DNA from: Lineus longissimus
Taxonomy: Eukaryota > Nemertea > Pilidiophora > Heteronemertea > Lineidae
Direction of reading: 5' to 3'
DNA: 64,000 bases
Assembly: GCF_910592395.1 (NCBI RefSeq)
Contig: NC_088322.1
Span: forward strand, 3,100,001 to 3,164,000
The position numbers and the translations under genes were made by a program. This document shows, one piece after another, positions 1 through 64,000 of the stretch. Below the pieces are notes generated by a model. The model was not told the DNA's origin. It did not search any database and worked only from the letters and a program-made list of their open reading frames with translations. How positions within the stretch are numbered: the stretch's first letter is position 1; each line of letters begins with the position of its first letter.

Positions 1-2
1 TC

Positions 3-1107
3 TTGACCGCACAAACTCTCTTCGAATCGAAATCCACCGGGGTGACAACCCCTTTAAATGTGGTTCCAGAAACAGACCTTGAAGATGGTTCCCCCGAGAC
101 TGAGTTCTGCATTCCATGGAGCAGGTTCCCAAAGGCAGTCATGAAACATTGCAAGCGTGGCATTAGGCCAACACCAAGCGAGAGACGTGAATTGATCAGT
201 TTAATCAGTGGTGACATGATTGCGCTGGGTTGCCCCAAACGTGCGACCATTAAACGAGTTGCGAAGAGTATTGTCGCAAAGTACCCAGACTCATTGGAGG
301 ATAAGAACACAGACGGGAGGAGACTGGGTAATGGATATCAGTCGCTCTTTACAAAGTTAGAAAATAAGATATACAATGAAGGTCAGAAGAAAAGACGGCT
401 ACAGAGACAAAGTGAACTAAAAACAGGAGAGGCACCCAAACGGAATGCCCAAGATGATGACAATAAAGATCGATATGGTTGCATTGAACATCAGTGGAAG
501 CCAAAGATGCCTGAGGGAGAAATGATCCAAACTCAAGAAGAGAAGAAGGGTACCTTAAAAAGCTTTGGTCCTGAATATGATTCAAAAGAAGTCACCCGCC
601 TGATGAGTGAGACCTACTTTCTGCAACGGAAGAATATATGCGAGAACTCAACGGTGAAAGAACTGATGGTAGAGTGGCCATTCCTTTTCAAGTACGAATG
701 TCTTTCAGTACACTTCGAACATCTAACAGGTGTCAAGATTGATTCGGCCTATAAAGAATCGCTCGTTGCCCGCAATAAGGGTTTCAGGATTTGGGAATTC
801 CTGAGCTCAACTGCATCTGGTTCGAAGAAATCCAACAAACTGAAGACTTGGATTTCACTGGTAAAGGATGAGGTTAAAGCAACTAAGAATATCCAACCAC
901 AGTGCCAGGCGGTGATACTCATGCTTAGGCACCTTCCCCATAGAGGTATACGGTATACTACACTATACGCGAACAATGGCTTCATAAAGGGTGCATGACC
1001 ATGAAACTATTGTTCGCATATAGTATAGTGTAGGGTATAGCTCTATGGAATAGGTGCCTTATGCATTACTTTGAAGAAGATGAGGGCGTACTCTTCCACT
1101 TCTATGG
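3..1107 (+). CDS. SAMD3-like protein, internal coding exon, 5' end outside window
   Basis: The frame is open at the window edge, so the 5' part of the gene is missing. The visible 310 or so residues resemble the large invertebrate and fish family annotated as sterile-alpha-motif domain protein 3-like: a F-C-I-P-W-S-R-F-P block (residues ~36-44), a basic R-R-E-L-I helix, a K-Y-P-D-S-L motif, a G-Y-Q-S-L-F-T-K-L motif (~112-120), then E-W-P-F-L-F-K-Y-E and an H-F-E-H-L-T-G block (~225-245). No enzymatic function is known to me for this family; a DNA- or protein-binding adaptor role is a guess. The exon is interrupted near 926-1061 by an inverted repeat, after which an acidic stretch (Y-F-E-E-D-E-G-V-L-F-H-F-Y-G) leads to a GTAAGT donor at 1108. 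The family assignment is fair; the exon end is inferred. Confidence 0.55.
926..1061. repeat. Foldback (inverted repeat) inside the SAMD3-like exon
   Basis: Arms at about 926-985 and 1001-1061 are near-complementary (shared blocks include AGGCACCT, CCATAGAG and GCGAACAAT), leaving a short centre. The repeat introduces the stop codon that ends the upstream frame at 998. It is most simply a small MITE-like insertion or a local inverted duplication that breaks the exon. Confidence 0.6.
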
Positions 1108-1372
1108 AGTAAGTAATATTCATGCATTTCTTATGCCTGACTCCATAGTCAACCTAGGACATGTATACATAAGCTACGTGTTCTGTAACTGCTCCTGCAT
1201 GCAGGCCATCCATACACTGCGGGCAAAAATGATAATGCCTAATTTCTATGACCCAGCCCCTGGTAAGCAAAAGTCATAAAATTATGTTCACCAGCCCATA
1301 TTTATGAAGGAAACCTGGAATGTAAATATGTAAAGCAAGAAAATTAGCGATATTGAATTACTTTACTTCCAG

Positions 1373-1442
1373 GTCACTGGTAACAGAGAGGCTGTTGAAA
1401 AGGACGGAGATAAACCCGAGACACCATTCATTGCAATCATTG
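1373..1442 (+). CDS. SAMD3-like gene, small downstream exon
   Basis: A 70-bp open segment lies between a TTACTTCCAG acceptor and a TTG/GTAAGT donor. It encodes a polar stretch ending in P-E-T-P-F-I-A-I-I-G, similar to the phrase that precedes the C-terminal region in SAMD3-like proteins. Its link to the exon upstream is inferred from order, strand and splice signals only. Confidence 0.45.
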
Positions 1443-2065
1443 GTAAGTGTATATAAACAATGATTTAAGTTCATATAGTCTATTACAATCCACTAGAAAT
1501 TTGGGAAAGTATGTGAGGGATGCATGATGACTTACTAGTAAGACTCGCAAGCCAGTCGGTGTCCTCACTCTGCCGTCACTCTATGCTCCTCACAGGACTG
1601 GCACATTGAGCATTCACCACGGCTTGAATCACAACAACCACAACTCTGGTATAGTGCCAGCTTGCTATGCCACTTAGCAGATCAAATGCCGCTTCTTGAA
1701 TAGCCAGCCTTTTCATTGGCTCAAAAAAAGTGTTGTGGTAAGCTGGTGTGACTTTGTTCATTGAGGATCTTTTTCCTTCTACGGTAGTTTAATATGGAAA
1801 ACTTCCATCACATTTGTATGGTCTTGATAGGAAGTAATGCACGCCAAATATATGGACAATTGTGTGTGGTATAAAACATGAAAATAATTTATATTCTTGC
1901 TGTTCCTTTGTCATTTTATTACCCAGTAAGTTGGGTGCTTTCTACTTGGCTCTACTATATGGATGCTGAAAGGATATTCCCTGATTCAGATGCAGGTGAA
2001 GAAAAACCAGTGGGTATTATTGTGACCTTTAAAGCTTACGACAACAGCATCTTGATCTTTTTCAG

Positions 2066-2204
2066 GGAACTTGTCGGAATCAATCCGGAAAAGATGAACA
2101 CGAAAAGGAAGAAGAATGCCAAGAAGGTGCCAATTCATCCTAGGATTGTCAGTTTGTTGAATGGAACTCGGGACTTTGAGTCGGATTGGGGATGCCCAAT
2201 GTAG
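2066..2204 (+). CDS. SAMD3-like gene, probable terminal exon
   Basis: An acceptor (CTTTTTCAG, ending 2065) is followed by an open frame to TAG at 2202-2204. It encodes E-L-V-G-I-N-P-E-K, a lysine/arginine-rich patch and P-R-I-V-S-L-L, the style of tail seen in SAMD3-like proteins. The same frame is open upstream from 1878 and includes a tract with F-Y-Y-P-V-S-W, so another exon may lie at ~1915-2060. The exon structure is uncertain and should be tested with RNA. Confidence 0.4.
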
Positions 2205-2218
2205 ATGCAAGAATTGTG

Positions 2219-2497
2219 CAGGCATAAAGAACTGTCGATTGGCCCTTCCCAATGGGTGAGGTCAAGTCTTGGGGTAGAGAAAGTGTTGGGAAAGTGTTAT
2301 AGGCCTTGCTAAGTGACTGATGCTTGTATCTGGTAATACACCCCTTTGTACCAATGTTACTCTGTGTAATGCTGGTCTGAAAGGGTGTTTTACCAGACGC
2401 AAGTGTTGGTTGCTCAGCAAGGCTTATAACACTTTCTTTACCCCAAGACCTGACCTCACCCATTGGGAAGGGCCAATCGACAGTTCTTCTGCCTCGT
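2219..2497. mobile_element. Foldback MITE with ~100-bp inverted arms
   Basis: The left arm starts near 2219 and the right arm ends near 2497. From AACTGTCGATTGG (2230) inward the arms match closely in reverse complement for roughly 100 bp, including CCCAATGGGTGAGGTCA and GTTATA-GCCTTGCT. The spacer is short. There is no coding capacity; predicted peptides on the two strands look alike only because the arms are inverted copies. It lies immediately 3' of the SAMD3-like stop codon. Confidence 0.8.
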
Positions 2498-2504
2498 CTC
2501 ATGG

Positions 2505-3300
2505 TTCAAGTGTTGAATTAAAATCATTAGAGAAATTAAGATTTCCCACTAAGTTGTAATCAAGATCGTAGTTCTTATTTGGGACTTCCAGTATGCATGT
2601 TGGAATCCTGATTGGCCTTCCAAATGTTGTTGTTTATGGTTTATTTACAAGTTCAAGTGTTGTATGAATATCATTAGGGACACTTGTAATTTTAAGATTT
2701 ACGTTCTTGTTTTGGACTTCCAGTGTAGGAATCCTGAAAAGGTAAAATAATCTCTGAACTGGCCTTCCAAATGTGAACTTTTATTGCATATGTACAAGTT
2801 CAAGTGTTAACTTGAACTTATATGAATATCATTAATAGGGAAACTTGTAATTTTAAGATTTAAGTTCTTAGTTAGGACTTCCAGTGTAGGAATCCTGAAA
2901 TGGTAAAATAATCGTTGAATTGGCCTTCTAAATGTTGATGTTTTTGGCATACAATGTATGTACAAATTCAAGTGTTATATGAATATCATTACCCGGTAGC
3001 ATAAATATATAAAAGACCCCGGTCTTTTATATATTTCATGCCTGTAGGGAAACCTAGTTTTCTTACTTAGTTGTAATCAAGAGCGAAGTTCTTATTTGAG
3101 ACTTCCAGAATAGGAATTCTGATTGGCCTTCCAAATGTTGACGTTCATGGCATATATACAAGTTCAAGTGTTGTATGAATATCACTACCTGGTAGAGAAA
3201 TTTACATGTAGATTTTTTACTCAGTTGTAATTTTTAGATTTAAGTTTTTATTGGGAATTCAAGTGTGGGAATCCTGAAATAATTGTAAAATAACAACAAA
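2505..3300. repeat. Diverged tandem repeat, ~135-220 bp unit, 4 to 5 copies
   Basis: The phrases GTTCTTATTTGGGACTTCCAG, GGAATCCTGA, TTGGCCTTCCAAATGTTG, CAAGTTCAAGTGTT and ATGAATATCATTA recur in the same order, with units beginning near 2569, 2703, 2865, 3089 and 3244. Unit length differs because of internal insertions. One such insertion is a palindrome at about 3003-3040 around AAAGACCCCGGTCTTT. No open frame spans it. It looks like a minisatellite or the core repeats of a non-autonomous element. Confidence 0.75.
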
Positions 3301-3407
3301 AGTTTCTATATGTTGGTAACTTGTTGAATAAATGTCTAAAATTAAGAGTTATTCTTCATATTTTCTTTTCTAAGTGCATCTATGTGCAGCATTTCGTTTT
3401 ATCTCAT

Positions 3408-3683
3408 GTGCCTGCAGGAGAGTGTTGAGAACAATTCTGTTTTTTTCACAGAACTGTAAATTAATTAAAATATATGAATGAAGTCTGTAAATCTACAGAA
3501 ATTTGCCTGCAGCAGAGTCTATGGCACTATTCTGTATCTTTACAGATATCTGTAAATATATAAGTGGTGTTCCTATAACAAATTTACAGATATCTGTAAA
3601 CTATAATTACAGATGATGTAACTTTAGTAATTTACAGACCATATGTAAAAATACAGAATTGTTCGAGAGACTGCTGCAGGCAC
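3408..3683. mobile_element. Foldback element with GTGCCTGCAG ends
   Basis: GTGCCTGCAG at 3408-3417 is matched by CTGCAGGCAC ending at 3683, and the match continues inward through AACAATTCTGT and CTGTAAATT. A third, internal copy (GCCTGCAGCAG ... CTGTATCTTTACAG) lies at about 3503-3560, making the element a compound palindrome of CTGTAAA/TTTACAG words. It is non-coding. Confidence 0.7.
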
Positions 3684-3718
3684 TTTTCTGTAAAATTACA
3701 GGAGATTTTTTTAACAGT

Positions 3719-5760
3719 GTGGGGACATAAACAAAGGTGAACCGAAAGAACGATACAGAAACTATCAAATATCTCGACTTGCTAACATTGCATGGGATTA
3801 TCCAAGTCATCGACAAGCAAATCCATCGACTCGGGAATACGCTTGATCACATTATCGTCCGTCCGTCAACGGTCCTGGTACCAAGTTTCACAGTGGACCC
3901 TCTAAAACGCATTTCTGATCATTTCCCGGTTTCTTTGATCTCTGGCTGTACCATCAGCAAAGTAAAAAAGAAAGTACGAAAGTTCAAGAAAATGGATGTA
4001 ATGACTTTTGCCAAGGACATCGGCGAACGACTGACTGGCTTGAATAGAGACGAAAACGCGCAAGTCATGGTATAGTGATACTATACATGACGCACGTTAA
4101 ATTCGACGTTGACTTGAGCGCCAGTTCATAAAAACAGGCTTGGAGGTCCATCGCCAGATGTCTGCAAAGCAGAGCAGGATAGTGATTTCGTTGATAGACA
4201 AAGCCAAGTCGGAGTACTTCAAATCGAAATAAGGTGCATGTCACTCACGTGACATGTTTAAGACAGTCAATGTATCTTGTTTGCGGACATAGGGCCCCAA
4301 CTCCCTGATTCAAGCAATGAGGAAGAACTGGCGGATACTTTTTCGAACTTTTTCCACGACAAGATTGCGGACATCCGTTCTGGCTTCTGTGATCCCTGCA
4401 TCACTGAGCCCAGCTCCATACCGGTCACTAACTGCCTCACTGGGTTTGAAACTGTGTCACCAGATCAATTACGGAAATTGATCAAAGGGAGTGCGTCTAA
4501 GTCATGTGGACTAGACCCCTTGCCAACATGGTCACTCAAAGACGTCAGTGTTCTGGATGCAATCTTGCCTTTACTGGTCGACGCGGTAAATCAGTCAATC
4601 CAATCTGGCACTGTCGTAGACTGCCTCAAGAACTCAACCGTTACTCCCATCCTGAAGAAGGCCGGGCTAGACAGAAATGTTCTCAAAAATTACCGCCCAA
4701 TATCCAATCTGCCATTTTTTTCCAAAATCTTTGAAAAGGTTCTTGCCAAACAGCTAGTGCACCAGATGAACATAACGGCCTTTCGGATCCATTACAATCG
4801 GCTTACGAAGTTGACCACTTTACTGAGACGGCCCTCCTCAAAATAAAGGCTGACATGGACGCTACTCTCGACAAAAGCAAAGGAGTGATACTTGTACTGC
4901 TTGACTTGTCGGCCGCATTCGACACTATAAGCCATGACATACTTATTTCACAACTTGAAAGCAAACTGGTTGTCAAGGGCACGGCCCTGAGTTGGTTCTG
5001 ATCGTATCTCATGGCCTGAAATCAGGGTGTTATTGTGGACGGCAAAAAATCCAAACCAATGACCCTGATTTCGGGGGTACCCCAGGGTTCTGTTCTTGGC
5101 CCCCTACTGTTTTCAATTTACATTCAGCCACTAGGCACTGTTACAGAGAAGCATGATATGGATCGGCATGGGTTTGCTGATGATGTCCAATTATACGAAG
5201 AATTCGATGTCACACCGAAGGTTTACGTCTAGCTATCACCAAAGCGGAATCATGTGTTAAGGAGGTCAGGGAGTGGCTTACACCTCAAGGGAAATGATGA
5301 CAAAACATAATTTATCATCATTGCCTCTAAACTAAAAATGTCTAGGCTACAGCCACACCCTGGCAACGAGATTGGAGATGTAAACATCAAAGCCTCTCCT
5401 GTGGTTCGGAACCTGGGCGCCCAGTTTGATTAAAACCTATTGATGATGCAACATGTTTCAAGAAGGGTTTAGTCGACATACTTTCAAATCTCCAGGTTGG
5501 CAAAGATACGGAAGCATCTTGACGCTGTGTCATGTGCCAGAGTTCTCCATGCCCTTGTTGCATAACGCACCTTTTTAGAAAACATTTTTATTAATCATTC
5601 CTTTACTATATACCACCTGTCTTTCAACAATTTATTATCTTAGCCTATGTAAATCTATGTTTTTATTATTGTAAAGTGCTTAGAAAATGTATGCACATTA
5701 TTTTAGCACTATAATCTGAATAAAGAATTATTATTATTATCATTGTTATTATTATTATTA
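3719..5760 (+). mobile_element. 5'-truncated CR1/L2-like LINE with (ATT)n tail
   Basis: The element starts abruptly inside its endonuclease domain (a G-D-I-N motif near 3724) and runs through reverse transcriptase to a 3' end containing TAAAGTGCTTAGAAAATG and an (ATT)n tail at about 5730-5760. That tail style is common in CR1-superclade LINEs. Frames change several times and there are in-frame stops, so this copy is inactive. No clear target duplication was found. Confidence 0.8.
3737..5232 (+). pseudogene. LINE endonuclease C-terminus and reverse transcriptase remnants
   Basis: The first block (3737-4075) carries L-D-H-I-I-V and I-S-D-H-F-P-V-S, the closing motifs of an apurinic-like endonuclease. 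The second (4277-4846) encodes the RT fingers: C-G-L-D-P-L-P-T, P-I-L-K-K-A, N-Y-R-P-I-S-N-L. In another frame (4803-5012) come L-L-D-L-S-A-A-F-D-T-I-S-H-D and two stops, then [13 protein letters not shown] and F-A-D-D (5035-5232), the RT catalytic pair. At least two frameshifts and two stops separate the motifs. The function was copying of the element's own RNA at a nicked target. Confidence 0.8.
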
Positions 5761-5939
5761 GATGGATGATTAGTTAAGTTGTTTCATCTAATGTGTTGAT
5801 TGCCACCAAGGTTATTGTGTGCTTTAGATTAAAATGTTTATATCATAATTGGATACTGTAAAGCTCTTTGATGATAGACTGAGCAAAGGAAGTGTGGTGC
5901 GGAGGGGTACCGAGCGCGTCGCCAACAGCCGGTATCCCG

Positions 5940-5991
5940 TGACGTCAGCAGATAGATGGCCCAGTGACGTCACTCCCGGACCGCATAAAAG
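5940..5991 (+). promoter_or_regulatory. LTR promoter: two CRE sites and a TATA-like box
   Basis: Perfect palindromic cAMP-response elements TGACGTCA sit at 5940-5947 and 5965-5972, 12 bp before a TATA-like CATAAAAG at 5984-5991. CREB/ATF-family factors bind this word in animals. The arrangement is conserved in the 3' LTR at 15496-15503 and 15521-15528, while flanking bases differ. Confidence 0.7.
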
Positions 5992-6038
5992 CCCTCACAG
6001 GCCAAGTCTCGGGGCAGAAAACAACAGAAGTCAATAAA

Positions 6039-6044
6039 GTAAGT
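6039..6044 (+). other. Candidate splice donor in LTR leader
   Basis: AAA/GTAAGT is a near-consensus 5' splice site located just downstream of the predicted transcription start. It could be joined to the acceptor at 13568-13569 to produce a short mRNA for the third ORF. This is inferred from sequence only. Confidence 0.4.
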
Positions 6045-6192
6045 TCATCACGTATCTTGTCCGGTTTCGTGCACATTTCATGCATAATGCACCGTATCAT
6101 GCTCGCACCTGAATATTTGTGGTAGTGCACACCTGTATCAGCCCGTGGGTCACCCCGTCCGGCCCCTCGCTAAAAGTGGCCGGCACTACAAT

Positions 6193-6208
6193 TGGCGACG
6201 AGGATTTC
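6193..6208 (+). other. Primer binding site
   Basis: TGGCGACGAGGATTTC begins two bases after the 5' LTR. The TGG start matches the CCA end of a tRNA and the position is standard for minus-strand priming. I cannot name the tRNA with confidence. Confidence 0.65.
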
Positions 6209-6652
6209 TTAGTTCGAACCCACTGCGGCTGTAGTTTTGCGACGGTGCAAGTCACTGCACTGTGCTGACAACTTCGGGCGAATGCATTTTTGCGTTAGTA
6301 AATATATTTAGCTCAGACATTTTGGGTGTGGCAATTAGTATCTCTCGTATCTGAAGTTTTGTAAAAGTTTGCGACTAATATTTCACTTGCACATTTTGAA
6401 TTCGTTGGTTTATTCCACACTGTATTTTTGTACCGAGCACCGGCTACGTACCCGCATATTCAGTCGTATCAGTTTCATTAGTAAGATTGTGAATTATTAT
6501 TGTGTGCCACACCCGTCTAGGCCTTTGAATTATTTCTCTCTCGTCTAGTGAATACCTAGGCCCGGTTCTTAGAATTTCTATTCTGATTTCGTAATATTAC
6601 TATTTCGTCCGCCTAGTTCTTATTATTATATTATTATATTACCATTTTCGTC
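6209..6652 (+). other. Retrotransposon leader, no gene
   Basis: About 440 bp of AT-rich untranslated leader between the primer site and gag, where a packaging signal would be expected. I see no ORF or strong repeat. Confidence 0.5.
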
Positions 6653-8731
6653 ATGGCGTTTAAATTTGCTTCCGCTTCGGAAGATTATGACAATCAGGTT
6701 TCAATAAACAAGTCCTCGGATGAGGAATTAAATCGTTTACTTCGCTTTCCTTCTGCCGCTCCGGCGAGTCAGACGGAGTTGGCATCTTTGAAAGAGGCGC
6801 GTGCGCGGGGTCAGATATTCCATTCATACGACAACTTGTTGTCCGTCTTTAGGACCCTTGACATTTGGCGTAACTTGTCCATCATTGATTTCTCTTCTCC
6901 ATCGAAGGACCAGGGTGTTCGTCCAAAGGAACGTAACATCACTTGGGGGAACCCTCCTCCTGCCAATGTCAAGGAATTAGGCCGTACTGTAGGCCTATTA
7001 GCTCCTAATGGGAGTTATTCTCTTAGGCCCACTGCGCGAGCTCCACCAGGTTTTGATGCGCGACCGCAAGTTGTAAGCACGCCATCGCACGATCCAAGAG
7101 GCTGGTCTGAATTCGACTTATCGGACGGTTTGGAACCGATTATATCACGTGGGCCACCCACGTCACAGTATCATGGTAATCCTATGTTGCGTTCTTCGGT
7201 CCAATCTCCGGACGGCAATGAGCTGGGGAGGCAACTGGAGGACGTTGGGATCCCGTCATTGTCTACGTATTATCCTCCTCATGTACCACAACGTCCTTGT
7301 CCTAATCCAAATGTTCAACAAGGAACATATCTCCAGAGAAGTGCTAGTACTGGATACCCAATACCTCCCCAGAATTATATTTCAGGTCAGCACATTTCAG
7401 GTCAGCACGGACAGGTGTTGAATGCCCCATTTCCACCATTTCAGGTTCCTCCCTATTTGAGTGCAGGTCCCTGTCCAGGCTTGACTGCGACACCATGTCT
7501 CCCAAATCATTTTCAGGACAATAGACAGCCAGAATATAATCCTCAATATTCCCAATATCCCCAATATTCTCCGTTTACAGCTGTGGTTCCACCTCAACCC
7601 GGTGTCCAAGTGCGTCCATTTACTCCTGCTCCTCCACATCTATCTGCCCATTTTCAGTCACCCGAGGTACGACGAGAGGATGTTCATCGATATGATTCTA
7701 CTTCCATGATGCCCCCCCGTTTCCCATTTTCAGATCCTGGGCTGCAACATCATTTAATTCTGGAACAGATGGATCACTCCAGGGACGACTCACGTCATTC
7801 TCATTTCCGTCCATACAACCCACCCCCAGCCCCGCTCCCTATTTTCGATGGTGGTGGCCAGTGGTCAACCTTTGATTTACAGATGCAGAGGGCGGCTACC
7901 AAGTATAGGTGGTCGGAGGTGGAGAAATTAGATCATCTCATTGATGCTCTTCGGGGGAGGGCACTCGAGTTTGTGGCGGAGTTGCCTCATTATTACCAGA
8001 ACGATAACAATCAAATCTATATGAAACTACGTTCCCGTTTCGGGAGGACCGAGCCTCCGGTTTCGCATCGCCGTCGTCTGGCTGAGCTTGAACAATATGA
8101 AAACGAATCGTTGGCGGAGTTCGCGGAGCGCGCGCAACGTCTTGCGTCCCGTGGTTTTTCCTCTGCGGAGCCCGCGATTATTGATGAGTTGGCGGTGGAG
8201 GCCTTCTTCTGAGGCTGCCGGGAAAAGAATGCCGTCATTTTTGCTATGGACAAATGTCCTCTGAACATTGATCATGCCCTCAGATTAGTCCAGTCAAATC
8301 TAGATAATCAAAAAGCTATTTGGGGCCGTACAAAACAGTCAAAATTTTATAGTCGTACTACTCTTCCTGTAAGTGATGGTCCAAACATACGTGCTGTCTC
8401 TGCTGGTGGTCTGGAGGGACGTGTTGGAGTTCTGGAGACCGATGTCTCTGTCCTCCGCTCAACCGTCGAGGCGACACGAGAGGATGTCTCTACTATAAAA
8501 AACACTGTGTCCTCGACGGATGAGAAGGTGGATAGGGCACTCCGTTCGCTTGACGGTCGGCAGCGCTCCCGTTCCCGATCCTCCAGTCCACGGCGGGGCT
8601 GTTCAAATTGCGGTTCAATGGATCACTTCTTCAGAGTCTGCCCGGATGTGTCATGTTACTTCTGTAAAGAAAAGGGGCACATCAAGGAGAACTGTCTTAA
8701 ATTGTCTCCGTCACCGTCCCCAAATGCTTAG
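6653..8731 (+). pseudogene. gag of the TatD-carrying Gypsy element, one nonsense codon
   Basis: Gag forms the cytoplasmic particle that packages element RNA. The first 380 residues are rich in proline, tyrosine and glutamine and low in complexity. A retrotransposon-gag capsid core follows (from about residue 390: P-I-F-D-G-G-G-Q-W ... L-D-H-L-I-D-A-L-R-G-R-A). At 8210-8212 an in-frame TGA splits it; the same frame continues with G-C-R-E-K-N-A-V, then a predicted coiled coil, an R-S-R-S-R-S basic patch and two CX2CX4HX4C zinc knuckles (8601-8694) before TAG at 8729-8731. The stop sits where related Gag proteins usually have a basic residue before G-C-R-x-K, so a C-to-T change at a CpG is a simple explanation. 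Confidence 0.85.
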
Positions 8732-8764
8732 GGACTGAAATGTATGGCCAACATTCAGTCCCTA
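8719..8764 (+). promoter_or_regulatory. Programmed -1 ribosomal frameshift signal between gag and pol
   Basis: A slippery heptamer of the X-XXY-YYZ type, CCCAAAT (8719-8725), is correctly phased in the gag frame. Three bases later comes a perfect 11-bp stem: TAGGGACTGAA (8729-8739) pairs with TTCAGTCCCTA (8754-8764), with room for four further pairs around one bulge. The pol frame is open from 8701, so slippage by -1 here fuses Gag to Pol just before the gag stop. The spacer is shorter than the 5-9 nt typical of known sites, though the lowest base pairs could melt. Confidence 0.7.
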
Positions 8765-11628
8765 CCATCGTAAGGCCAACTTTGAGTCATGTTTCTCCCA
8801 CCATACGGCAATTAGCTGAGTCTCATCCGTGGGACTCGGACAGTCGTATGGTTCAGGTTCCTTCATCTGGATCTGTAAGTGAATATAGTCTCGGTCGCAA
8901 CTTGTTGGAAAGTCAGTCAGGTTATGTGTGCAAGTCGTCACCGTTTCGGGTCGTGTATGACAAACTACCCGATGTTGCCCCGGAGACCGAGTGGACTAGT
9001 GAGTTAGCAGAAGAGCTTTTTCTTGCTAGGACACCAGCCTCTGGCCTACCCCCTGGTGGTTTGGTCTACAGCGACTTTGGGGATTACGATTTTGTTATTT
9101 CTCGGAGGTCGTCCCAAGCGAATTGGAGTGGTGACATTGTAGCCCCAGATAGTTACATTTACTCTGAAGGTTGTGGCTTGGTTGTCCCAAGTAATCCGTC
9201 TCCTGTAGAGTCCAGTTTGCCGGTCGGTTGTGACTTTGTCCCTCCAAATATATCCGGGATGTCCCATGATAGTGTCTGTCGGGTTGTGTCTCGGCCTGTT
9301 GAAGGTTGTGACATTGTCCCCTCGGAGGACTCTCAGGGGATGTCTCGTGTTGGAGGTGGTGAAGTGCTTCCCCTTGCTGACTATGACGGGATGCCCCGTT
9401 CTGTTAGAGGTTGTGACAATGACCTTTCGGGTCTTTGTCAATCTGTGCCGTTCCAATCCTTTGATCCTGGTAAGAGATGGTTATCACCCGCCCCTGATTC
9501 TTCTCCGGACGATTTAGAGCTGGGGAGGGAGGGGGGAGGTGTGGTTTCATCATCTAATCCCGTTTCGGTTATCTCTCATTTTGACCTCAGGTCACCACCA
9601 GCCCCTGATCCTTCTCCGGACAATTTAGAGCTGGGGAAGGGGGGAGGAGGCGTGGTGTCATCATCAAATTCAGTCTCACTCATCTGCCCTTTCAATCCTA
9701 TATTGTCACTTGGTTCCTCAACCAACACTGGAGACATTGGCTGTATCCGGGAAGTAGATTTTGGGGGTGTGGGCGTAGTGGGGGAGAGTGCCGTGGTCCT
9801 GGCTTCAATACAGGGAATGGTGGCTGAAGCGACAATAGACAGTGCTGCTCAGGTCACCGTATTGAGTACAGACTACGTGCGTTCACTCCCTGTCGCTCTC
9901 ATTTCTAAAGAATCCGTAAAACTAAAAGGTGCAGCCAAGGATAGTGACATTATTGCTTCGTATGTGGAGGGGGTGGAGTTCAGGATTAGTGATCAGGTGT
10001 TCTTGGTAAACGCGTACATTGCTCCGATATAAGATCCCATTCTGTTGGGGTTAGATATTCTCAAGGCACAAAAGGCTGTTATTGACCTTCACCTTGAGAA
10101 TCTAATCTTGAATGATATCTCAATTCCGATTAAGCTGGTACCCAATGTTCCACCGGTTTCCGAACCCAATGTACGCAACATCCGTATGGACTCATCCTCC
10201 CACATTGTAGGGAACTTGGATGAGAAGTCTGATGTGTTGTCTTCGGGACTTAGAACTCCCATTGATCTCTCTCCTAGTTGTGAGTCTCTTCCTCCCGATC
10301 CGGATCCCAAGGCTCCTGTTCCTGAGTATTTAATGGATCTATATCTCCGTTCCATAGTACACCTTACGGACGAGCAAGCAGTGAAAGTTGCTGACCTCCT
10401 GAATGAATTCCAAGATGTCTTCTCAAAAGACGAATTCGATATTGGAACTTTTTCGGGGGTGCAGCACCATATAGACACTGGTGATGCTGAGCCCATTAAG
10501 GTCCCGACTAGACGAACTCCTGTTGCTTTTGATGATGAGGAGAGGCAGAATCTCACTTTGATGTTGAAGGCCACTGTCATTGAGCCTGCTTCATCTCCCT
10601 GGTCTGCGGCCCCGGTGTTGATCCGTAAAAAAGACGGCAAGGTCCGCTGGTGTTGTGATTGGAGGGGTCTGAACTCTGTTACAAAAAAAGATGCATACCC
10701 TGTCCCAAACATTGAACAATGTTACCACACACTGAGGGGGTGCAAGTACTTCAGCACCCTAGATGCTACTTCCTCGTATTGGCAAATTGAGATTGCCCCC
10801 ACTGATCGAGAAAAAACTGCATTTTCGTCTAGAAAATACGGTCTCTTTCAATTCCGGAAAATGGGGTTCGGACTTTGCAATGCTCCCGCGACGTATCAAA
10901 GTGCGATGGAGCATATTCTCTCTGATCTGTCGTGGGACAAACTGGTTTGTTACTTGGATGACGTCATTATGGGAGAATTGACTTTTGAAGACCACCTGGT
11001 ATTTCTCCGTAAGTCACTTCTCAGGTTCTGTGAACACAAACTCAAGTTGAAACCTCGAAAATGCAACCTCTTTCAACTGGCGGCTAAGGTTTTGGGTCAC
11101 ATTCTCGATGAGCGCGGGATTGCAGTCAATCCCGAGAACATCGAGAAAGTAAAGACATGGGCCCCACCTAGGTATCTCCGAGAGTTACAATCTATCCTCG
11201 GCTTCGCTAATTACCACAGATCTCAAATCAAGGGTTTTTCGGAGATTGTGGTTTCACTCACCGAATTATTCAGTAAATCAGTCCCATTTCAGTGGGGAAC
11301 AGAGCAGCAGTCCGCTTTCGTACGGTTACGGGAGGCCCTGTCGTCTGCTCCGGTGTTAAGTTATCCCAATGATTCTGACCCCTTCATTCTAGATTGCGAT
11401 GCTTCTGATCACACCATAGGAGGGGAACTCCTACAGGTTCAGAATGGGGAGGAAAGAGTCATTGCATATGGGAGTTACACCATGACACCGGAGCAACGGC
11501 GTTACTGTACCACCCGTAAGGAGTTGTTGGCGTTGGTAAGATTTACCCGGAAATTCCGGCACTTCCTTCTCGGGAAGAAATTCACGGCCAGAACAGATCA
11601 TGGCAGTTTAGCTTGGCTTATGCGATAA
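8740..11628 (+). pseudogene. pol: protease, reverse transcriptase, RNase H
   Basis: This is in the -1 frame relative to gag. A long low-complexity linker precedes the protease; it contains G-C-D-x-V-P phrases and a duplicated ~36-residue unit (S-P-A-P-D-x-S-P-D-D-L-E-L-G ... G-G-G-V-V-S-S-S-N) at about 9487-9705. The protease active site is D-S-A at 9838. An in-frame TAA at 10030-10032 falls inside the protease C-terminal motif just before L-L-G-L-D. RT motifs follow: I-R-K-K-D-G-K, D-A-T-S-S-Y-W-Q, F-G-L-C-N-A-P and Y-L-D-D (10951-10962). RNase H begins at D-C-D-A-S-D (about 11391) and runs to A-W-L-M-R, where a deletion joint ends the frame. Confidence 0.9.
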
Positions 11629-12467
11629 TCGCACTCTTCTTCAATTAATTCGTTGTTTCCTGGGAGAGGACCAGCGGGATTGGGATAATGATTTACCCCT
11701 TCTCGCTGGTGTTATCCACTCTATGCCGAATCGGAGTACTGGTTTCACCCCCAACATGCTTATGTTGGGAAGAGAGGTTCACATGCCCTCCGACCTGGTC
11801 CTCAGCCCATTCCTAAAACAACCTCCCGCAGCATCGACCGGCGAATACGTACTGAAGCTGCGGGAGAAACTGGAGTTTGTACATCATATCGCTCGGCAGC
11901 ACTTGGGTGTAGCCGAGCACCGTAGAAAAAAGGACTATGATGTACAACTCCGGGAAAAGAGGTATCAGGCCGGGGATATCGTGTACAAGTCTGACAAGGT
12001 CCAAGGTTGGGCAAAGCTCCAAACTTAGACCGCCTTGGCTTGGTGCGTTTCTGGTTGAGAAGGCAATCTCGCCGGTTTTATATCTCATCGACGGGCAGAG
12101 TAAGAACCAAGTCGTTCATCATGATCGGCTTAAGCTCTGTCGAGATCGGATCTTACCGTTCTGGCTTCGGAGAAAGCGTCATCATCTCCTTGGTCCGGAC
12201 GATTCAGTGATTGCTCCATGTACAGATTCCCCTGACATGGAAACTGGGGTGTTTCCCTTTTGTACTCTGGATGAATTGGAGTTTGCAGATGTTGCCCAGG
12301 GTTCATTAGAGAATATTTCTCCTTCATTACTCTCAGTTTCTCCTCCGTCCGATGATGCACTGCCCGGACGATCTGTAGAGCTGGGCGGGGCTTCCCGGTT
12401 GGAGGAGACAACTTCTCACCATGAAGCCGAGTTGGACCTCAGTCTCGTCTTCCTCCCCGTCAGTTAG
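11624..12467 (+). pseudogene. Integrase C-terminal remnant after a large internal deletion
   Basis: Directly after the RNase H sequence the frame shifts to N-R-T-L-L-Q-L-I-R-C-F-L-G-E-D-Q-R-D-W, which belongs near the end of the integrase catalytic core. The zinc-binding domain and most of the DDE core, normally 250 or more residues, are absent. The frame runs through L-P-L-L-A-G-V to G-W-A-K (to 12028), then continues in another frame from about 12005 with L-R-P-P-W-L-G-A-F-L-V and V-H-H-D-R-L-K, the GPY/F-like C-terminal module, ending at 12465-12467. The deletion and the frameshift make integrase unusable. Confidence 0.8.
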
Positions 12468-13569
12468 TCTCCCTGAAATCAGTTTCTCTCAGGATATGCC
12501 CCCGATTCCAGGGTTACCACTCTGGGGGGTACGTAATGGGTACGACGAAACTGACGAACCACCCTGGAGACTGTCTGATGGACGCGGTGGGAGAAGGCGG
12601 CGGTTGCCGGCTTATTTGGGAGATTATATTCTCCAGATTACATGAAACTAGGCATTCCACAGTTGCGGGCTTGGGTTATTATTTCCCTTTACCTTTCTGT
12701 GTTCAAACACTATCTTACGATACGTCCACTTCTCGTCTATCGGCGTATCAATTTCCACTATTTCAAGCTTCTTGACACTTATTGTTGAATTCTGCCGGAA
12801 TCAAATTGCCGAAGTTGAATTTCTCGTAGTCCGTCTTTTCCCCAATCGGTTACTCCGTGTTAGTACTCCGTTCGTTTGTCTTGTTCCATGGGGGATTTTA
12901 TATTTTTTATCCTGTCTGAAATTCAAATTGGTGATCTGTTCCTTTTGTCGATCGTTGATACCTCATTTGTTTCAACATCGATTCAGTGTTGTCAAATTTT
13001 AAATTTACAGTTTCGTATTCGATATAAAAGCAAGTTCCTGCTTTGCAATCTTGTCCGTGCCGAGCTGAGATGAATCTCGGACTAAGCACGATTTCCTTGC
13101 GGTAACAAAATAGGTTTGTTTGTAATTTCCATGTTAACTGGATCAGGCATGATTCAGCTGGTTTGACCGGCTTCGTAAAATAATCTCTTTTTTTTTTAGT
13201 GTAAAACCAAAGTCCTCTAAAAATCTAAATCAAGCCATTTCTGCATTAAAGCTAAACTGTTCTTTATCAGGATGGTTCAATACCACATTGCGTCATCAGT
13301 GTGTTTACACTTCATAAAATCGGTCATTATTTCCTTGTTTCTGGTTACCGCATTACCGTCTCAATGGGGTTGAGTGGTGAATTACAGTTGCAGATACGCA
13401 ACTTTCATTTCGTTCTCATTTTCTTTTAGTTGAGTTCAGTTTGTCGTGTGGGTTCTAATTCTGGTTAAATTAAGCCGGGAACCCCAGTTTCGTTCTGGTT
13501 ATTTTCTGTTCTCAAATATATTCGATTCACCATCCGACCCTATTGGTAAAACGGTTTCTTTCGTTTCAG
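12468..13569 (+). other. Non-coding spacer between pol and the third ORF
   Basis: About 1.1 kb with no open frame of note. It ends in a pyrimidine tract and a good splice acceptor (TTTCTTTCGTTTCAG, AG at 13568-13569) six bases before the ATG of the third ORF. Its length and the acceptor suggest that the ORF is translated from a spliced subgenomic RNA, as env is in some LTR elements. Confidence 0.5.
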
Positions 13570-13575
13570 GCGGTT

Positions 13576-14784
13576 ATGTCTCCAACTAAGGTGCAGTGTC
13601 CGGTTTGTCCAGCCAAGGCTGGACATGTCAAGCGCCACGTCCTGGAGGCTCATCTCCCCCCTTTTTTTAATATCAAGATTTCTATTGACGATAGAGCTGA
13701 TCAGTATTTTGGATTTCTGCAGAATATTTCTAATTTTACGTGTGAGGGGGACTTGCGTGAGCTTGTCCCCTATTTTTACGAACGCGGGGTGTGTCCGGGT
13801 CCGGCTGACACCATCTGGTCGGACCACGAGATTTTATTCGTTCAGGAACTGCGTCTGGCGGAGTGGCTCCCCCCAACCTGGGACCTCTCCGTCGGATTCA
13901 GTCTAGCGCACTTATGGCATTGGAGGACGGCGTGTCGGGTCTTGTCGCTGTTCCCGGAGGCCCTTCGGGCCTCGTTCTATTTACCTCCTTTAATAGCGCC
14001 AAGACTCGCCCCGCCGCTCTTTGATGCGCTCTTCCATCTGGACCGTCTACCTGGTGGGGTAGGGATGGCTATCGATCCCCTGGTTACCGGGGCGGTCGCT
14101 AGCTATTGCTTCCCCACCTCCTGGCCTCGCGCCGGTGGTCCTGGGGTCTCGGATGGCAGGGTCTCTTTAACTGTGGGACTCCATCCCAGGATCGCCCATA
14201 ATATTTGCGCGACAAATTTTGGTACCAGATTGGAGGCGGAGGTGGCGCTTCTTGGACCGAGGGTGGTGGCCATCGGTGAGGTGGGGTTGGATTACGTTAT
14301 TAATCCAACGCCTCAGGTTCGGGAGGCACAGTTCAGGATTTTCCGGGTTTGTGTGGGGGTGGCGAAGGACCGGGGCCTTCCCCTTGTTTTACACTGTAGG
14401 GGTAACAAGTTGTCCCCGGACTCCGCCGGCCTCGACTGCCTGGACTATCTGAGGACTGTCCTCCCCTCCTCCCACCGCATCTATCTCCACTGCTTTACCG
14501 GGGGTTGGGAGGTTGCCCTTCAATGGCTGTCCGCTTTTCCTGCGACTGTCTTTGGGGTGACCATCGTTCGAAATTTGCCGGGGGTGCGACGAACTCGTTT
14601 AATCGTCGCCCTGCAGCGTTTGGAACTGACTTCACTGGTGGTGGAGACGGATTCCCCCTACCTCCTTCCTAGCCCTGGCAAAATTACCGAAGTGGTGGAG
14701 TATCTGCCCAGGATTGGGGGCGAGTCTAGGAGGACCGTCGCTGAAGCCACCAGCGAGGCGGCTCTACGATTCTATTCGCTGTAG
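13576..14784 (+). CDS. Zinc finger-TatD nuclease-like protein encoded inside the LTR element
   Basis: An intact 402-codon ORF. I prefer ATG 13576 over 13543 because the acceptor AG at 13568-13569 removes the earlier one. Residues ~8-26 form a C-P-V-C ... H-V-K-R-H ... H zinc finger. From about residue 145 to the end it matches TatD-family metal-dependent DNases (TIM-barrel amidohydrolase fold): V-G-L-H-P, A-I-G-E-V-G-L-D-Y (Glu235), L-H-C-R-G (His273), L-H-C-F-T-G (His305) and E-T-D-S-P-Y (Asp359). The N-terminal H-x-H motif reads D-A-L-F-H-L-D: the first metal histidine is Leu152, codon CTC, one base from CAC. TatD proteins are 3'-5' exonucleases or AP endonucleases. The ORF lies in the env position but has no signal peptide or membrane segment. 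Confidence 0.85.
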   Translation: MSPTKVQCPVCPAKAGHVKRHVLEAHLPPFFNIKISIDDRADQYFGFLQNISNFTCEGDLRELVPYFYERGVCPGPADTIWSDHEILFVQELRLAEWLPPTWDLSVGFSLAHLWHWRTACRVLSLFPEALRASFYLPPLIAPRLAPPLFDALFHLDRLPGGVGMAIDPLVTGAVASYCFPTSWPRAGGPGVSDGRVSLTVGLHPRIAHNICATNFGTRLEAEVALLGPRVVAIGEVGLDYVINPTPQVREAQFRIFRVCVGVAKDRGLPLVLHCRGNKLSPDSAGLDCLDYLRTVLPSSHRIYLHCFTGGWEVALQWLSAFPATVFGVTIVRNLPGVRRTRLIVALQRLELTSLVVETDSPYLLPSPGKITEVVEYLPRIGGESRRTVAEATSEAALRFYSL

Positions 14785-15435
14785 ACCTGCATTTTCGAGC
14801 GAGCAGGCCAGGCTTTGTGCAATTTTCCAGGTAGGTCTGGCCTGTCCCGTCGTCCGGTATTTCTCTTTCCGAGGAACGACCAGTGTTGTCATTTTTTTCT
14901 ATTTATTCCGGTTCATTCCTGGGGAGGGTTTTACACTTAGTTTACTAATACGGGTTTGGCCTCTTCGGACAATCAAAGGCTGAGGAAGCCCTAGTTTTTT
15001 GTATTAAAATTAAGTTGTCTTGGGAACGGGGTGTCCTAATTTAGCATGCTCCTCGGACTTTGTGAGCTGAGGGGTCCTTAAGGATATTCCTACTTCCCTC
15101 CGTGTATATAGTTATTATAATCATGATCTAAAGTGCCCTTGGAACTGAGTGTCCCATCGTAGCACGCTCCTCGGACTTTGTGAGCTAAGGGGTCCTTCTG
15201 GGCATTCACAGTCCAAGTTTTGTATAATATACTATAAAGTCTAGTTTTTTCATACATATTATAGGCCCGAGTGGGGTTAAGTTTTTTTTTAGTAAAAACC
15301 CGGCGTGTCTCTTCGGATATAAAAAGGCTGAGGAGGCTCGTGCAGGGAATTACATTGTAAATACGTTCATCGACAAGATCATGCAGCCCCCAGAAGACTG
15401 TGATCACCATCATCATCCCAAATCCCGAGACGACC
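14785..15435 (+). repeat. 3' untranslated region with two families of direct repeats
   Basis: A ~61-bp block (CTTGG..AC ... GTGTCC ... GCTCCTCGGACTTTGTGAGC ... GGGGTCCTT) occurs at 15019-15079 and 15137-15197. A second ~30-bp block (CTCTTCGGA ... AAAGGCTGAGGA) flanks it at 14961-14991 and 15308-15336. The nested repeat plan recalls direct repeats near the 3' end of some retroviruses that help RNA export, but the function here is unknown. Confidence 0.65.
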
Positions 15436-15448
15436 TAAGGGGGAGGAA
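15436..15448 (+). other. Polypurine tract
   Basis: AAGGGGGAGGAA directly abuts the 3' LTR, the expected primer for plus-strand synthesis. Confidence 0.8.
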
Positions 15449-15746
15449 TGTGGTGCGGAGGGGTACCGAGCGCGTCGCCAACAGCCGGTATCCCGTGACG
15501 TCAGCAGGTGGAGGGCCCAGTGACGTCACTCCCGGACCGCATAAAAGCCCTCGCAGGCCTAGTCTCGGGGCAGAAAACAACAGAAGTCAATAAAGTAAGT
15601 TCATCACGTATCTTGTCCGGTTTCATGCACATTTCATGCATAATGCACCGTATCATGCTCGCACCTGAATATTTGTGGTAGTGCACACCTGTATCAGCCC
15701 GTGGGTCACCCCGTCAGGCCCCTCGCTAAAAGTGGCCGGCACTACA
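15449..15746 (+). repeat. 3' LTR
   Basis: 298 bp, same length as the 5' LTR with 7 substitutions by my hand alignment. Both CRE sites, the TATA-like box, AATAAA and GTAAGT are retained. It is followed by GAAG, matching the four bases before the 5' LTR. Confidence 0.92.
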
Positions 15747-16384
15747 GAAGCAAGAGGAAATAAAGAATATAAAGGATTTATCGCGTTGTCATTGAGTCGG
15801 AACCCGGAGGGCGAAAACCCATACATTACAGTAACCAATGAAAAGGGAGACATTCAAATACCCTCAAAGTACTTTGCTGATCATGTATACACACTATTAC
15901 TGTGACTTTAGTAGCTACTGTGCACAGCAAGCAAGTCTACACTATATACACTGTGCATTACACATGTTACATGCATACATACAAGGCGTACCCGGAAATA
16001 TAAATCAGCTGAAGAGGGCTTAAAAAAACACCGAATTCACAGTCAAAGAGTTAATCTATTCGTATGAATGATATGTTACATGATAAATTGACTCTCAATC
16101 AACTAATTCAGCTCATATCGAGTCACTTCGACGGTTGAACAAAGATATAGCAGTGATTTCTTTGGGCCCCAAATAATCTTTTGTTTTGATCGATTTGTTT
16201 ACGTCACGTGACTGCACTGTTCAGCCGTGAGTTTCAGCAGCGGTTCTGTCAAGTCCCATAAAACTTTCCCGAAAATAAGTCTTTGATAACAGAATAATAC
16301 GATTTTTGCAGAGTATAATCTTCATAATATTTATAATGATATGTAGATTTTTCCAGTTGGACAACTGCCTCTATCATCTTCTTT
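15747..16384. other. Intergenic, no recognised gene
   Basis: AT-rich flank after the LTR element. A short open stretch at about 15747-15905 encodes a polar peptide I do not recognise. A GTCACGTGAC palindrome lies near 16203. Confidence 0.4.
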
Positions 16385-16388
16385 TTTA

Positions 16389-17447
16389 CCCTTTACCCGT
16401 CGATCGTACAGATCTGCATGATTTTGACATGCTTTAAAAAATACCGCCAATAGTCTCGTGTTGGGGAATCCCCAACAAAGTGTGCAAGCCATGCAATGCT
16501 GGAATGATGACTAAACGAAGTAACGCCAATTTGCATGTTGTTTACTGCAAAATGTCGAACTGGGAGGAACTTTATGATGATGTGTGTCGATTTATTGAAG
16601 ATTTTGACGAGACTTGACAATCATGGCTTCGCAGAGGCCTCGTACATTCACCCTAGCTGATGTTCTAGGCGAAATTATGAATGATAGTGACGATGGGAAG
16701 GTTATTCCGACGAAAGGGGGGTCGTCCTCCTTCTTTGCCTCTTGCTGACCAGGATACCAGGAGACTGAATGGCCATTACCACGATATAGGACACTCTGAA
16801 GCCAGACATGACTGCGCGGTCTGTGCAAAGAAGGTTTTGCAAAACAGGCTCGACAGGAACATGCGGTACAAAACCAACTTCTGTTGCATCACTTGTGACA
16901 GCAGGTCACTGTGTGTCAATGACAGAAGGATCCGTTTTCATCTATATCATTCTAGGAGACAATATTGGTTGTGAGAGACTAATACTTGTTGCCTGTTCCA
17001 ACCTAAAGACACAATTTCAGTCATGACGACGTTTTGAGAAGTCGGCCGAGTGGACCCTTTTTCACCTTTTTCTGCAAAGTGATGGAGCAGACAACAACAG
17101 TTTTTGTACTTGCTAAAATCACTTGTAGAACTCATGAAATTCACTAGACAAATGAAAATGGAGTCCTGGATATTGTTGTTATGGTTATTTTGAATTTGTA
17201 AGGAAGTCAATGCTTTTTTCTGGTGTTTCATAGTTTTTTCCAATGTTTCATCGATTTTCTTACTAGTACCCCATATAGAACATTCAAAATGATGATCTAC
17301 TTATTGTGAATGAAAGAGAATGAAATAAGCTTTCCAAAAAATGCATACTTTTATTGGTTATTTCTTATAATAATGGCAGAGGATGAATAATTGCCGCGGT
17401 AGGTCGAAAAATGGCCGACGCCCCAAAAAAAACCGACGGTTAAAAGG
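16389..17447 (+). mobile_element. Internally deleted piggyBac-type transposon
   Basis: The ends are CCCTTTACCCGTCG on the left and, in reverse complement, CCTTTTAACCGTCG on the right. The right end abuts TTAA (17448-17451) and the left a TTTA (16385-16388), one change from the TTAA piggyBac target. The 1.06 kb inside retains only the start and the cysteine-rich end of the transposase, so it is a non-autonomous deletion derivative. Confidence 0.78.
16623..16974 (+). pseudogene. piggyBac transposase remnant: N-terminus fused to Cys-rich C-terminus
   Basis: ATG 16623 opens a short acidic N-terminal piece (F-T-L-A-D-V-L-G-E-I-M-N-D-S-D). Within about 90 bp, in another frame, comes the piggyBac C-terminal zinc-binding region: R-R-L-N-G-H-Y, C-A-V-C, C-C-I-T-C, S-L-C-V-N and F-H-L-Y-H-S (to 16974). 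The whole DDD catalytic core is deleted. The C-terminal region binds the transposon ends in active relatives. Confidence 0.75.
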
Positions 17448-17451
17448 TTAA

Positions 17452-18516
17452 GCAAAGACGTGAGGACTATCTCAAAATTTGGTCAATTTTTTTCATCAAT
17501 CCCGTCTTAAAAGAACCAGTAAAAATTAAACACATTCTTTCTTTACCAATATTTGGTTGATAAATAAGCTTACGTCATTCTTAATCTGTGTGACGCAGCT
17601 TTGAGCAGTGGTTTGCAGAGCAAAATTGAAACCAAGCACTTTCTGAACCGGGCCAAATCTTCTCAAAATTGCCGCCTAACATTATGTAAATGAGCAAAAA
17701 ATGACGTTGTCGTGGTTAGAGAATTTGCCCGAAAACGGCGCGTGGTCGGCTGACTCCAAAAATTAGCGATTTTTACCAAATAAATCTGACGGGAGACAAA
17801 ACTGCTTACAAATTAAGTTAGGCTATGAAAAATAATAAACCTGTTGTGATAGATTTCAAGGAGTAAATCGATGAAGAAAAAAATTTAGAGGCAAAAATAA
17901 GGATCACAATTGTGAACCAATAGGTATTGAAAAGGTATTGAATAGGGATAGTACAGGGTGAAAGAACTATTTAGTTGGTGTGTACTACTCATCACTTCCG
18001 GTGTTATATGGCCGAGTTAAGCTGTTAGAAAATGAAAGAGTGCAGGTCAGGGAGATCTGATCATATCAGGGGAGTGGCAAGAAGCCACCAATGAAAATGT
18101 GCAAAATGTGAAAGAACCGTGGGACCTGAAAATGTTGTTGTTTTTGTTAGGACGGATTGAATTGGGGGTCATGCCGGTTTAAAGACCAGCTGCCTGAGAG
18201 ACCGTCTTCTATATTGAAATATAAAAAACGAGATGATGCATTATATAAGTGAATACTGACAGAACTGCAACATAGACAAGAGACGAAATTATTGAGCAGC
18301 TAAGCAACTCAAAGAGAAAGTGAAAATGAGAATGACACCAACCCGGTAACAATGCTAGGTCACCAGTGGTTGGCCTATTACTAAGTACTGATTAATAAAT
18401 CTTACGATGGAAGGCCAATCGTTTAGTGTATGTAGGAAAAATGAGATATACATTGGTGTCGCCCTTCCTGGCTGGAAGCTGGGACCTTCCCTGCTTCCAA
18501 GCGGAAGACTAGTTCA
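17452..18516. other. Intergenic, no recognised gene
   Basis: AT-rich sequence with no supported ORF. Its right part (about 18,120-18,516) could be 3' untranslated sequence of the minus-strand LINE that follows. Confidence 0.35.
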
Positions 18517-19300
18517 CTAGTTTGAAACTATGTTATGGCTAAAGACAAGATTGTCTTCTCCATCGATGTCGCAGAAGGCATCGGTGTGATACCAAAATAT
18601 TAGAAACGTGTTTAAATTATTTGTGAGACGGTAGAACTCGAAGTCAGTTTGGATGATCTTTCTGAGATCAGTGGGGCCGAAGCCAAAGTTCTTATTCAAA
18701 AGGGCTTTTAGGTTGCTGATTTTGACAAAACAAAGATGAGATTTAGCTGCCTCTTGACAGTTGTGTTTGGCGACAATAGAAATACGTAATCTTCTAGACA
18801 AAAAACATGGTGTGTGTCACGACCACTAGCGAGAAGAATCACAAGTGCGCAAAGATAACTGGTGGAGGGGCGCTCCAAGAATGTGTGCTTTGGATCATCG
18901 TAAGCAGGACAGAAAAGACAGTCGGGAGTTCGGGCAAAGCCTGCATCGTAGCGGAATACTTTGTCATGGCACCATGAGAAATCCGCCATTGCACGTCCCC
19001 TTGCTCTTTTGGAATGGGAGAAGTGTGAAAAGCCGAAAACCCCAGACAAATTGTCGCCAAGAGAGAATCCTTCCACTTGTATCCCGGAGAGTTAGCGTGT
19101 GTTTGGGAGTAGTAGTGGGCCCTACAAAACATGTTGTAGAATTTCTTGGTGGCCAGGTCCTGAAACCGAAAGCACTTTTCTGAATCGAGTGAATCAAGGA
19201 ATGGCTGAATCAACTGAATGGCGAGCAGGTTTGCTGGCCCAATGGAGGGGACTCCGGGGACCAAATTTCTTCAAGCCTAGTTTCGGGAATAGCACTGAGT
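18517..19300 (-). pseudogene. C-terminal domain of a decayed LINE ORF2
   Basis: Read on the minus strand, overlapping frames give V-Q-W-R-I-S-H-G-A, C-L-F-C-P-A-Y-D-D-P-K-H-T-F-L-E and V-I-L-L-A-S-G-R-D. This is the pattern of the post-RT region in many non-LTR elements (a W-R ... H-G-A segment followed by C-P-x-C ... H-x-F-x-x-C-P). A mutated cysteine (F-L-E-R-P) and several frame changes show that it is dead. The polymerase domain itself is not visible upstream. Confidence 0.6.
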
Positions 19301-20674
19301 AGTGCGTGGTGCTCCTTTTCCAATTGGCGAAGAGTATGGTTGCTTGCAAGCTGATTGATTTCTTCCACGGCTTTGAGAGAACCATCTAGTTTGAAAAGAC
19401 CAGGAATGGTGGAAATATTAGTGAGACTTAGGATAGAATTTGAGGGGGTGTAACCTGGCAGGAGGGTCAGGTTGAAAAAGATTGATTCAGAGAGAATTTG
19501 ATACTTGTGTCAACTGTGCTGAGGGTGGTTAAAACAGCTTGGGAAGTGATGTGATCCCTCATGTACTAATACAGTTTGGTGGAAGGCGGCCCGTGTTATA
19601 TTCAACGATTAATTCGAAATCTAGCGCGAGGTAAATTTTCCCAGCATTGCCAAGTACGCTTCAAATCTCTTTCCCCTTTTGAATCCTTTGATAATTAATG
19701 TCAGCAATCGAGCTTTTTGGCATCCAAAGAATAAAAGCGAAAAGAATCCAATGTCAAAATTTTGAATTGGACACGCTGGTACATTTCTAGTACGAACCCC
19801 CAGAAGATGCCGTATATTCGGTCCATTTCTTCAGTTTCAACCTCGTTTCGGCGGTCACATGATCAAACTTTGGCGGCAAGTTCAAGCTGAAGTTTGTGTT
19901 GATTATGTTCGAATTGGGGAATGTGAACAGAAATATGAGGGAGCACAGAATAAATATTAACTCCAATGTATTTGGCATCCAGTTATCCTCAAAATGGGGA
20001 ATATTCTGATGAAAAATTATCTCCTGGTGGTGGAAAACAGTGAAATTCACACTGTTATAAAAATATTCCCTGGAGGCTAAAAATACTCCCTGGAGGCTGA
20101 AAATACTCCAAATTTAGGATTTTTTTCCCTGAAAATACAAGTAAAAATTTGGGGTTGGCATGTCTGCATCCATCATCCATGTAGGCCTAGGCCTATGGAA
20201 TGGATGGATAGGCCTAGCATGCTTGACCTAGGCCTGCAACAAATAATGGCTACTTCTGTGTGTATGGACCAAAAATATAGGCCGATTGTAACATGATTGG
20301 CAACACTCATTGTATTGTATCGGCGGTACACCGGTTGGTGCTGCCACCTGCGAACTTGGTGTTGAACTGATTGTGTTCCTGTATTTTGTGTCTGTAGAGG
20401 ATTCTCCAATACGCTAGAGAGATTAAACGCTATAATCGTAAACAACTTGTCTATTTCCCTTTATTCGAGGCCAAGACAATATATACATACCCGGTAGCGG
20501 AAATAACACAACTGGCCACCCCGGCAGGACAAATCTGACTTTGGAAGATATCTTGATTCCAAATAGGGTGAAATCCGCATAACAGGATTTTCCGGGTTGT
20601 ACACCCAGTGTGTACTGTACATGTACTGTGTACCGGTAGTGTAAATGTACAGTGCGCATGACAATGCATTGGAA
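19301..20674. other. Intergenic with a short tandem repeat
   Basis: No gene is recognised. A 20-bp unit (AAATACTCCCTGGAGGCTG) repeats two and a half times at about 20,062-20,112, and AGGCCTAGGCCT words cluster at 20,180-20,235. Overlapping minus-strand frames near 20,450-20,950 do not resemble proteins. Confidence 0.45.
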
Positions 20675-21306
20675 ATGCGCATCCACGTAATTGGGCATTC
20701 GTTCGTGCGGCGATACAGGGAGTATTTGGCGAACGATAACCAGTTGCCGGCACAGCTAGGGAATAACTTTGATTTTAGTAGATACATGGGACTCTCCCGT
20801 GAGTCTGTCCGTAAAGTAGGTCGTGGGGGTTTGAGCTTAAACGAAACGGGACGTTTCTTTGTACACTCTGCCTTAGGGGGGCAGACCTTCAGACGTTGTC
20901 GTCCTAAAATTGGGTACGAATGACATTGTCGATGAGTCGCGTACATCACCAGATGATCTGGCCACGCGGCTGGTGAACTTTGCTCAAGAACTAGTTCGTG
21001 TGACAGGTCTCAGTTGTGGTGTTGTGTTTGGTGGTTGAACGACGTCGGGCGAGACGTGGACTTCCAGTAGCCCCCGATTTCTCGGAAAGGAGAACACTGT
21101 TCAATCAGGCGATACGATTGGCTATTGTTGATAATCCGAGGATCCTCCCATATAAGCACGTTCGCTCTACGTTGGTGAACTTATAGCCCCACCATACGGC
21201 CGACGACATCCACCTAACGTCAAGACGGGGCTTGACATTATACAGTTTCAGCATAAGGAAAGCAGTGCTGCTGGGCATGCGACGAGCGCGACAGCTAGGG
21301 AACTAA
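20675..21306 (+). pseudogene. SGNH/GDSL-type hydrolase, two frameshifts and a stop
   Basis: All blocks of the SGNH esterase fold are visible in order: V-I-G-H-S-F-V-R-R-Y (block I serine), G-R-G-G-L (block II), V-V-L-K-L-G-T-N-D (block III) and D-D-I-H-L-T (block V Asp and His). The first part reads in one frame from ATG 20675, the G-T-N-D block in a second frame (from ~20883) and the last part in a third (from ~21034), with a TAG before the final block and the natural end at 21304-21306. SGNH hydrolases cleave esters, and some retroelements carry one. It ends about 190 bp before gag of the second Gypsy element and may belong to that element. Confidence 0.75.
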
Positions 21307-21495
21307 GATAGAACCAATGTGATTCTTGCATTACATGTATTGGTGTCTAATCTAACCAGTTCCTTTTCAGTTATATTTTGCCTGTATGTACTCTTTTTGC
21401 TGCTGTTTGCCTGAGTGACATCCAATTTGTTTATTGGTTGCGTGCATGTGGGCCTGTTGTGCACTTGAGCCTGGTGGTGTAAATATAGCTTTGTT

Positions 21496-22915
21496 ATGGC
21501 TGATCTGGATGAGAACGAGGTGTACGAGGATGTTGAAGAGGACGTGCCGGCGGTTCATGAGGGCATGAGGCTGCGCCATCGGCAGCTCCCTGGTGTGGTC
21601 CCCGTGATGGAGCGACGGGTGGAACGGGAGGTCAGGGAGGATGATGGGCTGCTAGGAACCATCCGCAGGAAGTTGGCCAACGCGTTTTCGGCCCTGTCAG
21701 TGAGTGTGGCCAGTATTGGGAACAGGACCTCATATGAAAATGTTCCCATGGAGGATACTTACGTGTACCCAACCTACCAGCGAACGTCCACTCCACGAAG
21801 CACTGCCAATAGGCCGGCTGGGACAATGCCACCAAACTATGCAACGTTGCCACCAGTCTTAAGGTCAGACACCGTGGACCAACCTGTCCCCAGGGTACCT
21901 GAAGACGCCCCTGGAACACCCTCGCAGGTGCGCTTTGCAGATATGTGTATGCATCAGGGTCCAGAGCCTCTCGGCCATTTGCCCAGGTTACTTCCAGCAA
22001 TGCGTAGACATGACGATGCCTCGGATGACTTCTATGATGCTGTGGATACCACTGGTCCATCTCCGGCACCTCCTGTCGTGAACAACTACTCGAATTGTTC
22101 CTTTGGCGGCAGGACGGAGCCTGCAGTGAGTAGAAGACGGCCCAAACTCCTGGCGTTTGATGACACGAAAACCGATTTCTAGGCATACATTGCCAATTTC
22201 AATGCCATCATGGTATCGTGGACAAAGGAGGAGCAGTTAACCGGGCTTCGGGAGAAGCTCGAGGGCAAGGCGGCGTAGGTCCCAGCAAACATGGACTTAC
22301 AGGGGATAACGGTGACTTTTGACTCCATTGTTTAAGCTCTCGAGAAACATTATGTAGGCGAAAGGTCCCTTTGGATGACAAAACTAAGGGATACAAGGAG
22401 GGAGGAAGGCGAGAGTCTGGATGACCTATCATTTAGGTTGAGCCTGTATTCGAAGCGGGCATACGGCTCCCTCAAACCGGATCTGGGTTTAGAGTTTTAC
22501 CTGGCGCTGCGTGACACCCCCTTCGGAGATAAACTATATGCCTATAAGGGTAGGCCCCTGGGAGAAATTTTAGAGCACGCACTTACTCTCTACTAATCAG
22601 TCGGTGTCTGGCCTTACCGTGGACACCCCTGTGGCGGCTTTGGATCCGGAGAAGATGGAGGCATACACGTCGAGGGATCGGGGCAATTTTCTGGCTCGTG
22701 GTCGCGGTCGTGGTTGGGAGGCGGCTCGGGGTCGCTATAGTAATCAAGACCGCCGCTATTCGTCAACGGAGAGCTGCTGTAGCGTGTGCAATTCCGCCGA
22801 ACATCTGTGGCGACAGTGTCCCTATGTCAAGCGTTACGTTTGTGCCCAGATCAGAGCTGCTGGGAATGTTGGCCAAACACCAAGCACAGACGGGCCAGAT
22901 CCGTCAAACCCGTAG
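21496..22915 (+). pseudogene. gag of the second Gypsy element
   Basis: ATG 21496 starts an acidic region, followed by a capsid-like part (W-T-K-E-E-Q-L ... L-R-E-K-L-E-G-K-A and L-R-D-T-R-R-E-E-G-E-S-L-D-D-L). Three in-frame stops occur (22,180, about 22,276 and about 22,333). After a frame change the C-terminal piece (22,604-22,915) carries an R-G-R-G-R-G-W basic stretch and one CX2CX4HX4C knuckle (C-S-V-C-N-S-A-E-H-L-W-R-Q-C). It would have built the particle and bound RNA. Confidence 0.75.
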
Positions 22916-25537
22916 GCCATGTCCCTGACCCGGCTGCACATGGACATGGCAATCCTTTTCAAAATGTAGCTGCTTCTGGGTCGCATCTTTCTAGAGCCTA
23001 TCTTACTACTTATCTCAATGGTTTACCAGCTTGCTTTTTGTTGGACTCTGGCTCAGTGTCAACTTTCCTGTCGTCACAAGCATATTTCAAAATACCTCGG
23101 AAATACCGACCTCCACTGAAGGGTTCCAATGAGGCCGTAACTATGGCGGATGGCAAGTCAACTATGAGGCTTTTGGGTAAAGTCTCCATGCCGGTTATGA
23201 TACACGATACACGGTTTACTTTTGCCATGACAGTGGCCGATATGGATTGTATGGACGGGATCTGGGGTACAGATTTCATGTCAAAGTTCAATTGTGACCT
23301 AAAGTTTGGTAAAGGTACCTATGTGTTCCATGGTAAGGAATACCCGATCAACAGCGTCAAGCATAGTTTACCTCATTCGGTTTGCCTACTTAAGCCGGTA
23401 ACTCTGTCTCCTGGAGCGGAAACTGTGTTATCTGTGAAGTTGAACAGTCCGTTCCGTTCCAGACAGGAGGTAGTCATAGAACCAAGCATGTTATTTATGC
23501 AGAATCATAACATCTTAACTGCAAAATCTGTAACAGTACAATCTAGGAAGCAACGGCATACTCCCGTACAACTATTCAATCCTACCAGTGAGGAGATCAC
23601 TTTACCGAAGGGGGTTCTACTCGGGTATGCCTTCCCAACGACGGCAAGTGATGCAGACCAACCAGATGAACCACAACAGGATGTGGTACCAGAAATACCA
23701 ACGGCTACAGCGGACTACTTCCCAGGGTTCCATGGATTGTTTTGCCGTGTGGACCTTGGAGGAGCTCGAGGATGATATGCCGGAACATCTGATCGAGCTG
23801 TATGAGAAATCAAGTCTGTCCTTGGAACCTGAGCAGAGGCACCAACTAGCGTCACTCCTTCTAAAGTATGCTTCTTTGTTTTTGACTTCCTCTGCTGATA
23901 TTGGGTCTACCGACATGGTGAGTCATGAGATAGATACTGGCGATGCACGACCTTTTCGACTGCCACTTCGGAGGCAGGGGTATCAGAAGGAACGAGAGAT
24001 CCGCGCTGCTGTGCAGGACGGTTTACAGCGTGACGTCATGGAGGAAGGCAGCGGTCCATGGGCGAGTGCCCCCGTCATCGTGAAGAAGAAGGATAGGACA
24101 AGTAGATTCTGTGTTGACTTTCGAAAGTTGAACTCTGTCACTAAGGTAGACGGTTACCCAATCCCGAGAGTTGATGAGTGCATTGACTCCCTTCATGGTA
24201 GCAACTACTTTTGTTCATTGGATTTCCAAGCCGGATATTGGCAAGTGCCACTCAAATCGCAACAGGATCGCGAAAAAACTGCTTTTCTCACTAAGGATGG
24301 TCTGTCTCAATTTAAAGTTCTTCCTTTTGGACTATGCAACGCCCCTCGTACGTTTGAGCGCCTTATGGAATGTGTGCTCCGGGGCTACAATGGGGGAAAT
24401 GCATCCTCTACTTTGATGACATTTTAGTGTATGGTAAAACCTTTGAACAGACTCTCCACAACCTTGAGTGTGTACTAGAACGTCTTCACAAAGCTAAACT
24501 TAAGATGAAGCCCAGCAAATGCCTCCTCTTTCAAGCCAGTCTGGAATACCTCGGACACCAGCTGTCGTCAAAAGGAATTGAGCCCCTTACTAACAAGCTC
24601 ACTGCGGTCCAGTCATGGCCTTCACTAGCGTCAGTACCATGCCATAAGCTACGAACCGAAGTCAAGCGTTTCTTGGGCCTAGTCGGTTACTATCGTAAGT
24701 TTATCAGAAACATTAGCAGCATTGTGGCCCCGTTGTATGACATTTTGAAGAAAACCAGCCCGCTTATTTGGACACTCGATCATGAGAACTCGTTCTAGCG
24801 ACTCAAGGCAGCCCTCACGAGTGCACCTCTCCTGTCTTATCCAGATGTCACCAAGGGTAACTTCACCCTCGACACGGATGCATCTAACACCGGAGTAGGC
24901 GGAGTGCTTAGCCAAGTTCAAGATGGTCGGGAGACTGTGTTGGGATACTTTTCCCATCTCCTTTCTGATTCGGAGAGACGTTACTGTATTACCAAGTGAG
25001 AGTTTCTCGGCGTAGTAAAAGCTGTGCAGCACTTCAAACCGTATTTGTATGGCCAAAGGTTTTTGATCAGGACAGATAATGCTGCTGTTAGTCATATGCT
25101 AACTCTTACGGATGCACAGGAGCAGATACAGCGCTGTGAGTTGTTTATGTCACAATTCACGTTTAATGCCGTACACAGACCTGGCCGTCACCATGCCAAT
25201 GCTGATGCAATGAGTAGAGTTTTCTGCCAACAATGTTGACGAGCTGATGAGATCGTAACAGAGACGGACACCGGTTTGTCACGGGGCAAACCGCGAAGGT
25301 TTCGTATCAAGGAATCCGTAGATGTTCCGCCATGTGAGCACACGCAACATACAGATGAGTCCGTTGAGGAGGCGGTGGACAGGCTAATGATGAGCTGTGC
25401 TGTAACCACCCGAGCTCAGGCAGCCAAAGCCCTGGAGAAACAACATGCAACTGACCAGGGTGGCCCTGATGCAGTTCCCAATGTTCCTGACCTGGTTCCG
25501 CTGTCTGAAATGCACAATCTACAGATTTCAGACCCGG
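22786..25537 (+). pseudogene. pol N-terminal half of the second Gypsy: protease, RT, RNase H
   Basis: The protease active site is L-L-D-S-G-S-V-S-T-F (about 23,040). RT starts in another frame (23,588-24,427) with V-K-K-K-D-R-T, L-D-F-Q-A-G-Y-W-Q and F-G-L-C-N-A-P, then shifts frame before Y-F-D-D (about 24,405-24,415; 24,370-24,798). Connection and RNase H follow, with stops at 24,796-24,798 and about 24,997 (D-T-D-A-S-N-T-G-V-G-G, R-T-D-N-A-A-V, H-R-P-G-R-H-H-A-N-A-D-A-M-S-R). A linker to integrase (25,276-25,537) ends exactly at the Ginger insertion point. Confidence 0.85.
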
Positions 25538-25558
25538 TGTAAAAGTAAAATGTGTCTG

Positions 25559-25650
25559 CCAGGGACAGGTGTGTGGAGGACACCTGTCCCTGGGGAAAAC
25601 GGTCCGAAGGACCGTTTTCCCCAGAGAGAAAAATGTCCTATGGGACATTT
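25559..25650. repeat. Three consecutive perfect hairpins at the Ginger left end
   Basis: Stem one: CCAGGGACAGGTGT with ACACCTGTCCCTGG (25,559-25,593, 14 bp). Stem two: GGGGAAAACGGTCC with GGACCGTTTTCCCC (25,592-25,622, 14 bp, 3-nt loop). Stem three: AAATGTCC with GGACATTT (25,631-25,650). The right end (about 30,690-30,800) carries matching GGACATTTTT and TCCCCAG words, so these are probably subterminal transposase-binding sites. Confidence 0.8.
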
Positions 25651-25815
25651 CTTCCTGTCTTATATATAGACGATCCGGATATTTTAAACGGCCGGACACT
25701 TTTTTCTTTTACACCTATGACAGTTAAAACTGTCCGCAGTGAAATTGTCCGGCTACGGTTCGCAGTTACGTGGTCTAAAAATAAAGGCCTAAAGATTTTG
25801 TGGTCCGTCGCCGTT

Positions 25816-25888
25816 GGCTCGGTAGTGTAGTGGTGAACATTCGGTGCTTGTAAACTGAAACTATGGAGTTCGAATCTCGGTGAGGGTA
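25816..25888 (+). other. tRNA-like sequence (possible Thr-TGT relic)
   Basis: GGCTCGG, then a box-A-like TAGTGTAGTGG, a stem (TTCGGT/ACTGAA) around CTTGTAA, and a box-B-like GAGTTCGAATC appear in tRNA order. The acceptor stem does not close and the anticodon loop is one base too long, so this is at most a tRNA pseudogene or a Pol III promoter fossil carried by the transposon. Confidence 0.3.
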
Positions 25889-26075
25889 TGCTCTTTTTTG
25901 TATTTTAAGTAGCTTGTCTTTTTCTTTCCTGTTATGTAATATGCCCGGATTATTTTATCTGGATAACGCGGAGAATTATTATGGAATTCTTTGAGAGGAC
26001 CAGACCTATGTCTTTATTACCACTGTTCGGCCTACACGCCAGGGTTAGTTGAATGATGTCACTCAAGCAGTCAGC

Positions 26076-29000
26076 ATGGCTCAACGACGGGAGACGGCTG
26101 GAAAAAGAGTAATTGATACTCGGGCAATTTTTCAATATTTGTCGAAACAAAAATATCCTCCTGGCCTTGGAGAAAAGAAAAAGAGATCACTGCGTCGGTC
26201 GGCAACTGACAATTTTAAGGTAAACATATTTCCCGTGTTCTTCAAATAATAGAGTATATGTGCGTTTTTCGTGATGATCTTGATGATGTTAGGACTCGCT
26301 ATGTTTTCTGTTTTACCAAACTGTGTCCCAAAGTCGCACTTAAGGATGTATTCTTCTTCTATTGACATTATATTCTGGGATACAGTGACCACTGGACAAT
26401 CTATCCCAGTAATTGTTGTCCGACGGACACAAATATCTAGAACGCAGTGTCTGTCGGACAATCTGACCTAGAATACACTGTCCAAGGGACATTTCTCACT
26501 AGACAAAGGCGTTCTCCCACATTTTTTCTCTATTCAGTGGTGTTTATTTGTGCTAATATTAATAGATTGAAGATAACATCCTCTGGTACAGGAAGAAGGA
26601 AAGGAAGAACAAGAGGGATGTCCCCAGGGACGAAGATGGAGAAGATGGAGTGGTCGTCGCTGAAGATGCAAGGAAATGGCGGAAGGTTGTGCAGGATGAC
26701 GACTAAAGGAAAGAAATCCTGGCATCCAATCACGATTCGGCTTTAGGTCTGTAAAATTCGTATCCCTCATTTTGGTCGTCTGTGATATATATGCAATGCA
26801 TCAATCAATCATTGACATTCCACGCTGTCAGCATCTGTAGTTGTTGTTTTGTTAATGATTTATGATACAAAACTGAACTTTTTTTATTTATACTATACAG
26901 GTGGACACTTTGGAAGAGACAAAACGGTGGCAAAAATATCTCCTAAATGGTGGTGGCCATCTATCTCAAAGGATGTATCTGACTTCATTCGCCGTTGCGA
27001 CAGATGTCAGAGAGTTAACAGAAAAGAAAACATATTTTAGCAAGATGGCTCAAGCCAGGCCATTACCGACAAAGGAAGCTATTGAAGTTGCCAATATTCT
27101 GTACAGCCTATTCCTCTGGTAGGATTTTTTTTCTGATAAAGCTTCTGCAGGTACAATTTAGGGAGAAATTCTACTCATATAGTGCATTCTATCAGTCTGA
27201 TTAAATACAGTGTTAAATAAAACTTAATGCTTTGCGTTAGGAAATCTTTGGCATCGCTTCATGGGATTTGAATTCTACGGTTGGTGTGATGGATGACTGT
27301 ATGGTTCTTTTCTTCAATAAAGGTGTACTCATGGCTTCTTTCAGCTTTGGATTTCCATCTACCTTGATCAGCGACCAGGGTCGAGAGTTCAACAACAAAA
27401 TCGTGGAGGAAATTACCAAAATTCTGCGCATAAAGCACAAGAGAACAAGTGCCTATCATCCTCAATGCAACGGCTTAACTGGTGAGTGCGCATGTTACCA
27501 CTGGGAATCACGAAATCACAATGAAATGCTCAGCACCAATTTCGCTCGAATAGTGGTGTGACGTCAATATGACTTTGGCAGACGTCATTCTGCCGTTTGC
27601 TGGATTGGACCTGACATCACTGTTAAACCCAAAACAGAAGGAAAATGTCTTTGCTCCATGATGACGTATTCTTCTTTTTGATCTACTTTATTAATAGACT
27701 ATTCTATCCCTTGGCCTCGTCTTCCAAAATGGCGAGGTCAAAATGGCACGTCGTCAAAATGACATCAGAGTGACGTCACGTCGCATTAAGGCGATCTTAC
27801 AATATCGGACAGAATTTCTTTTTCGTCTATGCATTTTGCCAGGTTGTTCGACCTCTGCAGTTCCTGTTTAATTTGCCTTTTTATTTACAGAACGCTTCAA
27901 CCAAACGCTGGAGGGCATGTTGCTCAAGCTCAAGAATGACGGACTCTATTGGGATAAGCAGCTGGAAGAATGCGTTTTCGCTTACAATACATCAAAGCAC
28001 GCATCAACGAAGTACACACCCTTTTTTCTCATGTACGGGAGGTAAGCTGTCTATATTTAGTATGGTACATCTGGAACCTTGTCCCGCTCCATTATTGCTA
28101 ATAGTGCCCAATCATCCAACGATATTTCAGTTCAAAATATCACGCATCGACCTGGTACCTTCGATTATTTTGTGTGTTACGTTGACAAGTTCTATTGTAT
28201 ATCTACATACCTTTACAGAGAACCGACCCTCCCAGAGGATGTTATTGAAGGAGATAATACTGGCGCAGAGAATGGCAATGGAGTAGCGGAAGATGTCGTT
28301 GAAAAAGCAATGAAAGTTAGAAAAGTAGTGGGGAAGAAAGTTCTGGACAATATTGAGAAGGCACAAGGGCAACAAAAGAGAAATTACGACGCTAGGCGAA
28401 AAGCGCAAGCGGTGAGTGGTCGAAATAACAAGAAATAATTCTGTTGATCATTGATGATTCATACTCTTATTCAAAATGACCTTCACAATTTGTCAGTTTG
28501 GTCGGATGTGTGGAAACTTGATTTTAAAGCGTCAAAAAGCAAAGAGGTCATATTTCACTCTCCTCGTAAAACTATCAATAACCATCCACCTCTGTCTTTG
28601 GGTACGGGAGTTATTCCAAGGGGCGCATTCCATAAGCACCTTGGTGTTACACTTGATGAGTGTTTGACTTTTAGCATGCATATCAACAATATTGTAGTAA
28701 AATGTAACAACATGTTAAATCCACTGAATGCTTTGAAGTTTACGGTTCAATCAAGGCATCTTGAACGCATGTATCTATCATTTATATTACCTCATCTTGA
28801 ATATGGATCTATTATATTTGACTTTACCAATCAGGGTCTACTTTCTCAATTAGATAAAATCCATTATAGGGGTGCCATTATAGTCAGTGGTTGTATTCAT
28901 GGGACTAACACCCAAAAGGTTTTAAAATGTTTGGATTGGATGTCACTTTCTGCTCGGCGTAGGGAAAAAAGATTGGTGCTTATGTATGAGGTACAACACA

Positions 29001-29887
29001 ATTTGGTACCATGTTATGTCAATGAAATCTTTGACATTTATCGTAATCGGGCGCCTCCTGGCCGTTTAAGGACTCAGCGAGACTATGTACTTCCCCCTAG
29101 ATCATCTGCAAGATTTAGCAAGTCAACTGTGCCATGTGTAATTAGAGATTGGGAGTCTGTGCCTGTCAATATAAAAAACTGCTTCTCAAGAAACTCATTT
29201 AAATACAATATCCGAATTTTTCTGAGAGGTAAACATAACCTTCTTACTTCTACAAAATTGGCTCTTACTCGTAAAAATGAACTTTCACTCAATAGGACAA
29301 GGTGTGACTTAGTTTTTCGGTGTCACTTTTATTCCCACAATTTTACCAACGTTTTAAGTCCATCTTGTGATTGCGGGGCTCACTCCCAATCTACTAAACA
29401 CCTTCTCTTTAATTGCCCTTTATTAAATGATTTACGTAACGATTTCTTGAATGATCCTGGTTTGCTGCCACACCTTACTTCTGTTAGGTTTTTCAATCTT
29501 CGTGTTGATGAGAGGCTCCATTTTCTTCTTAATGGTCAATTTTCATTGGACCTTACTTCAAACAGGCTTGTTGTAGAAAAAACAGCCACTTTTCTCAGTA
29601 ATATTATCGCCTTTTCTGGTAACTAGTGCCAGATCAATTGAACCCCTCATCAATCACTACCTTTGTACAAACTATAACTATTTGTGTTACTTTACCTTTA
29701 CTTGCATCCCTTTCTTTCCATTCAAAGTACCTTATCTTGATTCAACTTGTTCTTTGTATACCATTGTAACCAGGGCTATTAATGCTTTCAGCCTAAGCCC
29801 TGGCAATTGTCTCAATATGTAATTTTGTTTATTTGGATTTAATAAATAATAATAATAATAATAATAATTAATCAGACAGTGCTACCA

Positions 29888-29923
<36 letters not shown>

Positions 29924-30288
29924 GATTTTCTCTACTAAGACGCCTAACGTGGAAGTGAAACGCAACGGGAAGATGTTATCATAAAGATATAAGTATCGGA
30001 ATATATGTTTCATTGCCAATAAAACACTTTGCTTCAACATAATATCACAACTTTTTCAACAGTTCGTATTATAATCACTCATTTCAGGATCTAGCTGTTG
30101 GAACAGTAGTTCTAAAGAAAAACCTCAGAAGAAGCGATAGGAAAGGAGGCAAAAAAGAGGAGCCCTGGTTGGGACCATTCACCATCGTAGGGAGAACAAG
30201 AAGTAACGGTTACATGTTACAGAATTCAAAAGGGGAGAAAATGAAGGGGGCCATAAATGGCAGCGCACTAAAGCTGTACAAGCAGTAA
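26076..30288 (+). pseudogene. Ginger transposase, seven exons, inactivated
   Basis: Exons with matching phases: 26,076-26,219; 26,566-26,746; 26,901-27,118; 27,345-27,481; 27,891-28,041; 28,219-28,411; 30,088-30,288. They encode an N-terminal region (Y-P-P-G ... K-K-R-S-L-R-R), an H-H-C-C zinc finger split over exons 2-3 (G-G-H-F-G-R-D-K-T, C-D-R-C-Q-R), the DDE core and a C-terminal G-P-F-T-I-V-G module. The second catalytic Asp is in L-I-S-D-Q-G-R-E-F and the Glu is formed across the exon 4/5 junction (N-G-L-T-E-R-F-N). Defects: a TAA in exon 2 (D-D-D-stop-R-K-E) and an in-exon deletion with frame change in exon 3 that removes the segment with the first catalytic Asp. Confidence 0.85.
28460..29917 (+). 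mobile_element. 5'-truncated LINE in the last Ginger intron, with target duplication
   Basis: ATTGATGATT occurs at 28,450-28,459 and again at 29,918-29,927, bracketing a LINE tail. The coding part reads without a break to TAG at about 29,626: W-K-L-D-F-K-A-S-K-S-K-E, K-H-L-G-V-T-L-D-E (RT thumb side), W-M-S-L-S-A-R-R-R, then a cysteine motif C-D-C-G-A-H-S-Q-S-T-K-H-L-L-F-N-C-P. The 3' end has (AAT)n at about 29,840-29,870 followed by a poly-A run to 29,917. Truncation removed the endonuclease and the RT palm. The intact frame suggests a young insertion by target-primed reverse transcription. Confidence 0.88.
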
Positions 30289-30679
30289 TTTTATAGCTGG
30301 AATAAAAACTGTGTGTTAGCATTGAATGAATATTTCCTCATTTCTTTATTTACGACTCGTATACCCTTAAATGGCCAGGTATCCCAATGTCAGTAGGGAT
30401 TTGCCCTCTCGCAATCCCCTCGCGACCACACTAGATTGATTGTGAGCGATAATCAAGGCCAGCGATGGGGTATTCAGGCAAACGGACGAAGGTCACATAT
30501 ACTCCCCCTTTAACTCAGCTGGTTTCAATGTCCATGACAATGATGTTTATGCATTTAATTGCATCGTAATAGTAGGTAAATCATTTAAAAAATTGATAAC
30601 AACTAGCAAGGGATTTCGATCACATGGACAGATATTACTGGGAAAAGAAGTCCATAACGGACATATTTTCCAAGACCCC

Positions 30680-30808
30680 GGACAATCTCCCCTAGGTAAA
30701 ATTGCCCACCCGGACATTTTTCCCCAGAATAAAATAACCTAGGACATTTTTTCCTGGGACTTAGTATCCGGGGGACATTTTTACCAGGGGACACTTAAAA
30801 CTTCTACA
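30680..30808. repeat. Ginger right-end subterminal repeats
   Basis: GGACATTTTTCCCCAG, GGACATTTTTTCCTGGG and GGGGGACATTTTTACCAGGGGACAC-type words (none perfect copies) repeat three times before the terminal ACTTCTACA. They mirror the hairpin words at the left end. Confidence 0.7.
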
Positions 30809-30812
30809 CCGG

Positions 30813-32094
30813 ATATTGCCCCAATCCTACAGCTCAAGTTGAGTGGGTCAGATTATCCAAATTATCGCTGTATCTCAGGCGAGAGCCTCAGTGTGAAGAC
30901 CCTTAGGCAACACTGGAGACACTTGTTTGTAAATCACGGAGTTTTATGTCGGAAATTGGAAGTCCCGGATAGACCCGCACGGATTCAGCTTGTCGTGCCC
31001 CGCTCGTTCAAGCAGTCTATTATGGAGAAATTACATACTGATCCTTGTTCAGGACACTTAGTAACTCTGAAAACAGCGGAGCGAGTAAAGACTAAGTTTT
31101 ATTGGGTTGGTTGGCGGCGAGATGTTACAAGATACGTTTCCCATTGCGAGCATTGTAATGTCATGAAGTATCCGCACAAGAAGAGGAGGGTCCCTCTCAC
31201 CCAACAGCTTTTTGGAGAGGCTTTTGAGCGCGTGTGTATCGACATCATAGGACCATTGAGGCAAACTGCGAGAGGCTATCAATACGTCTTGACGATGGAG
31301 GATAATTTCACGAAGTGGGTAGAAGCTGCCCCTCTCAGGACATTGGAGACATCGGAAGTGTGCAATGCGATTGTTAAGGAGCTTATCTCGCGGTTTGGGT
31401 GCATGTATATTTTGCACAGCTACAGAGGACCTCAGTTTGTTTCGCAGTTGTACGACTCCCTCCTCAAGAAGATAGGAATTGATAAGAGTCTGACCACCCC
31501 ATATAATCCGAAAAGTAATGGCCTTGTAGAGAATTTCAACAAGATCCTGAAATCTATGATGAAGACATATGTCTACGATCACAGGGAATCTGTTGGGGAT
31601 TGGGATGTCATGTACCGATGTTCCTTATGGCATACAGATCATCTGTACACAGTAGCACTGGAGAGACCCCTCACTTCATGCTCACCGCCCGGGAAATGAA
31701 AGCCCCTTTGGATATCGTGTACTCGAGACCATCCGAAGCACAGATGTCTGTTCCTGTTTATATCAGGCAACTCGAGGACAGATTTCAGAAGGCGTATAGT
31801 ATTGCTCGTGAACATCTCAGACTGGCTCAGCGCATTCAGAAAAAATAATTTGAACCATCAACATTGAAGTATCAGGCTTTGAAACCAGGACAATTTGTGT
31901 GGTATTTCAATCCGAGGAAAGCTTTCAAGGGTGATAAACACCTAGCATGGACAGGACCATATCGCGTTAGGGACATATGTCAGGATTCCACTGTTACCCT
32001 CAAGTTGGACTCCGATGGCAATACCTATCGCACTCATGTTAACAAGTTGCAGCCTGCACATGGCGTGACAGAGGACACCTGGTCACCGAACTAG
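30813..32094 (+). pseudogene. Integrase of the second Gypsy element, catalytic Asp lost
   Basis: This resumes the pol frame after the Ginger insertion. The zinc domain (L-H-T-D-P-C-S-G-H ... C-E-H-C-N) is complete. In the core, the first Asp is in F-E-R-V-C-I-D-I-I-G-P-L; the second should be in the T-D-R-G motif but reads H-S-Y-R-G-P-Q-F, Tyr for Asp; the Glu is present (G-L-V-E-N-F-N). A frameshift lies near 31,610 and a TAA at 31,846-31,848. The final part (31,864-32,094) has W-T-G-P-Y-R-V, the GPY/F module. It would have joined cDNA ends to host DNA. Confidence 0.85.
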
Positions 32095-32876
32095 GTTGAA
32101 GATGGAGGCTACCGCTATGTTGTTACCATCAGGCTCGTACTGCCGTAGGGCACTGGTACATGTGCTCATACTCAAATTGGATGTCGCCAGGCGGGACAGG
32201 CAGCGTGTGTTGTTTTTGTATTACTGTCTGTTAGTGTGATTTATTCATTTCTTCTAAATTTAACTGCGTGAATGTTGTGTGGCTGTAGGTGGGACTAATC
32301 CAGATTTGTTCCCTCTGATTTGTATCAGTGGGTGGGTGTTAAAATCTAATACAGGTCAGTTTTACTCTTCATCATATGCATCTGCAGGTTATAATGTTCA
32401 GTATTCATAGTGGTTTTTGGATTGTTGATGCGTTGTGAGTTTTGGGGGTACCCCGCAACGTACTTGCCACTCTCTTAGTAATCTGTCTCATGGTGCCTAA
32501 TAGAATCCAGTTGTGGAATGAACCTCGTGCTAATGTTCGTTAGGAATGTTTCTTGTTTGGTAACACAATGTATTGTATCCACTTCCATGGTTTTGGTGCT
32601 CATCTGCTTCTGTCAAGTCGCCATAGTGTTTGCTATGGTTGACATAGGACTGTGTAGTTGTACACGATACAGCTAAGGACACTGCTGTTTCTTTTGGTAT
32701 TGGTCTGATGTACCTGGTAGTTGGCTGGATTGCTTTGCTGGTTAACGACTGGGTACAGCGGACAATGCCGTATTAAGCGTTATGCTAAGCATTTATTGGA
32801 CTAATTACCGGTTCAGCACCGTGTAACTCAATCATTCTTGTTGTTCTCATTACTCAATACTCGATTCAATTCAAGA
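32095..32876. other. Non-coding, 3' flank of the second Gypsy
   Basis: No ORF. A 3' LTR would be expected here, but I find no TG...CA block that recurs upstream of 21,496. The right part may be 5' untranslated sequence of the LINE that starts near 32,877. Confidence 0.4.
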
Positions 32877-33269
32877 TGGCGGACGCAGAAAGTTGGTTCT
32901 GATTTCGCGTATATCTTAGATGAAATTTGCCGACTTATTTGCGGAGATACGGAGTATCAAGTTCGGTGAGGGCCGTGGAAGAAGTCACGCTACAGGATGG
33001 GCATATCGGTGGAGTCGTGGAGGGTGAGAATAGGATGTTTTTCGCCAACAAGGAAACACACTTCTCGTTCATCGAAAATGAAGATTGGGTGCATGTACTC
33101 GCCATACAGTGCATGGCCAGATATACACTACAGAACATCGATTGTAATGACTTTTGCAATGGTATTTGCTGTGTCGGTTCAAGTCGTCATGGAAGTGATT
33201 ACACAACATTCAGTCAAGTCATTGGTGTGGAGTTACTTAGGCCCGAAGGCGATAACAGATATAAGGCCA

Positions 33270-33335
33270 ATGAATTCATGGAATCTATCGTTGTTGCTCC
33301 TCTGTGCCGGTGATGTGGAAACAAACCCAGGCCCC
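33270..33335 (+). other. 2A ribosome-skipping peptide at the ORF1 N-terminus
   Basis: C-A-G-D-V-E-T-N-P-G-P is encoded at 33,303-33,335 and fits the 2A consensus D-x-E-x-N-P-G-P. Skipping would occur between Gly (33,330) and Pro (33,333). The preceding S-L-L-L-L-C resembles a signal sequence. 2A-like sequences are known from sea-urchin and other invertebrate LINEs, where incomplete skipping can give two protein forms. Confidence 0.85.
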
Positions 33336-34150
33336 ACCCCTCCACCTAAGGGTGCTGGAAGGAACACACGACAGACATCTTTAGGACTAATGGCGGAGCC
33401 AAGCGTTGCCAATGTCTTGAAGGAGGTTAGGTTGATGAATGTGAATATGTCAAAGCAGCTGGAGGACGTTCGGAACGATATCAAGTTGGAGGTGAAAAGC
33501 ATTAAGGATGAGATAAAAGACATACGCAAATCTCACGATAACTTATTGACGAAAGTCAATAGTCTCCACAAGGAAAACGTCGTACGAAGGAGGAAGCTGG
33601 ATTACATAGAGGGACAATCGAAAAGGAACAACATCATCGTCCGGGGTATCGCTGAGACGAATAACGAATCATGGGAGGAGTGCGAACGCGCAGTACAACA
33701 GGCCATCAAAGATGTTTTAAACATCAACGAGGATGTGAAAATTGAAAGAGCGCACCGGCTAGCCAAGCGTAGGCGGCAGCCACCAAACACACCACGTGAC
33801 GGAATAATCAAGATGTCGTTCTTCAAGGACAGGGAATCCGTCCTTAGTGCAGCAAAGAGGACCAAACCAGAAGGTCTGTACTTCTTGGAGGACTTTAGCG
33901 AAGCCATGAAGTTTGCAAGGTACAAGCTTGGGGCAGTGCTATCAAAGGCAAGGAACTCAGGATACAAGCATATCTATCTTTTAACAAGTTGGTGGTGGAG
34001 GACGATAGAAAACGAAGAAATGTGCTGGTATTCGATGAGGAAAAGGACACAATAAGACAAGTAAAGGAATCCTTCAGGTTTGATTGGAACGACGAAGATG
34101 TGGCGAGTGACGATGACAGAGGCGATAGAAACGGTGTGGATGCTGAATAA
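33270..34150 (+). pseudogene. LINE ORF1 protein: N-terminal 2A, coiled coil, RNA-binding domain
   Basis: From ATG 33270 the protein begins with a leucine-rich hydrophobic stretch and a 2A motif, then a disordered G-A-G-R-N-T-R-Q region, a coiled coil (E-D-V-R-N-D-I-K-L-E-V-K-S-I-K-D-E-I-K) and an L1-ORF1p-like RRM (N-N-I-I-V-R-G-I, I-E-R-A-H-R-L, P-R-D-G-I-I-K-M-S-F). One base appears to be missing in the T-run near 33,980; after it the frame continues to TAA at 34,148-34,150 (K-L-V-V-E-D-D-R-K-R-R). ORF1p coats LINE RNA and has chaperone activity. An upstream 128-residue frame (32,927-33,313) overlaps it and is not recognisable. Confidence 0.8.
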
Positions 34151-34210
34151 CGGTTAGGCCGGCCCATCAAGTTAGAGGATACGATATGCGTTATGGCGTG
34201 GAACGTAGAA

Positions 34211-34232
34211 CACAGAAAAAAAAATCGATCTT
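34211..34232 (+). repeat. Left terminal inverted repeat of the giant transposon
   Basis: CACAG, nine A, then TCGATCTT. Its partner at 60,843-60,864 differs at one base in the A-run. A looser match (GAGACAAAA..GTCTT against GAAACAAAA..GTCTT) extends about 25 bp further. Confidence 0.85.
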
Positions 34233-34882
34233 CAAACGAGACAAAACGGGTCTTAAAAGGTTTTGAGACATCATTACATTCATTTGAAACAATTATTCAA
34301 TAAATATTGTCTCGACTTGAGATGTCCGATCTTGTTTTTATTTGGCGACAGGCCTATCTTCAATTGAGATCCTTTTCTACGAATTTGAGATGCAGCGATT
34401 TCGATTAGATGTAAAACAATCGTATTTTGATTTGAAGATAAACATGAGTTAGGCCTATCTTCAGTTGAGATCCCTTTACTGAAGTTGAGATTCAGCGGTA
34501 TCGACTGAATGTACAACGATCTCGTAATAACCACGAGGTCCGGTGCGCGCCGCCACAGTTGTTGACATTTTCATGCCGCTCTGCGATTGATTCGAATTTG
34601 TCGATTTTTCATCAGGTAAAGTTCTATCGCCGTAGTATCCGCTGCTAATAAGCCCAATAACCCAGCTTCTAATATCATCGATCCATCCGATCTCCACCAA
34701 AACTCGTCACAACCAGCTGTATCTGAGTTAATTTCTCCGCCCGTAGTCTTTGTAGTAGTTTTTCAGTGTAGCTCATGAGCTATATACATTGTGCATGCAT
34801 CCATGTCGTGATTGATAGCACTGCCACACACACACACACAGGGGAATTGAAGTGGCTATGGCTAGTGGTTAATGAATGTAGG
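34233..34882. repeat. Left subterminal region with TTGAGAT repeats
   Basis: Non-coding. Words of the form CAATTGAGATCC, AGTTGAGATCC, CTTGAGATG and AAATTGAGATGCAGCGAT recur in both orientations between 34,310 and 34,500, including a near-direct repeat TAGGCCTATCTTCA-TTGAGATCC (at about 34,352 and 34,453). The right end holds related GTCTCAACTGGAGAT words, so these may be transposase-binding sites. A (CA)n run lies at about 34,826-34,840. Confidence 0.6.
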
Positions 34883-37433
34883 ATGTGGTATATTTGCAAA
34901 CATTGTAGGCCTGATCATCTTGGGCATGCTGGATCAGTGTTCAGGTGTAAGTCTTTCCCCCAGTGGGTTAGACATCTGCAAAATGTCCACAGCTCAGAGC
35001 CTCTCTTCAGTGTTGCTTGTGGGGTGAATGGGTGTGGGAAGCGATATACGAAGGTGAATTCTTTTTTGAAACATATCAAAAGAAAGCATCGACTGACAGA
35101 AAATGAAATACCTCTGCGTATATTCGCAGCCGGTGATCTTGATGCTGTGCCGGAAGATCAGGCTCCTGCTGGCATACAACTTCAATTGCCTGATAATCCA
35201 CCTGAGCCTCCCAGTGAAGACCAGGAACCAAATTTAGGGTCTGGGGATGAAGAGATGGATGAAAAAAATGAAGAAAATGAAGAAACAGAAAGTGACGACA
35301 AGGAGAGCTTAACAGATCATCTTGCAAAATTTCTTCTTAAGCTTCGTGTTGAGTACAAGGTCCATTCAGATGTGCCACAACTCTTTCTTGATGAAGTTGA
35401 ATACATCACATCTCTCATCAAGAAAGAAACCGAAAGAAATATACAAAGCTATCTTGCAGGACGCAATCTCGGTATGGATGAATTTCCTGGTCTGTCTGAT
35501 ATCATTCTTACCAACACCAAAGAAGTCTCTGCTGTTCAGCAACTCAATACTCTGTATAAACAAAATAGGTACTACAAAGAAAGGTTCTCATTGGTTGAGC
35601 CTACTGAAATTGTTCTGAGTCGAAATGCACAGAACAAACCAGTGGATACATTTCAATACATTCCATTGCCAGATCAACTATCTGCTCTGATGAAGCATGA
35701 ATATGTAGATGGACATGTTATTGCTGGACATAAAAGTGATGCTTCAAGAATCGAAGATTACTGTGATGGGTCATTGTATGAAATGAATGAAATATTTCAA
35801 GAGAATTGCCATCATCTCCAGATATTTGGATATGTTGATGAATTCACTGTCTCGAATCCTTTGAGAAACAAAGCAAAGAAGTATAAAATAACAGCAGTGT
35901 ACTATATCTTGGGTAACATTCCACCAAAACTTAGGTCAAGGCTTTACGTAATTCAAGTCGCATGCCTTGCAAGAAGCATCCATGTTAAGAAATATGAGGC
36001 AATATTGGCCCCATTTCTGAGAGATTTGAAGCAACTTGAGAGTGAAGGGATTCACCTGACCTCCTCAGGTTTGAATGTTCAGGTGAAGGGTGCACTCTGT
36101 CTTGTCTGCGGAGATAATCTTGGTTGTCATCAGATTGGTGGTTATAGTGAAAACTTCTCATCAGGGCTCATCTGTCGCTTCTGTATGGCTACGAGAGACG
36201 ACATTCAAGTGATACATGATGTGCAGGAGTTCACTCAAAGGACCATTGATTCTTACAATGATCAGATTGAGATGGTTACTGAAGATCCACGTCTTTCCAG
36301 TACATATGGTGTTAAGAAGGATCCCCCTCTCAATGCTCTCCAACATTATCATGTTGCCGAAGGTTTGCCACCAGACTTGGCACACGATATCTTTGAGGGT
36401 GTTGCCTGCGAGCTGATTGTTCTGGTAGTCAAGTACTGTTGCAAAAAGGGTTTCTTCTCACTGAAGTCTATGAATAAGGCTATTCGAAATCTGGACTATG
36501 GGGAACCAGACAAATCCACTAAACTTTGCAGTGAAGCAAACTGCATGCCAGACATGGTGCCTGCTGAGGCTTTTTGGAATACTCGTTGGAGAAGGTGTGC
36601 CTCATGATGATGATGTTTGGGGTCTCTTGTTGGATCTTCAAGAGCTGGTTGACATAATGTGTAGTCATTCCATCCCCAGGAATGTCCTGGGTTATCTTCA
36701 GGATTTCATCTCTGAATTCCTGAAACTGTGGCATTCATTGTTCCCTGATTATGTAATGAAACCAAAGTCTCACTACCTCCTGCATTATCCCCAGCTAATG
36801 CAAAAGTTCTCAGTGCCCACATCATATTGGACTCTCCGGTTTGAAGGGAAGCACAATGTCTTGAAATCTTTTGCTCAGAAAACCAAGAATGTGAAGAACA
36901 TTTGCAAAACACTTGCTTCTGCCCATCAGCTACAACAATGCTATGAGAATACCAAGCCTGAGTTTCTTGCCTATGAGACTCCTCAGTTCGTGAAAGAAAA
37001 GAAGGTACAAGTTGACAGCCTCACCCCTGATGTTCAGGATCTCTTGAAGGCAGTTGGCCTCATCATGCAAGAATCTGACCAGATGACGAATGACCAAGGT
37101 GCCGCTGTACAAGAGCTGCAGTGCTACTCTGCTGTGGTAGTGGAAGGTTGCAGATATTCTGCAGGGTCTGTTGTTGTACTGGCACCATACCATGAGGAAC
37201 TATATGAATTTGGTTTGGTGAAATCTGTACATCCTCTACATGGGCAGCCTCTTCTATTGGTTGAGAGGCGATACTCACTCTACTTCGAGAAGCACATTCA
37301 TGGTTTCATAGTTGATACGTCACATCGGCAAGATCTGATTTCACCTGCAAATCTCTTAGACCCCCACCCGTTGTCCATGTACCAGACAAAGTTTGGTCCT
37401 GCTGATGTGCTGCACCACAAGGTGTATGCATAA
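34883..37433 (+). pseudogene. CACTA/EnSpm-like transposase with C2H2 finger, one frameshift
   Basis: A single long exon from ATG 34883. Two zinc-finger-like pieces come first (C-G-V-N-G-C ... H-I-K-R-K-H), then an acidic stretch (D-E-E-M-D-E-K-N-E-E-N), then a long domain with Y-V-D-E-F-T-V-S-N-P-L, L-V-C-G-D-N-L-G-C-H-Q-I-G-G, C-R-F-C-M-A and P-P-D-L-A-H-D-I-F-E-G-V, and in the last third K-S-H-Y-L-L-H-Y-P and W-T-L-R-F-E-G-K-H. This order resembles animal transposase-like proteins of the EnSpm/CACTA type (transposase_21 plus DUF4218-like parts). A frame change near 36,505-36,545 splits it (34,883-36,607 and about 36,540-37,433). The conserved D/E blocks may be catalytic. Assignment to superfamily is my inference. 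Confidence 0.6.
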
Positions 37434-38410
37434 TTAATTTTTGACACCCACCCCCCTTGTTTGTAGGCCTGCTCCCCCATGCATGCCATGAATTCAAAAA
37501 GTTAGGGGTGGAGCACCTTCAACTTGATCAGACATGGTCATTGGTTTGCTCTTGTCTGATATATGATATGAATTATGACTTTAGTGTGAGTACATGTATG
37601 CTACGAATAGCCATACTTCAGAAAATGTGATTGAACTTTCTGTATATGGGCATGTTCACATAATGGGGACTCGAACTGTGACATCAAATATCAATCATGA
37701 CCAACGTCCAACACATACAAATGTAAACAATCTAAGCCGAGACAGAAAATGGTCATTTATAACCTAAACTAGTAGTTGAATTCTAAGAGAATGAAATTCC
37801 TAGATTTGGCCTTCGGGGGAGCAGTATCATCCGTGTATCCACAAATCAGCACGAATGCACTTCTACTGCTCTTCATTTCATGTCAAGAGCATTTTATTTG
37901 GTGTGTTGGTTGCGATTTTTTAAAATGACAACATTTAAGTATCACAACTGAAAATAACAATCTGAGATGAAGTCTTTGATGAACACCAGGTTCTCTGTTG
38001 AATGGCCAAATACTGGGGTATCGGGTAGGAGCCGCTCATAAGCAATCATGTTCTTTTGTTACTACTGTAAAATTGAAAGGGTCTCAGGCAGGCCTACTCT
38101 CAACGATTATAATTTTTGAGCCAAAATCCCTCATTGGAAATGGGTCTGGCCTGTGACGGACACAACAGCTGTTTGTATGGGCGAAATCTGTCTGTGGACA
38201 AATGAGCGGCTCCTAGCCGATTTTCAAGTAAAACGGACATGATTTTTGACATCACGGCTAGGTCCCTGTCATGCCTATTATTATGGTCATGATGGTTGTG
38301 TGAACATGCATATTATCATTATAATTAGAAAATTATGGATTTCTTTTTCGAACGCGAATTCAATATCAATACCATCCTCTGAAAATGTTTCCATTTACCA
38401 TTGTTTACAG
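37434..38410. other. Spacer, no recognised gene
   Basis: AT-rich region between the transposase gene and the next gene. It ends with a pyrimidine-rich TTGTTTACAG acceptor-like site at 38,401-38,410, so a 5' non-coding exon of the next gene may lie within it. Confidence 0.4.
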
Positions 38411-38420
38411 GCTCAACAAT

Positions 38421-41400
38421 ATGGCAACCGGCAGTGCCAGTGACATGGCAACGGACGATATCATCACTGTTCATGTGACATGTGGCGGACTAAAGAAATT
38501 GGTTACACCGAAAAAAGCCAACATTGAAACTGAAATTCGTAAGATCATGGTAGCTGATCATGATGTGGTCAGCGTCCAATACTATGACAAGGGTTGGGGG
38601 GATTGGATCGATATTACTTTTGATGACATTGAAGCTAACATGAAATTGCAAATAGTTCAGAAAATTTATTTGGTGATCCCAGTTCAAGGCTATTCGGCTG
38701 ATCTCTCAGGCGGTTTTGATATGCTCAACACAAGTATCGTGGATTCGGCTGATCGGACAACAGGCAGTGCAAGTTTCTTAGCTGACACGAGTGTGGAGGA
38801 AGATAATCGTAGCATCTTGTCTACATCAACAGTGGATTATTGTATCCTTACAAAGAACGACACTTCAGGGTAGGTATTGAAAAAAATATCAACACCACTA
38901 CCTCCAGTGCTTTAGGATTCATGTATCGGCTTAGTTTGAGAAAAAAGAACATCTGTTCAGTTTTGTCCATTCAGAATCAAGAGTGTATCGGATGATTCCC
39001 AAGCCAGCAATATACAGAAACACTCTTGCCTAAAGAGTGTACCTTCGGATGAAAAGGTGTGACAGGGAAAACCCTGCTCTGTTCCAGCATTTCAGCTCAT
39101 TTTCGATTGGATAGATGGAGAGTCTGTCATTGGAATTGAAATGGACCAAATAGCAGCTCATGAGCTGTGTGTCTGATCACATGTAGCCTTGTTAAAATAT
39201 TCATTGCACTAGTAAAGTCACCCATGGTATGGCTTAAGCCACAACCACATTAACAATTTTTCTTCAGCAAGATATGATAACACCAGATGTCGGGTTGAGC
39301 TACTTGGAGAACTAAACTTGCTGTGTCGTCCAGACTAAACATGAATTCTCCACAACACTTCCTGAAGATTCACTCAGTGGGAAAGAGAGTCCAGATCAAA
39401 ATTACTCGTTTACTGGCCTCTCTTTAGCAAGGAGGGTGCTAAAGGTTGGGTTACAGCATATTTCACAATTCGAGTGCCTGTTTTATACACCAAACCTAAA
39501 ATGCAAACGCCACAAAAATTTCCAACTTGTACAAAAATACGCCCCAAATTAATTTACAATATAGACCTAGGTCAAGTTTTTACATTACAACCCACCCAGA
39601 ATGTAGAAATGCTTGTTTTCCCCTCAATGCTGTTGAAAACACTGGTCAGAAAGTGGATGGTGCTGCACCTGGAGTGACAACATGTTGCTTGAAAATAGAA
39701 CAGGCAGCTCAGACAACAACACTGGTGGGAAGTATCAAATTACTTGAATAAGAAAAGTTGTTGAGTTGACCAAAAACAGGTGCAAAACTCGCCGGACAAC
39801 ATGGACAACTCGCCATTGACACTTTGCAAATTGACTGTTCTTCACTGGTCTGTCACTTTGTTCGCTGATGACGTCATCAACACATTTTGGTTCCCGAAGT
39901 CTCCAACAGATGGCAGGGCGAAAGTTGCAAATTGACTGCTCTTCACTGGTCTGTCACTTTGTTCGCTACTGATGACGTCATCAACACGAAACGGTCAAGT
40001 TCGGCAATGTCCGGCAATTTACGTGAGTTTTAGATCAGACAAAATTCCTGAATAAAATCGCTAAAAAGTCCACATTCCCGGCAAATGTTTAGACTTAGAA
40101 TCGATCATTTTGTGAAAGGAAAGGTAGTGAAAGGTTAGGTGAAGTTTCAAAGAGACAGTGCGCACGGTTGCCGTGATTTCCTTGGAAGTCTATAGATTTA
40201 GTAGTGTAGATGCCTTTTGTTCCATTCCACAGGAAAAAGCCTTGGTCATCTGACTACCGCGTTCCCAAAGAGCAGCTTTCCAAGAAACTCAGGAAGCACC
40301 TCGAAACTACACATCTGGCAAGACCGCTAGGGAAGGGACAGAAGTCAGAACTATTTGGGGTTTTGTATAACGACCTCAATTATAATTATGGAATTCAGTA
40401 AGTTTTTCTTATGATTTAAAAGAGAAAGCTAAATCATGTGCTGTGTACTGTTCAATGCCCAGTAGTTGTACCAATTACAGGAGTTCAACTAAAAGGGGGC
40501 AGGAAGGAAATATGTGTCCCTATTACCAAGTTTGGAAAAGCTTGACCAGTAAGGATGGCACGCGTTATCTTCCTTTTGGTAATGCTCAAGAAGTACTGGT
40601 TTAATAGACCTGAAAGTTACAGGTATAAATAGAGGAGGTCATAATCAAAACATAGAAAATATTATGGTAACTGGAGACAAATCGATGTAGGAAGGCTTCT
40701 CTTATTGAACATGTTGAAGGAAAACCTGCAGGCTGAACTGAAAATAGAGCTTTTGATTGACTTGCTCCTTATGGCATTTTGTATTTTTAGAATATCCCCA
40801 GGCCAATAAGTTTGATTCAAAACAACTTTAGTCTACTGGTGTGATTAGAAATTTTATTTTCACTCCAGCTATCCAGGATCCAAAAAGAAGGATATTGCTA
40901 GCGCATTATACCCTTGCCTGAGGTCAACCCTTCCAGGTTCTAACCCGACGGTATGTATCAGACTTTCACAAAAATTAGTTCTAGTTGTGATCCCAATGAA
41001 AGAAATTGGGTCCGGGGTATGCTATATTGCTAGTGGGTAGTATCCATTCTATGGACTCAGTCCAAATGGAATGAGTGACTTTGACCGAGTGCCAAAATGT
41101 GCAAAATGCAAGAAAAAAGCCGTTTTGTAGATAAAATGAAAGGATATTGTGTAGGTACTGATAGAATTTGCACCAGCCATCAGTCACATAGTGCGGTTTG
41201 CTTACAATAACAAGCTTATTTTACCTTGCAGGACACTTTGTACTCCCAGATAGGCACATACTTTCGAAACGCACACTACAGAGGGGCTGATAGTGATGTT
41301 GAAAAAGTTGCAGCGAAGAAGAAGAAGACGAAGACGACTCAAAAGGCCACCACATCTGCCACTGGTGCCGAGAGTACCACTACAAGTCCATGGTCGTTGC

Positions 41401-44400
41401 CCAATTTCTTACCGATATCACCGCCTGGAGAAAGTGAGGCAACCATTGCCAAGCATAAGGTAAATTGTTTGTTTCCCATGCTTGATGACTGCCTAATTCT
41501 TCTACTTGGTGGATACTTGTAGCTTGTTTTCGTGCCCCTTGTGAAGGAGTACTCTTTGGATTTATACAGTTTTTGGAGCAAAAAAAGGAAAAAATTGATG
41601 TCTGCTGAATGATCTGTGTGTACAGGACTCACTGTGCTTAATACACACGTGTACATGTAGATGTAGAGCCGTGTGTAATCTTGCGCATAAGTACACCAGA
41701 CTTAGTGTTTTCGCTTGGATGGCGTCGAAAACGATCAATGAACATTTTGCAGGGCCGGTACGCTCGGAAACGCCGAGGCAGGCAGGTGAAAAATGTAAAG
41801 GCGACCAGCGTTCCCCTCAGAATGGTTTAGGAAGTCTGGAAATGAAATCTACCCGTAGAGAACACGATACAGGCGAGCATGACTTGGATGACTTGCGTGA
41901 CTCTAACCTCATACAACAGCAATGGACTTGGCCCGGGACGCCGGGAATATGTCGCAAAACTGGTGAATAACTGTGATTTTTTGTTTCTACAGGAACATTG
42001 GCTCTATGAACACCAATTTCAGTCCCTGATAAAAGATTTCGGTACTTTAGGTAGCCCTGTGAGTGACCATGGACGATCTGGAATGAATGACAAGGTACTC
42101 TTGAAGGGGAGACCGTATGGGGGCTCAGCTATTTTATGGAACTCAGGGGTTAGGGCACGGGTCACCCCGGTTGTTTTTGATTGCGCCACTCGCAGGGTGT
42201 GTGCGGTATCGGTGAACTTTGAATCGATAAATGGCGATATTTTGTTAATCAGTGTGTATATGCCAGTTGATAATGCTGCTGAGGCGCAGGTCTATCGCGA
42301 TGTTCTAAATGAATTGGTACAATTGATGGAATCTGTTAACTGTAAATATGTGATTCTTGGTGGTGACTTGAACACAGTTTTTACTCGTGTGAACTCGGCA
42401 AACACGACACAGTTACAACAGTTTATGAGGGCCGAATCATTTCGATGTGGTCTACAGTCTCTGAAGGCCCAAGTTGACTACACTTTTGAAAGTAAGATAA
42501 CTGGTGCTAGGTCACTAGTAGATCATTTTCTTATGCCAGAGCACATGATGGATCTCATCACTTCATATTCTGTATCACATTCTGTAGATAATTTTTCAGA
42601 CCATTCGTGTCTCCATATTTCATACAAATTTCCCACGAGGGCTGGGTTTGGTCCGGTGGATAAGTTGGACGAGGACAATTCTGAGCCTCAATTAGGTCGA
42701 GATTTGACGAATACAGGCAGGTTATGCTGGGAGAAAAGTAATCCAGAGAACTTGATAGAATATGGAAATGAGCTTGATGGTTTGCTATCAAACATAAATG
42801 TTCCGTTAAATGCTATGCGGTGTAATGATCGATTGTGTCGGGACCATTTTAATGAAATTGATTCTTTTCATGATGACATTGTTAATGCCCGTCTGTTGGC
42901 TGGTGATAGATGTATACCAAAGAATGAGCGGGGATACGGTCGGAATCATAATGGCACTGCTGGATGGAACGATGAAGTTAGGCATTTGTGACCCACTCTA
43001 TGATAACCCGGCTAAAGTCGCCAGACAGAATGCCAAGAAATAGGCCTATAAACCTGACAAAGTGCTAAAAATAACACATTTAGGTCAATTATTTTTATTT
43101 TTAAAATGAAGTATAAATGCTATCAAGTTTCTGATTGAGCAGTCCCTTTTTGTAAAAAACTATCATAGAATATGAAAAAAAAGAATTTATTGACTCCAGT
43201 TCTTTTCAATTATTGGTAAAATTTGGCCCCAAGCGTCGATTTCCAACCCCCAGTGGCTCTGCATCAGATGCGGAAACCTACACTGGTTTTGGTGTCATTC
43301 GGTTCAGGAACTTCTTTTCTTTCATTGAATGCTTTGCAGACCTTGTATCGCTCCGCTCATAGTTATTATCACCACTTCCAGGAAGGCAACGAAAATATGC
43401 GACTTTAGCCGGGGTGAAATTCCTGTGTCAATTTCTCCAGATCCTGACCTAAATTCCAGGAACTGATCATTGTTTATGTTAGATTAACATTCGGTGATAC
43501 TGTCTATGCCGCTGTTCTAATTTTAAACGCCTGTAATTCATCAAAACAATTCATTGTTTGGACACAAGAATGAAGCGTTTTCATCTCGTCTAAAATCCAA
43601 GATGGCGGCGCCCATGAATCTCGAAGAGCAGAAAGTTGCAAGGTGTTTAAACAGCCTGTGTGCCATCAATCTTGGTGGAATAGCATCGAATGATGACTTA
43701 ACTGGACTAATAGAAGATTATTTCTTCAATGGTGACACTGAGGAAGACGACGATGCTTTATTTGACGAGTCGGACGAGGAATTTGAAGGTAAATTTTCGT
43801 CATGTACATTATGTACAGTCAATGTACACAAGTCAGCAATTATCGTTGAGAGGTTTGTCCAGACCCTATAAAACCTCACGTTTTGGTTAGTTTCCACAAT
43901 CAATTTTGGAATTGCTTTATTTGGCCCTTTATTTTACATCCCTAGTAAAGAAAGAAAACCAAATCTATTAGTAATTTCACCAAAATAGTGGTAATCATGG
44001 TCCACCAGTCGTCACTAGTTTTATTGCTAGTGTGTTTCGGTCGTCGCATCGTCACGTTGAAGAAATGCAATGTCAAATACTACAGCTAAAGGGCATAACG
44101 CCCGCCTGTGCCTGCGGTGATAAAAAGTAAGTAGTGTCATACATGAGAGGATTAAAATAATAAAGTGGCTTTCTTATTTTTCCAGTCAATGACCAAGCCG
44201 ATGATGAAGACAAGCCGATTCTCGTGATTGAGCCACAAGCAGCAGCCCTCTCGACTCTTAGACAAGATGAAGCAGTAAATACTGTGTTTGCTGAAAATGG
44301 TGGCAAGCATGACACGAAACTGGATATCAGGTTTTCCTGCAGCTGCAAGTTATTCAACGGGCAGAAATGTTCATTGCATTTCAAAGAGGAGGAACTTCCG

Positions 44401-47400
44401 TCTTTGCGTATGAGGCATCTTGAGATGGACAATACACATTTAGACTTGGTTATCCTAGCCCAAATAGGTAGCCATATTCACCGCGGGGAAGAGACTGTTA
44501 AAACGAAGAAAAAAGAGCAAGCAGGTCGGAAAAGAAATCGCCTGGACTATTTTCATGAGGGGCAAAAAATTTGTCGTGACACTTTCATGTACATCCACGC
44601 AATTTTCAAAGATCGTCTCGGCGCCTTGGTTAAACATTATGTGGACAATGGTGTCACTCCCAGGTTGCATGGCAATAAGGGAAAGTTGCCAAAGCATGCC
44701 CTCTCAGTTGAGGACATTGAGCGTGTTGTGACTTTTATTCATAACTATGCTGAGGAACATGCATTGCTACTCCCAGGGCGGATTCCTGGGTACAAGAGGG
44801 ATGACCTGCAGCTCCTCCCATCTTCAGTGAGCAAGGCCGATATCCATAAGCTGTATTCGAGATCGTGTGAGGTGGCTGACAATCGGGGAGTAAGTGAATG
44901 CACCTTCAATCGTCTCAGGCAGCAGTACGTTCCCACTGTCCTGCCAATGAAACCAATGTCGGATCTTTGCTGGACATGTCAACAAAACAGTGCCCTTATC
45001 CTCAAGGCATCGAAGAGAGAGATTGTTGACAAGACCGATGCCCTGAAAAAAGCAGAGAAACATCTTCTTCAAGCCACTACAGAACGGTCCTTCTACAACT
45101 CAGAAGTCCAGGGTTGTCGTGATGTGCTTAAGGAACACAACATCACTGAGCTGAGAAAACCTGGAAATGCTGTACCAAACTGTGCTAATGATTTCAAGGT
45201 GGGTGTTTTTCTCATGCTTTCATGATAATTGTTTCATTTTCATAAGGCACATTCAAAAAGCATTTTAGCAGCATAGACATGATAGATTGATAAAACTACA
45301 AATAACTCATTCTGGTGCTCTGATGAAGCTTCTTTACATTAATTGGCCTCATACTCTGATGACTCATCATTATGAACTAGCTAATGATAATAATGATAAT
45401 GATAGTTGCATGTAAGTACAAGTTTGTTCACTTCTTTTCAGGTCCATTACAGCTTCGACTTCGCACAACAGCTACATTACCCCCATGACCCGATGCAGCC
45501 ATGGCCTATCTTTTTCAAGACGCCTCGAAAGTGCGGTGTATTCGGAATGGTGACAGAAGGACTTCCACAAATGGTGATCTTTCTCTTGGATGAAGCTACG
45601 ATTGTAACCAAAGGTGCGAACTGTGTCATCAGCCTTCTGGATTACTTCTTTGACAATTACGGGCTGAAGGAAGCAGAGCTTCATTTGCATGCAGACAACT
45701 GTTCGGGCCAAAACAAGAACAATGCAATGGTGCAATATCTTACTTGGAGGGTGATCACGGGCCAACATGAGAAAATCACTCTCTCATTCATGCTGGCAGG
45801 ACATACAAAGTTTGCCCCCGATTCAATGTTTGGTCTATTCAAGCGGAAGTACCGTAAAACAAAGTGGATTGCTTGAATAACATTGAAGAGGTTGTTCGTG
45901 CCGCATCTCCCGCTGGTGTCCTCATCCCCCAAAGCTGTGGCGATGAGGCTGGGAGTGTAATTGTTCCAATGTACAATTGGTACACCTACTTGTCTGATTA
46001 TTTCAGGAAGCTCCCATCAATCAAGCCACTCCATCACATTGAGTGTAGGCGTGATGGGAGTGTCATTTGCAAGGAGATGTCGGAGTCTCAACCAGTTACA
46101 CACCGTATTCTCAAAGTTGATGCCACTGATGTGCCTCACGCTAAAGCACCTGTTATTATTCCAGCTGGTCTCAGTGATCAGCGCAAGGCATACTTGCACA
46201 AGGAAATTCGGGAATTTGTGGCAGAAGAATTCCAGGACTTGGTGTGCCCAGACCCAAATATTCTGCCTACTGTACCCGTACCCGAAGAGGATATGGATGA
46301 AAACGAAAATGTTGTTGCTGCTGCACCAGCTCCTGCTCGTGGAGTTGGAAGAGCAAGGAAAACCCCAAGAGGGCGTGCAAAACGTGTGCGACTGAACTGA
46401 ATAAAACGATGAATAGACATTTTGATTGAATGAATATTTCATGATTGCATTAATGTCATACTCTTTTTATTTCGTGGTCAGCATTATTAAAAAAGTATTA
46501 AACTCATGGAAAAATGTTTTAGAGGCTCAATTGATAGTTCAAAACAAAGATGCAATGCTTAAATCATCAATCAATGAAATGTGCTTTTTATTGCATTAAG
46601 CTTTGAAGACAAAAAGAATATTTTGAATTCAAAAAATTTTGATTTTGAAAAAAAAATAATTTTCAATTGACTTTTTATGATTATTTATATTTTTTCTTCT
46701 TAAACTATAGTAAAGAAAAAAATGACCAAGAAATAAAGAGAGTATAGGCTAATTAGCAATCTGATCTCTTCAACAAAGCTACATGTAGAAAAGTAAGGGG
46801 CTATTTAAATACATGAAGGCCTGAGGCCGCCAACAACGTAAGGCCATAATTGGTGGTCATCGTGATATTATGTAACAAGAGGCAACTAAAATGTTATGTA
46901 ACTTGATAGTACTTGGATATTTTTGCTTTAAAAATGTTTATACTGATATTTCTCAAAATAAAGTTCATATGAAGACATCTTATTTGTAATTATTGGTTTT
47001 CAAAAGTGCTAGTGTCCTACCCTCCCCACCCCCTGGCCGAACCTCATTTTTCGGCTTCCTTGTTCCAAGACGCCATGGTAATCCCATCACATCCCAAAAA
47101 GAACTAGAATTTTCCCATGCCCATGGCATATATCACTGGAAAGCTGAAAGTTAACCCTTTATTTTGATGCATGCCACAACCATGGGAGAATTCTGGTTCA
47201 AAAGCTATCTGGTGTCAAAGACATAGTGACTTTTAACAGCCAGATTTCTCAAAATCATGAGATATTTGGCCGGACATTACCAAAATCTTTGACAGGCCAT
47301 AACTTCGTCAGCTTTTGAGATATCAGGGTGCCCTTTTCACAGAATATTCCTTATTGCATGTTGATTCAATAATGTATCAAACAGACGATCATGAAATTAA

Positions 47401-50033
47401 GACTTTAGCTGGGTTTTCACAGAGTGGGTCACATTTAAGAGATACAGCTATGTTCTGGCACAACCTGTGGAAGGACAATGGAAGACCTAGAGATGGGTAC
47501 GTTGCTGATATCCGCAGGCGTACGCGCGCTGGTTATCACCTAGCGGTGCGTAAGACAAAGAGAGATAGGAATAAGGTATCAGCTAATAAACTGGCCAGTG
47601 CTTTGAGCGACAAAAAACCTGCTGATTTTTGGAGTGAGGTTAAAAGGGTCAAAGGGAAAAATGCCGAGAATCCCAATAGTATGGATGGAATTACTGGACG
47701 GGATAAAATTTGCAACCTTTTCAAACACAAATTCTCAACTCTTCACAATTCTGTTCCCTATCAAGAAAATGATCTATTAGCTTTTAATGAAAAATGTCAG
47801 GAAGGAATCACCCAAGCGTGCCAAGTTGGGACTTGTAGATATGCGCATCATATTTCTGTTGAAGACATTACACTGGGTATCGGTCGTCTGAAGGCTGGCA
47901 AGAACGATGATACTCCCTGCCTTATGTCCAATCATTATATAAATGGTAGTCGTCTGCTCAGGGTATACTTGTCGTTCCTGTTGAATATGATGTTTGACCA
48001 TGGCTGTGTACCTGGCGCCATATCCAGGTCCACCATTGTACCAATCCCCAAGGACGGTCGAAAGTCATTGACCAATTCTGAGAACTATCGGGGTATAGCG
48101 TTGAGCAGTATCATTGGAAAGATCCTAGATTATGTTATATTACACAAGTATGGTGACTCTCTTATATCTAGTGACGAACAGTTTGGATTCAAAAAAGGGT
48201 CATCGACAACAACATGTGGTTTTGTGGTAGAGGAAGTGATTCAGTACTATGTTGAAAGTGATACACCCGTGTTCTGTGTTATGTTGGATGCCAGTAAGGC
48301 GTTTGATTGTGTTAATTTCACAAAGCTATTTAATGTTCTCTTAAAGAATGGTGTTTGCCCACTGGTGGCCCGGCTTCTAGCTTCGATATACACGACGCAA
48401 AAAATGCGTGTGAGATGGGGAGTGTATACTTCAGATGTTTTCAGTGTTTCCAATGGTGTCAAGCAGGGTGGGGTTCTTTCCCCGATCCTGTTCAATCTGT
48501 ACCTGGACGAACTGCTCGTTAGTCTTAAGAATTCCAAACTTGGGTGTCACATAGGGCATTTGTTTTGTGCTGCTTTCGCTTATGCAGATGATGTTATCAT
48601 TTTATCACCATCTCTCCTTGCGCTACGGAAACTTTTAGATGTATGCAATGATTTTTCAATGCAGTTTAAAGTTAGGTTTAATGCGGCGAAAAGCAGACTA
48701 TTAGTGTTTGGAATGCGGGATGTTGCCGGTATTGTGGTTCAGTTTAGTGGTGTGGTTCTTAAACCCAGTGTATCGGAGATTCACCTGGGCATACCAATCG
48801 GGCCAGAATCAAATAGGATACGAATTGAGTCAAGTGTGAACGATTTGTACAAGAAAACAAATATTTTATTATCCCAATTCGGTCATGCCTCAGCAATGGT
48901 TAAATACTCTTTATTTAAAAGCTACTGTACCTCTTTTTATGGATGCTCACTGTGGGATTTGTCAAAGCCCACCATCGATAATGTATATGTGGCTTGGCGA
49001 AAATGCATTCGACGTACCATGGACATTCCACGACGGACACACAATGTTTTACTGCCTCATATTATAGGTGACTGTACAATCCAGAGTTTGTTAGAACGCA
49101 GGGTCGTGAACTTTTATCATATGATGGAAAGGTCTAGCAGTGTTGTTGTTAGAATGTGCTTACAGCTGGCAGTACACGGGAGTAGATCCTCGTTCAGCGG
49201 CAGCCTTAAGCACATATGTCACAAATATAACGTTAGTAGGTTTCATTTACCCGCTCTAAATGTAGACGATATGGAAATCAATGATGATGTTATAGTTCAA
49301 CAAAGGGGGGCTTTTATTAAGGATTTACTTGAGATGAGGGACTCGGGAGATGACCAACTCAATTTTTATGAAATAAGTGACATGATAGAAATGCTGTGTG
49401 TGAACTGAGAAAGTCTGTCATGTTAATTACTCAAAGATGCAGGGACATTAGTAGAATGTCCAATTAAGTATATTGTACATTGCTTTGTCTGTATTCAGTG
49501 TAATGTTCTTTTCTGTATTTTCAAATTGTACTAGATTTCTTCAGTACGAATAAACATATATATATATATATATATCAACTTTTCAGACTGTGGCTTGGCA
49601 TTTGCTGGTGGCCATCTTTGGTCTCATGACCCCCTCAGTGTTGGATTTGTTTACTTTACAACCCCCCCTCCCCCCTCCCCACACACGCATAGTGATTTCT
49701 TGAATTGGATGGTGTTATTGCCGGAAATTTAAAACAACCATTTATGATGCCTACCAGATGTCACGGAGGATGGACTGTTGGGGTTGCAATTTGATGATAC
49801 TGCATCCCATAGGCATTAATTGCACACAGATAAAGTCAATGCAATAAACTAAAGCTGCTGCATTTATGTTCCAGGAATGGATGAAGGTAGAGGCGACTAA
49901 AAAGAACATGGATCAAACGAAGATGAAGGTGTTGATGGACCGTACATTTGCGGATCGTCGGAGGCTTGTTGTAACTGCAAGGAGGATCGGACAACTCAAT
50001 TGCCGTATGCAAATTAGGGTCAAGGTCATGTAA
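38421..50033 (+). CDS. PB1-like/SAMD3-like protein, five exons, 8.4-kb last intron
   Basis: Exons 38,421-38,869; 40,233-40,397; 40,869-40,950; 41,232-41,459; 49,875-50,033, all with consensus GT-AG sites and agreeing phases. Exon 1 encodes a ubiquitin/PB1-like fold candidate (D-I-I-T-V-H-V-T-C-G-G-L-K-K-L-V). Exons 2-4 match the SAMD3-like pattern (Y-R-V-P-K-E-Q-L-S-K-K-L-R-K-H-L, Y-P-G-S-K-K-K-D-I-A, Y-F-R-N-A-H-Y). Exon 5 gives L-M-D-R-T-F-A-D-R-R-R and stops at 50,031-50,033. No stop or frameshift is seen. It is related in style to the gene at the start of the window. The function is unknown; it lies inside the giant transposon, either as cargo or as part of its own gene set. Confidence 0.65.
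39827..39985. repeat. 100-bp tandem duplication with TGACGTCA in each copy
   Basis: GCAAATTGACTG-TCTTCACTGG ... GATGACGTCATCAACAC occurs at about 39,827-39,883 and 39,927-39,987, offset by 100 bp. Each copy has a full CRE palindrome (39,869-39,876 and 39,973-39,980). It lies in intron 1 of the PB1/SAMD3-like gene and could be an enhancer or a minisatellite seed. Confidence 0.7.
42988..47432 (+). mobile_element. 4.4-kb DNA transposon with DUF7869-type transposase
   Basis: The terminal repeats start GTGACCCACTCT and match over 32 bp with three differences (continuing AACCC and GCTAAAGTC). They are flanked by the 4-bp duplication ATTT (42,984-42,987 and 47,433-47,436). It carries one three-exon gene. 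I cannot assign it to a named superfamily with confidence; the 4-bp duplication and the DUF7869-like core are the best handles. Confidence 0.88.
43602..46400 (+). pseudogene. DUF7869-like transposase gene, three exons, one frameshift
   Basis: Exons 43,602-43,788; 44,186-45,198; 45,442-46,400, phases consistent. Exon 1 is acidic. Exon 2 has a cysteine/histidine cluster (F-S-C-S-C-K-L-F ... C-S-L-H-F), a basic linker and C-W-T-C-Q-Q-N. Exon 3 carries the hallmark H-A-D-N-C-S-G-Q-N-K-N-N and L-A-G-H-T-K-F-A-P-D, a likely RNase H-like nuclease core whose Asp is in the first motif. A one-base loss near 45,862 (K-T-K-W to K-T-K-V-D-C-L) changes frame; the tail then reads to 46,400 with an alanine/arginine-rich end. 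Otherwise intact, so the element is probably young. Confidence 0.78.
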
Positions 50034-50395
50034 ATAGAGCCACGTGGTTAAACATCAATAAAAATATGCATTTTAAAACGTTGTTTTATCAATGATAACT
50101 CACATTTTTTAATGATTTGATACTTTTATGTCTTTAAATGTGGTCTAATTGAAATAAAATGCGACAGTAACACAATATTCGTACTGAATTCATAGCAGTC
50201 TGGGAGCCGATAGTTGGGTTTACTAAATGTTGTGCTTCAACAGTGTGCATTGTAGGCACGGGGCCGAGGCTGTTTATTGTCATTTGCGTAGGGGTTTTTT
50301 AAAAATGGATGGTTCCTTCGTGTTCAGTATAAAATTTCATGAAAGAAACGCTCTAAAATCCCCTAAAATTCCCAAGATTTTTTGAGTTTCTCGCG

Positions 50396-53300
50396 ATGGA
50401 AGGTGACCCTAAAAAGGGCAGTTCTCGAAGAACTTTGGCTAGTGTTTTTAGTGCTGCGAAGCAAGAGAAAGACATAAATCTACACCTTGGACTTGGGATC
50501 GGGCCTGGTCATGATGGCAATGGTGCCAATAGGCCTTCTACATCAACATGTAGCGTGTCCAGTGCCAGGCCTAGTGATATTGGTGATGAAGTGGGAACAC
50601 CTACCAAGCGGATGAGGACATTACCAACCCCTTACTCACCTTCGAAAACGTCTGCACAGATGGTAAGTTTGATGGTATGGGTCACAATCCCATATCATGA
50701 TATTATAGTGACTGCTATAGTTTAGACTAGGCCTACACGTACCGGCGCGGTACTATACGATACATGCTCCACCGCCTTATTAGACTCGGGCTTAGATCTG
50801 CAGTAGGCATAGGCCATACCTTTTGGCTGTATTACTAAAGCTCGTGTCAGTGCCAGCCAGGGCAGGTTGCTGTTGATGAATGGCCATCCATTAAAGCAGA
50901 CCTAGTTTTGAGTGTTGGTTGTGTAGGCTATATCCTATTGGCGTGGCTTGGCCGTAACTGGTGGATACAAACCAGTTCATTAATGCCTGGCCATTTTGGA
51001 CCGGTCTGTACTTGTCCTTAATTTGAAATTCCTTACATCAATACATGCCTGTTTCAGTTACATTCCATTTCTTTTTCAGACGGCCAGTAAAATTTTGCGT
51101 AGAAGTAAGGCACATTTTAGCCCTGTGAAGAAGACACCAGAGCCAGTTCTGTCCAGAGGAGTACTCGGTGAATGGTCCCAAGCAGAAATCACTGCCCTAG
51201 TTCAGTTCATTGCTCTGCACAGGTACGGTACCGTAACTATTTCAAGGAAAAGTGGGACAATTTGACATGCCTGAAATCACATTAGCAGGGTGATGTGAGA
51301 TTAGAGATTAAAGCCTATTCCACTGATTGAGTGCGGCTTTAATCGTCACTTCAGAATCCTCTGGCACTGTGTTTGGTGAAAAGGAACAAAACTGTTCATA
51401 TCAGAAAAGAGCTCTATATCAACTGTATCTTGTGTATCTTTCAAGGGACAGGCAAGCTAATCCTAATGCTGAATGGCCGATGATGAAAGCGGTACATCCT
51501 TACTGGACAGAGGCAGCAGAGTTCATCCACATGACAAGTAACTCAACCAGTTTACGTCAAGGTATAGCTATATATTCTTCTTACCTTGATATTCGTATCT
51601 GATGTTATTATCTGCTTAATTTTTTTTATATTATTAGTTTTGCCTGTCATACAATGGTAACAAAGCTAAGCAAGTTCCTAATTCTTCCCACTTACATGAC
51701 ATTTTAAAACACCATAGCGTCATTATTAAATTATTAAATTTGATTTCATTGCAGTGACTTGTTATTTGAAGGTAGGTTGGAGGATTGGTGAGCAAAGCAT
51801 TATGGTGACTGATGCACGCACTGTCTTCATCTGGGCTTTTTACACTGCTTATCTGTAATTTTGCTTTGTGGTCACGCCTTTCCATTTGTCAGCTGATGTC
51901 CATACGTCACATCCATTGCACATTAGTGAATATATCCAGTCCTGTCAGTCCTTTCCTTTTTGTGGTATCCTGCTTTTTGTGGTCATGGTGAAATGTTTGC
52001 ATCTCTCTTATTGCAATAGGTGTGGTGGTTGCTACTTGCTGCATATCTAATCTATGCTTTTCTTTATTTCAGTTTCTTTAGTGCATTGCTATTGGTGGTC
52101 TTTGCAAATGCAGCTCTTGATCATATGAAATGATTCCTTTACCTGTGGTGTTGTAAAGATATTGCACTTTTCAATTCTTTTTCCAGCTGGTGCAGTAAGA
52201 TCACGTATGCAAACTCTGAGGCGAGATTATGGTACAGTTGACAATGCCGAGGACAAGCTTGGGATTGGCATTGATGCATACATGGATGACGAGGAAACTC
52301 CTTCATTGACCCCTCCTCCCCTATCTCTTCCACCATCAATTACATTGGATCTGAACCACCTAACTGAGTGCCAGAAACAAGACCTGCTGAGGAGATTACT
52401 CCCTGGGATGTTGGAACAGTCGGCAGTGAATATCTTAAAAGACTTTGTGAAAGACATTCATCAAACGAATGCATGTACCCTTATAAAAGAGTGCTTCAAG
52501 TGTAAAGGTATTAACCAAATAGAGGTCCTGGACAATCTGCTTGGTCGTCATTTAAAGACTTTGAATGTCGGAAAAATTCCAGATAAAACAGATTCCATAA
52601 GTTTGTCTGTGACAGCTATGCAGAAGCTTGCAACACTGGGCAAGGAAAACCTTATCTACAAGTGGCCAAGATGCATTGCCTTGACTAGGCCAGAAAGCGA
52701 GGAGTCCCTGATGCCACTGCAAAGGATGCCATTTGGGTTGATAGAATATCAAATTGATTTCTTCAATGCCACCCATGTCAATCAGGTAGGTTATTATCAG
52801 TTAATTTTCATCTTTTAGTTATGATATTAATAGAAGAGTCTAAAATTGAGTTGTTCTTTAATACATGTACATGTTTGAATTATGCTGCTGCACAATTCCC
52901 TGTTGATCATAATCCTCATGTTTACTATTTCAGGTCAAGGAGTCTGTAGATTTCCGCTTATGGAGGGAGACCCTCGATGCTGAGCTAACACTCCGCCAAG
53001 AAAGGTTAGTCACTGGCCCAATGTGGAGCGGTTGCCCTACCTCGGATGTTCGAAATCCCATAAAGGTACATTAACATATTCTGCTTAAGATGTTGACACT
53101 TAGCATGCTCATGATGATTGACATTGTACTTAAGTCCTCATTCTGATTTTGACATCAATTATATGGCATGCCTAGTTTTTTATTGATATGGTGACTGATT
53201 TTTTTTCGTGCATTCTCTATCTAATAATCTAGTAAAAAACTTTCTAAATTCTTCCAGGCTCGAGTGAACCTTGCCTGTAGAAGCAAGCGCACCGTCTCCC

Positions 53301-56300
53301 GGAAACAGAAACTGGTAGATGGCGTTTCAACAGAACCTGTCATACAAGTAAGTTATACAAGTAGAATATCAACTTTAATAGAAGGCTAGCTAAGGAGCAG
53401 TGTAACATGTATGCTAGACAAATATTTTTTAATATATTTCCATGTTTATTTCAGAAAAGTACACTTTCGGAACTGAAAGAGGTCAACCCAAATGGCAGAT
53501 TTTGGCTGAAAGCAGATGGTGTTGATGTGAAGCCTGCCCTCCAAGAATCCATGCGAGGAGTATGGAATGGTGATTCGGATCTTGGTGATGGGAAGCTGCA
53601 GGCCCTTCGGGAGGTGTATGATAATCGAAAGAAGGAAATCAAGGACGCCGTGCATACGAGTACATCCAGCACCACGCTTGAACCCACCCTGAGACAAGTT
53701 GAGAAAGATCTTGATGATGATAAGGACTTCCTTAGCACTGGTTTGGAGGGGGCAATCAAAACCTTCACATCCAAGTCGCGTGCTCAGAACACTCCAGAAG
53801 AAGCATTGAAAGGTGCCCATTGGGAGGTAGTGGAGTTCACCACCCTACTGACGCAGTGTCAAGAATTTCTGAGCCATATTCATAAGTTGCTTGGGCGTCT
53901 AGCATCAGAGAGCATAACACATGGTATGGCGAGGGATGATTTAAGGAGCATTGATGTGAAGTACACACAGTACTTAAAAAATATATTCAAGAAGAAACGC
54001 CAGCCTCCTGCATCACATGTCCTTGTGTTCATGGCATCAGATGAACGACGTAATAAGAAGCCATATGCTGCACCGGTTCAGTTCGTGCCGTACCACTCCA
54101 TCCGCGACCAGTACATAAGGGACTTTACCAAGCAGATTAAGTTGGATATGGCTTCTCATGGATTAAATGTAGTTGGTAAGTGTTTGTGAGAGTTAAAATT
54201 TTCATAGCTAGTTGTGATTCAAACTGATTTCACTTTGAATTAAAGTATGCTTAAAGTTTTGCTTGGTTTTCAAAAAAATATGATGCTAATGGCAATTGAA
54301 CAGAATCTGTTTTGGGCTGTTGTTATTTGAAATGTTTAATGTTTTTGATTTGTCTTCAGGAACAGTAACTGATGGCGGGTTTTGTTCCCTGCGGTCGATG
54401 GGAGAGACAAGACCACTCCATGTCTGGCAGCTTGTACATGATGCCAAGCTTGCAGTTTCCAAGATGAAGAAAACAACACTTCGCGATACCCTCATCCCAA
54501 CTAATGGTTTGTATAACTACACTTTTGTTTTTGAGAAGTAATCACTACGCATAATTGCCATGAAATGCCAATGATAACAAGAGGCCCAAGGGCCTGGCGC
54601 TCAGCTGAGTTAATATCATTAATATCTTCCCGGTGTTTAGTTCATTATGCATGAAAATGGCATGCTCCAAGGTATTTGATATCCTTTTGCGTTCACTACG
54701 GTACCAATGTTTTTGGTTGACATAATTATGCCACTGTTGGAACATTCTCATGGTTTATGGTATGCACCTGTTGATGGGCCATATGAATAAAAACTAGCAT
54801 AAGCTTTTACTCCAGATTTTGAAGTATTTAGTATGCTTCAAAAATTGGAACAGTTTAGTTCTTGTGAAAGCAAAGGATTTTTAGAAATCAGTATTTGCTA
54901 CCAAAACAAGTAAATGCTAGACTACATATGAACGAAAATGTAGGATGAACCTTTTACTTGGTAGTATAAATGTATTTTCTTGGAACCATGTAGCCTTTAA
55001 AAGTCGAAGTGAATGGTTGGTTGTTCCTCTTTGCCGGACTGCATTCACATTTTGTTTGGTGGACATGTCATGCAAGAATTGGTCAAACCATACATCCATT
55101 TATGGAGAATCAGAGTGCATGGATTCCGAGTCATTAAAAATGTCTAAAGAATTATTCTTGGGTCATGAAGGGAAACCTGCGTTGTTTAGTATGAAAGTGA
55201 AAAATATGACAGAGTTAAGAAAATTATGTTTTATTGAACCATAGTAAGTTTTGATTGTCTGCTTGGCTCCTTGCCAGTTAAATAACATGTGACTATACAC
55301 AAAATAGAAAACTTTGGTGGAAATTGTAAATCATTTTTTTATCTATCAGGGGAAACAAGCTGATGATGATCAAGTAAATCATTCATGAGAAATCGTTTTG
55401 TTGCTGAAGCTTGCATGACGAAGTTAATGCTAAACCTTTTCTTGTGCTCTACTGCGCCACCGTAGTTTTCTATTTAGACCAGCGATGACGTCATTTCTGG
55501 TGATTCCCTACGCTAGTATGCAATGTATTTTTTCAGCGCTGACAGTTGCCGAAGAGAGTGCCGTAGCTCCCTCAATTTCCAATCAATTTTTATGGGAGTG
55601 ACATTATTGTATTGCTTAGAATGTCTACTTTTTACTCATGAAAGAATCGTAGAACTAAAACTTAATAGGCGAACAGAATCATGCCGATTCACTGCACATA
55701 CTGTGGGAATTCTCCACTTCAAAATACATCGGCGTTGTCATCGCGAATAACAGAGCATGCACTTCCGATATCGTTTTCACAGAAATGTGGCCAAATTTTC
55801 AAGAACTAATTTCTGAAAGTAGTCCCTGAAGACCTTACGACTACCACTGAAACGAACTGGTGATAATATCGCCTAACAGACTACCGTAGTACTAGCCCGT
55901 AGCCAGGTAGCGGGCCATCGTCATCGAGCCGAGTGTCATTGAGCTCCAAGATTATAGCACATGGATCGAGTAAACACCATGCCGCCATTTTGTCTCCGCT
56001 TCGGTATTTCGTAGGCCGCTAAAATGCACCTTCTCAATTAAAACCAACATAATAAGGCCTCACATCGTTGATTGAATAGGAACACCACACAAAACACAAT
56101 AAAGTGGGGGTACAATCGATTACGAAGCTGAAGTGAACAGCGATTTATTCCTGGAGCTACTGCTGCTTTTTTGTGTAGCTGCCATGTTTTGAGAACTGGC
56201 AAATAGGAGACTTCATTGATGGCTGACGTCATCGGGCGGGTATTTGAATCAGCAGAAATAATTAAAAGGCAGGTAGCGCCCTCTCCTGTTAAAATTTTGA

Positions 56301-58726
56301 ACTTTTTCTCAATAAAATGGTTTTTCAAGAATTTTATCTTAATATTAAAGCATATTTCGACTAATTCTGCTGCTCCTAGGCCAATATAGGCCAGTTTCCT
56401 TCATGCGCTCTCGCTCGCAGGAAGTAGGTCGAATGGCGACAAATTTTGTTTTGAAAGTAGAGTTTGACCAGAAGTATCCAGAAATGCAAAATTGAAGTCT
56501 CTAGGTCTTACGGTTACAAAATGTGCACCATGGGTTTAACGGACGGACGGACAGACGGACGGACTGACAGACGGACGCCACTGAGCAGCTTGTTTGACAA
56601 GCTCAGCTGACTTTGTCAGCTGAGCTAAAAATGCCTGGAGTAGCTGAACTGGATTGTGACAGCTTTGTTTGCTTTGTTGCAGTTGTTGAAAACGGCGTCC
56701 CACTCATGGTGAAAGAAAATGAAGTTGTGCCACTGGCCCTGAAGCTGCAGTTGTTCGCTCTCATTCACCAAAATGGCGAGACTGTGGAGGACGCAATTGC
56801 TGAAGTGCGTGAGCAACTTGTGCCTGATGGATATGTTCCCCAGTTGTGAAAGGCAAATTGTCCTGAGACACATATCGATAAGCTACGTAGCATATTGGCA
56901 ACAATGTACTTCAGGTAAGCATCTTTTAAACTGTAAAAGTCTTGTTGTGCACCTGTTCTGTTGGTTAAAAGCCAAGAACTGTAAAAGATAAGGTGTAAAT
57001 CTCTTGTGATTCAGGTTCAGGACTCCAGCCTGGGAACAACGCCAGATAAGGACACGCCATTCTGTGACATCGATTGTACATCTTTGTATTTGGTTTAGTG
57101 AAATAATATATCTAGTTGAGGAAACCTGACTTAAGTCTTCTATAAACTTTTGAGCTATTTCCCCCCCCCCCCCATAATATTTGGTATTTTATGATGACAT
57201 TTCAACAATTTTCATTTCATTTCAGGCATTCCATCGAGTCCTGGTCACAGCAAGGGGTTGATTTTCGACATCATCTATATGTACCCGAGGTTGACCCTTC
57301 CACAAACATGGTACATCATGAAAGGGCTGACCACTGCCACCTGCTGAAGCGAGTTGCAAACCACACACGAGAAGGGAGGTACGAAGCATTGGACCTTGAT
57401 GGATTCGACAAGGCAATGCTGAGTCCAACAACTGGATTGACGCAGGTGGCATTGGTTGGCAAGAGGAAGCAGTCCGTAACAGATGCTGAGAAGTTGCTAT
57501 CGCATCGTGTTGCAGACTTTATGTACGACGAAGGATTCCTCGACGCAGCTGCATTTGTAAAAGTGTACGCCAGGTGGCACGAGGCTAGTGACGGGAGAGG
57601 TCTATCCCAGCTACAATGCTGCAGATACAACTACCAAACGCTAAATTATCTGCTAGATGAATTGATGCCATGGCACAGAGCGGTCTATGACTTTGCAACC
57701 ATTGATATCAATCGGTGAGAATCTTTGTTTTCTTGAAGGTTTTCTCCCAATACTGTAAACATGCTTGGCTGCTTTTCAATTGCATCTTTTGTTTGGTCAA
57801 AATCAGGTCAAGTTAGGTTGCTGTGTTTATAATTTACTTGGATTTAGTATCTCTGAATTTTACTTAACAATTTCCAGGCCATGGGGTACAGTCAGGGGAC
57901 TCTCTCGGGAAACTCTTGTGGAGATCACAACCAACATAGAGTCGCAGGAATATCGCCGTCTTGAGAACAATGAAATAGGGTACAGTGAACACCCTCGAGC
58001 TGGTACCACTGATGACGTAGAGGCGTTGTTTTCGATCTGCCATCGCCACCTAGGAGATCATTTCACGCTGCAGGATTTCAAGCACAGATGGTTTAAGATA
58101 GTCAAGTAAGGAAGTTTATCAATAGAACTCAACGCTACTAAGAATCAATAGAGACTAGTCTTTATTGATTCTTGATGCTACTTTGTGGTTTTTGACAATT
58201 GGTGAATTCTTACTTGTAAGCATTTAAAGACTATCATTTTTCAAAAGCTTAGCCAATGACATCACTGGTCACCGCCTCCCAACAATCACTCGGTGAAGGT
58301 GGCGACCATTGTGGTGCCCTGGTACAGTGTAGATATCTACTTCAGAAGTCTGTTGGCTATATGACACTTTATGTCATAGAATCATTATTGAAATTGTTCT
58401 AAAAATTATCCTTCAGTGAGCTCAACAAAAGAATGGATGACAGGCTGCCATTCTATTACTGGACACTCAATGAGCGGTTCACATTGGAACAGGAGAGTTT
58501 TGACTTGCGGCCAGACTTCGATGAAGACAATGTAGAAGCGCGCCACCACCCTCTGAGGCTGCATCGTCTCAAATTGTCATCAAGAGAAGACAGTGCCATA
58601 TTCACAGCTGGCAGATCGTTTCTTCCGGTCAAGAATCGTCCATCTGTCAGGCAGAGATTCCATCGCTTGGAGGTCGGACTCCCTCCAGTACCTGAGGACC
58701 AGCAATTACAACTACCAAATGTTTGA
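50396..58726 (+). CDS. Multi-exon transposon-style protein with Myb/SANT-like region
   Basis: Exons 50,396-50,662; 51,080-51,222; 51,456-51,561; 52,187-52,785; 52,934-53,065; 53,258-53,347; 53,455-54,175; 54,360-54,506; about 56,632-56,914; 57,226-57,714; 57,878-58,105; 58,417-58,726. Phases agree wherever both sides are clear. Exons 2-4 form a tryptophan-spaced Myb/SANT-like helix set (G-E-W-S-Q-A-E, E-W-P-M-M, Y-W-T-E-A-A). Exon 7 has G-V-D-V-K-P-A-L-Q-E-S-M-R-G-V-W-N-G-D and V-F-M-A-S-D-E-R-R-N-K-K-P-Y. Exons 10-12 have H-E-R-A-D-H, S-D-G-R-G-L-S, H-P-R-A-G-T-T-D-D-V-E and L-P-F-Y-Y-W. Similar proteins occur in many copies in cnidarian, amphioxus and fish genomes, which suggests a transposon gene, but I cannot name it. 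A TGA at 56,846-56,848 breaks exon 9. Confidence 0.65.
54575..56631. mobile_element. Probable non-autonomous repeat in intron 8
   Basis: The left side begins ACAAGAGGCCCAAGGGCC followed by GCTCAGCTGAG; the right side ends with a (GACG)n-like run (about 56,537-56,578) and AAGCTCAGCTGA...GTCAGCTGAGCT. The shared CTCAGCTGA words and GC-rich ends suggest an inserted element of about 2 kb without coding capacity. Exact ends and class are unclear, and its right edge may overlap the acceptor of exon 9. Confidence 0.5.
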
Positions 58727-59047
58727 ACTATATACACTGGCATATATCTGTTGGTTGACCGTCCTCTTTCCTTTTAAAAGTCTGGTAACAGGACACCAGA
58801 CAGGCGCACCAAAGAAATGATAAAGACAACATTTCAAATCAAGCAAATAAACATTGATTATTTTGAAAAAATACAGTGCATGTATAATTGTTTGGCAATT
58901 TTGTAAGGAGAAACTCGAGTGACTTGGCCATCAGAATCAACTAGGGTACTTCACAAACTTTTGAATCATTTTTTCTAGTCCAATGCTGCCCTAAGACGTC
59001 ATGTAACTGTTAAATTAACTTCATTGATCAATCATTTACAAATCATC

Positions 59048-59772
59048 CTAGTCATCAGTGCTCATTGCCAAGTTCAATTTGTCTCCATAACTGTAACTGG
59101 TATCAGAAGAAGGCCATGGTCCTTTCTTCACTATCTCACAGTATCCTATAAAAACACAGTCATTTGCAGCAGGCACATATCTACGAATTATTTTGGTTAT
59201 TTTGATAGAATGAATTTCCGCCTTCTCGATAGCATTCGAAACTGCACGTATCCTGTCCTTTGGCACGTAGCCAATGAGCCGGAACTCTCCTTGGATTTGA
59301 ATTTTAATACCAAGTGCATTTTTATCCACAGGATTGTCAACTTCATTCTCAATTTTCGTCTCTACTTCCTTCCCACGGTGAAATTTTAATGCCTCCTGAC
59401 GTTCCTTCGTGAATGTTGATCCCTTTATCATAAATGTGATCGATCGGAATTCTTCTTCCTGCTCATCCTTGTCACTTAGACTTCCAGTGTCACTGACAAC
59501 CAGCTCACTCAAATCATCTTCAATGTCTGACATATCTGAACCAGAAGAATCGACCATAACAGTAGCCTGCTTTACTGCAACAGTTTTCCCTTCCACCATG
59601 CAATTGCAGCCATCCTCCAGATCGGCATTTGGCAGGCCAAATATTGGCTTGGCATGCTTGGTTCTCCTTTTAAGAATGGCCCAGGAGCACTAGGCAGAAT
59701 GTCGAAGTCGACAATCAGGACAGCTTGGCAGACGTCATCCTTGTCATCACCCACAGGTTTTTCACCAGCGAA
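59048..59772 (-). pseudogene. HIRAN-domain protein, minus strand, one frameshift
   Basis: Read right to left, an acceptor lies at 59,773-59,775 (CAG on the minus strand) and the frame runs through D-D-K-D-D-V-C-Q-A-V-L, shifts by one near 59,655, then continues F-G-L-P-N-A-D-L-E-D-G, an acidic serine-rich part and a HIRAN domain (about 59,130-59,380: E-V-E-T-K-I-E-N-E, N-P-V-D-K-N-A-L-G-I, I-G-Y-V-P-K-D). HIRAN folds bind 3' ends of single-stranded DNA, as in HLTF/Rad5, so a role in handling transposon ends or replication forks is possible. A 5' exon may lie at 60,324-60,369 (minus) with a GTATGT donor. Confidence 0.65.
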
Positions 59773-59775
59773 CTG

Positions 59776-60623
59776 AAATTAGAAATTAGTTATGTGGAAT
59801 GAAACAATGGGTTTGTGAACTCGCATGTCAACTGTCATTGAACATAATTTCTTTCACATGAAGCCTTGTAAGTCAATTAATATTGTATCAATTGATAGTG
59901 TTACATGTATCATGTATGATGTAGCAATCATTTGAATGATGACCAGAAGAATTGCTTATGGTTTGTAAATAAACTTTCAAATTGTCTTGTCGCAACAACT
60001 CTCGACTTCTTCAGTTACTCTGCTGTACCAAGTTCTTCATTTTTCAAATGGCAAATGCAGTCTCCTGACATGTCACTTCGGATTGAGGAGCTTGCCTTGC
60101 CCGGAGGGTACACAGTCTTCTGATCCAAAGGCAAGTGAAGTGAAGTTGTTTTTTAGTGTACATGTATGTATGTAGATCTATGTACATTGCATGTGTGTAT
60201 AACAAACAACAGGAAAAACCCGAGATTTCACCAACTACCAACTTGGAGGATTGATTCTATAAGTTCTGTAGAACAATCATAGCATATAAAGGCAAATATA
60301 TTTGAAATAATCGTTTTACATACCAATAAATCGTAGGAACTTGTCACTTTGATTAGAGATGGGGTCCATTGTTTTCCAATATTTCGTAATTTTTCGGTCA
60401 CGGAAAACAGCACAAGATAGCGGGTAAACAGACTATCTGAATAAGATAAAATAAAGGTAATTTTTTAAGTAAAATGAGTATTCGGGTGAACTTCATTCCA
60501 CCAGCAGGGACATCCTGATGATATCAGGCGTTTTTACCGCCCAGAGGTAGGAGGGGCGATAAAAAAGGATGCAGCCGGGAAGACTATTTGTCAAATGAAG
60601 ACGTCGCTATCTTGAATGGAGTA
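59776..60623. other. Right inner flank of the giant transposon
   Basis: AT-rich. It holds the putative first exon and introns of the HIRAN gene on the minus strand; otherwise nothing is recognised. Confidence 0.4.
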
Positions 60624-60624
60624 C

Positions 60625-60855
60625 AAAAATCGATCTTAACTTGAGACAAAATTGTCTTGAACCGTTTGTCCCCATGGGCAAGATTCGTTTGTCTCAACTG
60701 GAGATAAAAGAGTCTTGAAATTGAATCGAGATAAAAGAGTCTCGATTCGAGAGGCAGACCTTCAAGACTCTTCTTATCTCCACTTGAGACCAACTAATCT
60801 TGCCCTGGGGACAAACGGTTCAAGACAATTTTGTTTCAAGTTAAGATCGATTTTT
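60625..60855. repeat. Foldback at the right end of the giant transposon
   Basis: An arm of about 100 bp starting AAAAATCGATCTTAACTTGA at 60,625 is repeated in inverted orientation ending at 60,855 (blocks CAAAATTGTCTTGAACCG, TTTGTCCCC and GGGCAAGATT are shared). A further small hairpin (GAATCGAGA/TCTCGATTC) sits in the centre. The outer arm contains the terminal inverted repeat itself, so the right end can fold into a cruciform with an internal copy of the terminus. Confidence 0.85.
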
Positions 60856-60864
60856 CTTTCTGTG
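60843..60864 (-). repeat. Right terminal inverted repeat of the giant transposon
   Basis: Inverted copy of the left end: reads CACAG, AAAGAAAAA, TCGATCTT on the minus strand. It is followed by AA and the resumed LINE frame. Confidence 0.85.
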
Positions 60865-63003
60865 AAGGTCTGAAGAATAAAATAGCGGATAAGTCTTTTT
60901 TGGAGTATATAAGTAAATTCAATATATTTGGATTAACGGAAACTTTGTGTGTAGACGCAGATGACCCTTGTCTTTATTCTGATAACTATATTAGTTTTGT
61001 AGCAGTCGCAACTGAGTCAAAAAAGGAGGGCCGACCCATGGGCGGTGTGGTCGTTGGTGTGAAAAAACAGTTTGCAAATTATGTATCACGAATTCATGTC
61101 CAAACGAGGAACACGGTTGTACTGAGGATTTCAAAAGCTTTGTTAGGCGCCGATAAAGACATTATCTTTGTGTGTACATACATTCCCCCACCAGGTTCTC
61201 CTGCATTGAATGACGTAACTGGTAGTGGGATTGAACTCATAGAGGATAGCCTCACATTATCCGGTGTGGTGTTAGACCAAGTATTCCTTTTATTAGCCGG
61301 GGACCTTAATGCGCGCACCGCAGACCTACTTGACTATGAAATTGACCACGAGGATTTTAACGAGTCACTGATAAATGTCTTTATTGAAACGGCACGCGTC
61401 TCGCAAGATAATGTTACCAACCGCAGAGGAAGAGACTTACTCACCTTTTGCAAAAACTACGGTGTACAAATTATAAACGGGCGAATCGGAAATGATGCTG
61501 GTATAGGTAATTTTACATTTATTGGAGGAAATGGTAAAAGCGTCATAGATTATTTTATCACTTCACCACAGCTGTTTGCAAAGATTGCGGACTTTTCTAT
61601 CGAGGCGAACGTTGATTCATCACACATGCCTTTGGTCGCTGTATTTCATGGTACGCCTCATAGAGAGACTGTGGTCAAAGAACGATTACCTAGGCCTATT
61701 ACAAACCAACACAGGTTTGTGTGGCGTGAAAATTCTGAAGAACTCTTTGTTCGCGTGTTACAGTCCGAAGCTTGAGCAAATGGTCTACAGGAAACTATGT
61801 TATGCTTAGAAAACATAGGTGTCGATATGGAGCCTGAGGCCTGCATTGACAAAGCCGTTAGTTTATGAACTAAGGTACTATGCGACGCTGGTGAGTGCTG
61901 TAAAAAGGCGGCTGGGCGTAATCTTTATATTCCGCGAAAATCATGGTTTGATAAAGACTGCAAAGAATTGAAGAAACATTGTAGCGTGTTACTTCGTCGC
62001 TTCCGAGGTAGTCGGTCAGATGTCGATTTCCTCTCTTATAGGAGATCGCGTACCGAATTCAAAACATTGTGTAAGGCTCGAAAGCATAGATGGCAGGCGA
62101 TGAATGCAAATAGGCTTGAGCAAACGTGCAATGAAGTGAATTCAAAGTCATTTTGGACATTGCTAAAAAGTACAAATGCGTCACAGAAAAGAAGTCCAGA
62201 TATAAACATTGAAAATTGGCAGAGTCATTTTGAACAGTTACTCAATGTCGATGAAAATGGAAATGAAAGGGACCCAGTAGAAATTCCGCATGTAAACACT
62301 AATCACGAACTACCCAACGTGTTAGTTGCTGAAATATGTAGCTCACCAATTACGGAGGAAGAGGTGGACCGTGAAGTTACTTCCCTCAAAGCAGGGAAAG
62401 CGTCTGGACCGGATATGATTATACCTGAATTTATAAAAGTTGGTAAACTGTGTACACTGACTGTGTTGACTAGACTATTGAATGTTGCCTTTGATGTTGG
62501 ATACTTTCCGATAGAATGGAGTAAGTCCATTGTGGTCCCGCTTTTCAAAAAAGGAGATACATCCAAACTAGACAACTATCGAGGTATATCCCTATCAAGT
62601 ATTGTGAGTAAAGTGTACACGAAGGTCTTAAACAGTAGATTAAGATTCTGGGCTGATGCCACAGACGTCATATCAGAGGCACAGGCACTTTTCAGAAGGA
62701 ACTATAGCACTATCGATAATGTCTTTACTTTGCATACTTTAATACATAGAAATGTAGCAAAAACAAAGGGTAGATTCTACTGTGCATTTCTAGACTTTTC
62801 AAAAGCGTTTGACTATGTAGATAGAGATAAACTGTTAATGATGCTGGAGATGAAAGGTGTCAACGGAAAACTTTTACAAGCGATTAAGGCAGTGTACAGA
62901 TGTGTACAGTCATGCGTACGAGTGGGTCAGCAGTGTTCTGAATACTTTAACTGTACAATTGGTGTGAAACAGGGCTGTATTCTAAGCCCACTGCTGTTCT
63001 CAT
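60865..63003 (+). pseudogene. 2A-LINE ORF2 continued: endonuclease and RT, cut off in the palm
   Basis: This continues the ORF2 begun at 34,187-34,210. Endonuclease motifs: F-G-L-T-E-T (catalytic Glu), Y-I-P-P-P-G, L-L-A-G-D-L-N-A-R, S-V-I-D-Y-F-I-T-S; the usual S-D-H reads S-S-H-M-P-L here. Stops occur at 61,773-61,775 and 61,866-61,868 in the same frame. RT: G-K-A-S-G-P-D-M-I-I-P, R-G-I-S-L-S-S-I-V-S-K, A-F-L-D-F-S-K-A-F-D-Y-V and G-V-K-Q-G-C-I-L-S-P-L-L-F-S. The sequence then changes abruptly near 63,003, before the F-A-D-D motif, so the C-terminal half is missing from the window. Confidence 0.85.
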
Positions 63004-63260
63004 TCACCTGATTCATACATAGTTAAATGGTAAGCAGTACTCTCTTAGTTTGGTTAGTTATCGGTGGTCAGCAAGTAACTATTGCTAACTTACATGCTCG
63101 AGTTAACTATTCTCTTATGGGCAGCGGTAACTACTGTTAGAACGTCCTTATACATGCTCAAGTTAACTATTCTCTTATGGGCAGCGGTAACTAGTCGATC
63201 ATAACTATTATCCTGGTCACCACCAATACTAAATAAATTAACTCTCCACATAATCACGTT
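63004..63260. repeat. Short repeat-rich insert breaking the LINE
   Basis: A 42-bp unit (TACATGCTC.AGTTAACTAT ... GGGCAGCGGTAACT) occurs at 63,091-63,132 and 63,151-63,192, period 60, one mismatch. Loosely inverted GGTGGTCA/TGGTCACCACC words lie on both sides (about 63,064 and 63,216). This may be the left end of a further insertion into the LINE. Confidence 0.55.
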
Positions 63261-64000
63261 CGGGTTTCACAGGTACCGTTTCACCGTTTAGGGAGGCTGC
63301 CTGTGGCCCCTCCCTACCCGGCTTGGTGACATATAAATCGATGTCAACCTAGTTTTCGATTGAGAACCACTGGTTACTGGCAAAGGAGAAGGTGTGGGGC
63401 GAAGGTCTTGACCCAATATAATCATGTGTGGTCGTGGATGTTTGGTGGTGGTGGTGGTGGTGGTGGTGGTGTGTGCGTTTGTGGGGGGGGGCATGGCCTA
63501 AATCAGCAATCCGTGGTGCACTTTTTGGTCCTGGTGGTATAAGGCGAATGAGAGGGGGATGCTTTACAGATCGCCACTTCTTGTTGGAAAAGGGCCAAAA
63601 GCGCCCCCCCCCCCCGCTCCATACCCAGAAGAGTGGAGGTGCTCTGGGCGGCAAGGTAGGGAGGTTCCCTACACAAAGACACTCACCTGTTTTTTCATTC
63701 AGACTGATTCTCTGCGCTATAGTTGTAATTTCAGGCACGGGCACCATTAGACCAATCGATTCGTCCCTAGCATAGCAAAAGGGACGAACTGCGAGCTGCT
63801 TATAAGCGAAACCGATTGGTTGCGAAAGAACGACCCGATTGGTCAGCTAGGTCTGTGACGGTCTTAAACTATTTTTGGACCAGAGGGGTTTTCCAATAGC
63901 AGAAAGCTTAAAATGCGTGGTGCGGGAATTCCCTCAATCTTGGAGCCCTCACATAGTAGACTCTGAACCCAGTCTCTTCGGATTCCGGGTTCGGATTGCG
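63261..64000. promoter_or_regulatory. Microsatellites and a cluster of CCAAT boxes at the window edge
   Basis: A (GGT)n run lies at about 63,446-63,473, and G and C homopolymers at about 63,483-63,490 and 63,603-63,615. Between 63,750 and 63,900 there are four CCAAT words: ACCAATCG at 63,751, ATTGGT at 63,814 and 63,838, and CCAATA at 63,893. Clusters like this, bound by NF-Y in animals, are typical of TATA-less promoters, so a gene may start just beyond the window. No coding exon is supported. Confidence 0.35.

Follow-up and report, generated by a model that had tools for sequence, protein, structure and literature searches.

According to PMC12730594, the CMCT group takes in EnSpm/CACTA and its relatives. 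A C/DxxH signature is common to hAT, P, MuDR, Kolobok, and Dada transposons, as stated in PMC9587614, which also describes KolobokP, a two-gene animal transposon reported from nemerteans too; its terminal direct repeats are long, it encodes a His-Me nuclease, and it belongs to a superfamily with TTAA duplications. For the P element/THAP9 superfamily, PMC7776569 gives as a trait the residues D, D, and E with a long stretch before the E.

The window analyzed here is a 64,000-nucleotide stretch of the Lineus longissimus genome. We are highly confident that its positions 34211-60864 are a nest, in which a two-gene outer CACTA/EnSpm-type transposon contains an inner HIRAN-bearing transposon, a deletion, and further inserts. 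The original prediction had described this interval as a multi-gene DNA transposon, which is real in that its ends recur, but it is not one element with four genes. The proposed limits were correct to the base (AA|CACAG on the left at 34211, CTGTG|AA on the right at 60864), and the 22-bp inverted CACAG ends differ at one mismatch, as claimed. The frame of the LINE across the site likewise closes when the AA is counted once, the flanks then reading ...AWNVEGLKNKIADK... in one frame. A DNA search of the genome for an empty copy of this LINE, intact and uninterrupted, returned just the two halves of the window site. The outer element and its site comprise the following features, where C-numbered names, here and below, are places in the L. 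longissimus genome compared with the window, and the second gene is one that we take to be PB1/SAMD3-like:

34209..34210, no strand: left AA target duplication, within the LINE endonuclease frame
34211..34232, + strand: 22-bp terminal inverted repeat at the left of the outer CACTA/EnSpm-type element; this left end recurs at C12 and C10
34772..37433, + strand: outer transposase with a C2H2-like start, D, CRFC, HYLLH, and RFEGKH, in two reading frames that switch near 36.5 kb in the window copy
38376..38870, + strand: exon of the PB1/SAMD3-like gene, without a Pfam match
40210..40398, + strand: further exon of this gene, at the border of a 1.0-kb insertion
49571..49977, + strand: outer element resumes, with a PB1/SAMD3-like exon truncated at 49977
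60450..60864, + strand: the outer element's right end, which contains repeated TTGAGA motifs and an inverted copy of the end, 53 nt long (60625-60677 / 60803-60855)
60865..60866, no strand: right AA target duplication, from which the LINE continues

The termini of the outer element are CA..TG in an inverted repeat (CACAG...CTGTG, 22 bp), and its 2-bp target duplication is inside the 2-5 bp range of EnSpm/CACTA (CMCT group). In an alignment of the outer transposase, read by eye, D and CxxC are present in 10/10 rows, and HxxxH and E in all nine rows that reach these motifs; the C(2)C and H(3-4)H by which the CMCT group is recognized thus lie between the second D and the E. Pfam Transposase_21 scored 13.6 bits in the window and 14.6 in the relative P0014, below its cut-off of 28.6, and every Pfam score examined for the outer and inner transposases was likewise under its curated cut-off. 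We use the name "CACTA/EnSpm-type" as a provisional one, and assign no firm family among EnSpm, Plavaka, Mirage, and Chapaev.

A genome search for the outer 22-bp ends, as the original prediction had proposed, found eight occurrences with zero mismatch at five loci, the fifth being a left-type match at C15:6037872. The left 90 bp are 100% identical at C12 and C10, where the flanks are different. A 2-bp duplication accompanies all three copies with both ends (AA in the window, TA in the other two). We compared gene content in 40-kb stretches at three other copies (C12, C10, and C6), whose outer core is collinear with that of the window at 91-99% identity. All three hold the CACTA/EnSpm-type transposase and PB1/SAMD3-like exons, and none (0/3) has a SANT-like or HIRAN gene. 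The expected recurrence of four genes between CACAG ends was therefore not seen at C12, C10, or C6, the outcome that the original prediction had named as refuting it. Instead of an element of 16-17 kb with four genes, the outer family measures about 9.9 kb after inserts are discounted, with two genes found, and a transposon in its own right occupies 49978-60445. Nested insertions account for the "far larger and richer than usual" appearance; besides the inner transposon, they are:

39209..40209, no strand: 1.0-kb insertion, missing at the corresponding point in C12, C10, and C6
41512..49570, + strand: second LINE within the outer element (endonuclease 41846-42991, reverse transcriptase 47303-49408)
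42987..47433, + strand: DNA transposon lying inside the second LINE, with a DUF7869 gene and inverted ends of 33 nt
54577..56626, no strand: 2.05-kb repeat in an intron of the inner SANT-like gene; C16 lacks it at the corresponding point

Insertion of the second LINE cost about 31 bp of the outer target. DNA related to the 2.05-kb repeat also occurs elsewhere in the C16, C12, and C9 stretches.

The inner transposon consists of the following:

49978..60445, + strand: inner transposon, with the right end lost (178 bp relative to C16)
49978..49996, + strand: left terminal inverted repeat, CAAGGAGGATCGGACAACT
50393..58726, + strand: SANT-like transposase-type gene of 12 exons, splice sites hand-chosen
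59051..59778, - strand: HIRAN-like gene, tail to tail with the transposase-type gene, with a frame change near 59641 in the window that is not found in C16

This element is complete at two other places. At C3 it is 7,330 bp long, with a 29-bp inverted end pair (96.6%) around the same two genes, and is flanked by an exact 9-bp target duplication, CTGTGCGTT. At C16 perfect 20-bp inverted ends surround the same two genes, and window positions 49978-60445 are collinear with this copy at 98-100% DNA identity, inserts aside. The C16 flanks, GGTGGCGGC and GGTGCAACC, agree at 5/9 with no clear target duplication, so the 9-bp length is that of C3. Helitron-like ends, considered for this unit, were dropped once the C16 right end showed terminal repeats. 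The 19-bp inner end has 19 genome matches, compared with one for the control. By eye, ends of this type at C1, C6, C7, C9, C13, and C20 have the element's subterminal DNA in common and not the flanks, while three of the eight further ends examined lack shared subterminal DNA. A partner was found for none of the single ends at C6, C13, C20, and C1 (0/4) in small stretches around each.

Coding sequence for all four gene types named in the original prediction is in the window, although the labels are weak: the PB1 exon has no Pfam match, and SANT and HIRAN stay below cut-off. HIRAN scored 15.9 bits in the window and 21.3 at C3 (cut-off 24.7), and Myb/SANT (Myb_DNA-bind_4) 18.5 bits in the C3 relative P0001 (cut-off 27). 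The SANT-like gene is not fully open in the window, as exon 9 has one in-frame stop at a position occupied by a residue in both C3 and C16; the C16 gene also has one stop. Both inner genes are thus broken in the window, and no transposition was observed. The inner protein belongs to a family recorded in several animal phyla, by named sources, only as uncharacterized or hypothetical; the relatives P0002-P0013 include proteins of Mytilus, Actinostola, Branchiostoma, and Amphiura. Its signature is D...D...DxxH...E, with the first D and DxxH in 13/13 relatives, the second D in 12/13 (N in P0012), and the E in all 11 alignment rows reaching that position. The candidate catalytic residues in P0001 are D460, D680, and E1013. 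We predict that the protein cuts and joins CAAGGAGG ends by DDE chemistry. Sequence matches in the PDB included no transposase, and a HIRAN homologue search gave 104 candidates, none at E <= 0.001. In repair enzymes of the HLTF type, the HIRAN domain binds DNA at free 3' ends. The HIRAN-like protein may help the inner transposase; binding of the cut 3' end and recruitment of repair are two conceivable ways.

The inner element is probably an undescribed transposase lineage and the new part of the nest. A fairly strong competitor, to which we give somewhat less than an even chance, is that it belongs, in diverged form, to a known superfamily (P or MuDR), with HIRAN as a passenger in this worm alone. 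The P-type RNase H family PF21787 (TNP-like_RNaseH_N) is weakly matched in 10/13 members (E of 1 or lower, best 1.3e-4), and the eight members scored one by one all match at the same profile positions, below 24.6 bits. Mutator elements usually make 9-bp target duplications, which also favors this assignment, as does the failure to find HIRAN in 30-kb stretches around the gene copies at C9 and C7, which leaves it beside the inner gene at 3/5 loci examined (C11 not among them). However, neither a THAP nor a Mutator transposase domain was matched in the 13 members among the Pfam families listed, the duplication at C3 is 9 bp rather than the 8 bp of P elements, and HIRAN is retained beside the transposase-type gene, with 44% identity between C3 and the window. 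Separate loci in the Lineus genome carry P-type RNase H above cut-off.

For the outer element, the PB1/SAMD3-like product may act as an accessory of the transposase. It is unlikely, though a real consideration, that this gene is a captured host gene and not a working part of the outer family: copies are few, and beyond the C6 copy, at a distance of about 2.4 kb, lies a related transposase without a neighboring PB1/SAMD3 match, but the exons are kept in all three other copies examined.

The ends, copies, missing pieces, and signature residues are observed, whereas the order of events that follows is our inference. First, a CACTA/EnSpm-type (CMCT) transposon that moves by cut-and-paste, about 9.9 kb long and equipped with transposase and PB1/SAMD3-like genes, would have entered the LINE, duplicating AA. 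A second DNA transposon with CAAGGAGGATCGGACAACT ends would then have landed in the PB1/SAMD3-like gene, bringing the 12-exon transposase-type gene and, on the opposite strand, the HIRAN-like gene. One deletion would next have taken, along with the inner element's last 178 bp, the target duplication to its right and some 2.75 kb of outer DNA, all of which are gone from the window, and fused inner and outer DNA at 60445-60450. The second LINE, carrying the DUF7869 transposon, and two smaller repeats would have supplied the remaining length. Alternatively, gap repair could have led the CACTA element to capture 10.5 kb of ordinary DNA in place of about 2.75 kb of its own; the piece does replace outer DNA and leaves no target duplication, but we consider this very improbable, because the start of the piece coincides exactly with the 19-bp terminal repeat by which the unit is delimited at C16 and C3 as well, and a chance capture would not start there. 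The idea of a single large four-gene cargo-carrying CACTA transposon, based on coding sequence of all four genes between the CACAG ends in the window, has next to no probability left and is contradicted by the three other copies examined, which lack SANT and HIRAN, and by the inner element's own ends. In place of the undescribed cargo-carrying family first proposed, there is a nest; its SANT-like and HIRAN genes have terminal repeats of their own on either side at C3 and C16.

Nesting and one deletion can therefore imitate a giant cargo transposon. Besides this, an uncharacterized animal protein family gains an identity, as in Lineus it lies between terminal repeats and has a transposase signature. 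We found no report in the open-licence literature (Repbase being outside this scope) of a transposon pairing such a transposase with HIRAN, and HIRAN kept beside a transposase would be the first transposon use of this domain known to us. As an animal transposon, the inner element may represent a new kind. That it founds an undescribed superfamily of animal DNA transposons is a tentative proposal that we hold at rather under even odds. Such a superfamily would be characterized by CAAGGAGG ends, duplications of 9 bp, a DDE transposase that starts with Myb/SANT and carries DxxH, and a dedicated HIRAN protein, and relatives of its transposase would be those of molluscs, cnidarians, lancelets, and brittle stars.

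Compared with EnSpm/CACTA as described in PMC12730594, the outer element is similar in its CA..TG ends, 2-bp duplication, C(2)C, H(3)H, final E, and repeated subterminal motifs, and differs in its second gene, labeled PB1/SAMD3-like by us; its Pfam tnp2 and Plavaka matches also stay under cut-off. The inner element resembles the P element/THAP9 superfamily, as described in PMC7776569, in D, D, E, the long stretch before the E, and the weak TNP-like_RNaseH_N matches. Unlike P elements, it has a 9-bp and not an 8-bp duplication at C3, none at C16, and a weak Myb/SANT match with no THAP match. With the hAT/P/MuDR/Kolobok/Dada group, as presented in PMC9587614, it shares DxxH between the second D and the E in 13/13 relatives, and the family carries the D, D, C/DxxH, and E signature of that group. 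No named member matched it above cut-off among the scores examined, and it differs in the adjoining HIRAN-like gene and the CAAGGAGG end sequence; its duplication at C3, CTGTGCGTT, is not the TTAA of Kolobok. Similar to KolobokP in PMC9587614, the inner element is a two-gene animal transposon, but its ends are short and inverted, its duplication at C3 measures 9 bp, and it carries a HIRAN-like gene.

In the window, the left boundary of the outer CACTA/EnSpm-type transposon reads ...GTAGAA|CACAGAAAAAAAAATCGATCTT... and the right boundary ...AAGATCGATTTTTCTTTCTGTG|AAGG..., and the LINE that the original prediction held to be interrupted in phase is indeed so, its frame continuing ...KLEDTICVMAWNVEGLKNKIADKSFLEYISKFNIFGL with the AA counted once. 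The 22-bp ends recur in the genome searched (391 Mb, 30 contigs, with the window at C15:3100001-3164000), with eight zero-mismatch matches at five loci: two each on contigs C10 and C12 and in the window, one on C6, and one at C15:6037872, outside the loci whose DNA was read. The 16 weaker matches are close to the control level (10 in all). The target duplication is AA in the window and TA at the C12 and C10 copies. TA also follows the retained right end of the C6 copy, whose left side is missing its first 48 bp. A DNA search with the joined flanks returned only the window's two halves, and hence no (paralogous) empty site of the target LINE. TTGAGA occurs nine times in the outer 800 bp of the element (a count reached by 0 of 2000 letter shuffles), compared with 0.9 per 800 bp in the inner core. 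The right end also contains a 53-nt inverted self-copy (60625-60677 and 60803-60855, 96% complementary, 125 nt between the arms).

We compared the window with 40-kb stretches from C12, C10 and C6, and found 91-99% identity over the following common segments:

34211-39208, common segment, split in C10 by its own inserts and without 34211-34258 and 34854-35927 in C6
39209-40209, DNA present at this point in the window only
40210-41511, common segment
41512-49570, DNA present at this point in the window only
49571-49977, common segment
60450-60864, common segment

The interval between 49977 and 60450 is instead represented in C12, C10 and C6 by ~2.75 kb, ~97% mutually alike and unlike the window; this 2.75-kb DNA holds additional PB1/SAMD3-like exons. 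Two exons of this type that the other copies have are absent from the window. Because the C12 copy (13,832 bp) includes a 3.9-kb insert, the outer family is ~9.9 kb in length. In the 2.75-kb part lost from the window, the C10 copy carries a 93-bp unit twice in tandem, and C6 and C12 may hold related repeats, judging by the blastn offsets.

The second outer gene, which we take to be of PB1/SAMD3 type, has a PB1 exon without a match in Pfam. The outer transposase, split over two reading frames in the window, gave sub-threshold Pfam matches to tnp2 and Plavaka and nine protein hits, including sea cucumber and tick. By eye, it has the CMCT group signature (as given in PMC12730594), with D and CxxC in 10 of 10 aligned rows, and HxxxH and E in all nine rows reaching them. 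Another CACTA-type transposase lies ~2.4 kb beyond the right end of the C6 copy (copy orientation) and shares 27-36% identity with that of the window; the C6 stretch has no PB1/SAMD3 match beside it. In titles and abstract openings, literature searches gave no description of CACTA paired with SAMD3, or of HIRAN paired with a transposon, transposase or transposable element; at the same depth, the matches listed for PB1 with EnSpm included no such pairing, and those for 9-bp duplications or new superfamilies and for the P superfamily with Myb-like included neither gene pairing.

The inner element was delimited by its copies on C16 and C3. C16 is collinear with the window over exactly 49978-60445 at 98-100% identity, inserts aside, and self-comparison revealed perfect inverted repeats of 20 bp, the right one ending 178 bp beyond the position at which the window copy breaks off. 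The C3 copy (C3:13199059-13206388, 7,330 bp) has a 29-bp inverted pair by self-comparison and is flanked on either side by CTGTGCGTT, while the C16 flanks, GGTGGCGGC and GGTGCAACC, form no target duplication. The 19-bp inner end has 19 matches genome-wide at <=2 mismatches, versus one for the reversed control. Eight further ends were compared by eye (five two-mismatch hits were left out): five have subterminal DNA in common with the ends at C3 or C16, and the remaining three differ from them there.

The inner main gene consists of 12 exons (50393-58726) joinable by hand-chosen splice sites, with exon 9 extending to ~56914 when checked against P0001, the C3 relative, and C16. Its longest exon has eight matches in the genome, at six loci:

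the window
C16 (96%)
C3 (65%)
C9
C7
C11 (a piece)

Exon 9 of the window copy has one in-frame stop where C3 and C16 carry a residue, and the C16 gene is interrupted elsewhere, by a stop in exon 5. Between these two main genes, dN is 0.011 and dS 0.014 (1,133 codons, first splice model), as expected if they are recent copies under little constraint. The HIRAN-like gene adjoins the main gene in tail-to-tail orientation in the window, C16 (96%) and C3 (44%), and was not found in the stretches fetched from C9 and C7; the window copy has a frame change near 59641, and C16 has none.

We propose that the LINE came first, and that the outer element would have inserted into it by its transposase cutting at CACAG ends with 2-bp staggers. 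The inner element would then have entered the outer PB1/SAMD3-like gene, its protein performing the same reaction, staggered by 9 bp, at CAAGGAGG ends; its left duplication is probably TTGTAACTG at 49969-49977. A subsequent deletion would have joined inner to outer DNA at 60445-60450. HIRAN domains hold free 3' DNA ends, a property that would fit a helper role of the HIRAN protein at cut ends. A second LINE with a DUF7869 transposon, and smaller repeats, would also have entered, and are given no place in this order. The DUF7869 gene (49.8 bits, cut-off 26) lies inside that LINE between 33-nt inverted ends (window 42987-47433), with a duplication of either 2 bp (TT) or 4 bp (ATTT), and its HADNCSGQNKNN motif makes this domain of unknown function a possible transposase. 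Upstream, at 8701-12467 and 21469-31699, are LTR-retrotransposon-type reverse transcriptase, RNase H and integrase fragments, presumably Gypsy, and an open frame at 13474-14784 matches TatD DNase (119.6 bits, cut-off 27).

The inner protein has 13 relatives at E <= 0.001 among 7,995 scored candidates, including Lineus (63%), Mytilus, Actinostola, Branchiostoma and Amphiura. None has a precomputed Pfam domain, and the PDB sequence matches to the inner protein include no transposase. Pfam TNP-like_RNaseH_N matches 10 of the 13 (best E 1.3e-4); each of the eight matches viewed singly covers roughly profile positions 61-131 and stays under the 24.6 cut-off. Elsewhere in the genome, P-type RNase H loci gave 20 above-cut-off matches, versus none in 14 control genomes. 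All 13 relatives have the first D and DxxH. P0012 has N in place of the second D, which the other 12 share, and all 11 rows long enough to reach the E have it (P0008 diverges at its tail and P0013 ends before). P elements have 8-bp duplications and a THAP start (PMC7776569); the duplication of the inner element at C3 is 9 bp long, and its protein matches Myb/SANT weakly. Because of these signature residues, the weak RNase H matches and the differences from P elements, we call the predicted inner protein a DDE transposase at the level of the broad hAT/P/MuDR/Kolobok/Dada group, which has a C/DxxH signature in common (PMC9587614), rather than of any one superfamily.
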